NCBI GenBank assembly: GCA_037127255.1
Contig: JBANSL010000003.1
Location: 48,522,814-48,586,813, forward strand
Source: Persicaria tinctoria
Taxonomy: Eukaryota > Streptophyta > Magnoliopsida > Caryophyllales > Polygonaceae
Direction: 5' to 3'
DNA: 64,000 bases
Below the pieces are notes generated by a model. The model was not told the DNA's origin. It saw only the letters and a list, made by a program, of their open reading frames with translations, and ran no database searches. Positions 1 to 64,000 of this stretch are shown here, one piece after another. The position numbers and the translations under genes were made by a program. Numbering within the stretch: the first letter of the stretch is position 1; every line of letters begins with the position of its first letter.

Positions 1-1
1 C

Positions 2-756
2 AGTCGTGTTCTTCAGGACGCTGAGACAAGATATGAACCAGTGGAGAAAATGATCATGTGCTTGATATTCGCGGCAAGAAGGCTAAGACCTTATTTTCAA
101 GATCATCCTATCCGAGTTATGACAGATTTGCCGATGCGACAAATCCTTCACTCACCATGTTTATCAGGAAGAATGATGAAGTGGGCAGTCGAACTCACAG
201 AATTTGAAATAGAGTATACTCCGCGGAAAGCAACCCTCGCTCAATCTCTAGCCGATTTCATCAGCGAGACAAGTTTCGAATTGGGTTCTCTAACAGAAAG
301 AAGTGAGTGGACACTCAGGGTAGATGGTGCAACTAACAAAGATGGATGCGGAGCAGGGGTTACATTAACGGCACCTGATGAACGGCAGTACAATTATGCT
401 TATAAGCTACCAATAATGAAGCCGAATATGAAGCCTTACTAGCTGGACTGGAGATAGCTTTGATTAAAGGTGCTAGACAGGTATCAGTTTACACCGATTC
501 AGAAGTAGTGACGCGGCAAATAACAGAGGAATATGAAGCAAGAACTGGATTAATGCCCGATTACCATAGAAAGGCGCGAGCACTATCCAAAGCTTTCTTA
601 AGTTTTTATTTGACGGTTGTTCCCAGGCGGACGCGTTGGCACAGTTGGGAGCTGTAATGCCAGAGGAAGTAGGAAGAGAAGTGATTCTTGAAAGGATGAG
701 TAACCGAAGACTTATTCAAGAAGTCTATCAGGTACAAGAAATGGAGATGGAAGACT
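2..756 (+). pseudogene. Tat pol fragment: RNase H plus second (archaeal-type) RNase H
   Basis: Residues from base 2 match the retroelement RNase H tail, including YEPVEKM and a WAVELTEFEIEY-like end. After ADFISE comes a second RNase H starting at LRVDGATNKDGCGAG, with NNEAEYEALLAGLEIA and VYTDSEVV in another frame. That second domain is the extra RNase H typical of Tat elements. The reading frame shifts near 415 and again near 620-640. A TAG stands at 756-758 where tryptophan (TGG) is expected. The copy is therefore dead as a polyprotein. The upstream RT lies outside the window. Confidence 0.85.
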
Positions 757-758
757 AG

Positions 759-1976
759 AGAGCACCGATCGCGGACTATTTAGGCATGGGTACCCTACCT
801 GAAGATAGAGCCGCTGATAAGAAGATACTCATTAAATCCTATCGATTCACTATCAGGGAAGGAAAACTGTACAAGAGAGGGTATTGCTTACCAGATCTAT
901 TGTGCATATCGTCAGAAGAAGGAAGTCAAGTAGTGGAAGAGCTGCATGATGGAGTTTGCTCGCATCACCAGGGGTGGAGAGCTGTTGTGGCCAAAGCAAT
1001 CAGGCTAGGATATTATTGGCCTACTATGAGACATGATGTCCAAAGTTATATATAGAAATGCGACGCGTGCCAAAGGTTCGGAAATCTGAATCACCGTCCT
1101 TCTGAGACAATGAAGAGCATAACCGGAGCTTGCCCTTTTTCCGTCTGGGGAATGGACATTATCGGTCCATTTCCCACTGCTCCCGGACAGTTGAGATATG
1201 TTTTGGTCCTGGTTGATTATTTCACTAAATGGGTGGAAGCCGAAGCGATGGGATTAATAACCGCGGAGAAGGTGAGGAAGTTTTTGTGGAAGAATGTTGT
1301 TTGCCGCTTCGGAGTACCCGAAACAATAATTACAGACCATGGACCTCAATTTGATTGTGAAAAAATCAGAGATTTCTGTGTCGGGCTGGGCATCAATCTT
1401 AAAATCTCATCTGTGGCTCACCCACAGACGAATGGGCAGGCGAAAACAACTAACCGACAGTTGTTACATGGGATACAAAAGAAACTCGGCAACACAGCAA
1501 AAGGGCGTTGGGCAGAACTTTTACCATTAGTACTCTGGTCCTACCGCACATCAGCAAAGACTCCCACTGGAGAAACCCCATTTTCTTTAGTCTATGGTAT
1601 GGACGCGGTTATCCCAGTTGAGAGATTGATACCGTCAGCACGGATAATGGCATACGACCCGGACATCAATGATGAAGCACTGGAATTTGAGCTCCATCCC
1701 ATAGAAGAACGCAGAATGACAGCCGCTTTGAAGGAGCTAGAATACAAGAGGAGGCTTTCCAAGTATCAAGATAGACGAATTTCCCCGCGGCATCTCAAGG
1801 AAGGGGATCTAGTGCTACGACAAGCTACCTCAGGGGGGAAGCTAGACCCCAACTGGGAAGGACCATATATAATCATCAAAGAAGTTCAAAAAGGCGCATA
1901 TAAACTCAGCACTCCCGAAGGAATCATCCTGAACAAGACTTGGAACGCGGACAATCTAAAAAAGTACTATGTGTAA
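759..1976 (+). pseudogene. Tat integrase, catalytic glutamate replaced
   Basis: Integrase in one frame apart from a TAG at 1053-1055. The HHCC zinc-binding part is visible (H-DGVCSHH, then KCDACQRFG after the stop). The core follows with GMDIIGPFP (first Asp) and ITDHGPQFD (second Asp). The third catalytic residue, normally Glu in HPQTNGQxExTNR, is Lys here (GQAKTTNR; AAA at 1443-1445), a single G-to-A change. The C-terminal part (LKEGDLVLRQ, WEGPYII) is complete to the stop at 1974-1976. The Tat assignment follows the WGMDIIGPFP / FLWKNVVCRFGVPETIITDHG style. It cannot catalyse strand transfer as read. Confidence 0.88.
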
Positions 1977-2071
1977 TCACTAAATAGCTAAATGAATATA
2001 AAACTTAGTCGCCCCCGCAAGAATCAAATAAGGCGGTTAGAGGGCGCTTTCTATGAAGATTCACACCTAAA

Positions 2072-3088
2072 GATACTTCGTAGTAAAAGACCTGAGACGC
2101 TGGAGCTTGGCTCCGCGTCAGGCCTCTGATCGAATCCGGATTCTCAGAGTAGATACTTCGTAGTAAAGACCTGAGACGCTGGAGCTTGGCTCCGCGTCAG
2201 GCCTCTGATCGAATCTGCATTCTCATGGTAGATACTTCATAGTAAAGACCTGAGACACTGGAGCTTGGCTCCGCATCAGGCCTCTGATCGAATCCGCATT
2301 CTCAGAGCAGATACTTCGTAGAAAGACCTGAGACGCTCGAGCTTGGCTCCGCGTCAGGCCTCTGATCGAATCCGCATTCTCAGAGCAGATGCTTTGTAGA
2401 AAGACCTGAGACACTGGAGCTTGGCTCCGCGTCAGGCCTCTGATCGAATCCGCATTCTCAGAGTAGATACTTCGTAGCAAAGTCCTGAGACGCTTCGAGC
2501 TTGTCTCCGTGTCAGGTCATTAATTTAATCTATGCTCTCAGAGATGTTACGTTTTAAGGCATGGAACACTGGAGCTTGGCTTCGCGTCAGGCCTCTGATC
2601 GAATCCGCATTCTCAGAGTAGATACTTCGTAGTAAAGACCTGAGACGCTGGAGCTTGGCTCCGCGTCAGGCCTCTGATCGAATCTGCATTCTCATGGTAG
2701 ATACTTCATAGTAAAGACCTGAGACACTGGAGCTTGGCTCCGCATCAGGCCTCTGATCGAATCCGCATTCTCAGAGCAGATACTTCGTAGAAAGACCTGA
2801 GACGCTCGAGCTTGGCTCCGCGTCAGGCCTCTGATCGAATCCGCATTCTCAGAGCAGATGCTTCGTAGAAAGACCCGAGACACTGGAGCTTGGCTCTGCG
2901 TCAGGCCTCTGATCGAATCCGCATTCTCAGAGTAGATACTTCGTAGCAAAGTCCTGAGACGCTTCGAGCTTGTCTCCGTGTCAGGTCTTTAATTTAATCT
3001 ATGCTCTCAGAGATGTTACGTTTTAAGGCATGGAACACTGGAGCTTGTTTCTGCGACAAATCTCAAAATGTATCTAAACATTCTAAGA
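2072..3088. repeat. 77-80-bp tandem array with a 469-bp higher-order unit
   Basis: Units starting AGATACTTCGTAG recur at about 2071, 2151, 2230, 2309, 2387, 2465, 2542 and 2620. Each contains GAGCTTGGCTCCGCGTCAGG and GATCGAATCCGCATTCTCAG. Six units (2151-2619), the last one diverged, are repeated nearly exactly as 2620-3088, giving a 469-bp higher-order period. The two long reverse ORFs here are translations of the repeat. Post-pol arrays of this kind are known in Tat/Ogre elements and can seed satellites. Confidence 0.93.
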
Positions 3089-3268
3089 TCTGAATTTCAT
3101 GACGGATCACTATTGAGAGCAAAACAAAAAACGTTCTTTCAACTTTCCTGGAGCTCCCAAAAATTTCATAATTCCTGAAAGAAATCATAGCCATTAATCC
3201 ATCATAAAAGCAAAAAACAAACAGGGATGAAACACGACGCCGAATAAAAGAACCAAGCAGCTATTAGC

Positions 3269-3780
3269 TCACGCTCGTGGAGCGCGAGCAGGGATAATGC
3301 GAGTTCTTCCCTGGCTTAAACGAAACCCATTTGAAGGAGGACCCTCTGACTCCGAGACAGCCCACTCCGCGTCTACCTCATCCCCTATAGCATCCAAGAT
3401 CTGGACATTGAAGTGATTTCCTCCTTTATAGATAAAGGTTAAAGAGGAACCAATGTGGACGTTGTGTGACTCAGCAAAGTCATTCCAACCACCCCTTAAA
3501 AAGGGAACTCCGTAGTCTCCGCGCATAACCTCCACTGGGAAGTCACGACGAATCCTAGTGGACAGAAGAACATTCCTGGGAAGATCTGGCCCAAGTCTAT
3601 CTTCGAAGCATAGGGGCAAAGACTAACAAAAACAACAGATTTTAAGGGATGCTAACAGATAAACTGACTTGATAAAAAGAAAAAGTCAACAATAAACAAA
3701 CTAACCAGACAGAGAAGTTGCTCAGGAAAACTAATCCTCTCAAAGAAGGACCAAGGTAAACCAGCCATAGAAGGCATCAT
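3269..3780 (-). CDS. small B3-domain protein A (REM-like)
   Basis: Two exons on the minus strand: 3706-3780 (25 codons, starting ATGATG) and 3269-3622, joined in phase 0 with a GTTAGT donor and a TTTTTGTTAG acceptor, giving about 142 aa. Exon 1 encodes a short helix ending PWSFFERISFPEQLLCL. Exon 2 is a B3 domain: LPLCFEDRLG, LSTRIRRDFPVEV, then the signature GGWNDFAESHNVHIGSSLTFIYKG and FNVQILD. B3 domains are plant-specific DNA-binding folds; single-domain short forms resemble the REM group. No stop or frameshift is visible. A TATA box lies about 45 bp upstream of the ATG. It sits between the repeat array and the antisense gene of a Tat element, so it may be retrotransposon cargo. Confidence 0.75.
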
Positions 3781-3822
3781 GAAAGCACAACAACGAGTTT
3801 AATGGTTTCTTTCTCACACTCT

Positions 3823-3833
3823 CTTTTTATATA
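3823..3833 (-). promoter_or_regulatory. TATA box of B3 gene A
   Basis: TATATAAAAAG on the minus strand, about 45 bp before the ATG at 3780, followed by a short purine-rich leader. Position and sequence fit a plant core promoter. Confidence 0.6.
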
Positions 3834-4127
3834 GCAAAGATCTGGACATGTGTCGAAAGACATAAATATTGGACAAATAAGTTTGAAATGTCATATCATT
3901 GAGACAAGAACCACAGGCACCATGCATGAGATAAACAGTAAACACTATTACTGAATTTCTCAGAAATCATGTTAGGTGAACATCATGACAAATAGACCTC
4001 GAAAGACTAAAAAACAACATGCATAAATAGGGGGATCCCCAGAAGTAATTGCCATAAGCTGGATGAACATCTACATTACAACACAGATGGAGGAATCTAA
4101 AACCTTATTCCTCTAGGGCTAGGCCTT

Positions 4128-4600
4128 TTAAAAACCATTCGAAATTGTTTCATGAGGAGCATGATCATCGTTATTTCCCCCACGCGGATCCACCACCTGA
4201 ACTTCGAAGTGAGCCTCACCCATATGAGTGAAAATCATAGAGGCCCCCTGCTCAAAGCCATGAGAATCTACAAAGTCATTCCATCCGCGGCCAAGGTAAA
4301 GAAGACAATCGTTACGTCGCTCTATGCAAGCCAGGAAGTTGTGCAGTAGATAAGATGAAAGAAAAACCTGACCAGGAATAGCGTCGGCATACTCCTCCTC
4401 AAACCGAAGTGGAAGTAACTAAAAAATAAAGAAGTATTAGTTACAAGTAAGCTCTCTAAAGATTTCCAATATAGTTAGCTCACCAATTGCAAGAACTGTT
4501 CTGGATAATCGATCGCTTGAAAGAAAGCCCAACAGGTTTCCGACCCGACAACCCCGTCTGCCCTAAATGACAAGGGAGGAACTATAATAGATCCCCGCAT
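4128..4600 (-). CDS. small B3-domain protein B (REM-like)
   Basis: Same two-exon plan as its neighbours. Exon 2 is 4128-4418, starting after a TTATTTTTTAG acceptor. It reads LLPLRFEEEYADAIPGQVFLSSYLL, then GRGWNDFVDSHGFEQGASMIFTHMGE and FEVQVVD, ending in TAA. Exon 1 ends at 4484 (CAATTG, then a GTGAGC donor) and encodes CWAFFQAIDYPEQFLQL. The nearest in-frame ATG is at 4600, giving about 135 aa. Exon 2 lacks its own start, so it can only be recognised by comparison with genes A and C. The start is the least certain part. A + strand ORF at 4152-4349 is its shadow. Confidence 0.68.
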
Positions 4601-4862
4601 CTCGATGAGATTGGAAAAAATAGTAAAAATCCCTTTACTTACCAGCCACAGGGGGACAGTCAAACAAGAAAAAAGAAACACATGCGTGACATGCAACGGG
4701 TGACCCAACCACCAAGGGCACGCGTCCCACTTTTTCCGAGAAAAATTAACCAGATGTTGAACCTTTTCCCAAAATCGGTAAAAGTAAAATTACAGTAAAG
4801 GAAATTAAAATTACTTGTCGGTAAAAAGCGACGAAACCAAGGACGGGAAAAACTCATAAGAC

Positions 4863-4873
4863 GAGTATAAAAC
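4863..4873 (+). promoter_or_regulatory. TATA box of B3 gene D
   Basis: GAGTATAAAAC on the + strand. Placed about 50 bp before ATG 4917 it would put the transcription start near 4895, which makes ATG 4896 too close and favours 4917. Confidence 0.5.
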
Positions 4874-4916
4874 ACACCCAAAACATCCATGAGTAATGAG
4901 CAATCCTAAAAACAAA

Positions 4917-5252
4917 ATGGATCCAAACCCACAGCCTAGGGCTTTCTACAGAGTCATTATGAGGGAAGAACAACTTCAAACCCTTCGCCTCTCTCTCATG
5001 TATGTTCTAATCGACGAAGACGCTCATACTCAGGCCAGGCTCTGGTCCCTCTCCAACCAGGAACACGAGGTGAAGGTAGACAAAGATGAAGAGGGCCTTT
5101 TCTGGCTAACCCAAGGGTGGCGCGACTTCACACAAGCAAATCGAGTCAATGTCGGGTCCGCGTTGATTTTCACCTACATGGGTGATTCTATCTTTGAAGT
5201 CGACGTTGTCAGCCCAGACAGCGAAGAAAATGGAGAGATAGGCCATCCTTGA
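4917..5252 (+). CDS. intronless small B3-domain protein D
   Basis: Single open frame of 111 codons from ATG 4917 (an in-frame ATG at 4896 would add seven). It begins MDPNPQPRAFYRV and runs through REEQLQTL, equivalent to exon 1 of genes A-C. It then goes straight into a B3 domain with LFWLTQGWRDFTQANRVNVGSALIFTYMGDS and FEVDVV. Where A, B and C have an intron between the leading helix and the B3 fold, this gene has none, and it is on the opposite strand. A retrocopy or intron loss would explain that. The frame is clean. Confidence 0.75.
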   Translation: MDPNPQPRAFYRVIMREEQLQTLRLSLMYVLIDEDAHTQARLWSLSNQEHEVKVDKDEEGLFWLTQGWRDFTQANRVNVGSALIFTYMGDSIFEVDVVSPDSEENGEIGHP

Positions 5253-5498
5253 TCTCCCAATAAATTCTCCGCGTCAACGATGTAACAAGCTTAGAGGGAT
5301 CCAACCCCTGTGAAAGGTTTCTGTACGCAGTTTCTATTATTAATAATAAAGATCCCTCCTTTTATTTCAGTTTGAGAAAACACATGAGAATAGTAAGGAA
5401 ATCATGAATTCCCTATTTTTTGCTTTATTTTATTCCACGAAAAAGCTGATATCAAGAAACAAGCTTGAAGAACTCCAAAAGGACAATGCGGAAATAAC

Positions 5499-5939
5499 TC
5501 AATTAGAACTGCACGATGAAGAGACTGAGTCCGAAGTAGCCTTAGGTTCATCCACGACTTCACGACGCGGACAAACTTGAAAGGAAACATTGCCCTTATG
5601 AAAAAACATCATCGCGCTTCCTATTCCCAGGTGATGAAGCATAAGGAATTCATCCCAACCATTGTCAATTTGAAAAAGACCGTTTTCACTCCAAGATACG
5701 GCCACAGGAAAGTCGCGGACGAGATAAGACGAAAGAAAAGCCCATCGAGGCGGGAGAGGTCCATACTCAGCCTCAAACAGGGGAGGCATAACCTACATAT
5801 TAACCAAATCAAGGCCTAAGTTAAGAAAGCTCAAACTTCATTTAAAACAAAATTAAAAGAAACTCACTAGCCGAGAAAGTTGTTCCACATTCTCAATCTT
5901 TTGAAAAAAGGCCCAAGGATTAAAGTTTCCTGAGGACAT
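5499..5939 (-). CDS. small B3-domain protein C (REM-like)
   Basis: Exon 1 is 5868-5939 (24 codons beginning MSSGNFNPWAFFQ, donor GTGAGT). Exon 2 is 5499-5792 after a TATGTAG acceptor, phase 0, about 121 aa in total. Exon 2 carries PPLFEAEYGPLPPRWAFLSSYL, DNGWDEFLMLHHLGIGSAMMFFHKG and FQVCP, matching the B3 core, and a Ser/acidic tail. No lesion is visible. Exon-intron structure matches genes A and B, so the three arose by tandem duplication. Expected role: nuclear DNA binding; no activation domain is evident at this length. Confidence 0.73.
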
Positions 5940-6298
5940 GATACTTGCAGTAGCACGAACGGTTAATGCAACTCAAGAGATAACAAAAGATAGAGATCAG
6001 GGCCTTAAGAAGAGAAATTCATCCGAAAGAATAAAGACAAGTGGTGAGGAATTTTGAACACCAGGACTAACCCATTCAACACTTGGAGAATCCGGAATAT
6101 AAATATATAAATATTTACTACAAATAAAGCATGCAAGCAACGCCAATGTTTTGGCCAAAGAGATCTTCAAGCTATTTTCAAAACAAAAGAAGTATCTCAA
6201 TGACGCACCAAAAAACAGGAAACCATATACAGATTCCCAATATCCTTAAAAAAAAAAAAAGTTTCATCCCACACAAAAAACCCAAAAACCAAAGTCTT

Positions 6299-8950
6299 TC
6301 AAGGAGCGGTTGCCTTCTCAACTTCTTCCTCCGCGTCCTCATCATCATCATCTTCAGAATAAGAATCTTACGCGTCCATCTCCTCCTTCGAAAGCCCCCA
6401 GTCAGCACTCTCTAAGCTAGGCTCGAATTTTTCCAAAGGAACACCTGGGTTGTTTGATGAACGCGTAACACTTTGATTGATCCCTGCAACCATTCCCTTC
6501 CGAAAATAACTAAAGCATTTGTCTTTCAGAATACTAGAACCGTTTAAAGTCTGAAGACAAGCCTTCGCCACGGAGGACAGGAAAGAGAGACCAGCCTCGA
6601 TTTTGATCCACTCAGAGGATAAGAAGTTCAAACCTTCAGGACTCTAAAGCCATTGCAGGACCACGTCTTGATCTGAGCGCGCCTTAACGGTATCAAGCTC
6701 CTGTTTAGTGATGGATAGCTCCTCACGAAGGATGGAGAAGTCGTCTTCCATCTTATCAATGGTAGCTTGTTTGGTTTGAAGAAGCTTCCGCGAAACACCA
6801 TCAGAAGCCTCTAGCTCTTTGACGCGGGAGACAGCAGAATTTGAAGAAATTTTTAAATCGTCATATTTCTTCTGAAAAGCTGCCATAGCCTCTTTCGGAG
6901 TTTGCACCTCCTCGTGAAGGTCAACCGATCTTTTCCTAAACTTTTCCACTGAGGCCGGATCCCCCGCTGTATTCCCCAATATTCGAAGCTGGTGGCTCAG
7001 TTTTTTTATTTCTTCATCCTTCTTCTTAAGATCTTCCTCTCCGCATACCATACGTCTCTCAACATCCGGTTGAATCACCCTCAACTATAAAAATTAGGGT
7101 TAGAGTAAGAAAATTTGAAGATAGGACGCGTCAAGAAAGATAAGGAGAAACAATAAAAGGATTTTTTACTTACCCACTGAATGATACATTCGAAGTTAGT
7201 GGAAAGAGTGACGGGGTCCAAGCGCTTAACATATCCTTGCTCTGGGAGAGAACGCTTCTTGGCTGAAAAAGCAAGGCCTTGTAGGTCAACTGGATCAAAA
7301 CCTGGAATAGGTAATTCACGAAGGGTCGCCACACCCTCCAAAAAGAGCCCCTTTTTATCTGAATTTGATGGCTCAACAGCGATGGAAATCCTCCTCTTTT
7401 TAGATTTCGAAGATTCGGGCGCGGACGGACAAATGCGTTTCTCACGAGATGCGGGAACCAATAATGAAGATTCAACTAAAGCTCCAGCCTCGTCCGCGAC
7501 ACTTGCATCAACATTTGATGTCACATCTAAGGCCTGAGGAGGAACGGGAGGATCAATGGCTACCGAACTAGATTTCTTCTTTTTCCCAGATCTGGCTTTA
7601 TGCCGCTTCAAAAGGGCATCCAGATTCATTTTGTCTGATACACAAAATACATTTCCCGATAAGTTATTCATTTTAAGAAAGATAAAACATGAAAATGCAA
7701 ATTTATAAACAAAAAGCCACCTAGTCGCGGATGAGGCATGCTCAAGCCAGCCATCTCAAGACGAAACGCGGATAACATTTTATCCCATGGGAATCTAGGA
7801 ATATGAGAAAATGACAGCATGAACTGAGAAAGGTTGGAGATTTTCGGTTTTAACGCAGAGCAAAAAGGCCCTGGGACCGTTCGACAGCTAACGCCTTGCC
7901 CAGATCTGTCGCGGACCAAAAACCACTTATGTTTCCAATTTGGTTTACTAGACAATCTCTCCATATACCTACAACTTGAGTTGCATTGATAAAATCTTGA
8001 GTCTTGAGTCCCCTTTTTTAAGGAAAAAATACTGAGCATCAACTTCAATGAGGGAGCAACACCGATCTCCTTGCATCTCATAATGAAACTGGTAAAAAAC
8101 ATCCAACCATTAGGAACAATATGAGCAGGACTCGAGTTATATTCCTCCAAAAACTTCGAGAAAAAAGGATGGAGAGGGAGTCGGAAGCCCTGAGATAAAC
8201 TAGCTGCATATACGACTAAGCAATCCACGTAAGCGTCCAAACAACCACCTCCTTCCTCGGGAAGACAGAATTCAACACCCGCTGGCCATGGGAAGACTTG
8301 CGAGAGAGCGTCGAGATCTTCAAAGTTCAAAAGGGTAGTACACCCCCTCAATTTACTCACAGGGGATCTCCACGGATGAACCCTTTCAAGCACAATCGGT
8401 GGACGTCTGGTTGGAGGTGGAAGAGGTTTGAAATCCCCCAGGAAAAGACAAGAATTTAGATCCCCTAAGTCATATACTGGGGTGTCCAGGTCGCTCAAAT
8501 TCTCCTTAGAACGGATTACCTTTGGGCTTTCTGCTAAACCAACTGGAGGAAGCTCATAAGGAATCCAAACCTCCTCCGACCCTTGATCCGACGACTGAGA
8601 TATGGACGAAGCCCCCGCGTCCACAGAAGAACTAGCACCTGAATCATCCACAGCATTTGGATTTTCATCTTCCACGCAGCCCTTCGAAGAAGAAGAAACT
8701 GAGTAAGGTGAAGAATAGTAATCAGGGTCAGAACGCTTCCGGTAGAACCAACTCAATCCGGGATAGACGCGGATGTAGAAGAAGATGACTCCGACGAGGA
8801 ATCATCAGAGTTGGAAGAGGAACTCCCAGAAGAGGAAGAAAGTGTCTCTGGGGACGGACGCGCTTGAGAGGATGAGGCGAAGACATCCCTCCACCCTTCA
8901 TCCCTCTCAAAATCTTCTAGCGAATCACGCTCCTCGTTGAGATTAGCCAT
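6299..8950 (-). pseudogene. antisense 'putative gypsy type transposon' family gene, damaged
   Basis: Minus-strand gene starting ATG 8950 (MANLNEERDS) in three exons: 7721-8950, 7174-7634 and 6299-7084. Exon 1 is Ser/acid-rich, then carries the family core around LPEEGGG, LPLHPFFSKFLEEY and GWMFFTSFIMRCKEIGVAPS (the PF04195-type region). Exon 2 is basic, with a KARSGKKKKSS stretch. Exon 3 is a long coiled coil (EEDLKKKDEEIKKLSHQL) ending in a D/E tail. Lesions are a frameshift near 8753, TAG at 6644-6646 and TAA at 6368-6370. Antisense ORFs between pol and LTR are known in Tat relatives; their function is unknown. The B3 genes and this gene share the same strand except gene D. Confidence 0.75.
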
Positions 8951-9276
8951 TTCTAAAGAAACTAGAAGAAAATTGTACGAAGTTTTACTCACACAAAGTA
9001 AAATTTCATCCAGAAAACACATTCGGAGACAATTTCATACCCAAATCTACGATCTAAACGTCAAGAAATCAAAAAACTCAACATAGAAAACTCAAGAACA
9101 TCTTAGAACAAGAAAAAATACCTTGAAGAAGTTGAAGAAAACCGCCGAAAGCGCCGAGCAAACAGCCGGAACCCTAGAAAACCGCCGCCGGAAAACTAAG
9201 ATAAAAATAAGGATTAAGTTTCTTAGAAAGTAAAAGAAGACAAATGATGAATGAAAAAGAGAACGGAACGGGGTAA

Positions 9277-9283
9277 CTTATAG
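9277..9283 (-). promoter_or_regulatory. TATA box and 5'UTR intron of the antisense gene
   Basis: CTATAAG on the minus strand about 330 bp before ATG 8950. The leader between has a donor near 9121 (TTCAAG then GTATTT) and an acceptor just before the ATG (TTTCTTTAG), so the antisense gene has its own promoter and leader intron. Confidence 0.45.
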
Positions 9284-9647
9284 GGAAATTACTGACGTTT
9301 AGAATTCCAAACATAAATGGGCCTAATGGGCCCAAATTGGGCCATAACTCGATAAAGGAAAGGCCCATCAACCATAAATCAGAAACAATAAACGGCAACA
9401 AAGCTACAGATGTTTACATTTTTGTCGATCCGCGTCAATCCCTAGACGGAATCAACACGGCCCGAGGAGCTGTGACTAAACCAATGTTGAAAACATCTGT
9501 CAGAACATAAAGAGCGCCGAACCACTAATAAAAAACGAACAAAAAACTCATATTATCATTATCCGCGGACAAAGGTAGAAAAATTCACTCAAAAACGATC
9601 ATCCGCGTATAAAAACAGAATAGATATGTGGCGATCATGCCCACACA
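9284..9647. other. Tat tail, no gene seen
   Basis: Non-coding DNA with CGCG-rich words (GATCCGCGTC, ATCCGCGGAC, ATCCGCGTAT). It is probably element spacer or the start of a degraded LTR. No polypurine tract was identified. Confidence 0.4.
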
Positions 9648-11904
9648 TGTTGTTGCAGGAGTAAGTCAAGTATAGAATAGAATATGGTTTAGAACGACTC
9701 CCCTGTCTCAGCAAATAATTACAAGACTTCCTCCCGTTGTAGTAAGAGAAAAGTCAGGATCGAATCCACGAGGAAGCACGTCAGTAGTTCTCAGGTAGCT
9801 ATCAGATTCTCACAACAGCAGAGCAGAAACACAGGCAGAAGCAGAAATAAAACAGAAACAAATTATCCCGGCAAGGGCAGCTAAAATAAAAGCAAATAAA
9901 AGACAGAAATAAAAGCTAAGAAAATAAAGAACAAAAGCAAAAACGAAAGCAAAGACAGAAAGTAACTCGAGGACACAGAAGCTGGTCGATCTCGACAAGC
10001 TGTCCTCCAGGTCGATAAGACAGTAACGAAAACAGAAAGTAAAAAGCAATCAACTCGACAAGGTCAGGCAACTCGACCTCGACAAGAGGTACTCGACTTC
10101 GACAAAGAAAGGTAAAGACAGAAACTTGAAAATCGACAAAGACAGAAGCAAATCAACTCGACCTAGACGAAGCCCTACTCGACTTCGACCACGGTTCCTC
10201 GAGATCGACAAAGCCTTCGTCTATGTCGACTAGAACAGAAACTTAAAAGAATGTAAATTGCAATTGCTCAAACTCAGCTTTTCGACAGAAAATAAATCAA
10301 TATATTAAAAGACCTCCAAGGCTAGGGTTTCAATATCACAACGGTAACCATGCAAAACAACACATAAAGGCACAAAAGATCATGTTTTCCATCAAATAAC
10401 TTTCGTTATTAACAACTAGGCATATAGAGGCTCTCGCATAAACCCTAATTGTTACTAACCCTTTTTCACATAATTAATCCAAGTTGCATTAAGATCACTT
10501 TCGCTTCAATAATACAAACAAGGATCACCTTCAACTCTCGCAAAAAAATCATGCTCACATGGCCACCGTCTGACCTTTATCGCATCGCCTCACATGGCCA
10601 CCGTCGGGCTCACCCCAGCCCCAGAAGTGGGTGGACTACTCACGCCTCATCGCAATTGCAGACATTGATTGATGAAAGAAACTAACTTGCATAAACTAAA
10701 TTCAAAGCCTTTACAATCTTGGCAATCAACTTTCGTTGTAAGCCAAAACCCTAAAAACCTTAAACTCCTAAACCGCTCTGTGGAACTACTTACTTCTCTC
10801 TCCAATTGAATGAATAAAACTGAGCCCCTAGGGCCTTATTTATAGGCTTCATTCCCTAGCTATTCTAGGAAAGAAGATATCTATCTATATCTAAATTGCT
10901 TGAAAGATAAATAAATGTTTTAAGGGAAATAAATCCTTAAGGAAAAGATAAAACTAATTAGGGTAGGTATGTCTTCATGTTGATAGATTCCGCCTTCCAT
11001 GGATAGACTTGATAGATCTCGATAGATTTCAGCAACTTCGGATAGAATTTTCCGCCTTCGGCATCAAGGAACTCCAATCCTACTCGGACAAGGCTAGTCG
11101 AGAAGGTTCTGGAAGCTGGTCTAGTCGACCTCGACAAGGTCCCGTCGACCTCGAGTAGGGTTAGTCGTCTCGGCTTGCTGGTGCTCGATGTGCTCGGACA
11201 TGGGCTCCTGGGTGCTTGTCGACCTCGAGTTGGTCTCGTCGATCTCGAGTAAGGTTGGTCTTGTCGACTGGCTCTGCTCGAGTAAGTCTAGTCGACTGGC
11301 TCGGACAAGGAGTCAAGCTCTCGTCGACCTCGACAAGGGCTCCTCGAGGTCGAGTTGGGTGTTGCTTCCGCTTCCGCGAGCTGGCTCTTCCACTGGCAGC
11401 GAGTGGCTTGATCCGCGGCAGCGACTTTCCTTTTCCGCTGCAGCGAGTCTCCTTGGTCGTCCTCGGCTAGCTCTCCTCGACGACTCCGGGCATGGGTGTC
11501 TGGGCTTCGTCGACCTAGACTAGTGCTTGTCTAGGTCGAGTAGGGTTCCGGAGCTCGGGGAGCTTGGTTTCTCGAGCAGGCTTGCTCGACTATGGCTGCT
11601 CGGCCATGGCTCGTCTAGGTCGAGTAGGGCCCACTCGATGTCGACTAGACTTGGCTCTCCGATTTGTTCCGCTACTTTGACCTTGGACTTCTGTAGCGGT
11701 TTTCCGAGCTTTTCCGACCTTCTGTAGAATTGCTGTAAATGCCTCGATTTCTGCGATTTAAACAGAAACTGGTGTAAATTCCATAATTTTGGCAAATAAA
11801 CATAAACTACACAGATTCTGTACTATCTTAACCCAAATGCATGAAATGTATACAGAAATCGATATAAAAGTTGCTGTAAAACATGGCAGATTCCGCTCAC
11901 AACA
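9648..11904 (-). mobile_element. solo LTR with ACACA target duplication
   Basis: Begins TGTTGTTGC and ends CACAACA, flanked on both sides by ACACA (9643-9647 and 11905-11909). Its left end resembles the LTR at 15,797 (TGTTGTGGGAGG; shared ACAAGACTTCCTCCC and GAGGAAGCACGTC words), so it belongs to the same Athila-like family. On the minus strand a TATAAATAAGG box lies near 10,838, with a dense TCGA-palindrome cluster upstream (11,095-11,660) and a second cluster in the leader (9,980-10,235). No internal region remains, so the element was lost by LTR recombination. It sits inside the tail of the Tat element. Confidence 0.85.
11095..11660. repeat. TCGA-palindrome swarm in U3 of the solo LTR
   Basis: More than two dozen TCGA tetramers, mostly paired as TCGACNTCGA or TCGAGTNGG-type words (for example GTCGACCTCGAC, GTCGATCTCGAG). 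At 11,375-11,450 they are joined by CGCTG/CAGCGA words of the kind that fill the LTRs of the element at 44,840. The swarm lies upstream of the minus-strand TATA box. Confidence 0.8.
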
Positions 11905-11974
11905 ACACACCACGAGTATAACACGTGTTGAAGGTCGAACACCACGTGGCACCACATGCAAGGGTGTCTCGGAT

Positions 11975-11985
11975 CTATAAATAGG
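11975..11985 (+). promoter_or_regulatory. TATA box in the Tat tail
   Basis: CTATAAATAGG on +, in the segment that resumes after the solo LTR, preceded by CACGTG-containing words. It is a plausible core promoter of the Tat LTR. Confidence 0.4.
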
Positions 11986-12334
11986 AAAAAACCTCATAAC
12001 AAAAAGGACTTTTTGGAAAACTGGAGAGAGGAAGAGGGCGGAACATGACACAGTGAACCCAGAAGAAAGAAGAACGAGAAGCTGTCATACGCGTGGAAAG
12101 AAGCCTGATAAATTGAAAAGAGTCTACATCGTTCATAATGTCAAACTCCGTGGACGAAAACCCTGTCCGTCTTTAGTGTAAAATTCTATTAAGGACTGTT
12201 ATTAATAAATCTCAAGACATTCTACAACGACAGGTAAACGAGTCAAGTTTCCAAATTGTCTAGAAAAACTTGATAAGGGAACCGTCCTTCATAATTAGCT
12301 TTAATTAACTTAACTTCCCGCGGCACAGGTTGGG

Positions 12335-12357
12335 CCGCGTCGATTTTTTCGACGCGG
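12335..12357. repeat. perfect hairpin CCGCGTCGA / TCGACGCGG
   Basis: Nine-bp perfect arms separated by five T residues, in the last CGCG-rich part of the Tat tail. Confidence 0.8.
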
Positions 12358-12420
12358 GTCAGGTAAGTCCGTCGTGAAGATTGGTCATTTCATTAGGTAG
12401 GTTCCCGTGCCCCACTAAAA

Positions 12421-12850
12421 ATGGTGGTCTCTAGTGATCGGGGCTTTTTCAAGGCCGACTTCTCCGCTTGTGCTCAAGGACCATCAATTTGGGGGCCCCT
12501 TACATGGAAGGGGAGGAATGACGTTATCTTTAGGCAAGAGGTGTTCAATGCTAACGCTTGTGCAGACTCGATTATTGCTTGTTGTCGATCGAGAAACTCT
12601 GCAAGGTGGACGAGTAAGCCACTTGTAAAGAGGCTTGGCATACGGGGGGGCTGAGAGCTTAGGAGGGGGTGGGTTAGAGAAGGCTTGGAGTTTAGATGTT
12701 AGTTTAGATGTTATTATCCTGGTAGACACACTTTTGGGGGTGGTATATATGGGAGTGGTCGTTTGGGTATATGTCACCTTATTTTTACATAAGACCCTTT
12801 GTATGGTCTTAGTTTTTGTAACCTTAGTTTAACCACCATATCTATATATT
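12421..12850 (+). mobile_element. 3' fragment of an L1-type LINE
   Basis: A short frame (to 12,654) with TWKGRNDVIFRQEVFNANAC and ADSIIACCRSRNSARW matches the C-terminal zinc/RNase-like end of plant LINE ORF2. The LINE at 31,364 has the equivalent LARNRLIFQ and RIIEACRIRILAR. A G/T-rich 3'UTR follows to about 12,850 with no clear poly(A). 5' truncated and inactive. Confidence 0.6.
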
Positions 12851-13034
12851 TACCGGTTCAAGTAGTATGCAAGCTCAGCTGATAAGTTATTGGTTGCATA
12901 GTATCCTTTGCCTTTCTTCTTCTTCTTTCCAGCTCTCATCCTTCGCAGATTAGCTTGCCACGGGGCCTTACATCCCCTTAAATATTTATTAAATTTATTA
13001 ATGGACAGAGGAGGAGTTGAAATCATACCTAGAC
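12851..13034. other. junction, no gene seen
   Basis: AT-rich DNA between the LINE fragment and the Athila-like protease region. Confidence 0.4.
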
Positions 13035-15719
13035 TTACCTTTTCGTGCCCAAAACAGAAATCTTCGGGCTTAGGGTTGGTTGATGTCGAGTAGATCTAGT
13101 CGACGTCGAGTAAAGGGACCCCATACTTGGACTCTTGGCAAGTCGGGTGTTCGGCAAAGGAAGTCGACTTCGAGTAGGTTTGGTCGAAGTCGAGTTGTTT
13201 GGTTGACATCGAGGAACCTTGGTCGATGTCGAGCAGTTGTTTGGCGCCTTCCTCCGTTGTTGTTTGCTCGCCCCATGGTTGCTTATGCTTTTCACCTCCA
13301 GCAATGGGACTTCCTCCTTTGTAGGGCCAAAAGAGAAATCTAAGATCTCGTCGTCTATCGTGAAGGTGAGCAATCGCTGCTTTACGCTGATTTTAGCATC
13401 TGTAGTAGCTAGGAATGGTCTACCAAGAATAATAGGGGGCTAGTAGGATCTTCAGCACAATCTATAATAAGGAAATCAGCGGGGATATAGAACTTACCAA
13501 ACAGGACAGGGACATTATCGACCATACCTGTAGGGATGACCACTGTATTGTTTGTCATGTATAGCTTGGCATCCACAGGCTCTATGGACCCTATCTTCAC
13601 CTTTTGCCAGATCGATAAGGGCATGATACTCACGCTTTCTCCTAAATCACACAAGGCCTCATATTTATATTGTCCAAATACCACAACCACAGTAATAGAA
13701 AACTTACCAGGGTCAGGTCTCTTCTCAAGGAAATTCATCCTTTTGCATTCGCTGGCGATTTCCGTGATTGATCGCTTCTTTCTAAAGATCTCCTTGAGGA
13801 ACTTGACATAAGCAGGCATCTCTTGAAGAGCTTCTATAAAAGGAATTGAAACATTCAGTTCTTGAAGCATCTTAACAAAGCGTTTAAACCTACCTGTAGT
13901 GGGATCTTTCAGCGCCTTGGAAGGGAACGGAAGCATCTTCTTCTGTTTCGGAGCCAGAACAGATGTCGGAGGTGTTGTGGAGTCCTCGACTTTGAGTAGT
14001 TTTTCCTCGACTTCGACTAGATCTTCCTCGACGACGAGTAAAGGAGTCGACTTCGAGTTCTGTTAATGCGCAGAAGCTTCCTCATCGGCGTGGAGTTGGC
14101 CGACTTCGGGTACCTCTACTCGATGTCGAGTAGTCCGGTCGACATCGACTTGATTCTGCTCAATGTCGAGTAACTTCTTAGCTTCGTCCTGCTACCTTCC
14201 GACCTCTGGCTCGCGTAGTTGGTGCCCGCTCCTGAACTTTACAGCCGCGACGTGTCCGGTCTTCCCCTTGAGATTTGGTTCTGTCTGCCCAGGGTGTTGC
14301 CCGGTCGGTCGTGGAATTTGTGCCGCGAATTGACCCATCTGGGTCTCAATGTTCCTCTTCCAGATGTCCAGTTCTCCAAATCTTGTATTGATGTTTTAGA
14401 GCTGATTGTTGATGGCGATATTGGCTTGCTTGCTTTCTACTTGATTCCGGCGCATCTCATCGAGGATCATCTGTAGATTATCCTTCCGCTGATCCCTTTC
14501 TGGATGTCCAAGAGCTCTGTATGGCGGGGGGTTCCTCGGGGCACCTTAGTTCCACTATGGTTGATAGAAACTTTGGTCCCCCATATAGCGGTTGGGACCC
14601 CCTACGTAAGCTACCTCTTCGTGAGTTTCTGCCATCTTGACTTGCTCTGTATGTGGGCACTCTGTAGTGGTGTGCCGCTGTGAGCCACATTCAATGCAGG
14701 GCTGGTTGACAGAAAGATACTTGACTTGCTTGAGGAGCTTCCGATTTTGATCTCTGTAGTACTACTTCTTGACATCTGGATCAATCTCCTTAGAATGCTC
14801 ATAGAGGGGCATGGATGGGGTTGGCCTGGCATAGGCATTCTCGTCATAGTTTGTCGGAGCCCCATACTTATTGTCAAAGTTGGTGAGCTTTTCGAGGATA
14901 GCCCATGCGTCAGCTGGTGGCATCGTCAAATACTCATATTGAGTATATTGGTTGATCATATCCTTAGCATCCAAATCAAGAGAATTGTAGAAGATCTCCT
15001 GAATGACATATGGTGGTTGCCCATGTGTAGGGCAAGATCTCAGCAGGTCTTTGTATCGTTCCCATGCTTTTGCTAGCGGCTCCCTAAGCTTCTGCTTGAA
15101 AGCTGTAATCTTCTGGCGGAGGAGCGCTGTCTTGGCAGGAGGAAAGAATTTATTAAGAAATGTCTGCCTTACCTCGACCCATTTTGTGAGGGAATGTGGA
15201 GTCAGTCCTTCAAGCCACTTCAATGTTGGACCGGCAAGAGACCAACGAAAAGCTTTCATCTTGACATATTCTAGAGTAGTACCTTCAGCAAGAGTATGGC
15301 ACATATCAGAAAAATTGGTAATATGTTCAAGGCATTCATTAAACCTTCCGTAAAAAGCATTGTTTTTTAATTTCAATAAGGAAGGCAATGCGAATCTCAA
15401 AATTATTTTCAGGGATTAGAATAGCCGATTCAGGCACGACAAGAGTCGGGTGCATGTAATCCTCTGCAGTGGTAGGGAATTGGGCAAGCTCAGTCTCCGT
15501 CTGCCTCCTCAGTTCAGCTTCCTGCTCAGTGTGTGCTCTTTCAGCGGCGAGAGCAGTATCTTTGGCTTCTATCTCCGCTTGAAGCCTCTCTATCAGCTGT
15601 GCTTGTGTTTCTGCGGCCGCCATGGCTCTTTTCAATTTAGCGTGGACGTGTATAAGGCGTTCTGGATCGTCAAAGGCGTCAAACTCAGGTTGTTGACCAG
15701 AACATCGCATACACTGCAA
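13035..15719 (-). pseudogene. Athila-like gag-protease, broken
   Basis: Reading on the minus strand from 15,719: an N-terminal coiled coil (LIERLQAEIEAKD, ETELAQFP). A frameshift near 15,370-15,400 leads into a retrotransposon gag domain (WVEVRQTFLNKFFPPAKTALL, AWERYKDLLRSCPTHGQPP). A frame-disrupted zinc knuckle follows near 14,680. Next comes an aspartic protease (PFIEALQEMPAYVKFLKEI, then ALCDLGESVSIMPLSIWQKV with the DLG active-site motif, and IPADFLIIDC). Another frameshift at about 13,435 precedes LATTDAKISV. TCGA words interrupt the coding region at 13,075-13,235 and 13,980-14,180. RT and integrase are missing. Confidence 0.8.
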
Positions 15720-15775
15720 AAAGAAAACTTAAAGGAAAACGTGAGATCTAACTACCTAAGGCGTGAATGATTGCT

Positions 15776-15793
15776 TCCCCGGCAACGGTGCCA
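15776..15793 (-). other. primer-binding site, tRNA-Asp type
   Basis: The minus strand reads TGGCACCGTTGCCGGGGA, complementary (one mismatch) to the 3' end of plant tRNA-Asp. It lies 3 bp from the LTR, which ends CCCACAACA on the minus strand. Confidence 0.85.
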
Positions 15794-15796
15794 ATT

Positions 15797-17300
15797 TGTT
15801 GTGGGAGGAAATCGAGTTCAAAATATAATAAAATAGATCAAACCGGATTATGCCCACGCAAATGATTACAAGACTTCCTCCCGATGTAGCAACAGGAAGT
15901 CATGATTGATCCTCGAGGAAGCACGTCGGCGGATCCTAGGCAGCGGAAGAATCTCACAAGTGGTTGTCGACTTCAGAAGTACTCGATCTCGACCAAGGGT
16001 AGTCGACAGGGGGTCAAGCACAGTCGAATCCGAGCAAACAAGAGACATTGAGTTTGGTCGATCTCGAGGAGACTGCTCGATGTCGAGTTAGCTGGTCGTA
16101 GTCAAGGAAGCCTGGTCGATTTCGAGTAACCTGCAGAGACAGAAGCAACAGCGATCTGCTTGATCGAGAATGAGTAGTCGACGTCGACCAGATTTGGTCG
16201 AAATCGAGGAGAACATAAACTTAAACGAATGCAAATTTCGAAATAAACTATTTATGAAAAAGAACTTCCAAGATCGGGGTTTGCAACAACGATAACCAAA
16301 AATGCATAAGGCAAGATAAATAACGATAATTATGCAAATCACATCGAAGGATCAAGCTTTCGCCTTTTCCAACAATTAGACAACTCTTTCAAGAAACCCT
16401 AATTGTATCTGCCGATTTTATGTTTATAATCCAAGTTATTAACATGGATCTCTATTAAATAGGTAATAAACATACTAAAGGTAGTAGATGTTCAAAACAT
16501 AATAAAGGTCGGATCATTAACTTAAACACGCATGGCTATCGCCGGGCTCACCCTGACCCTAGAAGTGGGTGGACTACTCGCTCTTCATCACAAGAAAAGA
16601 CATCAATAATAAAAGGAAATAACTTTGCATTAATAAACTAAAATAGAGCTTACAACCGATTGGAGCCAAATCCGCTCTCGCCTCTTAACTCATCTCGGCC
16701 ACACACACTGTCTCTCTCTCTCTACTTCTCTCTAGCTTGGAATGAATAAAAATCAGCCCTATATGCTTTATTTATAGACTTCTAATCCTTGCTAATCAAG
16801 GAAGGAAATTCTATCTATATCTAAAGATAAAACTTTTAATAAAAAGGAACATTTATCTTAAAAGGAAAATAACTAAATATCTTCTTATGGTAGATAAATC
16901 CTTCTCTCCATAGATAGATCTTGATAAAATAGGATAGATCCGGCCTTGCTTCGTGCCCAAGGAATCAACTCGACTTCAGACTGGCCCAACGGACTCGCGG
17001 GCCAAAGAAAGTTTTGGTCGACGTCGAGTAAGTTGCTCGATCTCGGGAAGCTTTGGGGTTTGGTCGATGTCGAGCAAGCATGTCGATATCGAGTAACTTT
17101 AAGCTCGAGTTGTCTTCTTCTTCCGTCCTCGATCAGTCTGCTTTTCCTCGAGCTCGGGTGTGCTTCTAGCTCTTGGTCGATATCGAGTAACTTTATCAAC
17201 ATCGAGTTGAGTCGAGCTCGAGTTCTCTTCATCTTCGGTTCTCGACTTGGTTCTTCTCTCAGCGGTAATCGATGTCGAGTAAATCTACTCGAGATCGAGG
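15797..17300 (-). mobile_element. 5' LTR of the Athila-like element
   Basis: Starts TGTTGTGGGAGG next to the primer site. Related by eye to the solo LTR at 9648. A minus-strand TATAAATAAAG box is near 16,768. TCGA swarms lie downstream (15,965-16,210) and upstream (16,970-17,300) of it. The right end is not defined, since gypsy sequence begins near 17,305, so the LTR is probably truncated. Confidence 0.65.
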
Positions 17301-17304
17301 AGAA

Positions 17305-18709
17305 TCAATCCTTCGTCTTCTTCTTATGGTTTTGTCCCGGAATGGCTCCAAATTCTTTAATATTAAACCAAAACTTATGTAGACCCATTGGGACAATGCA
17401 CCAAGAACCAACTTGAATGACACCAAAACCAACCCTATACAACCTTACACAACCATGGCTGACCATGGAAGCATTAAGTTCCTCTCTTATCTTCTTAGCT
17501 TGTGACCTTGTGATAGGTCCATTTCCATGTCCGAAATGAGGTGCATCAGGTAGTTCTTGTGATGGTCCTCCATTATTCTCCCCTTCCTGGAAAAGATTCG
17601 ACCTCGAATCCATGTCTTCATCCTCATCTAGGTAGGGGGTGAGATCGGCGACATTGAATGTTGCACAAACTCCATAGTCACCCGGTAGGTCAATCCTGTA
17701 GGCATTATCCCCAAATAGTTACAATACCTTGAATGGACCATCTCCTCGAGGAGCGAGCTTAGACTTGTGTTTTTTTTGGAAATTACTCCTTTCGCAAATG
17801 CACCCAAACTAGATCACCGGGGAAAAATCATCTTGCGACGCCCCTTGTTGGCTCGTTTGGCATTCTCTTCGGCCTTTTGAAATAGTCAGACACGAGTACG
17901 CTCATGAAGCTCCCGAATGAATTCCACCTGTTTTCCTGCATCAAAGTCTTCTTTCTCCCTCATGGGAGAAAGAATCCTCCAAAAGTGGTTATAAGCAAAC
18001 TCCGGTTATAAGCAAACTAGTACCATAAACACACTCAAATGGTGTAAGCTTAGTAGATGAATGCACAGTTCGGTTATTATCAAACTCCACATGAGGCAAA
18101 GCATCCTCCCGCAGCCTCAAATTGTTCCTAATGATGGCCCTAAGGATGGTAGTAAGGGTCCTATTGGTTACCTCCGTTTTCCCATCGGTTTGCGGGTGAT
18201 TAGAGGTGGAAAACAGCAACTTCGTCCCTAGTTTACCCCAAAGAGTCCCCCAAAAGTGGTTAAGAAATTTCACATCCCGATCGCTCACTATAGTCTTAGG
18301 TACTCCATGGGGCCTAACAATCTCTCTAAAGAAAAGGTTAGCTACATTGGAAGCATCATCGGTCTTATGGAAAGCAATAAAGTGAGCCATCTTAGAGAAA
18401 CGGTCAACGACCACAAAGATCGAATCCCTCCCCTTCTTAGTCCTAGGCAACCCAAAAATAAAGTCCATGGATATGTCCTCCCAAGGGGCTGTAGGAATTA
18501 GCAATGAACAATACAAGCCGTGGGGTTGTAACCTAGACTTAGCCTTCAAACAATCAACACATCTCTTAACAAAATGTTCTACGTCTCGAAGCATGCGAGG
18601 CCAAAAGAAATATGTGTGTAGCATATGATAGGTCTTATCCCTCCCAAAATGGCCCATCAATCCTCCTCTATGGGCTTCCTCAACCAATAAGAGCCTAAGG
18701 TGTAACACC
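17305..18709 (-). pseudogene. gypsy integrase and post-integrase tail
   Basis: From 18,709 down: [23 protein letters not shown] finger ([11 protein letters not shown]), core [17 protein letters not shown] and [16 protein letters not shown]. All three catalytic acidic residues (D, D, E) are present. The frame breaks near 17,989, where a short direct duplication (TATAAGCAAACT) occurs. Further down come degraded post-integrase sequence and the characteristic tail SRSNLFQEGENNGG and GPITRSQAKKI. Upstream pol sequence stops abruptly at 18,709. Its natural continuation (RNase H) is at 26,159-26,541 in the same orientation, so the two are probably halves of one element. Confidence 0.8.
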
Positions 18710-21534
18710 CCCTTTTTAGATCCCAAAGGAGTGTTGCAGCGCCAGTGAATCCGCGGACTTTAATGTCTTTGAATTCACCTGAGACTTATAGGGACATGCA
18801 ACCATGCTCCCATAAACAAGATGATAATTTAAGCAATTAAAATAAAATATGCGGAAGTCGATTAAATATAGTTTAAAATTTATGATCACAATCACATAAA
18901 AATACCAAAACCATAAAGTATGAATAACTCCAAAATAGCTGAAACTAAAGTAGTAATGTGGAAACTTCAGGGGTTCAAAAACCTAGTAAAAGATTCAATA
19001 AATGATAGCCTGCTCTTCAACTCTCTCCTGCTCCGCTGCTTGCACTAGACCTGTGGAATATGGTCTGGTGTTTCGTGAGAACGAAGGACACCAGCCATCC
19101 AATAAATAGGATGGTTAGTACAATAAAGACTAGCAAATGATAGGGAAAATGTTCAGACTTTAACCTTACAGTGACCATAAAACGGTATGTCTCAGGTTAA
19201 GGGAATGACACGAATATTTATAGTAGAAACTAGATGAAAATGGAACCTTACAGTGACCATAAAACGGTATGTTTTATCACCCCGCAGAGAATGCATTCCG
19301 GGATGGTGTTTCATGAAACCTTGTAAGGCGGTGGCTTAACGAACCACAACCTGCAAGTCAGTCTACTGCATAACTTGCCAAAGGCATATAGCCACTCGCA
19401 TCACGTGGTGCGCATTTTAACATTTATCATACCTAAGCATCACGTGGTGCCTATCTTAACTTATCATACTTAAACAGTTTATACTAGGTGATCATGATAA
19501 TGACATTAAACCAAACAGGGACAAGCATGGATAATTCAAAGGATCTTACTATCACATGCCACTAGTTTGCATGAAAGAACAAGCAGAATATCATGCACTT
19601 TAGGAAGAAGAAAATGGGCAACCTTTACTTATCTCGAGTTATAAACAAACAAATCACATTTAATACTATAACACTATAATTACTTTAATAATAATTGCCC
19701 ATTTATTTAACTCATGCCAATTTATGATTAAAAAGATAAATTACATCAAACAGACGGGTATGCAATTTATCGAAATTGGCAAGGAAATTGGCCACAGGGC
19801 CGCATTCGATACAAAAGAATTTTGAAAGGCACAACAAAAGAATCACGAAACACGCAAAGGGCGTTTGAACGAAATCACTTGCCTTAAACTTCGATGATCA
19901 GCTGATGACAACCAGGCGATATTTTGCACCTACTGAATCCAACGGAAAAAAGAATATTAATATTGATATTTTATAAGATTAACTTTACTTAACTCAATTC
20001 GAAATTGAATTAATTCTATAAAGTTAAATATCTATACCAATATGAATTCCTCAAGAAGCGGGATCCGGCGTGAGTGCTTCGAGATTTTCTTGGTGTCGCT
20101 GAAACTGGCAAGAATCGAATCGTTTAGAAACATTGGCCGGTTAACTTAATAAATAATTAACTTAGGGCCAGAAACGTGAATAGACTAAAATAAAGGGGAG
20201 TTCTTGTAAATTTTGTAAAAGAAATCAAATCCTGATTTCTTCGATCCGAATTTCACGTACAGACAACGCGCGGCTGTTCGTGGGCGTCGCGATGGGCTAT
20301 GGCGGTGATCCGAGACGAAGGCGGCGGGCTGCAGTGGCTCGATCCCGGTGGCTCAGATCGCCGGCGGCGGGGGCTGCGGAGGTCCGGCGTCCACTGTTCG
20401 CGATCGAGTTGAGAGAGGAGGATGCGGTGCGCTCACGGCTCTGCTTCACAAGAGAGGAGACGGTGAGGGCGGCTCGATTGCAGTGGTGGACTGCTGTGGG
20501 TGCGGCGGCTGCTCACGGTGACTCCCTTGCAGGCGGTGGTGGTCTGCGGCAATCGAAGCTGCTTGGAGAGAGAGAGAGGACGAGGCGGCTGCGGGTTGAA
20601 TTAGGAGGCAAGGATAATGGATGACGGTGACATGAGAGACGGTGAGGGCGAGAGCTTTGTTTGACTGATGCAAAATACCGAGAGCTCTCCCCTCTATCTA
20701 CAAGGTTGAAATTGCAGAGGAAGAGATTGATCAGATAAATTTTGAGGAGATCTTGGCTCGGTTGGTTAAGATTGGGATAAACTCCAGTGAGTTTATCTCG
20801 AAAGAAAAAATAAAACTTAAGAAATAATGAAGGTTTATATTGTAGAAATACAATATGTATTTGATTATATATATATATATATATAATATATTATATATAA
20901 TAGCGGAAAGAAATATTATTTAATTTAACCTTATAAATTAAATAGCAAGAATGTTTAGAGAATAAAATTAGAATAATATATTATATATCTTATGTGAATT
21001 TATTAGTTTCCTAAATTCACATAGTATAATATAATATTATTTAAGAAAATATCCCAAAAATAATTTGGGGTATTTCTAAAAGCATGTAAAATAAGAGTAT
21101 TAAATCCTAGAAGATACGGTTGGAATCTAAAATCTTGATGTGAATCAACTACAAATTCAGAAGGGAGAATAAACTTACGAGAATAAACTTACGAGAATGT
21201 TGAAAAGATGACTTGTACGAGTGTTCATTATAGCAAGCTCCTAGCTCCCATTTGGAAGTTTGTGCAAAGATTGAAGATTCTGAAAGAATATTTATAATTA
21301 GGAGACTATGATGAATAAGTATGCAGGCAGCACTATGCAAAAATAAATATTCCCTAGAACAGAACAACTATAAATTAGTCAATAAGGGATAGCTTTAGCA
21401 AAGAAAAATCTATCTATGTTCAAAGTCTGAATAGGAAATTATCCCATAATCAATGTATCATGTTTCTATCAAATGTCAACTCCGTCAGATCACATCCTTA
21501 GCCCAAGGCACAAACCACAATATAGAGTAAATAC
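18701..21534. other. LTR-like edge and unassigned DNA
   Basis: Starts TGTAACACCCCC, a common start of plant gypsy LTRs, at the point where pol is cut. It contains a duplicated CAGTGACCATAAAACGGTAT word (near 19,170 and 19,250), two CATCACGTGGTG palindromes (19,395 and 19,438), a GC-rich stretch 20,270-20,640 and a TA microsatellite near 20,865. The long frames in the GC-rich part look like leader sequence, not genes. No right LTR end was found. Confidence 0.35.
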
Positions 21535-22022
21535 CTGATTATAATTGACCAGAGGTTCATCATAGTTAGGAGCTGAAGGAGTTCTGAACTTGGGACATGC
21601 ATATGAGAAGCTCATCAAAATGAGAAAGTGCCTCATCATTCCACCGTTGCATTCTACTCATTTTCTCACCATACTTCTCTCGCAGCTGAGAGTTCACATT
21701 TTCATCTACAAGCTTTACTTGGGGACAAAGGGTCAGAGAAATTGCAAGTAAGGCATACATCTGCTCATTCTTCTTTAGTATTTGCTCATACTGTGGGGAT
21801 TTTTGATGATACTGCTTCGTCTTCAGTATATATATAAAAGAATTTTATTAAACTCACGTACTGCCTCAACATATCTGTCATAGTGAAAAAAGCATATCAT
21901 GGTTACTGACAATATAACCAATCAGAAAACTAAAGAATAAGTGCTAACCATGAAAAATAGTGCCGAAATTAAGAAAGACCTGCTAAGGCCAAATCAACTA
22001 GGGAGTGGGGGATCGTAGGCAA

Positions 22023-23601
<1,579 letters not shown>

Positions 23602-24196
23602 TATATATATATATATATATATATAAAGTAATCCTGTACATTGAAGCCTAATTACGGTTGGCAGAATCCACCTTTGAAACCAAAGATATCATTTTAAAAT
23701 GAAAGAAATTTATGCATGAAAAAGAGTGGCCACCAAAGAGCTTTACATTTATGCCAAAGGAAATTGACTATGATCCCTTTAAAGCTCGAACAACACTTGC
23801 ATTCAAGTCTAACGTAAGTCATTAATTTTAGTGAAGCTAGAAGCAGAAGTGCATACCTCCTCAACATAAGATTAGCAAAGCCGTAATGATATATGGCGGT
23901 GATGTGGCTTCCAATGACACTAGTGTAAACACCTTGCTGACTAATGTCAACAGGCTGCAAGCACTTCAACCCGGTGTGGTAGTCTCCCAGAAGGCAGTGA
24001 ACTCTCAATAAACCAATCATGCTGAAATACCCCAATACCTTCACAACATTGCTACTGCCACTGTAATCATAACCATCTGTGGCTGTGAATTGCTCAAGAC
24101 CCTCCTTTTCCCCATCCAAAATCGCAAAGACCATGGACTTGTCTACAAGACTACAAGTGCTTGCAAGAAGTTGAGGACACCATAAACATTCCATGC

Positions 24197-26040
24197 CTAT
24201 CACATACAGAAAAGATTATAGTAACCTCTTACCAGAATAATTAACCATCAACCATGAAAGTTCAAAATTCAACTACAATGTAAATATAATTTCAACTGCA
24301 AACAAGAGATAGTTAAGGTACCTTGGCATCCGTTCACACATCAGCAGCTTGAGTTGGACCATCATACGTTGTGCCACGACCACGTCCGCGACACCTACCC
24401 CTGCAAGAGGCCACATCCTGCAAAAATTCAACATCACTTTATCATTATAATCCTTAGTAAAAGAATCATGGGTCCATCTAAAACGCCAACTCCCAACATG
24501 ATTTCTAAATTCACCCTTACTATAAAGTTGTGAATAACAATAAAATACACCAGTTATAAATCCTTGTAAGGTAAAAGGAGCCTTGATGTTGAATCCTCAC
24601 AAATATGAACTCCTGACTCTACAACATGATTTAAGTAAAAGGGAAGAATGAAGAGATCAACAAGCACTCCAAATTATGTAAAGTACAAAAGTGCTTAAGA
24701 AGAGAGTGAATTGATCAGAGACCACAAGAATACATTCAAATTCATTGATCCTTTAGTTCTGCCCAATACAATCCCATACTTATATGAGTATTCATTTACT
24801 TTTAGTTTTGGAAAAACTGATACTTTGCATTAGCCCATTCACTGAAACTTTGCATTATTGTACACTCTTGAGAACAAAAAAAAGAAACAAAACAAGGAAT
24901 AAAATCAATAAATTATAACTATGAAGTCTAAACAACACCTTTAGTCTGTCTAGACCACCTGCCAGACACTTATTTTTGTGCTTATTATCTTAAAATTGAT
25001 TGAAGGGTCACTAGACAAGCAGCGAATAAAGAGTAACTTGTCTGAAAGAATCCATTTAAAAAATTAGTGCAATGTGCCTGACATTGTGCTCAAACCCTAA
25101 TTGAACTCCAACAGTAAGACCCCGGATGAAACATCCCAATTCGAACTCCAATTGAAAATTAGAAACATCCCAATTTGAACCCTAACAGTGAGCCCCCAGA
25201 TGAAACCCTAATCGAACTCCAAATCAAGTTATAGGGCTCGCGAATTGAAAAGGGGGTTACCTGAATTTCACTGAGAGGGGAGGTATTCACATGGCTCGCT
25301 GATTGAAAGGGGAGGGATTCACATGGAAGTGGCGACCGGTGAGGAGAACACCTGTGAATCAACTTAGATCTGAGGAAGTGGAAAGGACGAGCTCCAACAT
25401 CGACGTCTAACCAGCGACCTTCATCTCGGCGGATCTGGTCCGATTCTTTATTGCTGGCGTCAACGAGAAGGAGATGGAGAGGTCAAGAGTTGGCTCCTCT
25501 TCATGTTTTTTATCGTTGTTTGCCTGGATGTTAGAGAGAGAAAGTGGTGAGGTCTGGGGTTTAGGGAGAAAGAGATCTCAAATATGTGGGCAGCAGCGGG
25601 GGAGGAGGTGGTGGTGGCAGCGGCGGTAGGGGTTGTGGTGACATCCAGGCGAGGGTGAGACAAAGAGTTGGGAGAAAAGAGAGGATAGAAATTGGAGGAC
25701 ATGGAATCTGTAGGCTCCAGGAGAAATTTGAGAAACCTCTAGACAAAGAAGACGACGAGTAGAGGTGATCGAATGTGAGGGGGAGAGATAAATTGAATGT
25801 TTTCAAAATTTGAAGTGTTGGTACAAATTTTCGAAAAGGGGTCAGATTTTTTTTCAAGTGTTGGGACCTATTTCAAAAAGTGGGTCAAATTTTTTGAAGT
25901 TTTAAACATTACCTTCAAATTTCAAAACCCGGGCTCCAATGTTTTTCTAAGTGTTGGATTCCGCCCTTTTCCCCTAAACGCACGCGTTTTTATTTTTTTC
26001 AGAAACAATAATTTCACATCTGTTTATATATTTGACCACT
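24197..26040. other. gene-fragment-like DNA without an assignable gene
   Basis: On the minus strand there is a short Arg-Gly run (near 24,400), a Pro/Ser-rich low-complexity stretch (25,560-25,860) and a splice-donor-like CAG|GTAACC near 25,260. It looks like leader or first-exon material of a captured gene, but I recognise no protein. Confidence 0.3.
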
Positions 26041-26158
26041 GTGTAAACTGTTTTAAACATCACAAAAAAAAATATTGATGTAATATATTAATTTAACATC
26101 TGTTGCTTTTTTGACAGACTTAAATTACATGATGTCTAATTGCAGTATTCTAGTAGTG
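26041..26158 (-). mobile_element. right end of a CACTA (En/Spm) transposon
   Basis: The + strand ends TATTCTAGTAGTG at 26,158, which inverted is CACTACTAGAATA, the standard CACTA terminus. Subterminal ACATCTGT/ACAGATGT and GATGTC/GACATC words repeat in both orientations. Immediately beyond it, gypsy pol coding resumes. I found no matching left CACTAC end inside the window, so the extent is inferred. Confidence 0.55.
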
Positions 26159-28775
26159 AAAGTCTAAGATTCTTGAGTCTAATGTAGACAACAACATGTA
26201 TCTCCTCAAAAGGGCATCTGCCGCAACATTATATTTTCCTTTCTTATACTTAATGACATAAGGGAATGTTTATATAAACTCCATCCAACTACCATGCCCC
26301 TATCCAACTTGTCTTGGCTCTTAAAATGCTTTAAGGACTCATGATTAGTGTGCAAAATAAACTCCTTAGGCCAAATATAATGTTGCCATGTCTTAAGAAC
26401 TCTAAATAATTCATACAACTCGTTATCATAAGTAGAGTAATTAAGACAAGCTCCTTTCAATTTTTCTGAAAAATAGGCAATGGGCTTACCTTCTTGCATG
26501 AGAACTCCACCAATGCCTATGCCCGATGCATCACACTCCACTTCGAAGGGTCAGTTGAAATCCGAAAGTGCTAAGATCGGGGCTTGCGTGAGATACTTCT
26601 TTAGCGTGTTGAACGCCTTCTCTTGGGAATTTTCCCATGTGAATAGGTGATGCTTCTTGGTGATCTCGGTTAGAGGGGCTGCAATGGTGCTGAAATCCCT
26701 CACGAACCGGCGATAGAAGCTAGCTAATCCAAGGAAGCTCCGAACACGGCCAATTGATGTAGGAGTAGGCCATTCTTGGATCGCTTTGATCTTGCTCTCG
26801 TCCACCTTCAATCCATGTGAGCTGACCACAAAACCAAGAAAAGTAACACAATTAGTGCAAAGCTCACATTTACGTTGATTGTCATCACAACTTCCACCAT
26901 CAATGATCCCATTACGAACCTTACCCTTTACTAAGCATCTAGTATGAAACAAGTTTTCACGTTGATTGTCATCACATGGTGTAGGTTGGACACTTAAAAC
27001 TCTCCTAACAATCAAAGATTCACCATGTAGTATGAAACAAGTTTTCGTGTTGATTGTCATCACAAGGTGTAGGTTGGACACTTAAAACTCTCCTAACAAT
27101 CAAAGATGTAGGTTGGACACTTAAAACGCTTACCCATTACTAAGCATCAATGATCCCATTAATGACAACTTCCACCATCAATGATCCCATTACGAACCTT
27201 ACCCTTTACTAAGCATCTAGTATGAAACAAGTTTTCACGTTGATTGTCATCACAAGGTGTAGATTGGACACTTAAAACTCTCATAACAATCAAAGATTCA
27301 CCATGCTCATATTCAACGCAATCATCATCATCATAAGCAAGAAGTTTAAGGTTTTGATCATTATCATCATTAACATGCTCGTCATGTTCATCACAAGAAT
27401 TTTCAGATTCATATTCCCCTAAGTTATTAATCATGAGATTTTTCTTATTAGGACAATCCTTCATAACATGACCTCTACCTTGGCATTTAAAACAAACAAT
27501 GTCCCTAGATCTAGTAGTAGAGGGGTTAGGATTACTCCCTTCATGGCCAGTAGATGCCCTAGACAAATCACGTCCGTACAGAGGCGATTTGCCCTTGTCG
27601 ATGGGTTGTTGAGGTTCTTGGCCATCACTCCTCCCTTGGGGTCGGCTCAACCTCTCCCTAAAGCCCATGTCCGACCTTCCTTGGGGCTTTTGTGACCGGT
27701 TTTGGCGCCAACCCTGAGGCTTCCCACTCAAAACTCTTCCTTCTTGGACCCTGTATCTTGCTCCCATTTCTATGTTCATAGCTAAATGCAACAGTTCAGT
27801 AGGCGTAGAATAAGGAAAGTAATCAACTTCATGAGCTACGGCGGGATGCAATATTCTAAGAAACATAGAATTTGTATCTTCATCATTTTCAACTACATTT
27901 GCTCTAGCCATGGTTTCTTGCATCGCATTAAATGTTTCCTCCACAGTTTTGCTACCTTGTTTAAGATTCTCTAGTCATTGTCTAAGTTCTCTAGCATAGT
28001 GTTGGGGAACAAATCTTCTCCTCATAAGTGCTTTCATTTGGTTCCATGAAGTGATAGGCGCATCAAGGGCTCTTGTTCTTTCTTTAATTAGGTTATCCAA
28101 TCAAATTAAAGCAAAGCCTTGAAATTCTAGAGAAGCTAATTGCACCTTTTTAACGTCAAAAAAGCTATGACAATTCCAGATTTGATCCATTTTAGTTTCC
28201 CAATCAATATATGCATCTGGATCTGTCTTACCATCGAATTGAGGGATCTTTACCTTTACCTTACTTATGTCGTCTTGATCAGGCTCTCTAGGTGCTCTAT
28301 AGTGGTATCGACCTCCTCTATCGTTCCGCTTGTGACGCTGCTCCCAATGCTCCTCCTCTTGGAAGTCGTCATCGTCCTCTGAGAATGAGTGTTCATCATG
28401 TTGCTGTCAGCCTCTCCCTCTTCCTCTTCCCTGCGCATTAGCAAACCCATTATTTCTACCATACATCTCCCTTCGTTGAGAGTCGTCCTCATCAAATAAA
28501 GGGTTATCTAAATTAGGATTAGGGTTAGGATTGTTTACTTCCCTTTCATCTTGAGACGGGTCATCACGCCCTGGATTCCTTTGTCCAGCCACGGTGTTCG
28601 AACCGGTTGGCCGACCCTTTACTACCGCAAGCCTATCCATCACCGCTGCCAAGGTCGCATTTAGATTGTTAACCATGTTGTTGAACATCTCAGGCGACAC
28701 GGTCGAGGTATTGTTGGAGTTGTTATCGTTGTTGCCATTGTTGGCATTATTTTTGTTGTTTCCTTGATTAGGCAT
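26159..28775 (-). pseudogene. gypsy gag-protease-RT/RNase H, rearranged
   Basis: From ATG 28,775: Asn-rich N-terminus, then (after a break) a gag part with HEVDYFPYSTPTELLHLAMN and the zinc knuckle CFKCQGRGHVMKDCP. Protease pieces (CLVKGKVRNGIIDGGSC) appear more than once. Then it jumps to the end of RT (CVTFLGFVVSSHGLKVDE, FLGLASFYRRFVRDFS) and RNase H ([24 protein letters not shown]). Most of RT is missing. At the left edge the frame reads [22 protein letters not shown] and then meets the CACTA end. The integrase at 17,305-18,709 is its likely continuation. Confidence 0.8.
26870..27310. repeat. shuffled duplications in the protease region
   Basis: Four blocks beginning GTTGATTGTCATCACA recur with different continuations (CTTCCACCATCAATG or AGGTGTAGGTTGGACACT). 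CTAGTATGAAACAAGTTTTC-type ends recur as well. The order is scrambled rather than simply tandem. Confidence 0.85.
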
Positions 28776-30048
28776 GGCAAATAAAACAAACAAAGAAGTA
28801 TGTAAAGGTTAGTAAAATATAAACAAACTCACAAGTGTGTCGCTCACACTCCCTCTCTAATTGGTATGTCACGCTTGTTGTTTCAATCCGCTTTGGGCAA
28901 ATCAACACTCAAGCTAAAACCTAGCAATACAAGGTAAGAGATTAAGAGAATGAATGAGAAACACAAGACTGCACTCGACAAAGAGCACAAGAGTACTCGA
29001 GAAAGGCAAGAGAGAGCACTCAACACAACAAAACACACTCGGCAATATCAAAGGAGTAATCGACGGGAGTTCACATCTCTCCACACGCACAAGAGAGCAC
29101 TCGACAGGGGTCTACGGTACTCGACACAACAAAGAACAATGCAAAGAGCACTCGACACAGAGAAGAAGTACTCGACAAAGAGAAATAAACAAGACAAAAG
29201 ACTGATTTTGTGGAAAAATAAAGAAAATAAAAGAAATTTTGGAAATTTACCTCTTTTGATTTGAAAACTTAAGTTATGATGTTGTAGTTGCAAGGGTAGG
29301 GTTTCAAAGTTTATGTTTGGGAGGTAATGGATGAAAGTATGTCGACTAGGGCTTCAAAAATCACCAAATTTGTCCCTTTGGAAGCTTTCTTGCACTAGAT
29401 CAACAATTCTCCTTTTTTTTTTGACTTACTTTTGCCCCTAGTGAATTTTATCCTCCTAGGTCCAAGCTTGAATGTCTTTTTTTTTGATATTTTTTGAACT
29501 GATTTTTTTTATACCTAATGCAAGAAATTGAAACAACAAAGAAGAGAGACTCAAAAAATATGAACTAAGGTGAATGAAATAAAATTTAGCCCTTTTATGA
29601 AATATATAGATAAGGTTTGGCTAACTTTGGTAAGTAGATCTATCTATGCCTTTTGTAAATTATGATAGATAAATGGAATATATCTACCACAAAAAAGCAG
29701 AATTTAAATAAGGCAATAAAATAAGATAGATAAAAGATAGAACAACAAACTAGGGTTTGGGATTGTGGGAGGCCGAAATCGACTAGGGGTGAACCCTTTG
29801 GTGTCGTCGACTATGGCCTGCACAAGAAGATGCGAGCATAAGGTTGAGTCGGCCTCAACGGTCTCGGCTAGGCTGTGTTTGGGCTAAGTGCAACCACAAC
29901 AATTACAAACAAACAAGGTTAGTAATGATCAAATTCAAGAATTCAAGAAGTAAAAGACCAAAATAAACAAAGACTCTATTTTTGTGGGATTTTTGTGTTT
30001 ATATGGAGAACAAAATAAAAGACACAACTTTTGATGTCGGAAACCAAA
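28776..30048. other. gypsy leader, no gene seen
   Basis: DNA between the primer site and gag of the minus-strand gypsy element. It contains a CACTCGAC/GCACTCGAC word cluster (28,970-29,180), poly-T runs near 29,410-29,500 and AT-rich sequence. Confidence 0.5.
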
Positions 30049-30060
30049 GCTCTGGTACCA
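30049..30060 (-). other. primer-binding site, tRNA-iMet type
   Basis: The minus strand reads TGGTACCAGAGC, one base off the common TGGTATCAGAGC, 3 bp from the LTR end CATATCA. Confidence 0.75.
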
Positions 30061-30063
30061 ATT

Positions 30064-30781
30064 TGATATGGGGTAAACCGTAGGATGGCCCGATCTTCGA
30101 CAATCAAACAAGAAACTCAAGAACAGAAGCAAGATTGACGCAAGACTCAAGAAAGGCGTAAGAACTCAACCAAGAACACTCGATGTCGACAATAAAGAAA
30201 GGACAAGAACGCAGCAACTCGATCAAGACACAAAGACTCAATATCGACTAGACTAATGAAACAAAAGACTCGAACAATTGAAATAAGAACTCAACAATAA
30301 TAATTCAAAGACAGATAGATGGGTGATTCGAACTATGTAGAACGAGATGAAGACCTCAGGCCTCCGTAGAGGGTAGGAACCAAGCACCAACGACTACACA
30401 ACCCACCTCTACAACATTACACAACCAAGCAGACAACTTGGAGGCACAAGGAGGGGGCTCGTGGATACTAGGATCACCAAGCTCTCGCGATGTTGATGAA
30501 CTCAAAGCAAACCAAGCTGAGATCTATACCAATTTTGCAATCGATGAGCCACGCTTCGAATCGATTGACTTGCACTCAATTGTGTTTCACACAAACTGAA
30601 ATTTCTGAATAATGAATAACATGGTTCTTTACAATGGGAGGAATCGGCTTATATAATCCTAACATAGCCAAAATTGATAAAAGGAAAAATTAAAAGAAAT
30701 TAATTAAAATACCCTTAAAGTTTCCTAAAATAACTTAAGTAGAAATAATACTAAAAATGGAAATAAAGCAAGGTTTCAACA
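30064..30781 (-). mobile_element. LTR of the minus-strand gypsy element
   Basis: Left edge TGATATGG beside the primer site. The right edge is tentatively at TTTCAACA, giving TG...CA on the minus strand and about 0.72 kb. A minus-strand TTATATAAGCC box near 30,650 fits a U3 promoter. The right end is approximate. Confidence 0.55.
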
Positions 30782-30807
30782 TTTAGAGAAATCCGACCTC
30801 TCTAGCT

Positions 30808-31020
30808 CTAAGGTGGTTTGGCCATATTAACTCCAATGCACATATACGTCCTCAAAGGTGCTTCGGGAAGTTGCACTGAGCTCGAGAACAATGCATGACT
30901 CACAAACATGAATGAGTCTCTCTGAAGCTTCTTAGCTCGAGCTCGGGTCATTGGTCTGTCACCAAGAATGATATAAGTGTCTAGAGGTTTAGAAGACGGT
31001 CCCGCATCACACACACCCAA
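30808..31020 (-). pseudogene. gypsy post-integrase tail fragment
   Basis: GDRPMTRARAKKLQRD resembles the post-integrase tail PITRSQAKKI at 17,500. It lies directly upstream (minus sense) of the LTR at 30,064, as if that LTR were also the 3' LTR of a preceding element. Confidence 0.5.
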
Positions 31021-31260
31021 AACTCAAGAAGTCACAAAGTTGCGAAAACTATCGCTAAATCCAGAACCCAGCCGTTGCATTACTGTAGCGGCACCGTAGC
31101 AGCGGTCACGACACTGTAGCAGCGCCCGCAGCACACCCGCATCATCCGTCGCTGCTGCTGTGTCCTTCTGTCGCTGTTTCCTGAAGCGGTAAATATATTT
31201 CAAAAGTTGTAACATAGTTACAAAAGACGTAGACAATACCACGGGTCTAGTGTAAAAAAT
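31021..31260. other. GTAGCAGCG-word cluster
   Basis: Non-coding. Words such as CTGTAGCAGCG and GTAGCGGCACCGTAGCAGCG crowd 31,060-31,200. No gene seen. Confidence 0.4.
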
Positions 31261-34200
31261 TAAATGAGATAATAGTCACGTAGGACTAATCATCCCCCAA
31301 AACTATACCCTCACCCAAACATTCAAATACTCCCAAAGTCTCCCTTCTACTTACGACATCTATCTACCCAATCAAGTGTTTTTTCCATCTTTTTTCATTT
31401 ACTATTTTACATTTGCACCTAGCCAAAATCCTAATCCTACATGCTTCAATGATCCTTGTTGCACACTCTTCTGGCCTGAATCTTTCCTTCTGAAAGATGA
31501 GTCTGTTTCTCGCAAGCCACGTGAAGGCGAGAAGCTTGCCTTGGAATGGAGCCGAAGCCCTCACACGCATAGGTTCCCTTGCAAACCATGCTAGCCAGCC
31601 CTCCACATCTCTTTCTTCATGTGTGATTCCAACCCAACGACATACAATGCGCTTTGTTTCTTGAATTGGATTGCACTCGAACCATAAGTGGCCTTCAGTT
31701 TCCACTTCCAGGCCGCTTCCTGGCCACACCAGTGCTTCACACGATATCTAGTTTAGAGCCTCCTCTTCGCTGCAAGCCATACGATAAAACTCTATTTTCT
31801 GCATTGGGCGCCTTTCCATAACTTTTCACCCCATCCCACCTCATTCCCCCTTGTCCGAATGAGATCATACATCAAAGGAGCAAGAGAATCCACCCCCAAG
31901 ACTAAGGATTGGATACAACTTTTATGTCGCCTCTTCATCCCCTTGGGGTAGCAGCATTCTCAACTCATCCTTGACCTAGATGAGCGACTTCCAAGCCAAT
32001 GAGTCGTTAATTTTCCCCTCCACGAGCCATATATTACCCCCTTCTACTTCGTTATGTATTACCCAGTCCAGCCACACACTTTCTTTCTGAAGCAAAACGT
32101 CACCCAACAACTTAGCAAAGATACATTTATTCCAGGAAAGAATTTCTCGAACGTCTAATCCACCCTCTTCGAACGGTTTAGTCACTTCAGACCAAGCAAC
32201 TAGGCATTTGGAACTGTCTACGGTCCCACTCCACAGATAACGCTTGCATAGCCTTTCAATCTCTTCCATTACCCCATTAGGTAATATAACAACTTGGCTC
32301 CAGAAATTAAGGACTCCCCCAACCATAGATTTCAGCACCTGCAACCGCCCAGCATAGGACAGTTTTCGAGCAGTCCATCCCACTATTAGGCCATTAATTT
32401 TATCTAGAAGTGGCTTGTATTCATGCACCTTCAAGCGCTTAGATTGGAGAGGAGTTCCGAGGTACTTAACTGGGAGTTCACCCAAAGAAAAGCCCAGGTG
32501 AGTAGCAATGGAGGCAACATCTCTGGCAAGCAGCCCAGTGACAAATAGCTCACTCTTCTCAAGATTAGCCTTCAGCCCCGATGCACATAAGAACTTGTCC
32601 AAGCACTTCTTTAGTATACCAACAGAAGTTGAGTCAGCTTTACAAAATAGGAGCAAGTCGTCCGTGAACGCAACGTGAGTCAATCCAATGTCCTTGCATC
32701 GAGGGTGGAATTTGAACCCCGAAAGTGTTGAAGCATCTTTCAACATACAACTCAAGACCTCAAGGTATATAAAAAAGAGGTAAGGGGTATAGGATCCCCT
32801 TGCCTTACCCCTCTTCACCCTTTAAAAAATCCCTCGGGGGCTCCATTAATCAGTACCGAGAAAGTTGTCGAAGTCACACACTCCATTACAATTTCTATTA
32901 GCTTTTCAGGGAATCCAAATTGTCTCAAGGCAAATGCAATGAATTCCCAGCTGAGGTAGTTGTAGGCCTTTTGGAGATCGGCCTTGATGGTGCACCTAGG
33001 AGAAACCCTCTTCGTACCATAACCCCGAACAATCTCAAGTGCAGCAACACTATTGTGGGCTAGGGAACGCTCAGGAACAAAGGCTTCCTGACATTTAGAA
33101 ACAATCCCCGATAATGAACCTTTAATCTTTTCTACAAGCAGCTTGCTAACCACCTTCTGGACTGTGTTGCAACACGAAATTAGCCGGAGATCCTTGACAA
33201 AAGTCAGGTTCACTGCCTTGGGAACAATGGATATGAATGTGGTATTCCACTGCTTAAGCAATTGACCATTACGGAATACCTCTTTTACCGCTTCGCAGAC
33301 ATCGTTGCCAACAATGCTCCAACACGACTTAAGGAACAAGCAACCAAAGCCATCCAGCCCCGGTGACTTGTTGTTACCTATTGCCCATACTGTTTTCTTG
33401 ATATCCCCATTGTTCGACAGCTGGTCCATCCTCTCCTCATCCTCTTCATCAATGACAGCACCCCGAGGAATCACAATCTGTGTACGAGCAGGGGAAGGTG
33501 ATGCCAGCAGCTCAATAAAGAACTCAAGTATATGTGCCTTGATGGCATCTTCATTCGCAAGCCAATCACCCCTTGAATCCCTCATTGTGAGAATAACTTT
33601 CCTTGATCTTCTCTCTTTGACGCTCCTATAGAACATAGACCAAGTTTTCTCTCCCATAATCAGCCAATGCATCTTCGCTTTCTGCTCTGTACGTGAGGCT
33701 AATTAATCGAGCAACATTGGCTCTCAGATAATCCTCAGCCTCCTTTACCCGTCTATGCAGCCCAGGATTCCCCTTATCTAGTTGTAGACTCAGTTGTAAC
33801 TCATGAAGTGCTTCCTTGTTTAGTTTGATTTGAGTATGCAACTCAGGGAATCTGGCCATATCCCATGGCTTCAAGGCGTCTTTCACATTTCGCAGTTTAG
33901 TCACTAGTTTGAACTGATTTGATCCCGCCAAATCAGTCATCCAAGCACTCCTTACTAGTGGCTCAAACTCAGCCTCCTGACAACAAAATTTTTTAAACAT
34001 AAATGGGTACTTCCTTACCCTCGAGTCATTTTTCAGTATTGTCACAGCTGGTGAGTGATCGGAGATGCCCGGGGTGTCAAAGAACGCTTTTGTATCCACA
34101 AACGATTCCTTCCAAGCATCATTGACAAGCACACGATCCAGTTTCCTTTCAATCCTCCCCTGGCTTTCCTGTTTGTTGCTCCAAGTTAGATGCGCTCCAG

Positions 34201-34390
34201 AATATTCTAGGTCCGAGAGGTTACAATCCTCCATAACATCCCTTAACTCTTCAAAATGGTCGTGGACAGATCTGTTCTGCGTCCACTTCTGTCGTTGTTT
34301 CCCCTTTTCTGAATTTTTCCAAGTGTTTTGCCTCCGCTGTTTTTGCCTGGCCCAACAAGTTGGTGTTCTTGATTCGAAGCCCACAGGCGA
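31261..34390 (-). pseudogene. L1-type LINE ORF2, 5' truncated and broken
   Basis: Minus strand, in order: end of the apurinic endonuclease (RKLDRVLVNDAW, GISDHSPAV; 33,626-34,384), then reverse transcriptase in another frame (KMHWLIMGEKTW, NNKSPGLDGFG, QEAFVPERSL; to 32,815). A TGA at about 32,815 and a corrupted RQGDPLSPYLF region follow. The catalytic AFTDDLLLF, KYLGTPL and a C-terminal part end at 31,976. After a gap comes the zf-RVT-like C-terminus (GHLWFECNP, TWLARNRLIFQ; 31,364-31,729). Both catalytic Asp residues survive. No poly(A) or target duplication was identified. Confidence 0.85.
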
Positions 34391-34417
34391 AGGATCGGGA
34401 ATACCAAACGTATCAAG

Positions 34418-34430
34418 TGGTATAAGAGCC
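34418..34430 (+). other. primer-site-like motif
   Basis: TGGTATAAGAGCC, close to the TGGTATCAGAGCC tRNA-iMet primer site, just before a degraded reading frame and just past the LINE 5' truncation point. Confidence 0.4.
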
Positions 34431-34507
34431 GTAGGTTTTGCAAGTTCTTGTCTTTTTGTTGATGTTTTTAACGATTTGATTCAATAATTTGCGCTATTTG
34501 GGGTGAT

Positions 34508-35464
34508 TGGGATGATGATCCCGATCCATTGGATGAATTTTTTGCTTTGGAACGTGCTAAACAACAACGGCGCCAACAAGAGTTACGTTGGAGAGCTTGA
34601 CTACAACAACAAACCCTAGAGTATCAACGCAAAGCCAAAAGACGCCAACTTTGGCTTCAACGTCAAGAGGAAGAACAACGACGTGCTAGGGAACAACTTC
34701 AACTAGAATGTCAACGAGAGTACAAACGAAATTGGTTGCGCCAACATAAAGAAAATGAATTTTGAAGTGGGAGATCTGACATTGTCGATTGGGATGTTTG
34801 GTATGCGTCATATCAGCGTCATCAAAGAGAAAAAGAGGATCGCCAAAGATGGGAGAAGAAAGACACTCAACGAAAGGCTGCGGAAGATGTGGACAAATTC
34901 GTTGCCCATAATACACCACTCCGCAGCAATTTTGTTTCACAGATTCCCGCTGTCTCCAACCTCGGAATTGAGTCAACTCAGTCTTTTTGCGAAGCTGACT
35001 CGACGATCTTCCCAACGGTGGGTCACATACTGCAAGAGTCTCCAAGTAAGGTGTCCAATTTTGATCGGCAAGTGGACTGTAGTGTTGAGCGGGATGTGCT
35101 ACATGTATCCATTATTGACGATGAGGTAATTAATGAAATTTCTCTTGAGTTAGCTATTATACCTCTTGAGAATGTTCATGAAGTTGTTGACGCTTAAGTT
35201 GAAGTGATTGTTGAGCCTATTCCCATTGAAGATCAAGTTCGTTCAACAATCATGCCTAAAGGTGTTGTTTTTGGGGTTTCTATACCTCGAATTCTGCTGG
35301 CACCCATTCCACCCACCCCTCAATCACCATATTTGAGGGTTGTTGCTCCTTCCCCGCTGCTCATCACCGACTCGATTCGAGGACGAATCGAAGATAAGAC
35401 GGGGAGAATGATGCAATCAAGGATGAGCTTTTGTGGCTCAAACAATGACCTTGATCCAAGCTAG
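34508..35464 (+). pseudogene. degraded retroelement frame, Q/R-rich coiled coil
   Basis: A frame readable for about 950 bp, broken by TGA near 34,599, TGA 34,763-34,765 and TAA near 35,195. It starts WDDDPDPLDEFFALE, continues with a long Gln/Arg-rich helical stretch (QRRQQELRWRA, QRQEEEQRRAREQLQ), then an acidic domain (DEVINEISLELAIIP) and a Pro-rich end. The DNA around 35,375 (TTCGAGGACGAATC) resembles the 'SRSNLFQEG' tail of gypsy elements. I cannot name the family. DNA from 35,465 to 35,830 holds no gene. Confidence 0.45.
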
Positions 35465-35833
35465 CTATCAAGATCGATTCGAGGGATATTGGAGGAAGAA
35501 CATGTCCTCCTCAAGAGGAAGAAGGCTCCACCATGGAAGAAGGTCCAAACGAGCAAGGTGAGCTTATGTCCAAGTTTTGGTTCGTTCTTAATGGGTTGAC
35601 AGCATTTCGACGTCTCAGTAAAATGGGTCGTTCGGAGTCCATATTTATTGGATGACGTTGTCCCATACTTTGTTGGAACGAGGACGAAAAGATCTACAAT
35701 TGTTCTGTTGAAGGTCTTTCTAGAATCAAACTTGAAGTCGGACGAAATTCATCATCTTTGCAGCTGTCACTGTTTTGGATGAATTTCTATATAGCAATTT
35801 AATTATTTTTGGTTTTATTATTTTATTTAGACA

Positions 35834-35842
35834 TATTTATTT
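35834..35842. repeat. left target-site duplication of the MULE
   Basis: TATTTATTT here against TATTTATAT at 63,779-63,787: eight of nine match. A 9-bp duplication is standard for Mutator-like elements. Confidence 0.6.
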
Positions 35843-35930
35843 GAAAAAATTTGCGAAATGGGCACATTAATTGGACGAATTTGCAAAATAGACGCGGGTT
35901 TGGACAAATTTGCGAAATAGCCCCTATATA
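35843..35930 (+). repeat. left terminal inverted repeat of the MULE
   Basis: Contains three direct copies of TTTGCRAAATRG about 33 bp apart (near 35,850, 35,881 and 35,909). The right end has the same three in inverted order. Confidence 0.75.
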
Positions 35931-35934
35931 TACC
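35924..35934 (+). promoter_or_regulatory. TATA box at the edge of the left terminal repeat
   Basis: CTATATATACC, just inside the terminal repeat and about 210 bp before the ATG at 36,143, followed by a CT-rich leader. The terminal repeat probably serves as promoter for the Ulp1 gene. Confidence 0.6.
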
Positions 35935-38900
35935 TAATTTCGCGTTGTACGGACATTTTTCCTTGTTTCTCAGAAAATCGATTTCCTCTTCTTTTCCAAA
36001 TCTCTCTTTGCTCGGAGTTTTTCATCTTGCTACCCCTGGCTTTGTTTGTGGTTCGTTTTCCGACTTGGTGCTTTTCTGGCTTGATTCGCTCGATTATTCG
36101 TCCTTGCTTTGGTAAAGTTCAGAGTTTGCATCGTGTATCTCAATGTCGTCATCCAGTAGCTCAGGTATAAATTTGGTGGATTTTTGCGAAATTTGTCGTG
36201 CTAGGGTTTTGGAATATGTTCGTTTATGTTGATTTTATTGTTTGTTCAACAATCTATGGTAAATCGATGCTTTATGTGCATTCTTATGTGCGGTTATTAG
36301 TACTTTTCGTCGTTTTTGGAAGTTGCATATGTAAATTCGGGTTTTTGAACTGTTTATTTTCGTCAAATTTGCGGTGTTGCACTTTGTAAGTGCTTTTTTA
36401 GTGTTCTTCGTGTATGCGGACCTGTTTTCCATGCTTTTGATTGTTTTTTGTCGATGATACGGTACTTATCTGCTGCTATGTTCAAGTGTATGGCGCTGAC
36501 ACTGTCTGTTTTTGTGTTAGTTTGTTGTAGTTCCAACAATGTATGTGTTTGGATTTGGTATTTTATTTGTGTGTTTTGTGATGTTCATTTTATTTTAGTA
36601 TGTCTGTGTAACATTATATTGTCATTGTTTGTTGTTGTTTATGTCATCACTTATTCTGTTATTGTCTATTTTACATTTTCTTTATTTTGTTGCTTGCAGG
36701 AACTCAATCTTCTGATTCATCCACCTCTTATCTTGGTTCTGATGTAAGTTATTTTTTATTTTGATGAGCAAGTTGTAGTTTTTTCTTAATATGATGGTTG
36801 TTTTTTTTGCTTAATCGTCTGTTATTGATCAGGGGTTGGAATATTGCATTCCTGTTTCTGAGCGATTTCGCTGTGGATCCAACATATATTCACACCCTTC
36901 TGTCTACAATACTTTGCAAAAAGGTTGTGTTGGATGGGTGCTGACGCAAGGCACCAAAATGGTTATAAATTTTCAGCTTATGCATCAAATGGTGCTCCGT
37001 CAAGTACAAACAAAAAAAGAGCATGAATTGTGGTTTAGAGTTGGTGGACATCTTGCACGTTTTTCAATCGCTGAGTTTCATGTTATTACAGGCCTTCCTT
37101 GCGAAGACCGTGTTTTTAATATCCCAAAGAAAGTGTCAATATTGGAATTTTTTGGGCAGAAGAAAATGACTCATGATGAGCTACTTGATCGTTTCATATC
37201 TGAGAAAAAGATGTCTAAGAAGAAGTTGATTATGGCAAAGTTGTTGCTGATTGAGAGGCTAATTGTGTATAGGAGGTCAGAAGTTGTAAGTGCACAATTC
37301 TTATCTCTTGTGTGCAATGAGAAGGAGTTTGAACTATATCCTTGGGGTAGAGAGTCATACACCCGTTTGCTGAAGTCATTGAAGAGTTCTTCTGTTGCAG
37401 ATCGGAATGGGGTTAGGGGTTCTTATCAAATGTATGGATATTGCCTTGCATTCTAGGTATTGTGCTTTAGTTATTGCATGTCTTATGTCATCATTTTTTT
37501 GTCTGCGTCAGCACAACTTTAATGGTTATGTGAGTATTATGTAAATATTGTTTTGTGTTTTTATTCTGATACATGTGCATTGTCCAGAGCCCGTTGTTCC
37601 CTATTTATGGGGAGTTTGCACGCACTGAATTAATGGCGTTTGCTGGTGAAAAAGTTGATGCTGTAGTTGATGATGTAGTTGTTGCGTCAGTTGAAGAAAT
37701 AGTTTCTGGACCTGTTGATGCGACTTTGTATTAGAGTTGTCGTGTTCGTAGAAGGGCATATGAAGCTAAGTTTTCAAATAGGGACACCCAGTCTGAGGAG
37801 GAAGAAGCTAATGTGTTGCAGAAACATGATGAAGGCGAGACGTCAAAGAAGAAGACCCCTGTGAAGAGAGGCAAGGGTGCTAGAAAGAAACAGGACGGTA
37901 AGTCCTTTGAAACTGCGTTTGAAGTTTTCCCAGAGGGTGATAAAGAAGATGCAAGGACCTCAAAGAAGAGGAAATCTTCTGCTGGAGGGATGGGTGGTAA
38001 AAAGAAACAGAAGGTTGAGTCTAGCGATAGCTCTGAGCAACGGGTCCCCCTGAGGAGGGGTCGTTCTGCAAGTCGTGTTCTAATCAATCCATACATTGCT
38101 CTAGACCGTAAAAAATCTGTCAAGAGTGATGTAAAGATGCCTCGACAGAAGGCTTCAGCAGTGAGGACAGGTGCTAGAGTTATTCCATCTATGGAGGGTA
38201 AGAGACTTACTGCTGACACAGATTTGCACAAGGAGGTTGATGTGGTTGCTTCACCTTCTAAGCGATGTCGGTTGAGTACTGATTCATGTGACCTTTTAGA
38301 AGATGATGCCCTGTTGAATGTTGTCTTTCAGCGGAGGTCTAAGATGAAGAAGACCGGTGGTGTAAGTAGTTGTAGGCCATTATATGATAGTAATGTTGAC
38401 AAGTCTTTTATTATTCCTTCAGTTCCTGTTGTTGGTACCGCGGATGCACATGTAGTGAAGCCTGTAGATATTCATGTTGCAGTCTCTACATCTGGGTGCG
38501 AAATCAGTGTTGGTGGTGACAAAGGTGAAGATTTTACTCCTGATACCCATACTTCCAAATCCTGTGGTGAAGTTCCTGTTTGTGATGACAAGTTTGATGT
38601 TTTGCACTCTGACACCCATTCCCCTAAATCCGATAAATTGTGTGCTTCTCAAACTGCGAGGCTATATGTTTTGGCCGACCTTGCAGATGGCATTGATTGC
38701 GGTGACACCGTTGAAGAAGTGGAGACACCTTCTGCTGACAGTGATGGAGAGGGTGATGTGCCGACCCCTTCTGTTCAGAAGTCAGCCCTAGGGAGTGTTG
38801 AAGCACATGATTTTGGTGGTGGGCAGTCTGTGCTGGGGCAAACATCTGCTGCTTGTGAAAATGAATATGTTAGCATTTCAAGTGATGAAGCTGTGAAAAT

Positions 38901-39282
38901 AGCAGTGTCATCAGAGAAAGTGGAAGATATTGAAGATGTTTCTCCTCAAATGGATGCTAACGATAATCCAACTTGTGAGTTGCCTCCCAAATCGCATGAT
39001 GATGCTTTTGCTTCTTCTCTCCTATCTCATCCTGACTGGGTGAAGGAGATTTATACGAAGATTGCGAAGCTTGAAGAGATCCCAAAAATTATGCATCTGT
39101 TGTCTGCAAGGGTAGATGCAATTGAAACAAAGATTGTTAAGCTGAATGGGAGCCTTCAGGTGTTTGGTGAGATGGCGAAGAGGTACGATGAGCTTGAGGT
39201 TAGGGTTGCTAATTATGAAGCTTTGTTTGAGAGGTTCCAGTCAAACCCTGTCAAGCCTGATGTCAAGGACACTTTTGCAAAA

Positions 39283-39650
39283 GTTGATGACGAAAGTGTT
39301 AGTGGTGCTAAGTATCAGTACACACCTGTGAAGGCTTATGATAAGCACATTGCTGGTAAGACTGTGAGCTCTCCTGTGGTATTTCATGATGAAAGCACCA
39401 GTGGTGGTAAGGGCCAGGGCACACCTGCGAAGTCTGATGCTAAGCATATTGTTGGTAAGTCTGTGAGCTCTCCTACGATCGTTGATGTTGAACATGTGAG
39501 GTCTGGTAAGGCCCAGGACACACCCGTGAAGTCTGATGATAAGCATGTTCCTGGAAAGCCCGACGGCCCTCTTGTGGGAGGCGATGATGAACGTGTCAGT
39601 GGTGGCGAACCCCAGGCCACACCTGTGAAGGCTGTTGTTGAAGATGTGAA
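39283..39650 (+). repeat. fourfold peptide repeat in the Ulp1 linker
   Basis: About 99-111-bp units encode variants of VSGGKxQxTPVKSDDKHI followed by GKxVSSP. There are four decayed copies in the linker exon. Confidence 0.75.
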
Positions 39651-40068
39651 CAAAATTTTGAATGATGTTGTGTCTGATCTTCAGCAGTCTTTCCCTGATG
39701 AGGAGTTAATGTTGAAATCATCCGCCGTTTCTGGCAAAGGCGTGCCCGTGTCTTTGCCTTCATTAAGTAGCGAGGTTCTAGTAGTGGGTAAGGAGTCTCC
39801 ACCTGTTGTTGCTGACACTGATTTTAAGGTTTTTGGAGATGAGGTTGGGATTCCAGCAACTTCAGCTGTTGGGCCTCAATCTACAAACTGTGAAGGCGAA
39901 GGCGCTGGTGGTAAAGTTGCTGGAGTTACGGTTGACCCAGCCCTTGAAAAGTACATTTGTCTTTCTGACAATGATGATGACAAGGGCGCAGGTGTTGATT
40001 GGGATTCGTTTGCCAAGGATTCTGCAATTCAAATTGAAGTTGACCAACTAAAGGCTTCCAATCTTATC

Positions 40069-40260
40069 ACCAGCGCCTGAGGGTATTCCTTTCCTATTGG
40101 TTTTCATTTTCTTACTAACCCGCCTGAGGGTATTTCTTTTCTCATTGAGGAAGACACTAGGGGAAGGGCTACTCCCCGCCTCACTCGTTAGTAGCCCAAA
40201 CACTTTTGTACGTTGCCTTTCCTTAATTTGAGAGCTTGCTCTCGTTTGCTCACCAAAAAA
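40069..40260 (+). mobile_element. SINE-like retroposon with 23-bp target duplication
   Basis: A 192-bp insert flanked by identical 23-bp direct repeats (40,046-40,068 and 40,261-40,283, beginning AACTAAAGGCTTCC), ending in CACCAAAAAA. Removing it rejoins the frame (KASNLI, then PLNSTFLYGP). It has an internal partial duplication of CGCCTGAGGGTAT. No clear tRNA-type A/B boxes; it may be a 5'-truncated LINE end. Confidence 0.88.
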
Positions 40261-41610
40261 AACTAAAGGCTTCCAATCTTATCCCATTAAACAGTACATT
40301 CTTGTATGGTCCAGTTGTGGAAGTGAAGAAAGTAAGGATGCCAAAGCATGCCCCTAAGAAATCACTGATCAGCTCAGAAGATCATCAATTTATTTATGGA
40401 CTCGTAAAAAAACAAAGGTATGGTTTAATTTTATGTTTAGTATTTGGTATGAAATGTTGTTGTTATTGTATTAGTTACAGCATCTTATGCTATATATATA
40501 TTTTTTATTTTTTATTTTTTGCTTTGTGTACTCCTTGGAAGGAATTTTTCTGTTGTTGGTCCAACCTCAAGGGTTGATAGAAAGTTTTTTCGGCGTATTT
40601 TATTGAAGAATATGTGGTTTGATTGTCAGGTAATAACTGGTTATATTTCTACATTATATATTTATATATATATTTGTGGATTACTTTTTATTGTATTATT
40701 TGATTGTTGAATCCACTTTATTATTACTTTGTTTAGCATCTAGAAGCAGGTTTGATTCATATTAGGAAGCGCATTCATGAGGACCCTGTGAAGTATCGAG
40801 ATGTTCTTGTTCTTGATTGGCTATTTTATCTGAAGTACCTCCCCGACTATGTTTCTTGTTATGGGATAGACATAGATCTTGAATCCAGCACTGAGGATTA
40901 TTTTGTCGGTACGTGCCCTGCTGAGTATGGGAAGCCATGGGCATCGGTAAAGAAAATTTACACAATTTTCAATGTTATAAACAAGCACTGGGTGGCGTTG
41001 GAGATAAAAATTGAGGATAGGGTAATCAATGTGTTCGATTGCAATGTTCCTGCTGTTAGGGGAGGTGTTCTTGAAGAACAACTGCAACCATTTGCTATTT
41101 GGATTCCAATTCATTTAGCAAAGGCTGGCCTATTTGAAAACTTTGATTCCTCTCCTTTCCAGTTATATATGGTCCCTGGGTTAATGCATGATTCAACTTG
41201 GTATGTATTTGTTATCTTGTTATGTTCTTTGCTTACGTTTAGGTACTTGTTATTTATGTCCTTACATTACATTGTTTCTTTCCTTGTCTACAGGGCTTCA
41301 TGCGGTGTGTTTACATTAAAAGCGATTGAAGCTTCTGTATTTGGGGGAGATGTTACAACCTTCAACAATGAAAAGATCTTTCGTTTCAGAGAACTCATGT
41401 GTGCAGATCTGATCAAAGAAACTTGGAGTTTTAGATTTTAGAACCAGTAGTTAGATAGGGTGTTCTTTTGTAAAGGGGGGAAGTTTGGATGTAATCTGAC
41501 AACTTAATTGCTCAAGATAGATAAGAGAACATTATGTGGTGACAACAGTTGCCTAAGTACGAAAATAGTGGTGACACTGATGTTTGTTTTCAAGCAGCGT
41601 TGAGACTGTT

Positions 41611-42215
41611 GATCTTTGTGATTTTTTGCTCATTATGTTCCTATTTTTCGTTAATATAATTTTCTACTTTTTAAATATATATTTTCTTACGCTGCTGTCT
41701 TGTTTTTGGTCATCGTTTGAATTAAATTTCATACCATGGTTGATTGGTGAAAATTTGCTCAACATGATCATATTTCTGCTGAACAACGGGTTAAATTTTG
41801 CAAAACAAGTAATCTTTGTGAATTTGTGCCCAGTAACATCTTATTTTTGCTTACTAGAATTTTTGACTCTTTAAATTTATATTTATTTACGGTGCTGCCT
41901 TTTTTTTTGTCATCGTTAGAATGAAATTGCATACTATGGTCGATTAGTGCAAATTTCTCAACATGATCATATTTTTGGTGATCACTAGGTTAAGTGTTGC
42001 ACAACAATTGATCTATGTGAGTGTGTTCCCAATATGATGTTTTTTGTACTTAATATAATTTGTGAATTTTGAAATATATTTATCTCATCGTGTTGTCCTT
42101 TATTTGGCCATAACAAAAATTAAATTGCACACCATTGTCGATTTGTCGAAATTTGCTCAACATTATAATATTTTTGCTGAACAATAGGTTAAATTTTGCA
42201 CAACAACAGGATTTG
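41611..42215. repeat. about 200-bp tandem repeat, three units
   Basis: Units share GCTCAACATGATCATATTT, TTGCTGAACAA.AGGTTAA and GTCATCGTT..AATGAAATT words with starts about 200 bp apart. Fills the space between the Ulp1 and RING genes. Related words recur at 44,220-44,560, 53,680-53,740 and 58,270-59,410. Confidence 0.75.
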
Positions 42216-42319
42216 GACAAAATTGGTGGTTTGGTTATTTTAAACTTCAAGACATGAGACAGTGACCCATTAACTGATGAAAGAAGTTGGCCCAAGTCGG
42301 TAATTTATTTAAAGCGGTG

Positions 42320-43268
42320 TTCTTCCTCGTTTCTTCAACAGTTCAACGTCACTCAAACCCTTTCCACTCCCTTCATCCTTACCCTCTCTCCAACTCTTTT
42401 GCTCGTCCTCCACAAGCTCTTCCTTTTTCCGGAGTCTTCTTTCCAAGGTGCGCCCTTTCTCATCTATTTCTCTACCTTTCGATCTCGTGTTTACTTCAAG
42501 AAAATCGGTTAGGGCTTTTTTTTGTTTTCCTCATTTTTAGATGTGTTTTATTTTGTGTTTTCGTGATTTTTAGATGAGTTTTTCATCATCTTTCAGTCTG
42601 TTAGGGTTTTTATTTTAGCATTTTATATGAGTGTATATTTATTTTTTGTTGTTTATGTTTTGTATCCTTAGATGGCACTTCCAATTGAAGTTCAAATTGG
42701 GTACCATACCACTGTTGGGTATTTTGAGGCGTCAATCACACCAAGGCCGACGCCTGTTTATGGACCTAGTATCTTGCACGTGGTTATCAATTCCGAGAGG
42801 ATCCCTGAGGTGTTCGTGGAACATATCACTGAGTGGAATGGGTTGCCAATGTCTTTTGAACAGTGTGATCAGTTGTTTCATGAAGCAGGGGTCACTGCTG
42901 TGGTTCGAACTCAAGTAGCCAACCTGATGCTAACGGATTATACTCACATGTGGTTTTCAGACGATGCTGAGTTCGTTGAATACGGGCTCTGCCCTGATCT
43001 CATTATCGATGTACGTTTCCTTGTAGAATCTGAAGATGACATGAGCTCTGATCCAAGCTCTGAATCTGAGATGAGCATAGATACTGAAGAGCATGTGGAT
43101 CCCCCAGCTTCTCTAGATGAGGTGGACCTGTGCTCTATATGCCTTGAGCCGATGCTGCCATCTACGCCGAGCCTTCGGACACTGTGTGATCATACCTTCC
43201 ACAGAGCGTGTCTTATGGAGTGGGTGTCGTATCAACCCATTTCTCCACTATGTCGATCACCCTTTTAG
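42320..43268 (+). CDS. RING-H2-type protein, copy 1 (one zinc ligand lost)
   Basis: Non-coding exon to about 42,447 (TTCCAAG, donor GTGCGC), intron to 42,671 (TATCCTTAG), then a single coding exon 42,672-43,268, 198 aa. The N-terminal two thirds is an unnamed domain (HITEWNGLPMSFEQCD, RTQVANLMLTDYTHMWF, VEYGLCPDL). An acidic linker leads to a C-terminal RING: CSICLEP, TLCDHTFHRAC, then SPLCRSPF. In the last ligand pair CPxC, the first Cys is Ser (TCT), so one zinc site is probably weakened. RING proteins are usually E3 ubiquitin ligases. A TATA-like TTATTTAAA is near 42,303. Confidence 0.8.
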
Positions 43269-44590
43269 GCATATTTGTAATGTATATTTGCTTGGAAAAG
43301 ACATTGTAGGTGCACCTATTTTGTGGTAGTTAAGCTAATGGAATGTATGGTATGAATGGAAGTCGGTATCTGGCACCTTTTTGTATATGATTTCCATTGT
43401 AATCATACCAACTGGCTTTTGTAAGTATTTGTTCTAACTGGTCTTTGGAAATGTATAATATTAATGAAACTAATGCATTGTTAAATTTGGTTTTGTATGA
43501 TACTGTGTTTTATTTGAGGAAGAGAAGCCCACCTGATCTTTGATGAATATGCTTATATATTATCGTTGGTGACAATGGCCTAGTTTTTGTCCTTGTTGAA
43601 GTGTATCTTCTGTAAAGAGGTTTTTGATGCCCAAAGTATTGTTAACATTTATTGTCTGATTAGGTTAAAGTAATGCCGACACCATACTTGCATTTTTTGA
43701 TATTGCAGTGTGTGTGGTGACACTAGGTGTTTGGTGTCCCAATTAGTGCTGACAGTGATATCAGTTACAATTAGTGATGACACTGATATTCAAGTATTGT
43801 ATTCTATGATTTTTGAAGTGTATGTATTTATATTTTTTCCATTTTATAATGTATGCGATGGGCACTATGTGTTTGAGACGCAAAGTATTGGTGTCACTCA
43901 TATTATATTACAAGTATTCATGACACTAGGTGTTTTAGACCCAAAGTAGTGCTGACACTGATACTAGTTTCAAATAGTGGTAACACTATACTTGTATATA
44001 TTTACTTCAAAGTGTATGTGGTTGCCAGAGGTGTTTAATGCACATAGTATTGCCACCAGACGTGTATTAGTTACACCTAGTGGTGATAGCAGGTTGTGTA
44101 AGATAAACTTGCTCAACAATATATTATTTTTGCACCACGTTGAGACTTGTGAAATTTTGTCCATGATAATTCAATTTTACTTGTCAATTTAATTATATAG
44201 TTCCTTACTAGATTGTTACACAACGTGGGCTTAAATAGCCGCAATTTTAGAATAAAGCTGCACAATGTGTGGGTGTGATTGGTGTAATTTTGCTCAACAT
44301 CAATTTATTTTTGCTCAACAGTAATTTATAGTTGCACAACAGTAGTTTATAGCTGAAATGTTATCATAATGATTATATTTTTTGTCAATATAATATTCAA
44401 ATTTTCCAAAAATTTTGTTTTTTGCATCATGTTATTATTTTTGCTCATCATCAGATGTAAATTTCCCAATACCGGCTATTGGGGGAAATTTGCTAACCAT
44501 TATCTTATTTTTGCTTATCAACACATTAATTTTGCACAAATGTTTAAATCATTGATATTGCCCTCAACATAACTGTTGGGCTTCGTTTAG
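43269..44590. other. MULE spacer with GTGNTGACACTNG words
   Basis: No gene. Repeated words such as GTGGTGACACTAGGTG, AGTGCTGACAGTGAT, AGTGATGACACTGAT and AGTGCTGACACTGAT occur between 43,665 and 44,095. GCTCAACAT/TATTTTTGCTCAACA words follow to 44,560. Confidence 0.6.
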
Positions 44591-44839
44591 AGATTGCTAG
44601 ACCATTTCCCGCTTATTTATACTGCTCTAAAACGTTTTTCAGATTGTTTGCAAGTCTTTTCATCTTCTTCTTCTTGTTCATCTTCATCCTCTCTCGTTCT
44701 TATCCAGATTTCTTGCTTTCAAGGTGCGATTCCTGTTGTGCTATGTACTCCTTTCTGTTTTCTTCCTTTAAAAAAACGTTATCTGTTATTTTAATGTACT
44801 GCTTCAGCAAAAATCTAATTGTTGTATTCTCTGGTTTTC

Positions 44840-46626
44840 TGACGGAGGGAAAGTCGTTGATTTACCTCGCCAAAAATAATTCCCAAACAAACAAACAAGT
44901 ATAGTATGCAAGTAAGGGGTCGAACCCTAGAGAATCAAGTATTTCTAAATATTGTGTATTTATCAACATAAAAGAAACGATTTTTATGAATAAAAGAAAA
45001 TAATATTGACAAAAGCAAATAAATGATAGAAGAAAAGCGTTTCCACCTACAAGTTCTCGACTTTGGTTGGTTTTATTGATCATCGAATCCTTTTCAAGTT
45101 ATTACCTTTTCCTACGAATTCCTCCCGTCTTGGTTTATATAGATTAAAAGTCCTACGAGTCCAATTAATCCCTTACGCCTCAATGCAACCTTAACACAGT
45201 CAAGATTTAACAAAGGAATAGCAAATAGTCCCAAGAACTTGAGCATATAAATAACACCAATTAAACACGGTAAATCAATGTTTAAGATATATGTCAACTC
45301 CCTACATAATCATGCTTCAAACACGGAATCCACAATCTTATGCGTGCTACTACGGAAATAACACAAATACGAAAGTATTAAATCCTAACATGAAATCGAT
45401 ATTATCAAGGTAGCTAATCAAGATAACATCAATAACATAATCAATATCACACAAAGAAGTTGAAAGAATTAAAGAGGAAAAATAACTTATATTAGAAACT
45501 CACAAACCACCAACCAAGTCTCGAAAGTGTAGGCGGAAACTACAAAATTAGCCAAACATGGCTTACCTAAACTTTCTTCTCTTCAATGGTGATTTCTCTA
45601 CTTGGAATTAATTCCTTAAAAACATAAGCCTAGAACATCCTATTTATAAGTCTAATGTCTTCCATAAATAAGGTAAAAGATAGATAAACTAGATAGAAAC
45701 TTTCTAAACAAACTAGATAGAAGATAGACTTTCCAAATTTAATTCAGCGTCAAATTCCGCTGGCAGCGAAAATTTCCGCTGGCAGCGAATGGCGTCAATC
45801 AAGCTCCTGTTGGATTTTCGCTACCACACTCGCTACCACTCTCGCTGGCAGCGAATGTCCATGCCTTAGAATATTTTCAAGCTTCTTCGATTCCGTTGTT
45901 TTCGCTTCCGCGAGTCCACCCTTCCGCTGCCGCGAGAGTCTCCATTCGCTGCCGCGAGAGCTTACATCCGCTGCAGCGAATCCGGTCGTCCGCTGGCAGC
46001 GACTCCATTCGCTGGCAGCGAGTTTCCTTTCGCTGGCAGCGAGTCATGCTGCTTCTGGACATGCTTCCGCTGACTCCAGTCGCTGGCAGCGAGATGCCAT
46101 TCGCTGGCAGCGACTCATGCTCAGGCCGGCCACCTTCTCGCACATGTTGTTGCTGACTTGATTCACTGCAGCGGAAAGGCATTCGCTGGCAGCGAAAATC
46201 CAACAAAAACACCGTCACATAGATCTTCGAAAGAGCTTTCCAACGCATGCTCATATGCGTCGATCAGACATCCGAGGCGTCCGGAAAGTGCGTTACAAGT
46301 TCAGCTCGCTGAGCGGACAGCTTTCGCGACTCGCCCTCGTTTCCGCTCTCAGACCTCGATTCCGTTCTCCGTTGCTCCTTGGGTTGTTCTATTCTCTTCG
46401 GGACTTCTTCCTTAAGCTCTCCCAAGTCTCTCCTTAGCCTTAATTAGCTCCATTCGTCGTGTTCTTTGCCTCGGATCTACGAATCTACATAAAACCATCG
46501 AAATAGCGTAGATTCCGAACTTTCCCACAAAATGAATGATAATCTAATTAACACTAAAACATGATTATATAACAATGAAATGCACCGAAACTAACCTATA
46601 ATGCCTATTGGAAACATGCCTTATCA
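44840..46626 (-). repeat. 3' LTR (minus sense) of the nested element, 1787 bp
   Basis: TG...CA ends. TATAAATAGG on the minus strand near 45,640. Upstream of it (45,755-46,195) nine exact CGCTGGCAGCG words, plus CGCTGCCGCGA and CGCTGCAGCG variants. 32 bp longer than its partner. Confidence 0.93.
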
Positions 46627-46640
46627 AACTCCCCCACACT
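46627..46640 (-). other. polypurine tract
   Basis: The minus strand reads AGTGTGGGGGAGTT directly against the LTR, as needed for second-strand priming. Confidence 0.8.
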
Positions 46641-48699
46641 TAACCTTTTGCTTGTCCTCAAGCAATACAAAAACAAGAGCTAAACCATCATACCACAAAT
46701 ATGATCTTCAAGCACTAACCTTGTCAAAAGCAACATCAAAGTGTAGGATCCATGAGTATGAAAGTTAACATCCTAGCAAGTATATGAGCGATTCAAAGTA
46801 AAGGCACATCTCATCCAACCTCACCGGGATTATGTGTTTACTCTCACTCTCATGTGTATAGGCTTAACAATCTATCTCTCAACTCAATCCAAAATGAAAA
46901 AAGCTACATAGAAATTGACACATATATCACATATTCTCCACCGTGGATGCCATCACTTATAAGAAACATCAAGAGGTCTTTTATCAAGGTTGTAATGGGG
47001 CTTGGTAAGGAATTAAGGTAGGAAAATATTTAGGCTTGTGGTGCTAAAAATCCGGGAAAAAGGGATCCCTAAGAACAACCGGAAGAACACTACAAATCAA
47101 ATACTTCCAAAACCAAAATAACTCAAACTTTCACTCTCAAAACACTCAACAAAAGAACTTTCTCTCAACCATACATATTTTTTTTGGTTCTCACATACAT
47201 AATAAAGGTAAAAGGCTCTTATTCATTTTTTCTTTCTTTTTCTTTTTTTCTTTCACTTTTTTTTTCTCGATTTTTCCTCTAGAGCAAAAAATACAATAAT
47301 GCACAATGCGAGGAATAAAATCAAAATTACATACTCATCTAAACTTGTAACTCTCTTAACAATATTTTCCTTTCCACTCAACTACTAGATCAATCATTCA
47401 CCAATTCTAATCCCAATTCCTGAATAGGGTAAGGCTTATCATCGGCTAAGGATAAATTTTGTGGAGCTTCAAAGAAAAGGCTAAGGCTCAAATTTGGCTA
47501 CAAGCAAAGGACACATATGTAGGGTGGATATGGATAATAATATGGCTAAGAAAATCATGCCTCTATCATTTGAAACTCATAAGCAATAGACATATAAAAT
47601 CGGCCTCAAAAATAGATAACAATGTCAATCTCAAGAGGTAATTACATAAGGAGAGTATAATGTCACACAAGAAAGCAAAAGGGAATAAATATGATGAAAA
47701 TTCCCATAAGGCCAAAATTTCTCACTAGGACAATATTTTGTTGGATTTCAATAATGCCCAAAACTAAGAATCATACTTGCTCAATTGGACTAACAAGTCA
47801 TGCTCCAATGAAAATCAACACAAGTAGGTGACAAGATTAGGCAATTCAATCATATTATGGAACATATATGGTAAAACTCATAAAAATAAAATAGAGGACA
47901 AACTAAGGCAAGATGGGTATTTGAATAAAACATATATATGCAATGCATGATCTTTTTGGATTTTTGTTTTATTTTTCAAATTTTTTTTTCATTTTCTAAT
48001 GCGATAAAATAATGAAAAAAAACAAACATGAATGCATAACGGAAAAATAAATATGAATGGATGCATGAATCTATGAATGCAACCCTCCCCCACACTTAAA
48101 CTCTTCATTGTCCTCAATGAAAATCAAAGACAACAAATCATAAAAATATGAGAGAAAAAGGGTAAAGAATAACTCACTTTATGGGAAAAGTTTTGATGGC
48201 GAAGATGATGAAGCTCGGAAGAAGAACGGTGAAGAATGACAACAACGAAGATGGACGAACCACGAGCACGGATGAATGAAGATGGCGAAGAATGAATAAG
48301 ATTGGATGCGACGACAACGGACGAAGACTAGGCATCGCTGCTGGATTCGCTGGCAGCGAGTGTTGGTTCGCTGTCAGCGGATGAAGTCAGCCCCTATGTC
48401 GTCTGAGCGGTTGGACTCGCTGGCAGCGAATCATGATTCGCTGGCAGCGAATTGAGCCCAGATTCTCTATTCTTCGATCTTGTTCACTTTTCCCTGCATT
48501 GTTAGCTCAAAATATCCAAAAGCATCTATCTACCATATAAAATAATTAGGAAATTTCTAATTTATTAAACAACCAAACTAATTAAATAACTAGGAATTGA
48601 AATAACTAATTTAGGAAAACTTACCTCGGGTTGCCTCCCAAGAAGCGTCCTTGTTTATCGTCATAGACTCGACGGTTTATTCGTCCATGTGTTCAAGAC
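46641..48699. other. interior of the nested element, no gene seen
   Basis: AT-rich with poly-T/A runs (near 47,240 and 47,990). CGCTGGCAGCG words recur at 48,345-48,450. GGGTTGCCTCCCAAGAAGCG near 48,630 and CTCCCCCACACTTA near 46,630 and 48,085 look like conserved words seen in other plant LTR elements. Confidence 0.6.
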
Positions 48700-49209
48700 T
48701 CACTCGGACATCGCCAATGCCCTCTTTAGCAAATCAAACTCCGGTGCACACCATCTAGGTAGGCGAGCACCACATATGAAGAAGTCGAAGTCAAAAGATG
48801 TGGTGTTGAAGAAGGTCTCCAACTCTTCATATGCTCGAGCGTGACTTCTCGCCGAGGGTATGTAGTACCACCAACATAGTTCCGCTGGTGGTTTGTTGAA
48901 GTAATGCTCCCAAGGATCTACATATTCACCAAAATCCACAAAAGTGTCAAAAATATCATTACCTTGCTCAAGAGCCACAGAAATCGGCTCCAGACTTGGT
49001 TCCTCAATAGGTGCGTTGGGGATTATTTCTATTGGTGGAGTAGGTGCCAAAATACATGCTTCCTCATGCGTGCACTCATGAGACTTCATGTCAAGAGGCA
49101 TATGGCTCTCTTCTCCATCTTCGAATGAACCATTGGTGCTTGCGTCTTGGCTTCCCTCATGTATCTCGCTCGCCATTGGTTTGAAAGGTAAGGGTGTGGA
49201 TGCCAACAT
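48700..49209 (-). CDS. unknown ORF of the nested LTR element
   Basis: 169 codons without lesion. Acidic/Pro-rich first half (TPPIEIIPNAPIEEPSLEP). The conserved-looking second half is aromatic-rich (ELCWWYYIPSARSHARAYEELETFF, FICGARLPRWCAPEFDLL). No protease, RT or zinc-knuckle motif. I do not recognise a named family. It abuts the gag-like ORF upstream and could be a gag derivative or an element-specific protein. Confidence 0.5.
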   Translation of the reverse strand: MLASTPLPFKPMASEIHEGSQDASTNGSFEDGEESHMPLDMKSHECTHEEACILAPTPPIEIIPNAPIEEPSLEPISVALEQGNDIFDTFVDFGEYVDPWEHYFNKPPAELCWWYYIPSARSHARAYEELETFFNTTSFDFDFFICGARLPRWCAPEFDLLKRALAMSE

Positions 49210-49212
49210 GTA

Positions 49213-49482
49213 TTATTCTTCCACCTTTGCCATGTCACCCACACAAAGGAAAATATCCCACAATTCCGGCCAATCCAAACCATAAAAACCTTTGTTTTTC
49301 AAAGATTGGGCGAATTCTCGTATCTCGGGAAGCATGCCATCTTGAACGCAAAGTACTTGTTCTTTCAAATCATCTTGGATACCCCGTGAAGCACGGTCGT
49401 CCACTAAATCTTGCACTCTTGTGAGGTAGTGGTGAAAGTATTCTCCTTGGTATTGCCATAACTCCAACTTCATTGCAAACAA
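49213..49482 (-). CDS. gag-like fragment of the nested LTR element
   Basis: About 89 codons starting just after the primer site on the minus strand. LWQYQGEYFHHYLTRVQDLVDD resembles the helical core of retrotransposon gag (W-rich, F..Y..R..DL), and EQVLCVQDGMLPEI follows. It stops 4 bp before the next ORF begins. Too short for a complete gag. Confidence 0.5.
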   Translation of the reverse strand: MFAMKLELWQYQGEYFHHYLTRVQDLVDDRASRGIQDDLKEQVLCVQDGMLPEIREFAQSLKNKGFYGLDWPELWDIFLCVGDMAKVEE

Positions 49483-49515
49483 TTAGAAACGAGGTGTCGT
49501 GAACCGTAAGATAGG

Positions 49516-49533
49516 TCCCCGGCAACGGCGCCA
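49516..49533 (-). other. primer-binding site, tRNA-Asp
   Basis: The minus strand reads TGGCGCCGTTGCCGGGGA, an exact complement of the plant tRNA-Asp 3' end, 4 bp from the LTR. Confidence 0.92.
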
Positions 49534-49537
49534 ATTT

Positions 49538-51292
49538 TGACGGAGGGAAAGTCGTTGATTTACCTCGCCAAAAATAATTCCCAAACAAACAAACAAGTAT
49601 AGTATGCAAGTAAGGGGTCGAACCCTAGAGAATCAAGTATTTCTAAATATTGTGTATTTATCAATATAAAAGAAACGATTTTTATGAATAAAAGAAAATA
49701 ATATTGACAAAAGCAAATAAATGATAGAAGAAAAGCGTTTCCACCTACAAGTTCTCGACTTTGGTTGGTTTTATTGATCATCGAATCCTTTTCAAGTTAT
49801 TACCTTTTCCTACGAATTCCTCCCGTCTTGGTTTATATAGATTAAAAGTCCTACGAGTCCAATTAATCTCTTACACCTCAATGCAACCTTAACACAGTCA
49901 AGATTTAACAAAGGAATATCAAATAGTCCCAAGAACTTGAGCATATAAATAACACCAATTAAACACGGTAAATCAATGTTTAAGATATATGTCAACTCCC
50001 TACATAATCATGCTTCAAACACGGAATCCACAATCTTATGCGTGCTACTACGGAAATAACACAAATACGAAAGTATTAAATCCTAACATGAAATCAATAT
50101 TATCAAGGTAGCTAATCAAGATAACATCAATAACATAATCAATATCACACAAAGAAGTTGAAAGAATTAAAGAGGAAAAATAACTTATATTAGAAACTCA
50201 CAAACCACCAACCAAGTCTCGAAAGTGTAGGCGGAAACTACAAAATTAGCTAAACATGGCTTACCTAAACTTTCTTCTCTTCAATGGTGATTTCTCTACT
50301 TGGAATTAATTCCTTAAAAACTTAAGCCTAGAACATCCTATTTATAAATCTAATGTCTTCCATATATAAGGTAAAAGATAGATAAACTAGATAGAAACTT
50401 CCTAAACAAACTAGATAGAAGATAGACTTTCCAAATTTAATTCAGCGTCAAATTTTGCTGGCAGCGAATGGCGTCAATCAAGCTCCTGTTGGATTTTCGC
50501 TACCACGCTCGCTGGAAGCGAATGTCCATGCCTTAGAATATTTTCAAGATTCTTCGATTCCGTTGTTTTCGCTTCCGCGAGTCCACCCTTCCGCTGCCGC
50601 GAGAGTCTCCATTCGCTGCCGCGAGAGCTTACATCCGCTGCAGCGAATCCGGTCGTCCGCTGGCAGCGACTCCATTCGCTGCCAGCGAGTTTCCTTTCGC
50701 TGGCAGCGAGTCATGCTGCTCCTGGACATGCTTCCGCTGACTCCAGTCGCTGGCAGCGAGATGCCATTCGCTGGCAGCGACTCATGCTCAGGTCGGCCAC
50801 CTTCTCGCACATGTTGTTGCTGACTTGATTCACTGCAGCGGAAAGGCATTCGCTGGCAGCGAAAATCCAACAGAACACCGTCACATAGATCTTCGAAAGA
50901 GCTTTCCAACGCATGCTCATATGCGTCGATCGGACATCCGAGGCGTCCGGAAAGTGCGTTACAAGTTCAGCTCGATGAGCGGACAGCTTTCGCGACTCGC
51001 CCTCGTTTCCGCTCTTAGACCTCGATTTCGTTCTCCGTTGCTCCTTGGGTTGTTCCATTCTCTTCAGGACTTCTTCCTTAAGCTCTCCCAAGTCTCTCCT
51101 TAGCCTTAATTAGCTCCATTCGTTGTGTTCTTTGCCTCGGATCTACGAATCTACATAAAACCATCGAAATAGCGTAGATTCCGAACTTTCCCACAAAATG
51201 AATGATAATCTAATTAACACTAAAACATGATTATATAACAATGAGATGCACCGAAGCTAACCTATAATGCCTATTGGAAACATGCCTTATCA
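49538..51292 (-). repeat. 5' LTR (minus sense) of the nested element, 1755 bp
   Basis: Same ends as the left copy. The palindrome swarm (50,455-50,865) has six exact CGCTGGCAGCG-type words and two one-base variants. Length differs from the partner by 19-bp and 12-bp indels inside the swarm and 1 bp outside it. Confidence 0.93.
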
Positions 51293-52832
51293 TTTTCGTT
51301 GAACTCCCCCTTGCTTTTTAGTCTAGTAATGTTCATATATTGGTGTTTGTCTTGCTTATTTCCTATTGCATTGTATTCCGTTTGGGTGTATGTGATTCTT
51401 ATTGTCATTAAAAGTCATCAGTTAGGGTTTTTTCAGTTTTTCAGGCATTTTTTCTCTGTTGTCTTTCTCAAATGTTTATTTCTTTATAATATCGATGTGA
51501 TGTTTTATTTTTAATTCAATGTCTAATGTATGAGTATATTTTGATTTTGGTTGTGTAGGTTTTCTCTTCTTCAATGGCATTCCCAACCTATACTGAAATA
51601 GACTACGACTACATCGTTGGAACTTATGAAGTTGAAATATCAGGATCTGAGTCAGACTGGTAGGGACCTAGTCTAGTTCATGTGGCCATCCACTCTGACA
51701 GCATTCCCTTGACATTCTATCACACGTCTACTTGGAATGGTTTGCCTATGAGTCTTGATCGCTGCAACGAAGTGCTACAGGATGCAGGAGTAACGGTTGA
51801 GGTTAGAACCCAGGTAGCCAATCGACTTCTAATGGATTACACTAGAAGTTGGTTTGACGTCGATGCTGATCTTGTTGAATATGGTCTTTGTCCTAACATC
51901 AACATCAATGTACATTTTTATGATGACTCTTCGTCTGAAGCAAGCCATGAGTCCGACATAAACGATGACATTCATATGGAGGTTAACCAAGCAGATCCCC
52001 CAGCACCTCCAAAGCCTATGGAGGTTGACGGATTAAGGGAGATATATCATCTTGAGCTTGATGATGATGAATGTCCAATTTGCTTGCTTCCAATGTTGGA
52101 GTCAGATCCTGATCTTCAAACGCCATGCCAACATCACTTTCATCCAAATTGTTTACGAGCCTGGCTTTTAGTTCAAAACAACTGTCCTCTTTGCCGGGCA
52201 GAATTATAGCTTTAGTTGATATTAGTGTAGTATGTAATTTCATATAGTACTGATGTAACCTAGAATACATTCTATGAATTAAGTTTGTCCTTGATCACAT
52301 TTGTTTCTGGTTTATATTCAAATTATGGTAATATTTGACATTTAAGTATGTCATTTTGTGTGACCCAAGTTGATCATATTGGTGGTTTCTGCTATTGAAG
52401 TTTATGTCTTGACATTTGCTGATATTAAAACTTAAGTGTGTGACACTATTAGGGTAAGTCCCAAAGTAGCGCTGACACTGATTTTAGGTACTATTCTTTT
52501 TGTGATTTTCAAGTTTATGATGTTGCACGAATTGGCAATTGTTCAAAGTCTTTTTGTTACATTGTTGGTTAGAGTAGTTGTATCTATTGGTGACAATATT
52601 CTTATATATTTGGTTGTTTTCTGTTTTTGATATTTTTGTGATGACACTAGGTGGATAAGGCTAAAAGTATTGCTGACACGAGTTAGGTAATGTCTTCCAA
52701 TGATAACTATAACTCAAATAACTGCAATCCGTTTTCAGTTATTAGTTTTACAGTTTTGACAGTTTTTTTTATAGTTACTCTGAAATCAACTGTCACAAAT
52801 AACTGTGACAACATGAAAACTGTCTACTTGTT

Positions 52833-52845
52833 GCCTATATATATC
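52833..52845 (+). promoter_or_regulatory. TATA box of the 130-aa gene
   Basis: CCTATATATATCC about 75 bp before ATG 52,918. An in-frame ATG at 52,690 lies upstream of this box and is therefore unlikely to be the start. Confidence 0.5.
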
Positions 52846-52917
52846 CATTCATCATTCTTTGGTATCCATTGGAGCCTGAAAACTGGTTTTAACAGAAACA
52901 CATCCCTCTCTAAAAAT

Positions 52918-53384
52918 ATGAACTATGGTAACACTGTCGGGTTTTGCACGAGTTTCCATCAATTGATGGATGTCCTGGATAGTGTTGTTTACCTTGGTTA
53001 TCACATGAATCTAGTTGATGAAGCATGCGAGACGAACAAAGAGGCCCGCAGGGCCGAGTTGTTGGAGGTTGTTGTCGTTCATTACACATTATATGAGGAA
53101 TACCAAAGATCCATAATAGCAACTGAACATCACGTTCGGATTGCGGCCAAAGATGAAGATGGTGAAGCATTATCAAAGGTAATATTTGAAGTTTTATCCA
53201 TAAATTTTTTTTTCATACTGTGATTGAGTCTTGTCTTTTATCTTTTATATAGATGGAAAGAGAACTGGGCAATCAAAGACAGTTGTTTGAAGATGCAAAG
53301 GACAATCTAATGGGGTGTGTTAAAGAGGTTTTAGATGCAGAAATGGAAAGGAGGAAGAAGATTGATGCCTTCTTAGGGCCGTAG
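52918..53384 (+). CDS. 130-aa helical protein of the MULE, unknown function
   Basis: Two exons, 52,918-53,178 and 53,253-53,384, phase 0, donor TCAAAG|GTAATA, acceptor TTTATATAG. No lesion. The protein is predicted mostly helical: HQLMDVLDSVVYLGYHMNL, EACETNKEARRAELLEV, then a charged coiled coil ending EVLDAEMERRKKIDAFL. No signal peptide or zinc motif. I do not recognise the family. As a second small intact gene beside an apparently intact transposase it invites comparison with the accessory MURB protein of maize MuDR, but I see no sequence reason to equate them. Confidence 0.65.
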
Positions 53385-54052
53385 TTCTTCTATATTAATA
53401 CGTATTAACATTGGTACTTATTTATATGTTGAATGTATTTTTTATTTTTTTGTTATTTTAGTTTATATGTGTTTCATCATAATGATATGATGCAATATAT
53501 TAATATCATAGTAATCATATAATTATTTTGTAATTTCCTTCCTCATATTTCAAATTATAAATTGGGACTGAAGTTTTACGTCTATCCCTTGGTATACGGC
53601 GGACATATTTGATTAGTTTGTGGATTGTTTTGGTAAAAGTAGTGCTGACACTGTCTAACTAAGTTTTTATGTTACTCGTAATTTGCTCAACATCATCTTA
53701 GTTTTGCTAAACACTAGTTTACAATTGCACAACAAACGAATGGATATTATTAAAATCAACTGTTTGAATAACATAGACCACTTGATTATAAGCGCAGAGA
53801 ATTGTGCTGACACATTGAAGAACAAACACAACTGTTTAATAGCAGTTATAGTTGTATGCATCTTGACAAATACTATCCATCAAAAACCCACATGGACAAC
53901 AAACGTCTTAACGGGTACGAGAAACCTGACCACAGTGACAACAACTGTCTTAATTGGTATGAGAAGAATTTTCAGAAGTAGCATATAAAACTGTCTACAC
54001 CAAAATTCATTCCAAAGTTTGAAAATAAAACACGAAATTGTGTTATGGTTGT
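53385..54052. other. MULE spacer, no gene seen
   Basis: AT-rich 3' flank. It contains AGTGCTGACACTG (53,642) and a GCTCAACATCAT...TTTGCTAAACA unit (53,683-53,730). Confidence 0.5.
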
Positions 54053-57000
54053 TCACCCAAGATTCAGTCTCTGCCCCTGAATTCCTTTTGAAGTTATTCT
54101 TGCATGGGATTTTGCTGCCTTCACAACATCTGCGTTCACTTCATTTAACTCTGAACATACTATATCTGTCAGATACTTCACACCCAGCTTTGAAATATTC
54201 TTGAAACTGCCCTTTTCCAATCCACACTTGTACCCTCTCTCTGTCCCAAAGAAGGTCTCCATGTCTCGCATGAGGCATACTCCAGAATATTGAACTTTCT
54301 CCTCTCCAGCCCATGTGATGTGAAGTTTTGATGGTGTTGCATCTGACACTATTTCTGCCTTTGCTGGGAGCCCCTTCTCTGTTAGATAAGCAATCAGCAT
54401 ATCGCCCTGCATGGATTGAATTAGAATTCACGTAATTGTAATTATAAAATGAGTTGATATTTAAATGAAATTAAGAGAAGGAAAGAAATATTAGATATCA
54501 GTAGTAAAACTTACCAAACATTCAAAGGGTGGTGTGAAGGGTCTAATTGGATCACCGGAAGGTGGTGTGACATCAACAATTTGGACCATTTTGTTTTTAA
54601 AGTTGAAGACAACCATGACATAGTCTGCTGTTCGTTCAACCCCAAATACAATCTAATCAACATAATAAAAAACAAATAAACATTAGTGATTGGTCTTCTG
54701 AACTTTATTTATTTAATTGCAAGGTAGTACCATGTCTATATCCTTCAAAGAAAGGTGTGGTGACGATGACAACACAGTATCCATGTGGAGGTTAAACCTC
54801 TTGAACTGTTCATCAGAAGCTCGTACTGATACACTCGCTACATTAAACTGGTTGAAGAATAGAAATTAATAAAAAATCAGACGAATTGTAATAACGGCTA
54901 ACAATGGAGTGTAATTGAAAGTTAAAATTGTAAGAATATTACAGTTTTATTGATATTGACAAAAAGTCTTGCAGGTGATTGAGCACTTTTATACCGTTCC
55001 TTGTGGTTGAGGATAGCTGTCCATGCACCAATAACGACACTAGACAAGTGGGTTTCATCCTCAAGCGTAGCCATGTCTGTTCTAACAATTTCAACAGACT
55101 TGTGCTTAAACAAAATTTCCCTGCAATGTCAATTATTTTTAAGATGGATTATATGAAAATAACCTTTTACTTCTAACTGAACATACTTTAAGAAGGTTAA
55201 GTTTAAAATGAACTTACGTGCTGTGTGGTGTTTTCATTGCTAAATAGGCTGAAACAGTGAGCTCAATTTCAGAGATAGGATCTGTAATGTCAACAACACG
55301 GGAGTAATATGGGCTTCTCAAAGATGCAGAAGGTTTATGTGCTCTCCTTGTAGCTTCTTCTCTCTTCGGGTTATTAAGTTGATCTGCAGCATTTCCATCA
55401 ACTATGTTGATCCGCGGCGACCTTCTTGGTGGCAAGGCAGTAGGGAGAATGCATTCTATTGTATCTCCCAAAGGGTTCACTGGTGGAGTATTAGCTTTAA
55501 TTTGAGTGGGTAGGGGTTTAGGAGTAGCTTCACCACGCTGTTGTATTGGAGCCCCCCCATTGCTGTCTGGGGGAGTCTGGGCTGCTTCATTAGCATTCTT
55601 CACTTCAACCGATGTGTTCAATGACGTCCCTTCATCTTTCTTAAAAGCAGGGTCATCTAGAAATATATCAAAGGAAAATTCTCCGTCCACTTTTATATTT
55701 GATTTCATTTTTTGCTTGTTGAGATATGCCATTTCGATTTGAGTGATGCAATCTAAAAAAACAGGGTATGCCCAGAATTTCTCTTGTGATTCGGTAAAAT
55801 ATGGGCTTACAGGGTCATTCATATTTGACATGTTAGCAGCATTCGTAGCCGTAGGTGCCTCAGAAATGACATTTTCCACCCCTAAAAGCTGGTTTGCTCC
55901 ATTTAGAAGCGTTTGCACCTTGTCATCATTTTGTAGTTCAATCGGGACTTTCATAGACCACTCAGCAAAATCAGAAACAGCAGATGCAAGTGCAGAAGTC
56001 TTTTGAGCAAATAACTTTATCCAACTCTAGAAGATAACATCACATAAAAAATAAGAATAAAAAGTCATCAGTAAATACCAGAACATTGCTGTACTGTAAT
56101 AATATTACATTGAATTGGTTGAAATAATTCATACAAACCTCAACTGGGGGTGTCTCTTTCTCTGGATCAGCATGGTGACTGGTGCCTTCACCGTGCAGTA
56201 GGTTGTGGACAAGCTGTAGATTGTACGTCTTGATGGTGAGGCACAACTTGGCGAGGCTGGACTAAGCCACAACCAAAGCCTCCAGTACTTATATCATCAG
56301 TTTCTCGTTGGCGCAAGATTTTGTAATTTATGCCAACGAAAACCGGGAAAGAACGAGTCATTCTTCTTAGAGATGTGCTTGTGAATAATTTCACCCTATC
56401 CATGTAAAACAACTGGCACACCAAGGGGGTAAACATATATCAGTATAACGATTGATCAGTGAATGCTGACATAAAGAATATTGTAGACATGTAGATAAAA
56501 GTATGAGGGGTGACATTTGGACTACTGATATGGTAAAGAAACTAAGTTAACGTCAGAGCGAAGGTTTGAAAAAAATACTTACAACCAAGAATAACAGAGG
56601 CCCTCTGAAATGGCCATTCTTGTTCTTTTCCCAGCTTCTCTTTGCATCGACCAAACTTTCCAACACAATAGCACACCAATTTAGGTCTTTCAGGTCACCC
56701 AATTCAGGAACTACTCTTATTAAACTGTGGTTGGCATGCCCGTTTCCTAGTGTATCAACCAAGATAGAGTCCAGTATAACGATAAAGTTCAGAAGGAATT
56801 GATCACTGCAGTCAGTGTCAGCTATCAATTTTTCCATAACAATAGCTGTTGTTATATTGTCCTGGACATCAAATGTGGTTTTCCACTCTTGCACAAGATT
56901 GAAATTCTCTTTAGGTGATTTTCTTCCAACTAAAACTTTCCCCATTTGGAATCCCATTGTGATATGCACGTCTATTTCTGCAATTTCAAGTTCGCCTCCA

Positions 57001-57993
57001 TTAGCCAACACCAAGCAACACTTGTTAGGGTCAAACTGCTCCACTAACCAATACGAAAGAAGTAGTGGTAGGGTAACAATCTCCAAGTTGAACAAAAATC
57101 CAAAGCCAATATCCTCAATCATTTTCCTTTGCTTGGCATTCAATTTTTTCAAGGACGACACCAACAAGCGTGGGCTTGACCGTGATTTCAATGATGGGAG
57201 ATTTTTTTGTCTAGTGTTTCTCTCACTCCTCACAACCAGCTGCCTGTTTTCTTCGACAGGTTGTATTGTTGTGGTATCTGTTTGCTCATCAGATGTTATG
57301 ATATTCACAGTTGGGTTTACATGTTCAACAACCGTCTCATTAGGCGAATGTGTTTCCAGCCTTGCAATTTCAATGGTCTCCACAGCAACAGTGCTAACAC
57401 GAAGATCAATTGCAGGGTGCACTTCTCTCTTTTTGTTTTTTCTTACAAGGGGTTGCGAATCTTTGGATTCAAGTGATATACAACCCTCCCCTGCTTCCAA
57501 GGATTTTGCAGTCTCAGTATCAACAGACAGTTCATCTTTGAAGGGAGGTGGATCTCTAGATAAATCAACTACTGGAGGTTTAACCCCAGATCGTTTTGAT
57601 CTCTTCGAATTTCTATTTTGACTGTCTAGAACAGGTGAATCACTTACACTCTGCGGACGTTTACCTATAGAATGAACACTTACAATCAATTTATACAAAT
57701 ATAATTGGAAATACTGTGAAAGACTGTATGTTATGCCGAACAAATTCCCAAATTCGCAAATTCAACCTCTAGATTAATCACATTAACTTCAATTTATTAT
57801 GCCAAAGAGATTGAAATAGCAATGGTAGATCTTGTAAGGATGAATAATTGCTTGATTATAAACATTAAATTCGCTTGAACAAGTGCGATTTTTCCTAATT
57901 TTCGTGGGAAACTAAGCCCTAAACCGTACTCGTTCGAATTTGAACTTTAATACACAGAAAACACGAAATCAAACCTTTCGGATCTGAAGACAT
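54053..57993 (-). pseudogene. plant-mobile-domain-like / Ulp1-like gene, catalytically dead
   Basis: Minus-strand gene from ATG 57,993 (19-nt exon), then exon 56,583-57,664, a third from 56,412, 55,218-56,026, about 54,944-55,121, 54,728-54,850, 54,516-54,655 and 54,053-54,411. Exon 2 has the mobile-domain-like stretch KMIEDIGFGFLFNLEI, LSYWLVEQFDP, DLKDLNWCAIVLESL. Later exons match the Ulp1 family C-terminus, including NFKNKMVQIVDV, LMRDMETFF and YKCGLEKG. Where Ulp1 has H before YYLVVF, this copy has D (TADYVMVVF). Where DCGV carries the nucleophile, it has YSGV (Cys to Ser). A TGA near 56,189 in exon 3 implies a frameshift or different splicing. Expected product: a pseudoprotease, if any. 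Confidence 0.7.
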
Positions 57994-58270
57994 CTTTATG
58001 TATATGATAGATCTCCTTCTTACAAGCCTATAATCAAGCCTCAGGCAATCTCGCAGAGAAATGGACAGAGTAGATTTAGCTTGAGGAAGAAACTAAAACA
58101 AGGTGATGGAAAGCTTCTCGAACCTGAAAAGGGTTTTGCGCATTCACACTTAGTTGGGTTTTATATTTTTTTTAGGAAAACCGTTTCCATTTTCTTTTTT
58201 TTTGTTTGCTAATAATTCTGCAATTTTGTGAGACTTTATTTATTTGTTATTATTTTTTATATAATTCCAT
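57994..58270. other. 5' flank of the pseudoprotease gene
   Basis: Leader and AT-rich promoter region of the minus-strand gene. No distinct box chosen. Confidence 0.35.
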
Positions 58271-59410
58271 ACCCTAGTTCTGCTCAACATCATATTATTC
58301 TTGCTCAACAATAGTTTAGAATTGCACATCGCTTGATCCTTGTGAACTCGCTCAATATCACCTTATTTTTGCCCAACGATAGTATATGTATTGCACAAGA
58401 ACACCACTTTGGTACCAACAACTTCTTATTTTTATATATTAATGCTTTCATATTTGCTTAATAGTTTACTGCTCAACATTGTATTATTCTTGTTCATCAA
58501 TGGAATAAAAGTGCACAACATATTATGCCTGGGGAAAACTTGCTCAACATCAATTTATTTTTGCTCAACGATTGTACATATATTGCACAACAACACTTTG
58601 TTTGCAACGACATCTTATTTTTGTTTATTTACGATTTCATAGTTGTTTAATACATTATTGCTCAACATTGTCTTATTTTTGCTCATCAATGGAATAAACC
58701 TGCACAACATATTATGCCTGGGGAAAACTTGCTCAACATCAATTTATTTTTGCTCAACGATAGTACATATATTGCACAACAACACTTTGTTTGCAACGAC
58801 ATCTTATTTTTGTTTATTTACGATTTAATAGTTGTTTAATACATTATTGCTCAACATCTTCTTATTTTTGCTCATCAATGGAATAAAACTGCACAACATA
58901 TTATGCATGGGGAAATCTTGCTTGCCATAACTTTATTTTTGCTCAACCATAGTATATATATTGCACAACAACACTTTGTTTGCAACGGTATTTAATTTCT
59001 ATCTATTTACGCTTTGATAGTTGTTTAATAGATTATTGCTCGACATTGTCTTATTTTTGCTCATCAATGGAATAAAAGTGCACAACAACACTTTGTTTGC
59101 AATGGCATCTAATTTTGTTTTCAAAGTTTCTTTTTAAATTATTGCTCAACATGCTCTTATTTCTGCTCATGAATAGATTAAAACTGCATAACAAAGTACA
59201 AAGGGGGAAATCTTGCTCAACATCATTGTATTTTCGCACAACGTTAGTACATATATTGCACAACAACACTTTGTTTGGAACGAAATGTTAGTTTTATCTA
59301 ATTATGGCTTCATAGTTGCTTAAGAGTTTGTTGCTCAACATGATCTTATTTTTGCTCATCAATAGAATTTATTTGCACAACATATTATAAATTGGGAAAA
59401 CTTGCTTAGC
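58271..59410. repeat. 189-bp tandem array
   Basis: GCTCAACATTGTCTTATTTT-type starts at 58,471, 58,660, 58,849 and 59,038 (exact 189-bp steps), then 59,144 (a unit shortened to 106 bp) and 59,333. Each unit holds GCACAACATATTATGCCTGG, TTTGCTCAACGAT and GCACAACAACACTTTG. ORFs here are repeat translations. Confidence 0.93.
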
Positions 59411-59412
59411 AT

Positions 59413-59582
59413 GGTAAAATACTGATGACAGAATTTGTGCTGACAGACTTATCTTGAATTAGTGAATAAATGTTAATAAGCAAAAACAAATATCATTTAC
59501 AAATTTATAAACTGTATTATCCACTAACATTACTCTTATACAATACTGATGACAGAATTTGTGCTGACAGCCTTATCTTGAA
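59413..59582. repeat. direct repeat at the transposase 3' end
   Basis: A word of about 40 bp containing CTGATGACAGAATTTGTGCTG and CTTATCTTGAAT occurs at 59,413-59,459 and 59,541-59,583; the second copy overlaps the transposase stop. A related word is in intron 2 at 60,686. Confidence 0.85.
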
Positions 59583-62019
59583 TGCTTCATCCTCCTCTTG
59601 TACTCTCCCAAAGAAAGCTTTCTATTCGTAGTTGGTCTTCCTGCTCTTTTTCTTACTACTGGTGGATAACATTTGATGGATTTGATCACATCAGGGATGT
59701 TTCCTTCATCTTCATCCAACACTGGATATATTGTTTCTGCATATGTCATACGCCAAGCGTCATTGCTGTAAAATTTTGCAACAAAATCAGACACATTTGC
59801 TTTTATGTGTGTTATTGCTGCTAGAGCATGTACACAAGGCATTTTCTCGACATCAAATACTCTGCACGTACATGTTCTTGCTGATAAATCAACTATAGCT
59901 ACAGCTCCTTGACCATTGATCTCAATTTGTGATTCATTCATCTTCTCTACTCTGCATCCCCCAACATGCGCTTGTGATTCTCTTATCAACTTAAGGATCT
60001 CTGGAGTTAGTCTGTCTTGATTTGCCAGTGCTTTTTCTCTCCTGTCCAGGAACCATGATGTGAGCTTTTCCCTAGCAAACTCCACAAGTGCCACAATGGG
60101 ATAATTCTTTTTGCCCCTGAAAACAGAGTTCAAACTCTCAGCATTGTTGGATGTCATCATGTTGTATCTATCACACCTTGAATGTGCTCTTGCCCATTTA
60201 TCAAACCCTGCTGACACCAGATATTCTAATAGCTTTGGACAGGTTGCTTCGATTTGTGCAAGGTGGTTGTTGAACTCTTGGATAGTGTAACTCTCTGCTG
60301 CTTTTTTGAACATTTTCCCCAGCTCTTTTTTCTTGAACGTTCCTTTGATGTTTTGTTTCAGGTGCCACATACATATGTAATGTGTAGCTGCTGGATAAGC
60401 TAATGATACAGCCCTTGAAATGCTAGCATGTCTATCAGAGACAAACACTAAGTCATTTGAAGGAGGCACAACCTGCAGCAGCTGATACATAAACCATTCC
60501 CAAGAGCTGTTGTTTTCAGAGTCAACAATACCAAAAGCAAGTGGAAAGAGTTGTCTATTTGCATCTTGTGCAACTGCTCCAAGCAACGTCCCTCTATATT
60601 TGCCAGTTAGGAATGTTCCATCAACAACAACCACCTGATATATAAACAAATAAAATTACTTATGTTATCAAAATTAAGGAAATCGATGACAACAGAATTT
60701 GTGTTGACACTGTTTAAGACATACCTTCTTTAAGAGTGGGAATGCTCTGATGCACTGTCCAAATGACAGAAAGAAGTACAGAAATCTATCTTCTTTGTCT
60801 TTTGAAATTAAAGTTATAGTCCCATTGTTTCTCTCCCTGAGCATATGGCAAAATGATGGCAAATCTGCATAATTTGATTCTGGTGTCCCATTAACCATTT
60901 CATGAGCTATTTTTGATGACTTCCATGCTCTCCAATAGCTAATTTGCATCTTTTGTTCTGTTCTCATTTTATCCTTTATCTGTGCTGGTTTGTATCCAAC
61001 ATCAACACTGTGTAATTATAGTCAAATTAGAATAAATCATATATTAGAAAGCAAGTTAAAATATAAATACTATCTCTTGAAAAAAGTGCTCACCTTGATT
61101 CGATGATACTTGCAATCACAGAAGATGAAGGCTGTTTGCAGTGTTTTATCCTGAAATCCCATGTGCATGTGTGCATTTCCACATACACTATGACCTCATG
61201 CCAAGTTGGGCCAAAAGTTTTGACATGCACTTTCCATTTGCAGTCAGGATCTCCACAATGCACTCTATAATACTTTTTATCTGCTTTTACAACGCGAAAA
61301 CCAAATATCTCAGTTATTGACAACATCTCTAAAGCATGCTTAACTGCTTTCCTTGATGCAAAGCTTTTGCCTACGCAAATCAACTTTTGTGAATTGAGAT
61401 TCACACTAGACACAGTAGAGCTATCAGCATCCCAATCTTCTAGTGTAGTCTCTCTTCTGTGTGCTGTAGAATAGAATGCTCTCCATATTTCATCTGCAGA
61501 ATCTTCATCACTTGCAGTGTCACTGTTTATAGAATTCATGTCATCTCCAACATCTTCCAACAATACACCTTTCATCCTGGTGTCACCAATCAATGTCATG
61601 TTATTTTCCTCTGTAACGTTATCTGTAATAGCTGGATTGCATGCAACCAACTGTAAACTCTCAGCTGAGGATGGCTGTTGATCCTCAATGTCTGCACTAT
61701 TTGATTTAATGCTGACACACAACTCCACAGCATATTTAACATTCTCTAGGTCAGACAACTTTAAAAACTCTTTCAAATCAGCATCACATTCCACAAGAAG
61801 CGGAGCTCTCAACAGCTTGAAAGGGTGTAAATGATTGAATTTCAATTCCAATGCACTATCTATATTGAATCTGGTGTGAACTTTTTCAGTTAAATCCTGC
61901 AATGTTATTGTCTCGTCAATCATAAACACCTTTGAAGTAGTGTCTCCAACAAAGGCTGGACATGAATCATTAACCAACCATTTCCCACCACACACAACTG
62001 TAATAATGTGGGTTGCCAT
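59573..62019 (-). CDS. MULE transposase (MURA type), apparently full length
   Basis: Three coding exons on the minus strand, 61,094-62,019, 60,725-61,007 and 59,573-60,634, give 756 codons with no stop or shift; introns have GTGAGC, GTATGT and CAG sites. The N-terminal region (residues 1-100) resembles a PB1/ubiquitin-like fold common in plant MURA proteins. A MuDR DNA-binding domain follows (GKSFASRKAVKHALEM, FRVVKADKKYYRVHCGDPDCKWKV). The DDE core has Asp 408 (VVDGTFL), Asp 470 (VFVSDRH) and Glu 569 (NNAESLN). The C-terminal SWIM zinc finger is CTCRVFDVEKMPCVH (residues 657-671). It should bind the terminal repeats and cut the element out. The gene reads inward from the right end. Confidence 0.92.
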
Positions 62020-62025
62020 TGCAAT

Positions 62026-63520
62026 CTGCAGATTACGAATTGAAGAGGATAAGTAAATTTAAGTAATAGATTTACACATCTTGTGCAGTTTTTTTATGAC
62101 TGAATTGTAGTGCTGACATTGCTCAATCAATGTTCAATAACGATGACACGACCAACCAAAGTGATTAGAATTAACCTGTTATGAAAAATTTGCGCCAAAG
62201 GCGCAAATTTTGATGCTACTGAATGTATAAACATAGATTTCCATACTGTTATAACATATATAAGCATAAAATATTCTATACTGAATGTATAAACATAGAT
62301 TTGCGCCAAAGGCGCAAATCTGCAAGTGATATACCCTGTGCAATTTTCTTATGACTCCATTGCAGTGATGACATGGATTAATCAACATTGAAAATGGAAG
62401 TCTAGTGATGACATTAGCAATGAACAACAAAATGACATGAACAACAAAATGAATACAACAGACCTGTTGCGAAGTGAATTATATAAATGTTGCACTTTTT
62501 GGGGGAAACTTCTGTGGTTAAGGTATACTGATTATTTGAAACAATCATATTTAAATCACATCCTAAGCAATCATAGAGATGACTTCAGCAATGTAAAATA
62601 TGAATAAGCATAAATAACCATAAACATACACAGATTCGATTTGAAACTTTAATATTACATTTATAAAGAAAAAAATGCTCATAAACATTAATCCATGTTT
62701 AAAAAATTTATCAAAATTTGCGCCAAAGGCGCAAATTTTGATGCTACTGAATGTACACGCATAGATTTCCATACTGTTATAACATATATAAGCATAAAAT
62801 ATTCGACACTGATATTCCCTGTGCAATTTTATTATGACTCCATTACAGTGATGACATGGCTTAATCTACATTGAATAAGGAAGTCTAGTGATGACATTAG
62901 CAATCAATGTCTAATAAGAAATCAATACTTCAATATAGAGTGCAGATTCAACTGTAATGATGACATGAACAACAAAATGGATACAATACACTTCTTGTGA
63001 TGAACTTCTATGATTAAGGTCTACTGATTATGTTCAAACAATCTGTGTAAACATACACAGATTAAACTTGAAACTTGAATATTACACTTATACAGGAACA
63101 AATGTTCATAAATTTGCGCCAAAGGCGCAAATTTTGGCGTAATCAACACTTGTAATCACACGATTCCAATTCGTAATCACAAAACCGAACCAGTAATTTG
63201 CGCCTTCGGCGCAAATTGAAGCAATAATCACACAACTGAAGCTGTAATTGCAAAACTGAAGCATACCTAAACACAGAATGAATCTGTAATCACGAAACTC
63301 AATTAGTAATTTCAAACCAAAAAATTCTAGGAAATTTGCGCCTTCGGCGCAAATTTAAGCAGAAAACGCAAAACCGAAGCACAAATAAACATAGACTGAA
63401 GGAGCAATCTCAACACTAAAGAAGTAATCCAAAAATTATCGTAAAATTTGCGCCTTTTGCTCAAATTTGCGTCCTTGACGCAAACTCTAATCGACTTTAA
63501 AATCTAGTAAATTGACTTAC
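62026..63520 (-). promoter_or_regulatory. 5'UTR intron of the transposase gene
   Basis: The minus strand shows a donor AATCAG|GTAAGT at 63,521/63,520 after a CT-rich leader, and an acceptor ATCTGCAG just before ATTGCAATGG (ATG 62,019). The 1.5-kb intron contains all the GCGCC palindromes listed below and a duplicated segment (62,185-62,420 and 62,712-62,905). Confidence 0.65.
62185..63484. repeat. family of GCGCC palindromes in the leader intron
   Basis: Perfect palindromes with AATTTGCGCC arms around a 3-nt centre at 62,185-62,211 (12-bp arms), 62,297-62,321 (11), 62,712-62,740 (13), 63,110-63,134 (11), 63,195-63,217 (10) and 63,332-63,356 (11). Decayed ones follow at 63,444-63,484. The centre is AAA in the first four and TTC in the last two. 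The arm TTTGCGC resembles the TTTGCGAAAT motif of the terminal repeats. Confidence 0.95.
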
Positions 63521-63692
63521 CTGATTCTCTAGATTACACGCCAAAATCGAAAGCTTCGTTGATGTCGGAATGGTAATCTCTCGCAAATCCTACCAATTTC
63601 CAGCGATCAGGTCGGGAGAGAGTAACAGAGCGTCCGCAAACGGAGAGACGGAGGAGATAGAAAATCGTTTGTGGGAGAGAGGGTGAAGCCTT
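63521..63692 (-). promoter_or_regulatory. leader exon and promoter of the transposase gene
   Basis: CT-rich leader on the minus strand. A TATA-like AATAAAAGG near 63,694 sits at the inner edge of the terminal repeat. Confidence 0.45.
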
Positions 63693-63778
63693 TTATTGCG
63701 GCTATTTTGCAAAAATGTCCTAATATGCGTCTATTTTGCAAAATTCGCCCAATTTCGTGGCTATTTTGCAAACCCCCC
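63693..63778 (-). repeat. right terminal inverted repeat of the MULE
   Basis: Three GGCTATTTTGCAAA-type words spaced like those of the left end, followed by the TATTTATAT duplication at 63,779-63,787. Confidence 0.75.
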
Positions 63779-63787
63779 TATTTATAT

Positions 63788-64000
63788 TATGCAATTAGGA
63801 AATAATAAGGTGGAAGGAATATATCTCATCTAGGTAATTCCTTTTCCACTAAGTTGTTATTTATCTATCTTTATTAGGTTTGATTTATCTTAGGAAAGAA
63901 TTATCTATCTTTAGATAATTTACTTATCTTTACCTAACCAAACCTTTATCCTTTAATTGCAAGGAAGAATTGGTTAAGGTTTTCTATTTAAACAACATTG
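63788..64000. other. right flank, unassigned
   Basis: AT-rich, with repeated TTATCTATCTTTA words and a TATTTAAAC box near 63,987. Probably retroelement DNA into which the MULE inserted. No gene seen. Confidence 0.3.

Follow-up and report, generated by a model that had tools for sequence, protein, structure and literature searches.

A family of large Mutator-like elements in Persicaria tinctoria that carries a DUF1985–C48 gene and two RING-H2 genes

Organization of the element

The window analyzed here, a 64,000-nucleotide stretch of Persicaria tinctoria DNA, holds at positions 35843–63778 one copy of a Mutator-like element (MULE) family, in which inverted ends enclose a transposase gene (MURA), a gene joining DUF1985 to an Ulp1/C48 domain (gene A), two RING-H2 genes (RING1 and RING2) and two further genes, S and D. 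The features are as follows, with the strand given where one applies.

35834..35842: left copy of the 9-bp target-site duplication (TATTTATTT), one base different from the right copy
35843..35928, + strand: left terminal inverted repeat, with TTTGC(G/A)AAAT repeats inside (end alignment, genome copies)
36143..41441, + strand: gene A, with DUF1985, a long repeat-rich middle and Ulp1/C48; 8 exons in relatives, broken in the window copy
about 40069..40260: SINE-like insert within gene A, with a 21-bp flanking duplication
41612..42206: noncoding tandem array, unit about 199 bp, with TTGC(T/A)CAACA motifs
42672..43268, + strand: RING1, single-exon RING-H2 gene, 198 aa (Pfam, alignment)
44109..44341: noncoding motif cluster, sites 21 bp apart in one direction
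44840..51292: nested LTR retroelement, foreign to the MULE (TTTTC duplication; LTR pair K2P 0.017)
51574..52209, + strand: RING2, RING-H2 gene with a single exon (211 aa), interrupted in the window copy by an in-frame stop at codon 30
52918..53178, + strand: gene S, exon 1 (whole protein 130 aa)
53253..53384, + strand: gene S, exon 2
53642..53804: motif cluster in the noncoding DNA that separates the 3' ends of S and D
54053..57993, − strand: gene D, 8 exons, 987 aa in copy c3, with no recognized domain; frameshift in the window copy
58211..59412: tandem array of a 189-bp unit, where TTGC(T/A)CAACA motifs are densest
59573..62019, − strand: MURA transposase, 3 exons, 756 aa, intact
62187..63454: subterminal palindromes AATTTGCGCC..GGCGCAAATT, 11 half sites
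63694..63778, − strand: right terminal inverted repeat (end alignment, genome copies)
63779..63787: right copy of the target-site duplication (TATTTATAT)

The features by which MULEs are recognized are all present: a mudrA-type transposase, terminal inverted repeats and a target duplication of 9 bp, within the 8–11 bp range. The ends are degenerate and about 80 bp long, aligning over 79 nt with 73% complementarity at a score of 72, as compared to a maximum of 31 among 140 other pieces of the window, and the same inverted-end match is found in copies c4–c7 (those whose first pieces include both ends). The flanking duplication TATTTATTT/TATTTATAT is identical at 8 of 9 positions, and MURA reads without interruption through MULE, DBD_Tnp_Mut and SWIM domains, as in the c7 protein (MULE E 7e-26, with DBD_Tnp_Mut, Transposase_mut and SWIM). 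A preliminary description of the locus had proposed inverted ends, a near-perfect 9-bp duplication, an undamaged 756-codon MURA and, between the ends, two RING-H2 genes and a 130-aa gene (here resolved into two exons), and each of these is borne out. Its claim of a giant MULE holds insofar as the locus is a single MULE of large size whose transposase looks intact; the 28 kb span, however, is enlarged by the LTR retroelement and the SINE-like insert, both of which are missing in the six other copies compared, and the element proper measures 21.5 kb. Genes A, D and RING2 are broken in the window copy.

Within a single gene model, gene A combines DUF1985 (Pfam E 3e-25) with C48 (E 1e-13 for the window copy and 2e-18 for c6). 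Text matching locates the stretches NKHW, VFDC and SCGVF, which we take to be the catalytic His, Asp and Cys stretches of C48, together in 6 of 7 copies, the SCGVF stretch being the one not found in c5; a glutamine at the usual oxyanion position ahead of the cysteine is missing, which counts against the anti-silencing reading given below. The best match of the C48 region among PDB sequences reached only E 0.24, and the DUF1985 exon had no match among plasmid sequences. DUF1985 has been reported in VANC anti-silencing proteins and C48 in KIU/Kaonashi genes (in passages of PMC5735166 and PMC13317346, respectively), and by analogy the gene A product plausibly belongs among the proteins that release transposons from silencing by the host. 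The preliminary description counted a second Ulp1-related gene, which would be gene D, but by Pfam only gene A qualifies: gene D gave neither a C48 match nor any other meaningful match up to E 10, in a search whose HMMER filters discard many weak matches, and we have dropped this assignment.

The zinc-finger domain (zf-RING_2) has E values of 2e-10 and 3e-13 in the window RING genes, 8e-13 in RING1 of c4 and 1e-14 in RING2 of c2, and both products are predicted RING-H2 E3 ligases. The window RING1 lacks a zinc-ligand position present in four other copies. The structure predicted for RING1 is of low confidence (mean pLDDT 37.5). The RING proteins also contain a hydrophobic stretch followed by an acidic/serine run, resembling a SUMO-interaction motif.

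A gene set shared across the family

A search with both terminal repeats, as the preliminary description had suggested, shows that other copies have the same ends with the same genes between them. The left 301 bases have at least 40 scored genome copies at 95–100% identity, and the right end likewise has at least 40. Among the matches listed, 30 of 40 left ends have an in-register right end, and in 15 of these 30 pairs (distance class 20.5–23.5 kb) the ends lie 21.4–22.9 kb apart. Target duplications read in the window copy, c2–c7 and nine more copies agree at 8 or more of 9 positions in all 16 and exactly in 11, one of the exact cases lying three bases further on than expected; three of the 8/9 cases, which consist mostly of T runs, are weak.

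The gene order common to the copies is A, RING1, RING2, S, D, MURA, and exon-wise alignment finds all six genes at least partly in 7 of 7 copies. Of 40 left ends, 33 are followed by a RING2 in matching direction and none by one in the opposite direction (compared against the 150 RING2 matches listed), while 87 of the 115 MURA exon-3 places among the matches listed have a convergent RING2 within 35 kb and none has one on the wrong strand; a control in which positions were shifted by 1–2 Mb gave 0–3 such linkages vs. the 87 observed. The order is also kept in the diverged subfamily copy d1 (dS 0.12–0.37 by gene), which carries stops in A (5) and RING1 (3). Shared ends, gene set and linkage across copies rule out unrelated elements nested side by side, and the presence of copies at many places in many contigs rules out an assembly artefact. 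The proposal that an Ulp1-type gene and two RING genes accompany the transposase thus describes a conserved set and not chance cargo. In none of the seven copies read are all six genes intact, which leaves present-day autonomy doubtful.

Coding constraint and noncoding motif arrays

For d1, dN/dS is 0.40 in A, 0.61 in RING1 (from a protein-guided alignment; a plain DNA alignment gave 0.65), 0.35 in RING2, 0.11 in S, 0.54 in D (from a single pair) and 0.29 in MURA. For gene S, both exons stand next to RING2 in 18 of 19 further diverged loci, and its dN/dS is 0.10–0.34 in 18 of the 19 diverged loci with an estimate and 0.53 in the remaining one; its shared changes number 17 nonsynonymous to 30 silent vs. 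74:30 for singletons (p = 7e-5). RING2 gives 0.25–0.39 in the distant loci L039–L047 and spreads over 0.20–0.71 across 20 loci, which were chosen from stop-free matches and are biased toward intact genes, with shared changes of 46:32 vs. 100:36 for singletons (p = 0.03). Between subfamilies, RING1 has a dN/dS of 0.48–0.92 and a protein identity of 65–83%, meaning fast change. By hand count, 101 of 150 RING2 and 63 of 115 MURA matches are stop-free among those listed, these being the best-scoring places and favoring intact ones. Changes arising after insertion are neutral (singletons N:S:stop 437:152:25). By these measures coding constraint is strong in gene S, clear in RING2 and weak in RING1, and at least S and RING2 look maintained by selection. 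A recent one-off acquisition of the RING genes is rejected by the dN/dS of RING2 and S together with the order kept in d1.

The motif TTGCTCAACA occurs 14 times in the element, every time in noncoding DNA and on one strand, and is absent from the remaining 42.5 kb of the window; in d1 it is likewise 14 of 14. TTGC(T/A)CAACA keeps one direction regardless of gene direction. The 21-bp spacing is seen among sites allowing up to one mismatch, exact pairs at this distance numbering only one or two per copy. The related word GTGATGACA breaks the motif rule, with 8 occurrences in the element on both strands and 4 elsewhere in the window. As a sequence pattern, the layout of TTGC(T/A)CAACA appears to match the type of target used by VANC anti-silencing proteins.

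Relation to known elements and possible function

The family resembles the KIU (Kaonashi) and VANDAL MULEs of Arabidopsis in its 9-bp duplication, its short degenerate ends and its DUF1985 gene (here with C48) lying opposite in orientation to mudrA, an arrangement also described for the ULP of KI-MULEs in passages of PMC2528002. The peptide repeats in the variable part of gene A recall VANC genes, and the short motifs in noncoding tandem repeats recall VANDAL targets, as far as both are described in the relevant passages of PMC5735166, whereas the motif itself is TTGC(T/A)CAACA here and YAGTATTAY for VANC21. The proposed KIU/VANDAL-type assignment is based on the DUF1985 plus C48 gene and the noncoding motif. 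The present elements differ in their size of about 22 kb with six genes, as compared to three in the KI-MULEs covered by passages of PMC13317346, and in having two RING-H2 genes and the small gene S.

The ULP1-bearing MULE of melon is known as CUMULE. In the ULP1-bearing MULEs of melon, rice and grapevine (Mutavine families) an Ulp1-like region likewise lies downstream of the transposase, and the passages of PMC2528002 on these elements mention no RING genes. A ring-type zinc finger (C3HC4) is found in MULE 37_Pi of Phytophthora, an oomycete element for which the portion of PMC6446971 concerned tabulates the ring finger in place of SWIM, in contrast to the separate RING-H2 genes beside a SWIM-type MURA described here. 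Like Pack-MULEs, the family has genes between its ends that may derive from a host, but Pack-MULEs carry gene fragments and are without a transposase of their own, while the present family has a full MURA gene, linked to RING2 at 87 of the 115 listed places, and conserved coding genes.

The elements, about 22 kb in size, probably form a MULE family of autonomous type that belongs with the KIU/VANDAL-like anti-silencing elements and has acquired the two RING-H2 genes, S and D as stable parts. MURA would move the element, gene A may bind the arrays and relieve silencing, like VANC proteins in Arabidopsis, and the RING proteins might ubiquitinate host silencing factors or SUMO-marked proteins at element chromatin, such that the SUMO-protease-like domain and the ubiquitin ligases would act together, with S and D as possible accessory factors. 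The earlier suggestion that the cargo modifies host silencing is plausible to this extent, because gene A joins DUF1985 with C48 and noncoding arrays of the VANC-target type exist. A more specific version, in which gene A docks directionally on the 21-bp-phased arrays and removes SUMO, the RINGs are SUMO-targeted ubiquitin ligases clearing silencing proteins, and S and D complete the complex, seems unlikely as a whole.

MULEs often capture genes, and RING1, RING2, S and D could be passengers, host genes captured once and carried unused in the manner of Pack-MULEs. The frequency of such capture, the neutral decay of copies after insertion and the weak constraint on RING1 agree with this, but the low dN/dS of S in 18 of 19 loci with its silent excess among shared differences, that of RING2 at large distance, the stop-free fractions of RING2 and MURA (among listed matches that favor intact ones) and the order maintained in diverged d1 all argue against it, and we regard it as very unlikely. 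Somewhat less doubtful, yet still a minority reading, is that the targets of the RING proteins are encoded by the element itself (MURA or gene A, for example, might be kept in check), which would mean self-regulation and not counter-silencing. DNA transposons are known to need control over transposase dose, and RING2 travels with MURA; nothing in the data points to any substrate, however, and the fast change of RING1 fits a host-facing target at least equally. It is improbable, too, that the arrays serve transposase binding or a structural role and have no relation to gene A, with C48 as a relic. Tandem duplication alone can multiply a word (as in the arrays at 41.6–42.2 and 58.2–59.4 kb), and the subterminal palindromes near MURA are other site families in the same element, but the motif also lies in separate clusters at 44.1–44.3 and 53.7 kb, is missing from coding DNA, is fixed in direction and persists in d1, and the His, Asp and Cys stretches all occur in six of seven copies.

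The role of the Ulp1 domain in VANDAL-type anti-silencing factors is described as unknown in the passages of PMC13317346 that treat it. Under the favored reading of an anti-silencing MULE family, the long retention of a DUF1985–C48 gene alongside the pair of RING-H2 genes directs attention to the SUMO/ubiquitin pathway as the target, and the family offers both a testable motif and testable proteins. The family is also an example of a plant MULE that retains six genes with measurable constraint, which goes beyond simple gene capture.

Ends and copies of the element

The Mutator-like element (MULE) lies in a window located at C3:48522814-48586813 of a 1.68-Gb assembly of 221 contigs, of plant origin to judge by its gene families and introns, and we compare it here with six other close genome copies (c2-c7) and one diverged copy of the same family (d1). 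Its features are as follows, with genes A, S and D named by us.

35843-35928: left inverted repeat, imperfect, with internal TTTGC(G/A)AAAT repeats
36143 to 41441 (exons), + strand: gene A, DUF1985, a long repeat-rich middle and Ulp1/C48
about 40069-40260: SINE-like insert, 21-bp duplication
44840-51292: LTR retroelement nested in the MULE, TTTTC duplication
+ strand: RING1 and RING2, single-exon RING-H2 proteins
+ strand: gene S, two exons, 130 aa
− strand: gene D, eight exons, 987 aa in c3
− strand: MURA (transposase), three exons, 756 aa, with MULE, DBD_Tnp_Mut and SWIM
63694-63778: right inverted repeat, imperfect, with the same internal repeats

The preliminary description had placed the ends correctly: the terminal repeats (79 nt, 73% complementary) align as inverted ends with a score of 72, vs. 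no more than 31 for any of 140 other segments of the window, and the flanks, TATTTATTT and TATTTATAT, agree at 8/9 positions. The nine-base duplication is exact in 11 of the 16 copies for which we read it (the window copy, c2-c7 and nine more) and 8/9 in the other 5, three of which are mostly T runs. The copy labeled C11 is counted as exact on a nine-base match read by eye three bases beyond the scripted position, where the agreement is 6/9, and the matches of c2 and c3 were also read by eye. Joining the two flanks of c6 by eye, we note that its insertion appears to be placed in a palindromic, MITE-like repeat.

The search with both terminal repeats proposed in the preliminary description did find further copies. 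For each end, the terminal 301 bases recur in the genome at least 40 times: 40 matches were scored among 1303 first-look candidates for the left one (95-100% identity) and 40 among 1060 for the right one (94-100%). Among the matches listed, at least 30 of the 40 left ends have a right-end partner in matching orientation no more than 50 kb away, at spans of 12.2 to 36.5 kb (20.5-23.5 kb in 15/30). Copies c2-c7, each obtained as three 10-kb pieces (for c2 and c3 the right end lay beyond these and was read from later sequence), are colinear with the window copy along the whole element. The nested retroelement, whose LTR pair differs by 29 substitutions in 1758 aligned bases (K2P 0.017), and the SINE-like insert are missing from all six; with nested inserts excluded the window element is about 21.5 kb, and c6 (22.2 kb) and c7 (21.4 kb) are both without a large insert.

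Among the 150 best-scoring RING2 places, 50 of the 54 copies at 94% identity or more are on contigs C1-C9, vs. 44 of 96 more diverged ones (Fisher p 3e-9). Contig sizes run from 100 Mb (C1) down to 72 Mb (C10) and restart at 86 Mb (C11); the two patterns may reflect two subgenomes, with a burst in one. Elsewhere in the window, a LINE-like remnant on the − strand lies just left of the MULE (32815-34480; RVT_1 E 2e-9, with a weak endonuclease match below cutoff), and 2071-3058 is a strong tandem array whose copies reach 98.5% similarity.

A conserved gene set

The undamaged 756-codon MURA of the preliminary description indeed reads through in the window copy; the MURA protein has its three domains and a sub-threshold PB1 match. 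The two RING-H2 genes (53% identical over the aligned part) and the 130-aa gene were likewise recovered. Of the two Ulp1-related genes proposed, only A stands (DUF1985 E 3e-25 in the window copy; Ulp1/C48 E 2e-18 in c6), since a profile search with D, run to E 10, matched no protein family in a meaningful way. The C48 part of A carries HW, FD and CG stretches, the last of which a text match did not find in c5; gene S was assigned to no protein family. Three genes of the window copy read through (MURA, S and RING1, the last short of one zinc ligand) and the other three, A, D and RING2, are broken; none of the seven close copies (window, c2-c7) has all six genes intact.

The genes recur together across the genome. 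Because the match lists hold the best-scoring places, the following linkage counts are lower bounds and the stop-free shares are biased upwards. A RING2 protein query gave 150 scored places at 100 to 86% identity (best 150 of 1710 candidates; 101 stop-free by hand count), and at least 33 of 40 left ends are followed by a RING2 of matching direction (24/33 at 9.1-10.2 kb), whereas none of the 150 lies reversed within 30 kb of a left end. MURA exon 3 gave 115 scored places (best 115 of 8113 candidates; 63 stop-free by hand count), of which at least 87 have a convergent RING2 within 35 kb (62 at 7.5-9.6 kb) and none a wrong-strand one among the matches listed, vs. 0, 3 and 1 places in coordinate-shift controls. 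The 35 kb of d1 read, which is without its ends, shows the same arrangement: A, RING1, RING2, S and D are followed by a partial MURA, each in its usual orientation. Large inserts interrupt or separate some of the genes, and both A and RING1 contain stops.

Constraint on the genes

Singleton changes among the seven close copies are neutral (437 nonsynonymous, 152 synonymous, 25 stops), vs. 40, 25 and 0 for shared changes (p 0.04). The dN/dS values that follow are pushed towards 1 by the neutral tips they include. Relative to d1, dN/dS is 0.40 for A, 0.29 for MURA (partial exon 3) and 0.54 for D. The values for RING1, RING2 and S are 0.61, 0.35 and 0.11 relative to d1; 0.20 to 0.71 for RING2 of 20 diverged genes, hand-chosen among stop-free rows, relative to c2 (0.25 to 0.39 for the distant loci L039-L047); 0.11-0.34 for S in 17/18 loci relative to c6 (0.53 in one; d1 0.10); and 0.48-0.92 for RING1, d1 included. 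The S loci adjoin 19 of the 20 diverged RING2 genes; 18 hold both exons (a stop in 2, an exon indel in 2) and the remaining one part of exon 1 only. RING1 was found in 7 of 8 loci, 3 of them stop-free. Nonsynonymous to synonymous ratios are 46:32 for shared RING2 changes vs. 100:36 for singletons (p 0.03), and 17:30 vs. 74:30 for S (p 7e-5).

Motif arrays and a possible anti-silencing system

The motif counts that follow are inflated by tandem duplication. The element has 14 copies of TTGCTCAACA (0.1 expected), always noncoding and on the + strand, and the remaining 42.5 kb of the window has none. All nine TTGCACAACA sites in the window are noncoding, on the + strand and within the element, and all seven GTGCTGACA sites obey the same noncoding and strand rule; the related word GTGATGACA breaks it, since its 8 copies in the element are split between the strands and the rest of the window has 4 more. 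The strand rule is kept in c2-c7, barring one GTGCTGACA in c7, and in d1 TTGCTCAACA (14) and TTGCACAACA (11) each run in a single direction with none outside element-derived DNA, GTGCTGACA directions being 5 to 1. With one mismatch allowed, the window copy has 51 sites on + and 6 on −, and among short spacings 21 bp is the most frequent; exact pairs at 21 bp number one or two per copy, and 42-43 bp is commoner. AATTTGCGCC palindromes are confined to the right subterminal part of the element, and upstream of MURA (62187-63454) AATTTGCGCC and GGCGCAAATT form five palindromic pairs, possibly sites for the transposase or a regulator.

At the level of sequence, the transposon, its gene set, the constraint and the motif arrays are established. 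VANC anti-silencing proteins of Arabidopsis VANDAL elements are described in PMC5735166 as having DUF1985 and peptide repeats and binding motifs in noncoding tandem repeats; KIU (Kaonashi) denotes VANC genes with Ulp1, to which the review PMC13317346, citing Sasaki 2022, attributes an action on related elements. Gene A would be a VANC/KIU-like anti-silencing factor. The RING proteins may target silencing factors of the host, proteins marked with SUMO or products of the element itself. By a loose pattern of our own making, each RING is preceded by a hydrophobic stretch and then acidic residues, which we take to resemble a SUMO-interaction motif.

That MULEs bearing Ulp1 exist, as the preliminary description had held, is confirmed by the literature (PMC2528002; PMC13317346), and a C3HC4 ring finger is tabulated for one Phytophthora MULE in PMC6446971. 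In the mainly open-access literature searched, the titles, abstract openings and text passages covered yielded no description of separate RING genes as plant MULE parts. Within that literature, the family is a variant of the known Ulp1-bearing kind of MULE.
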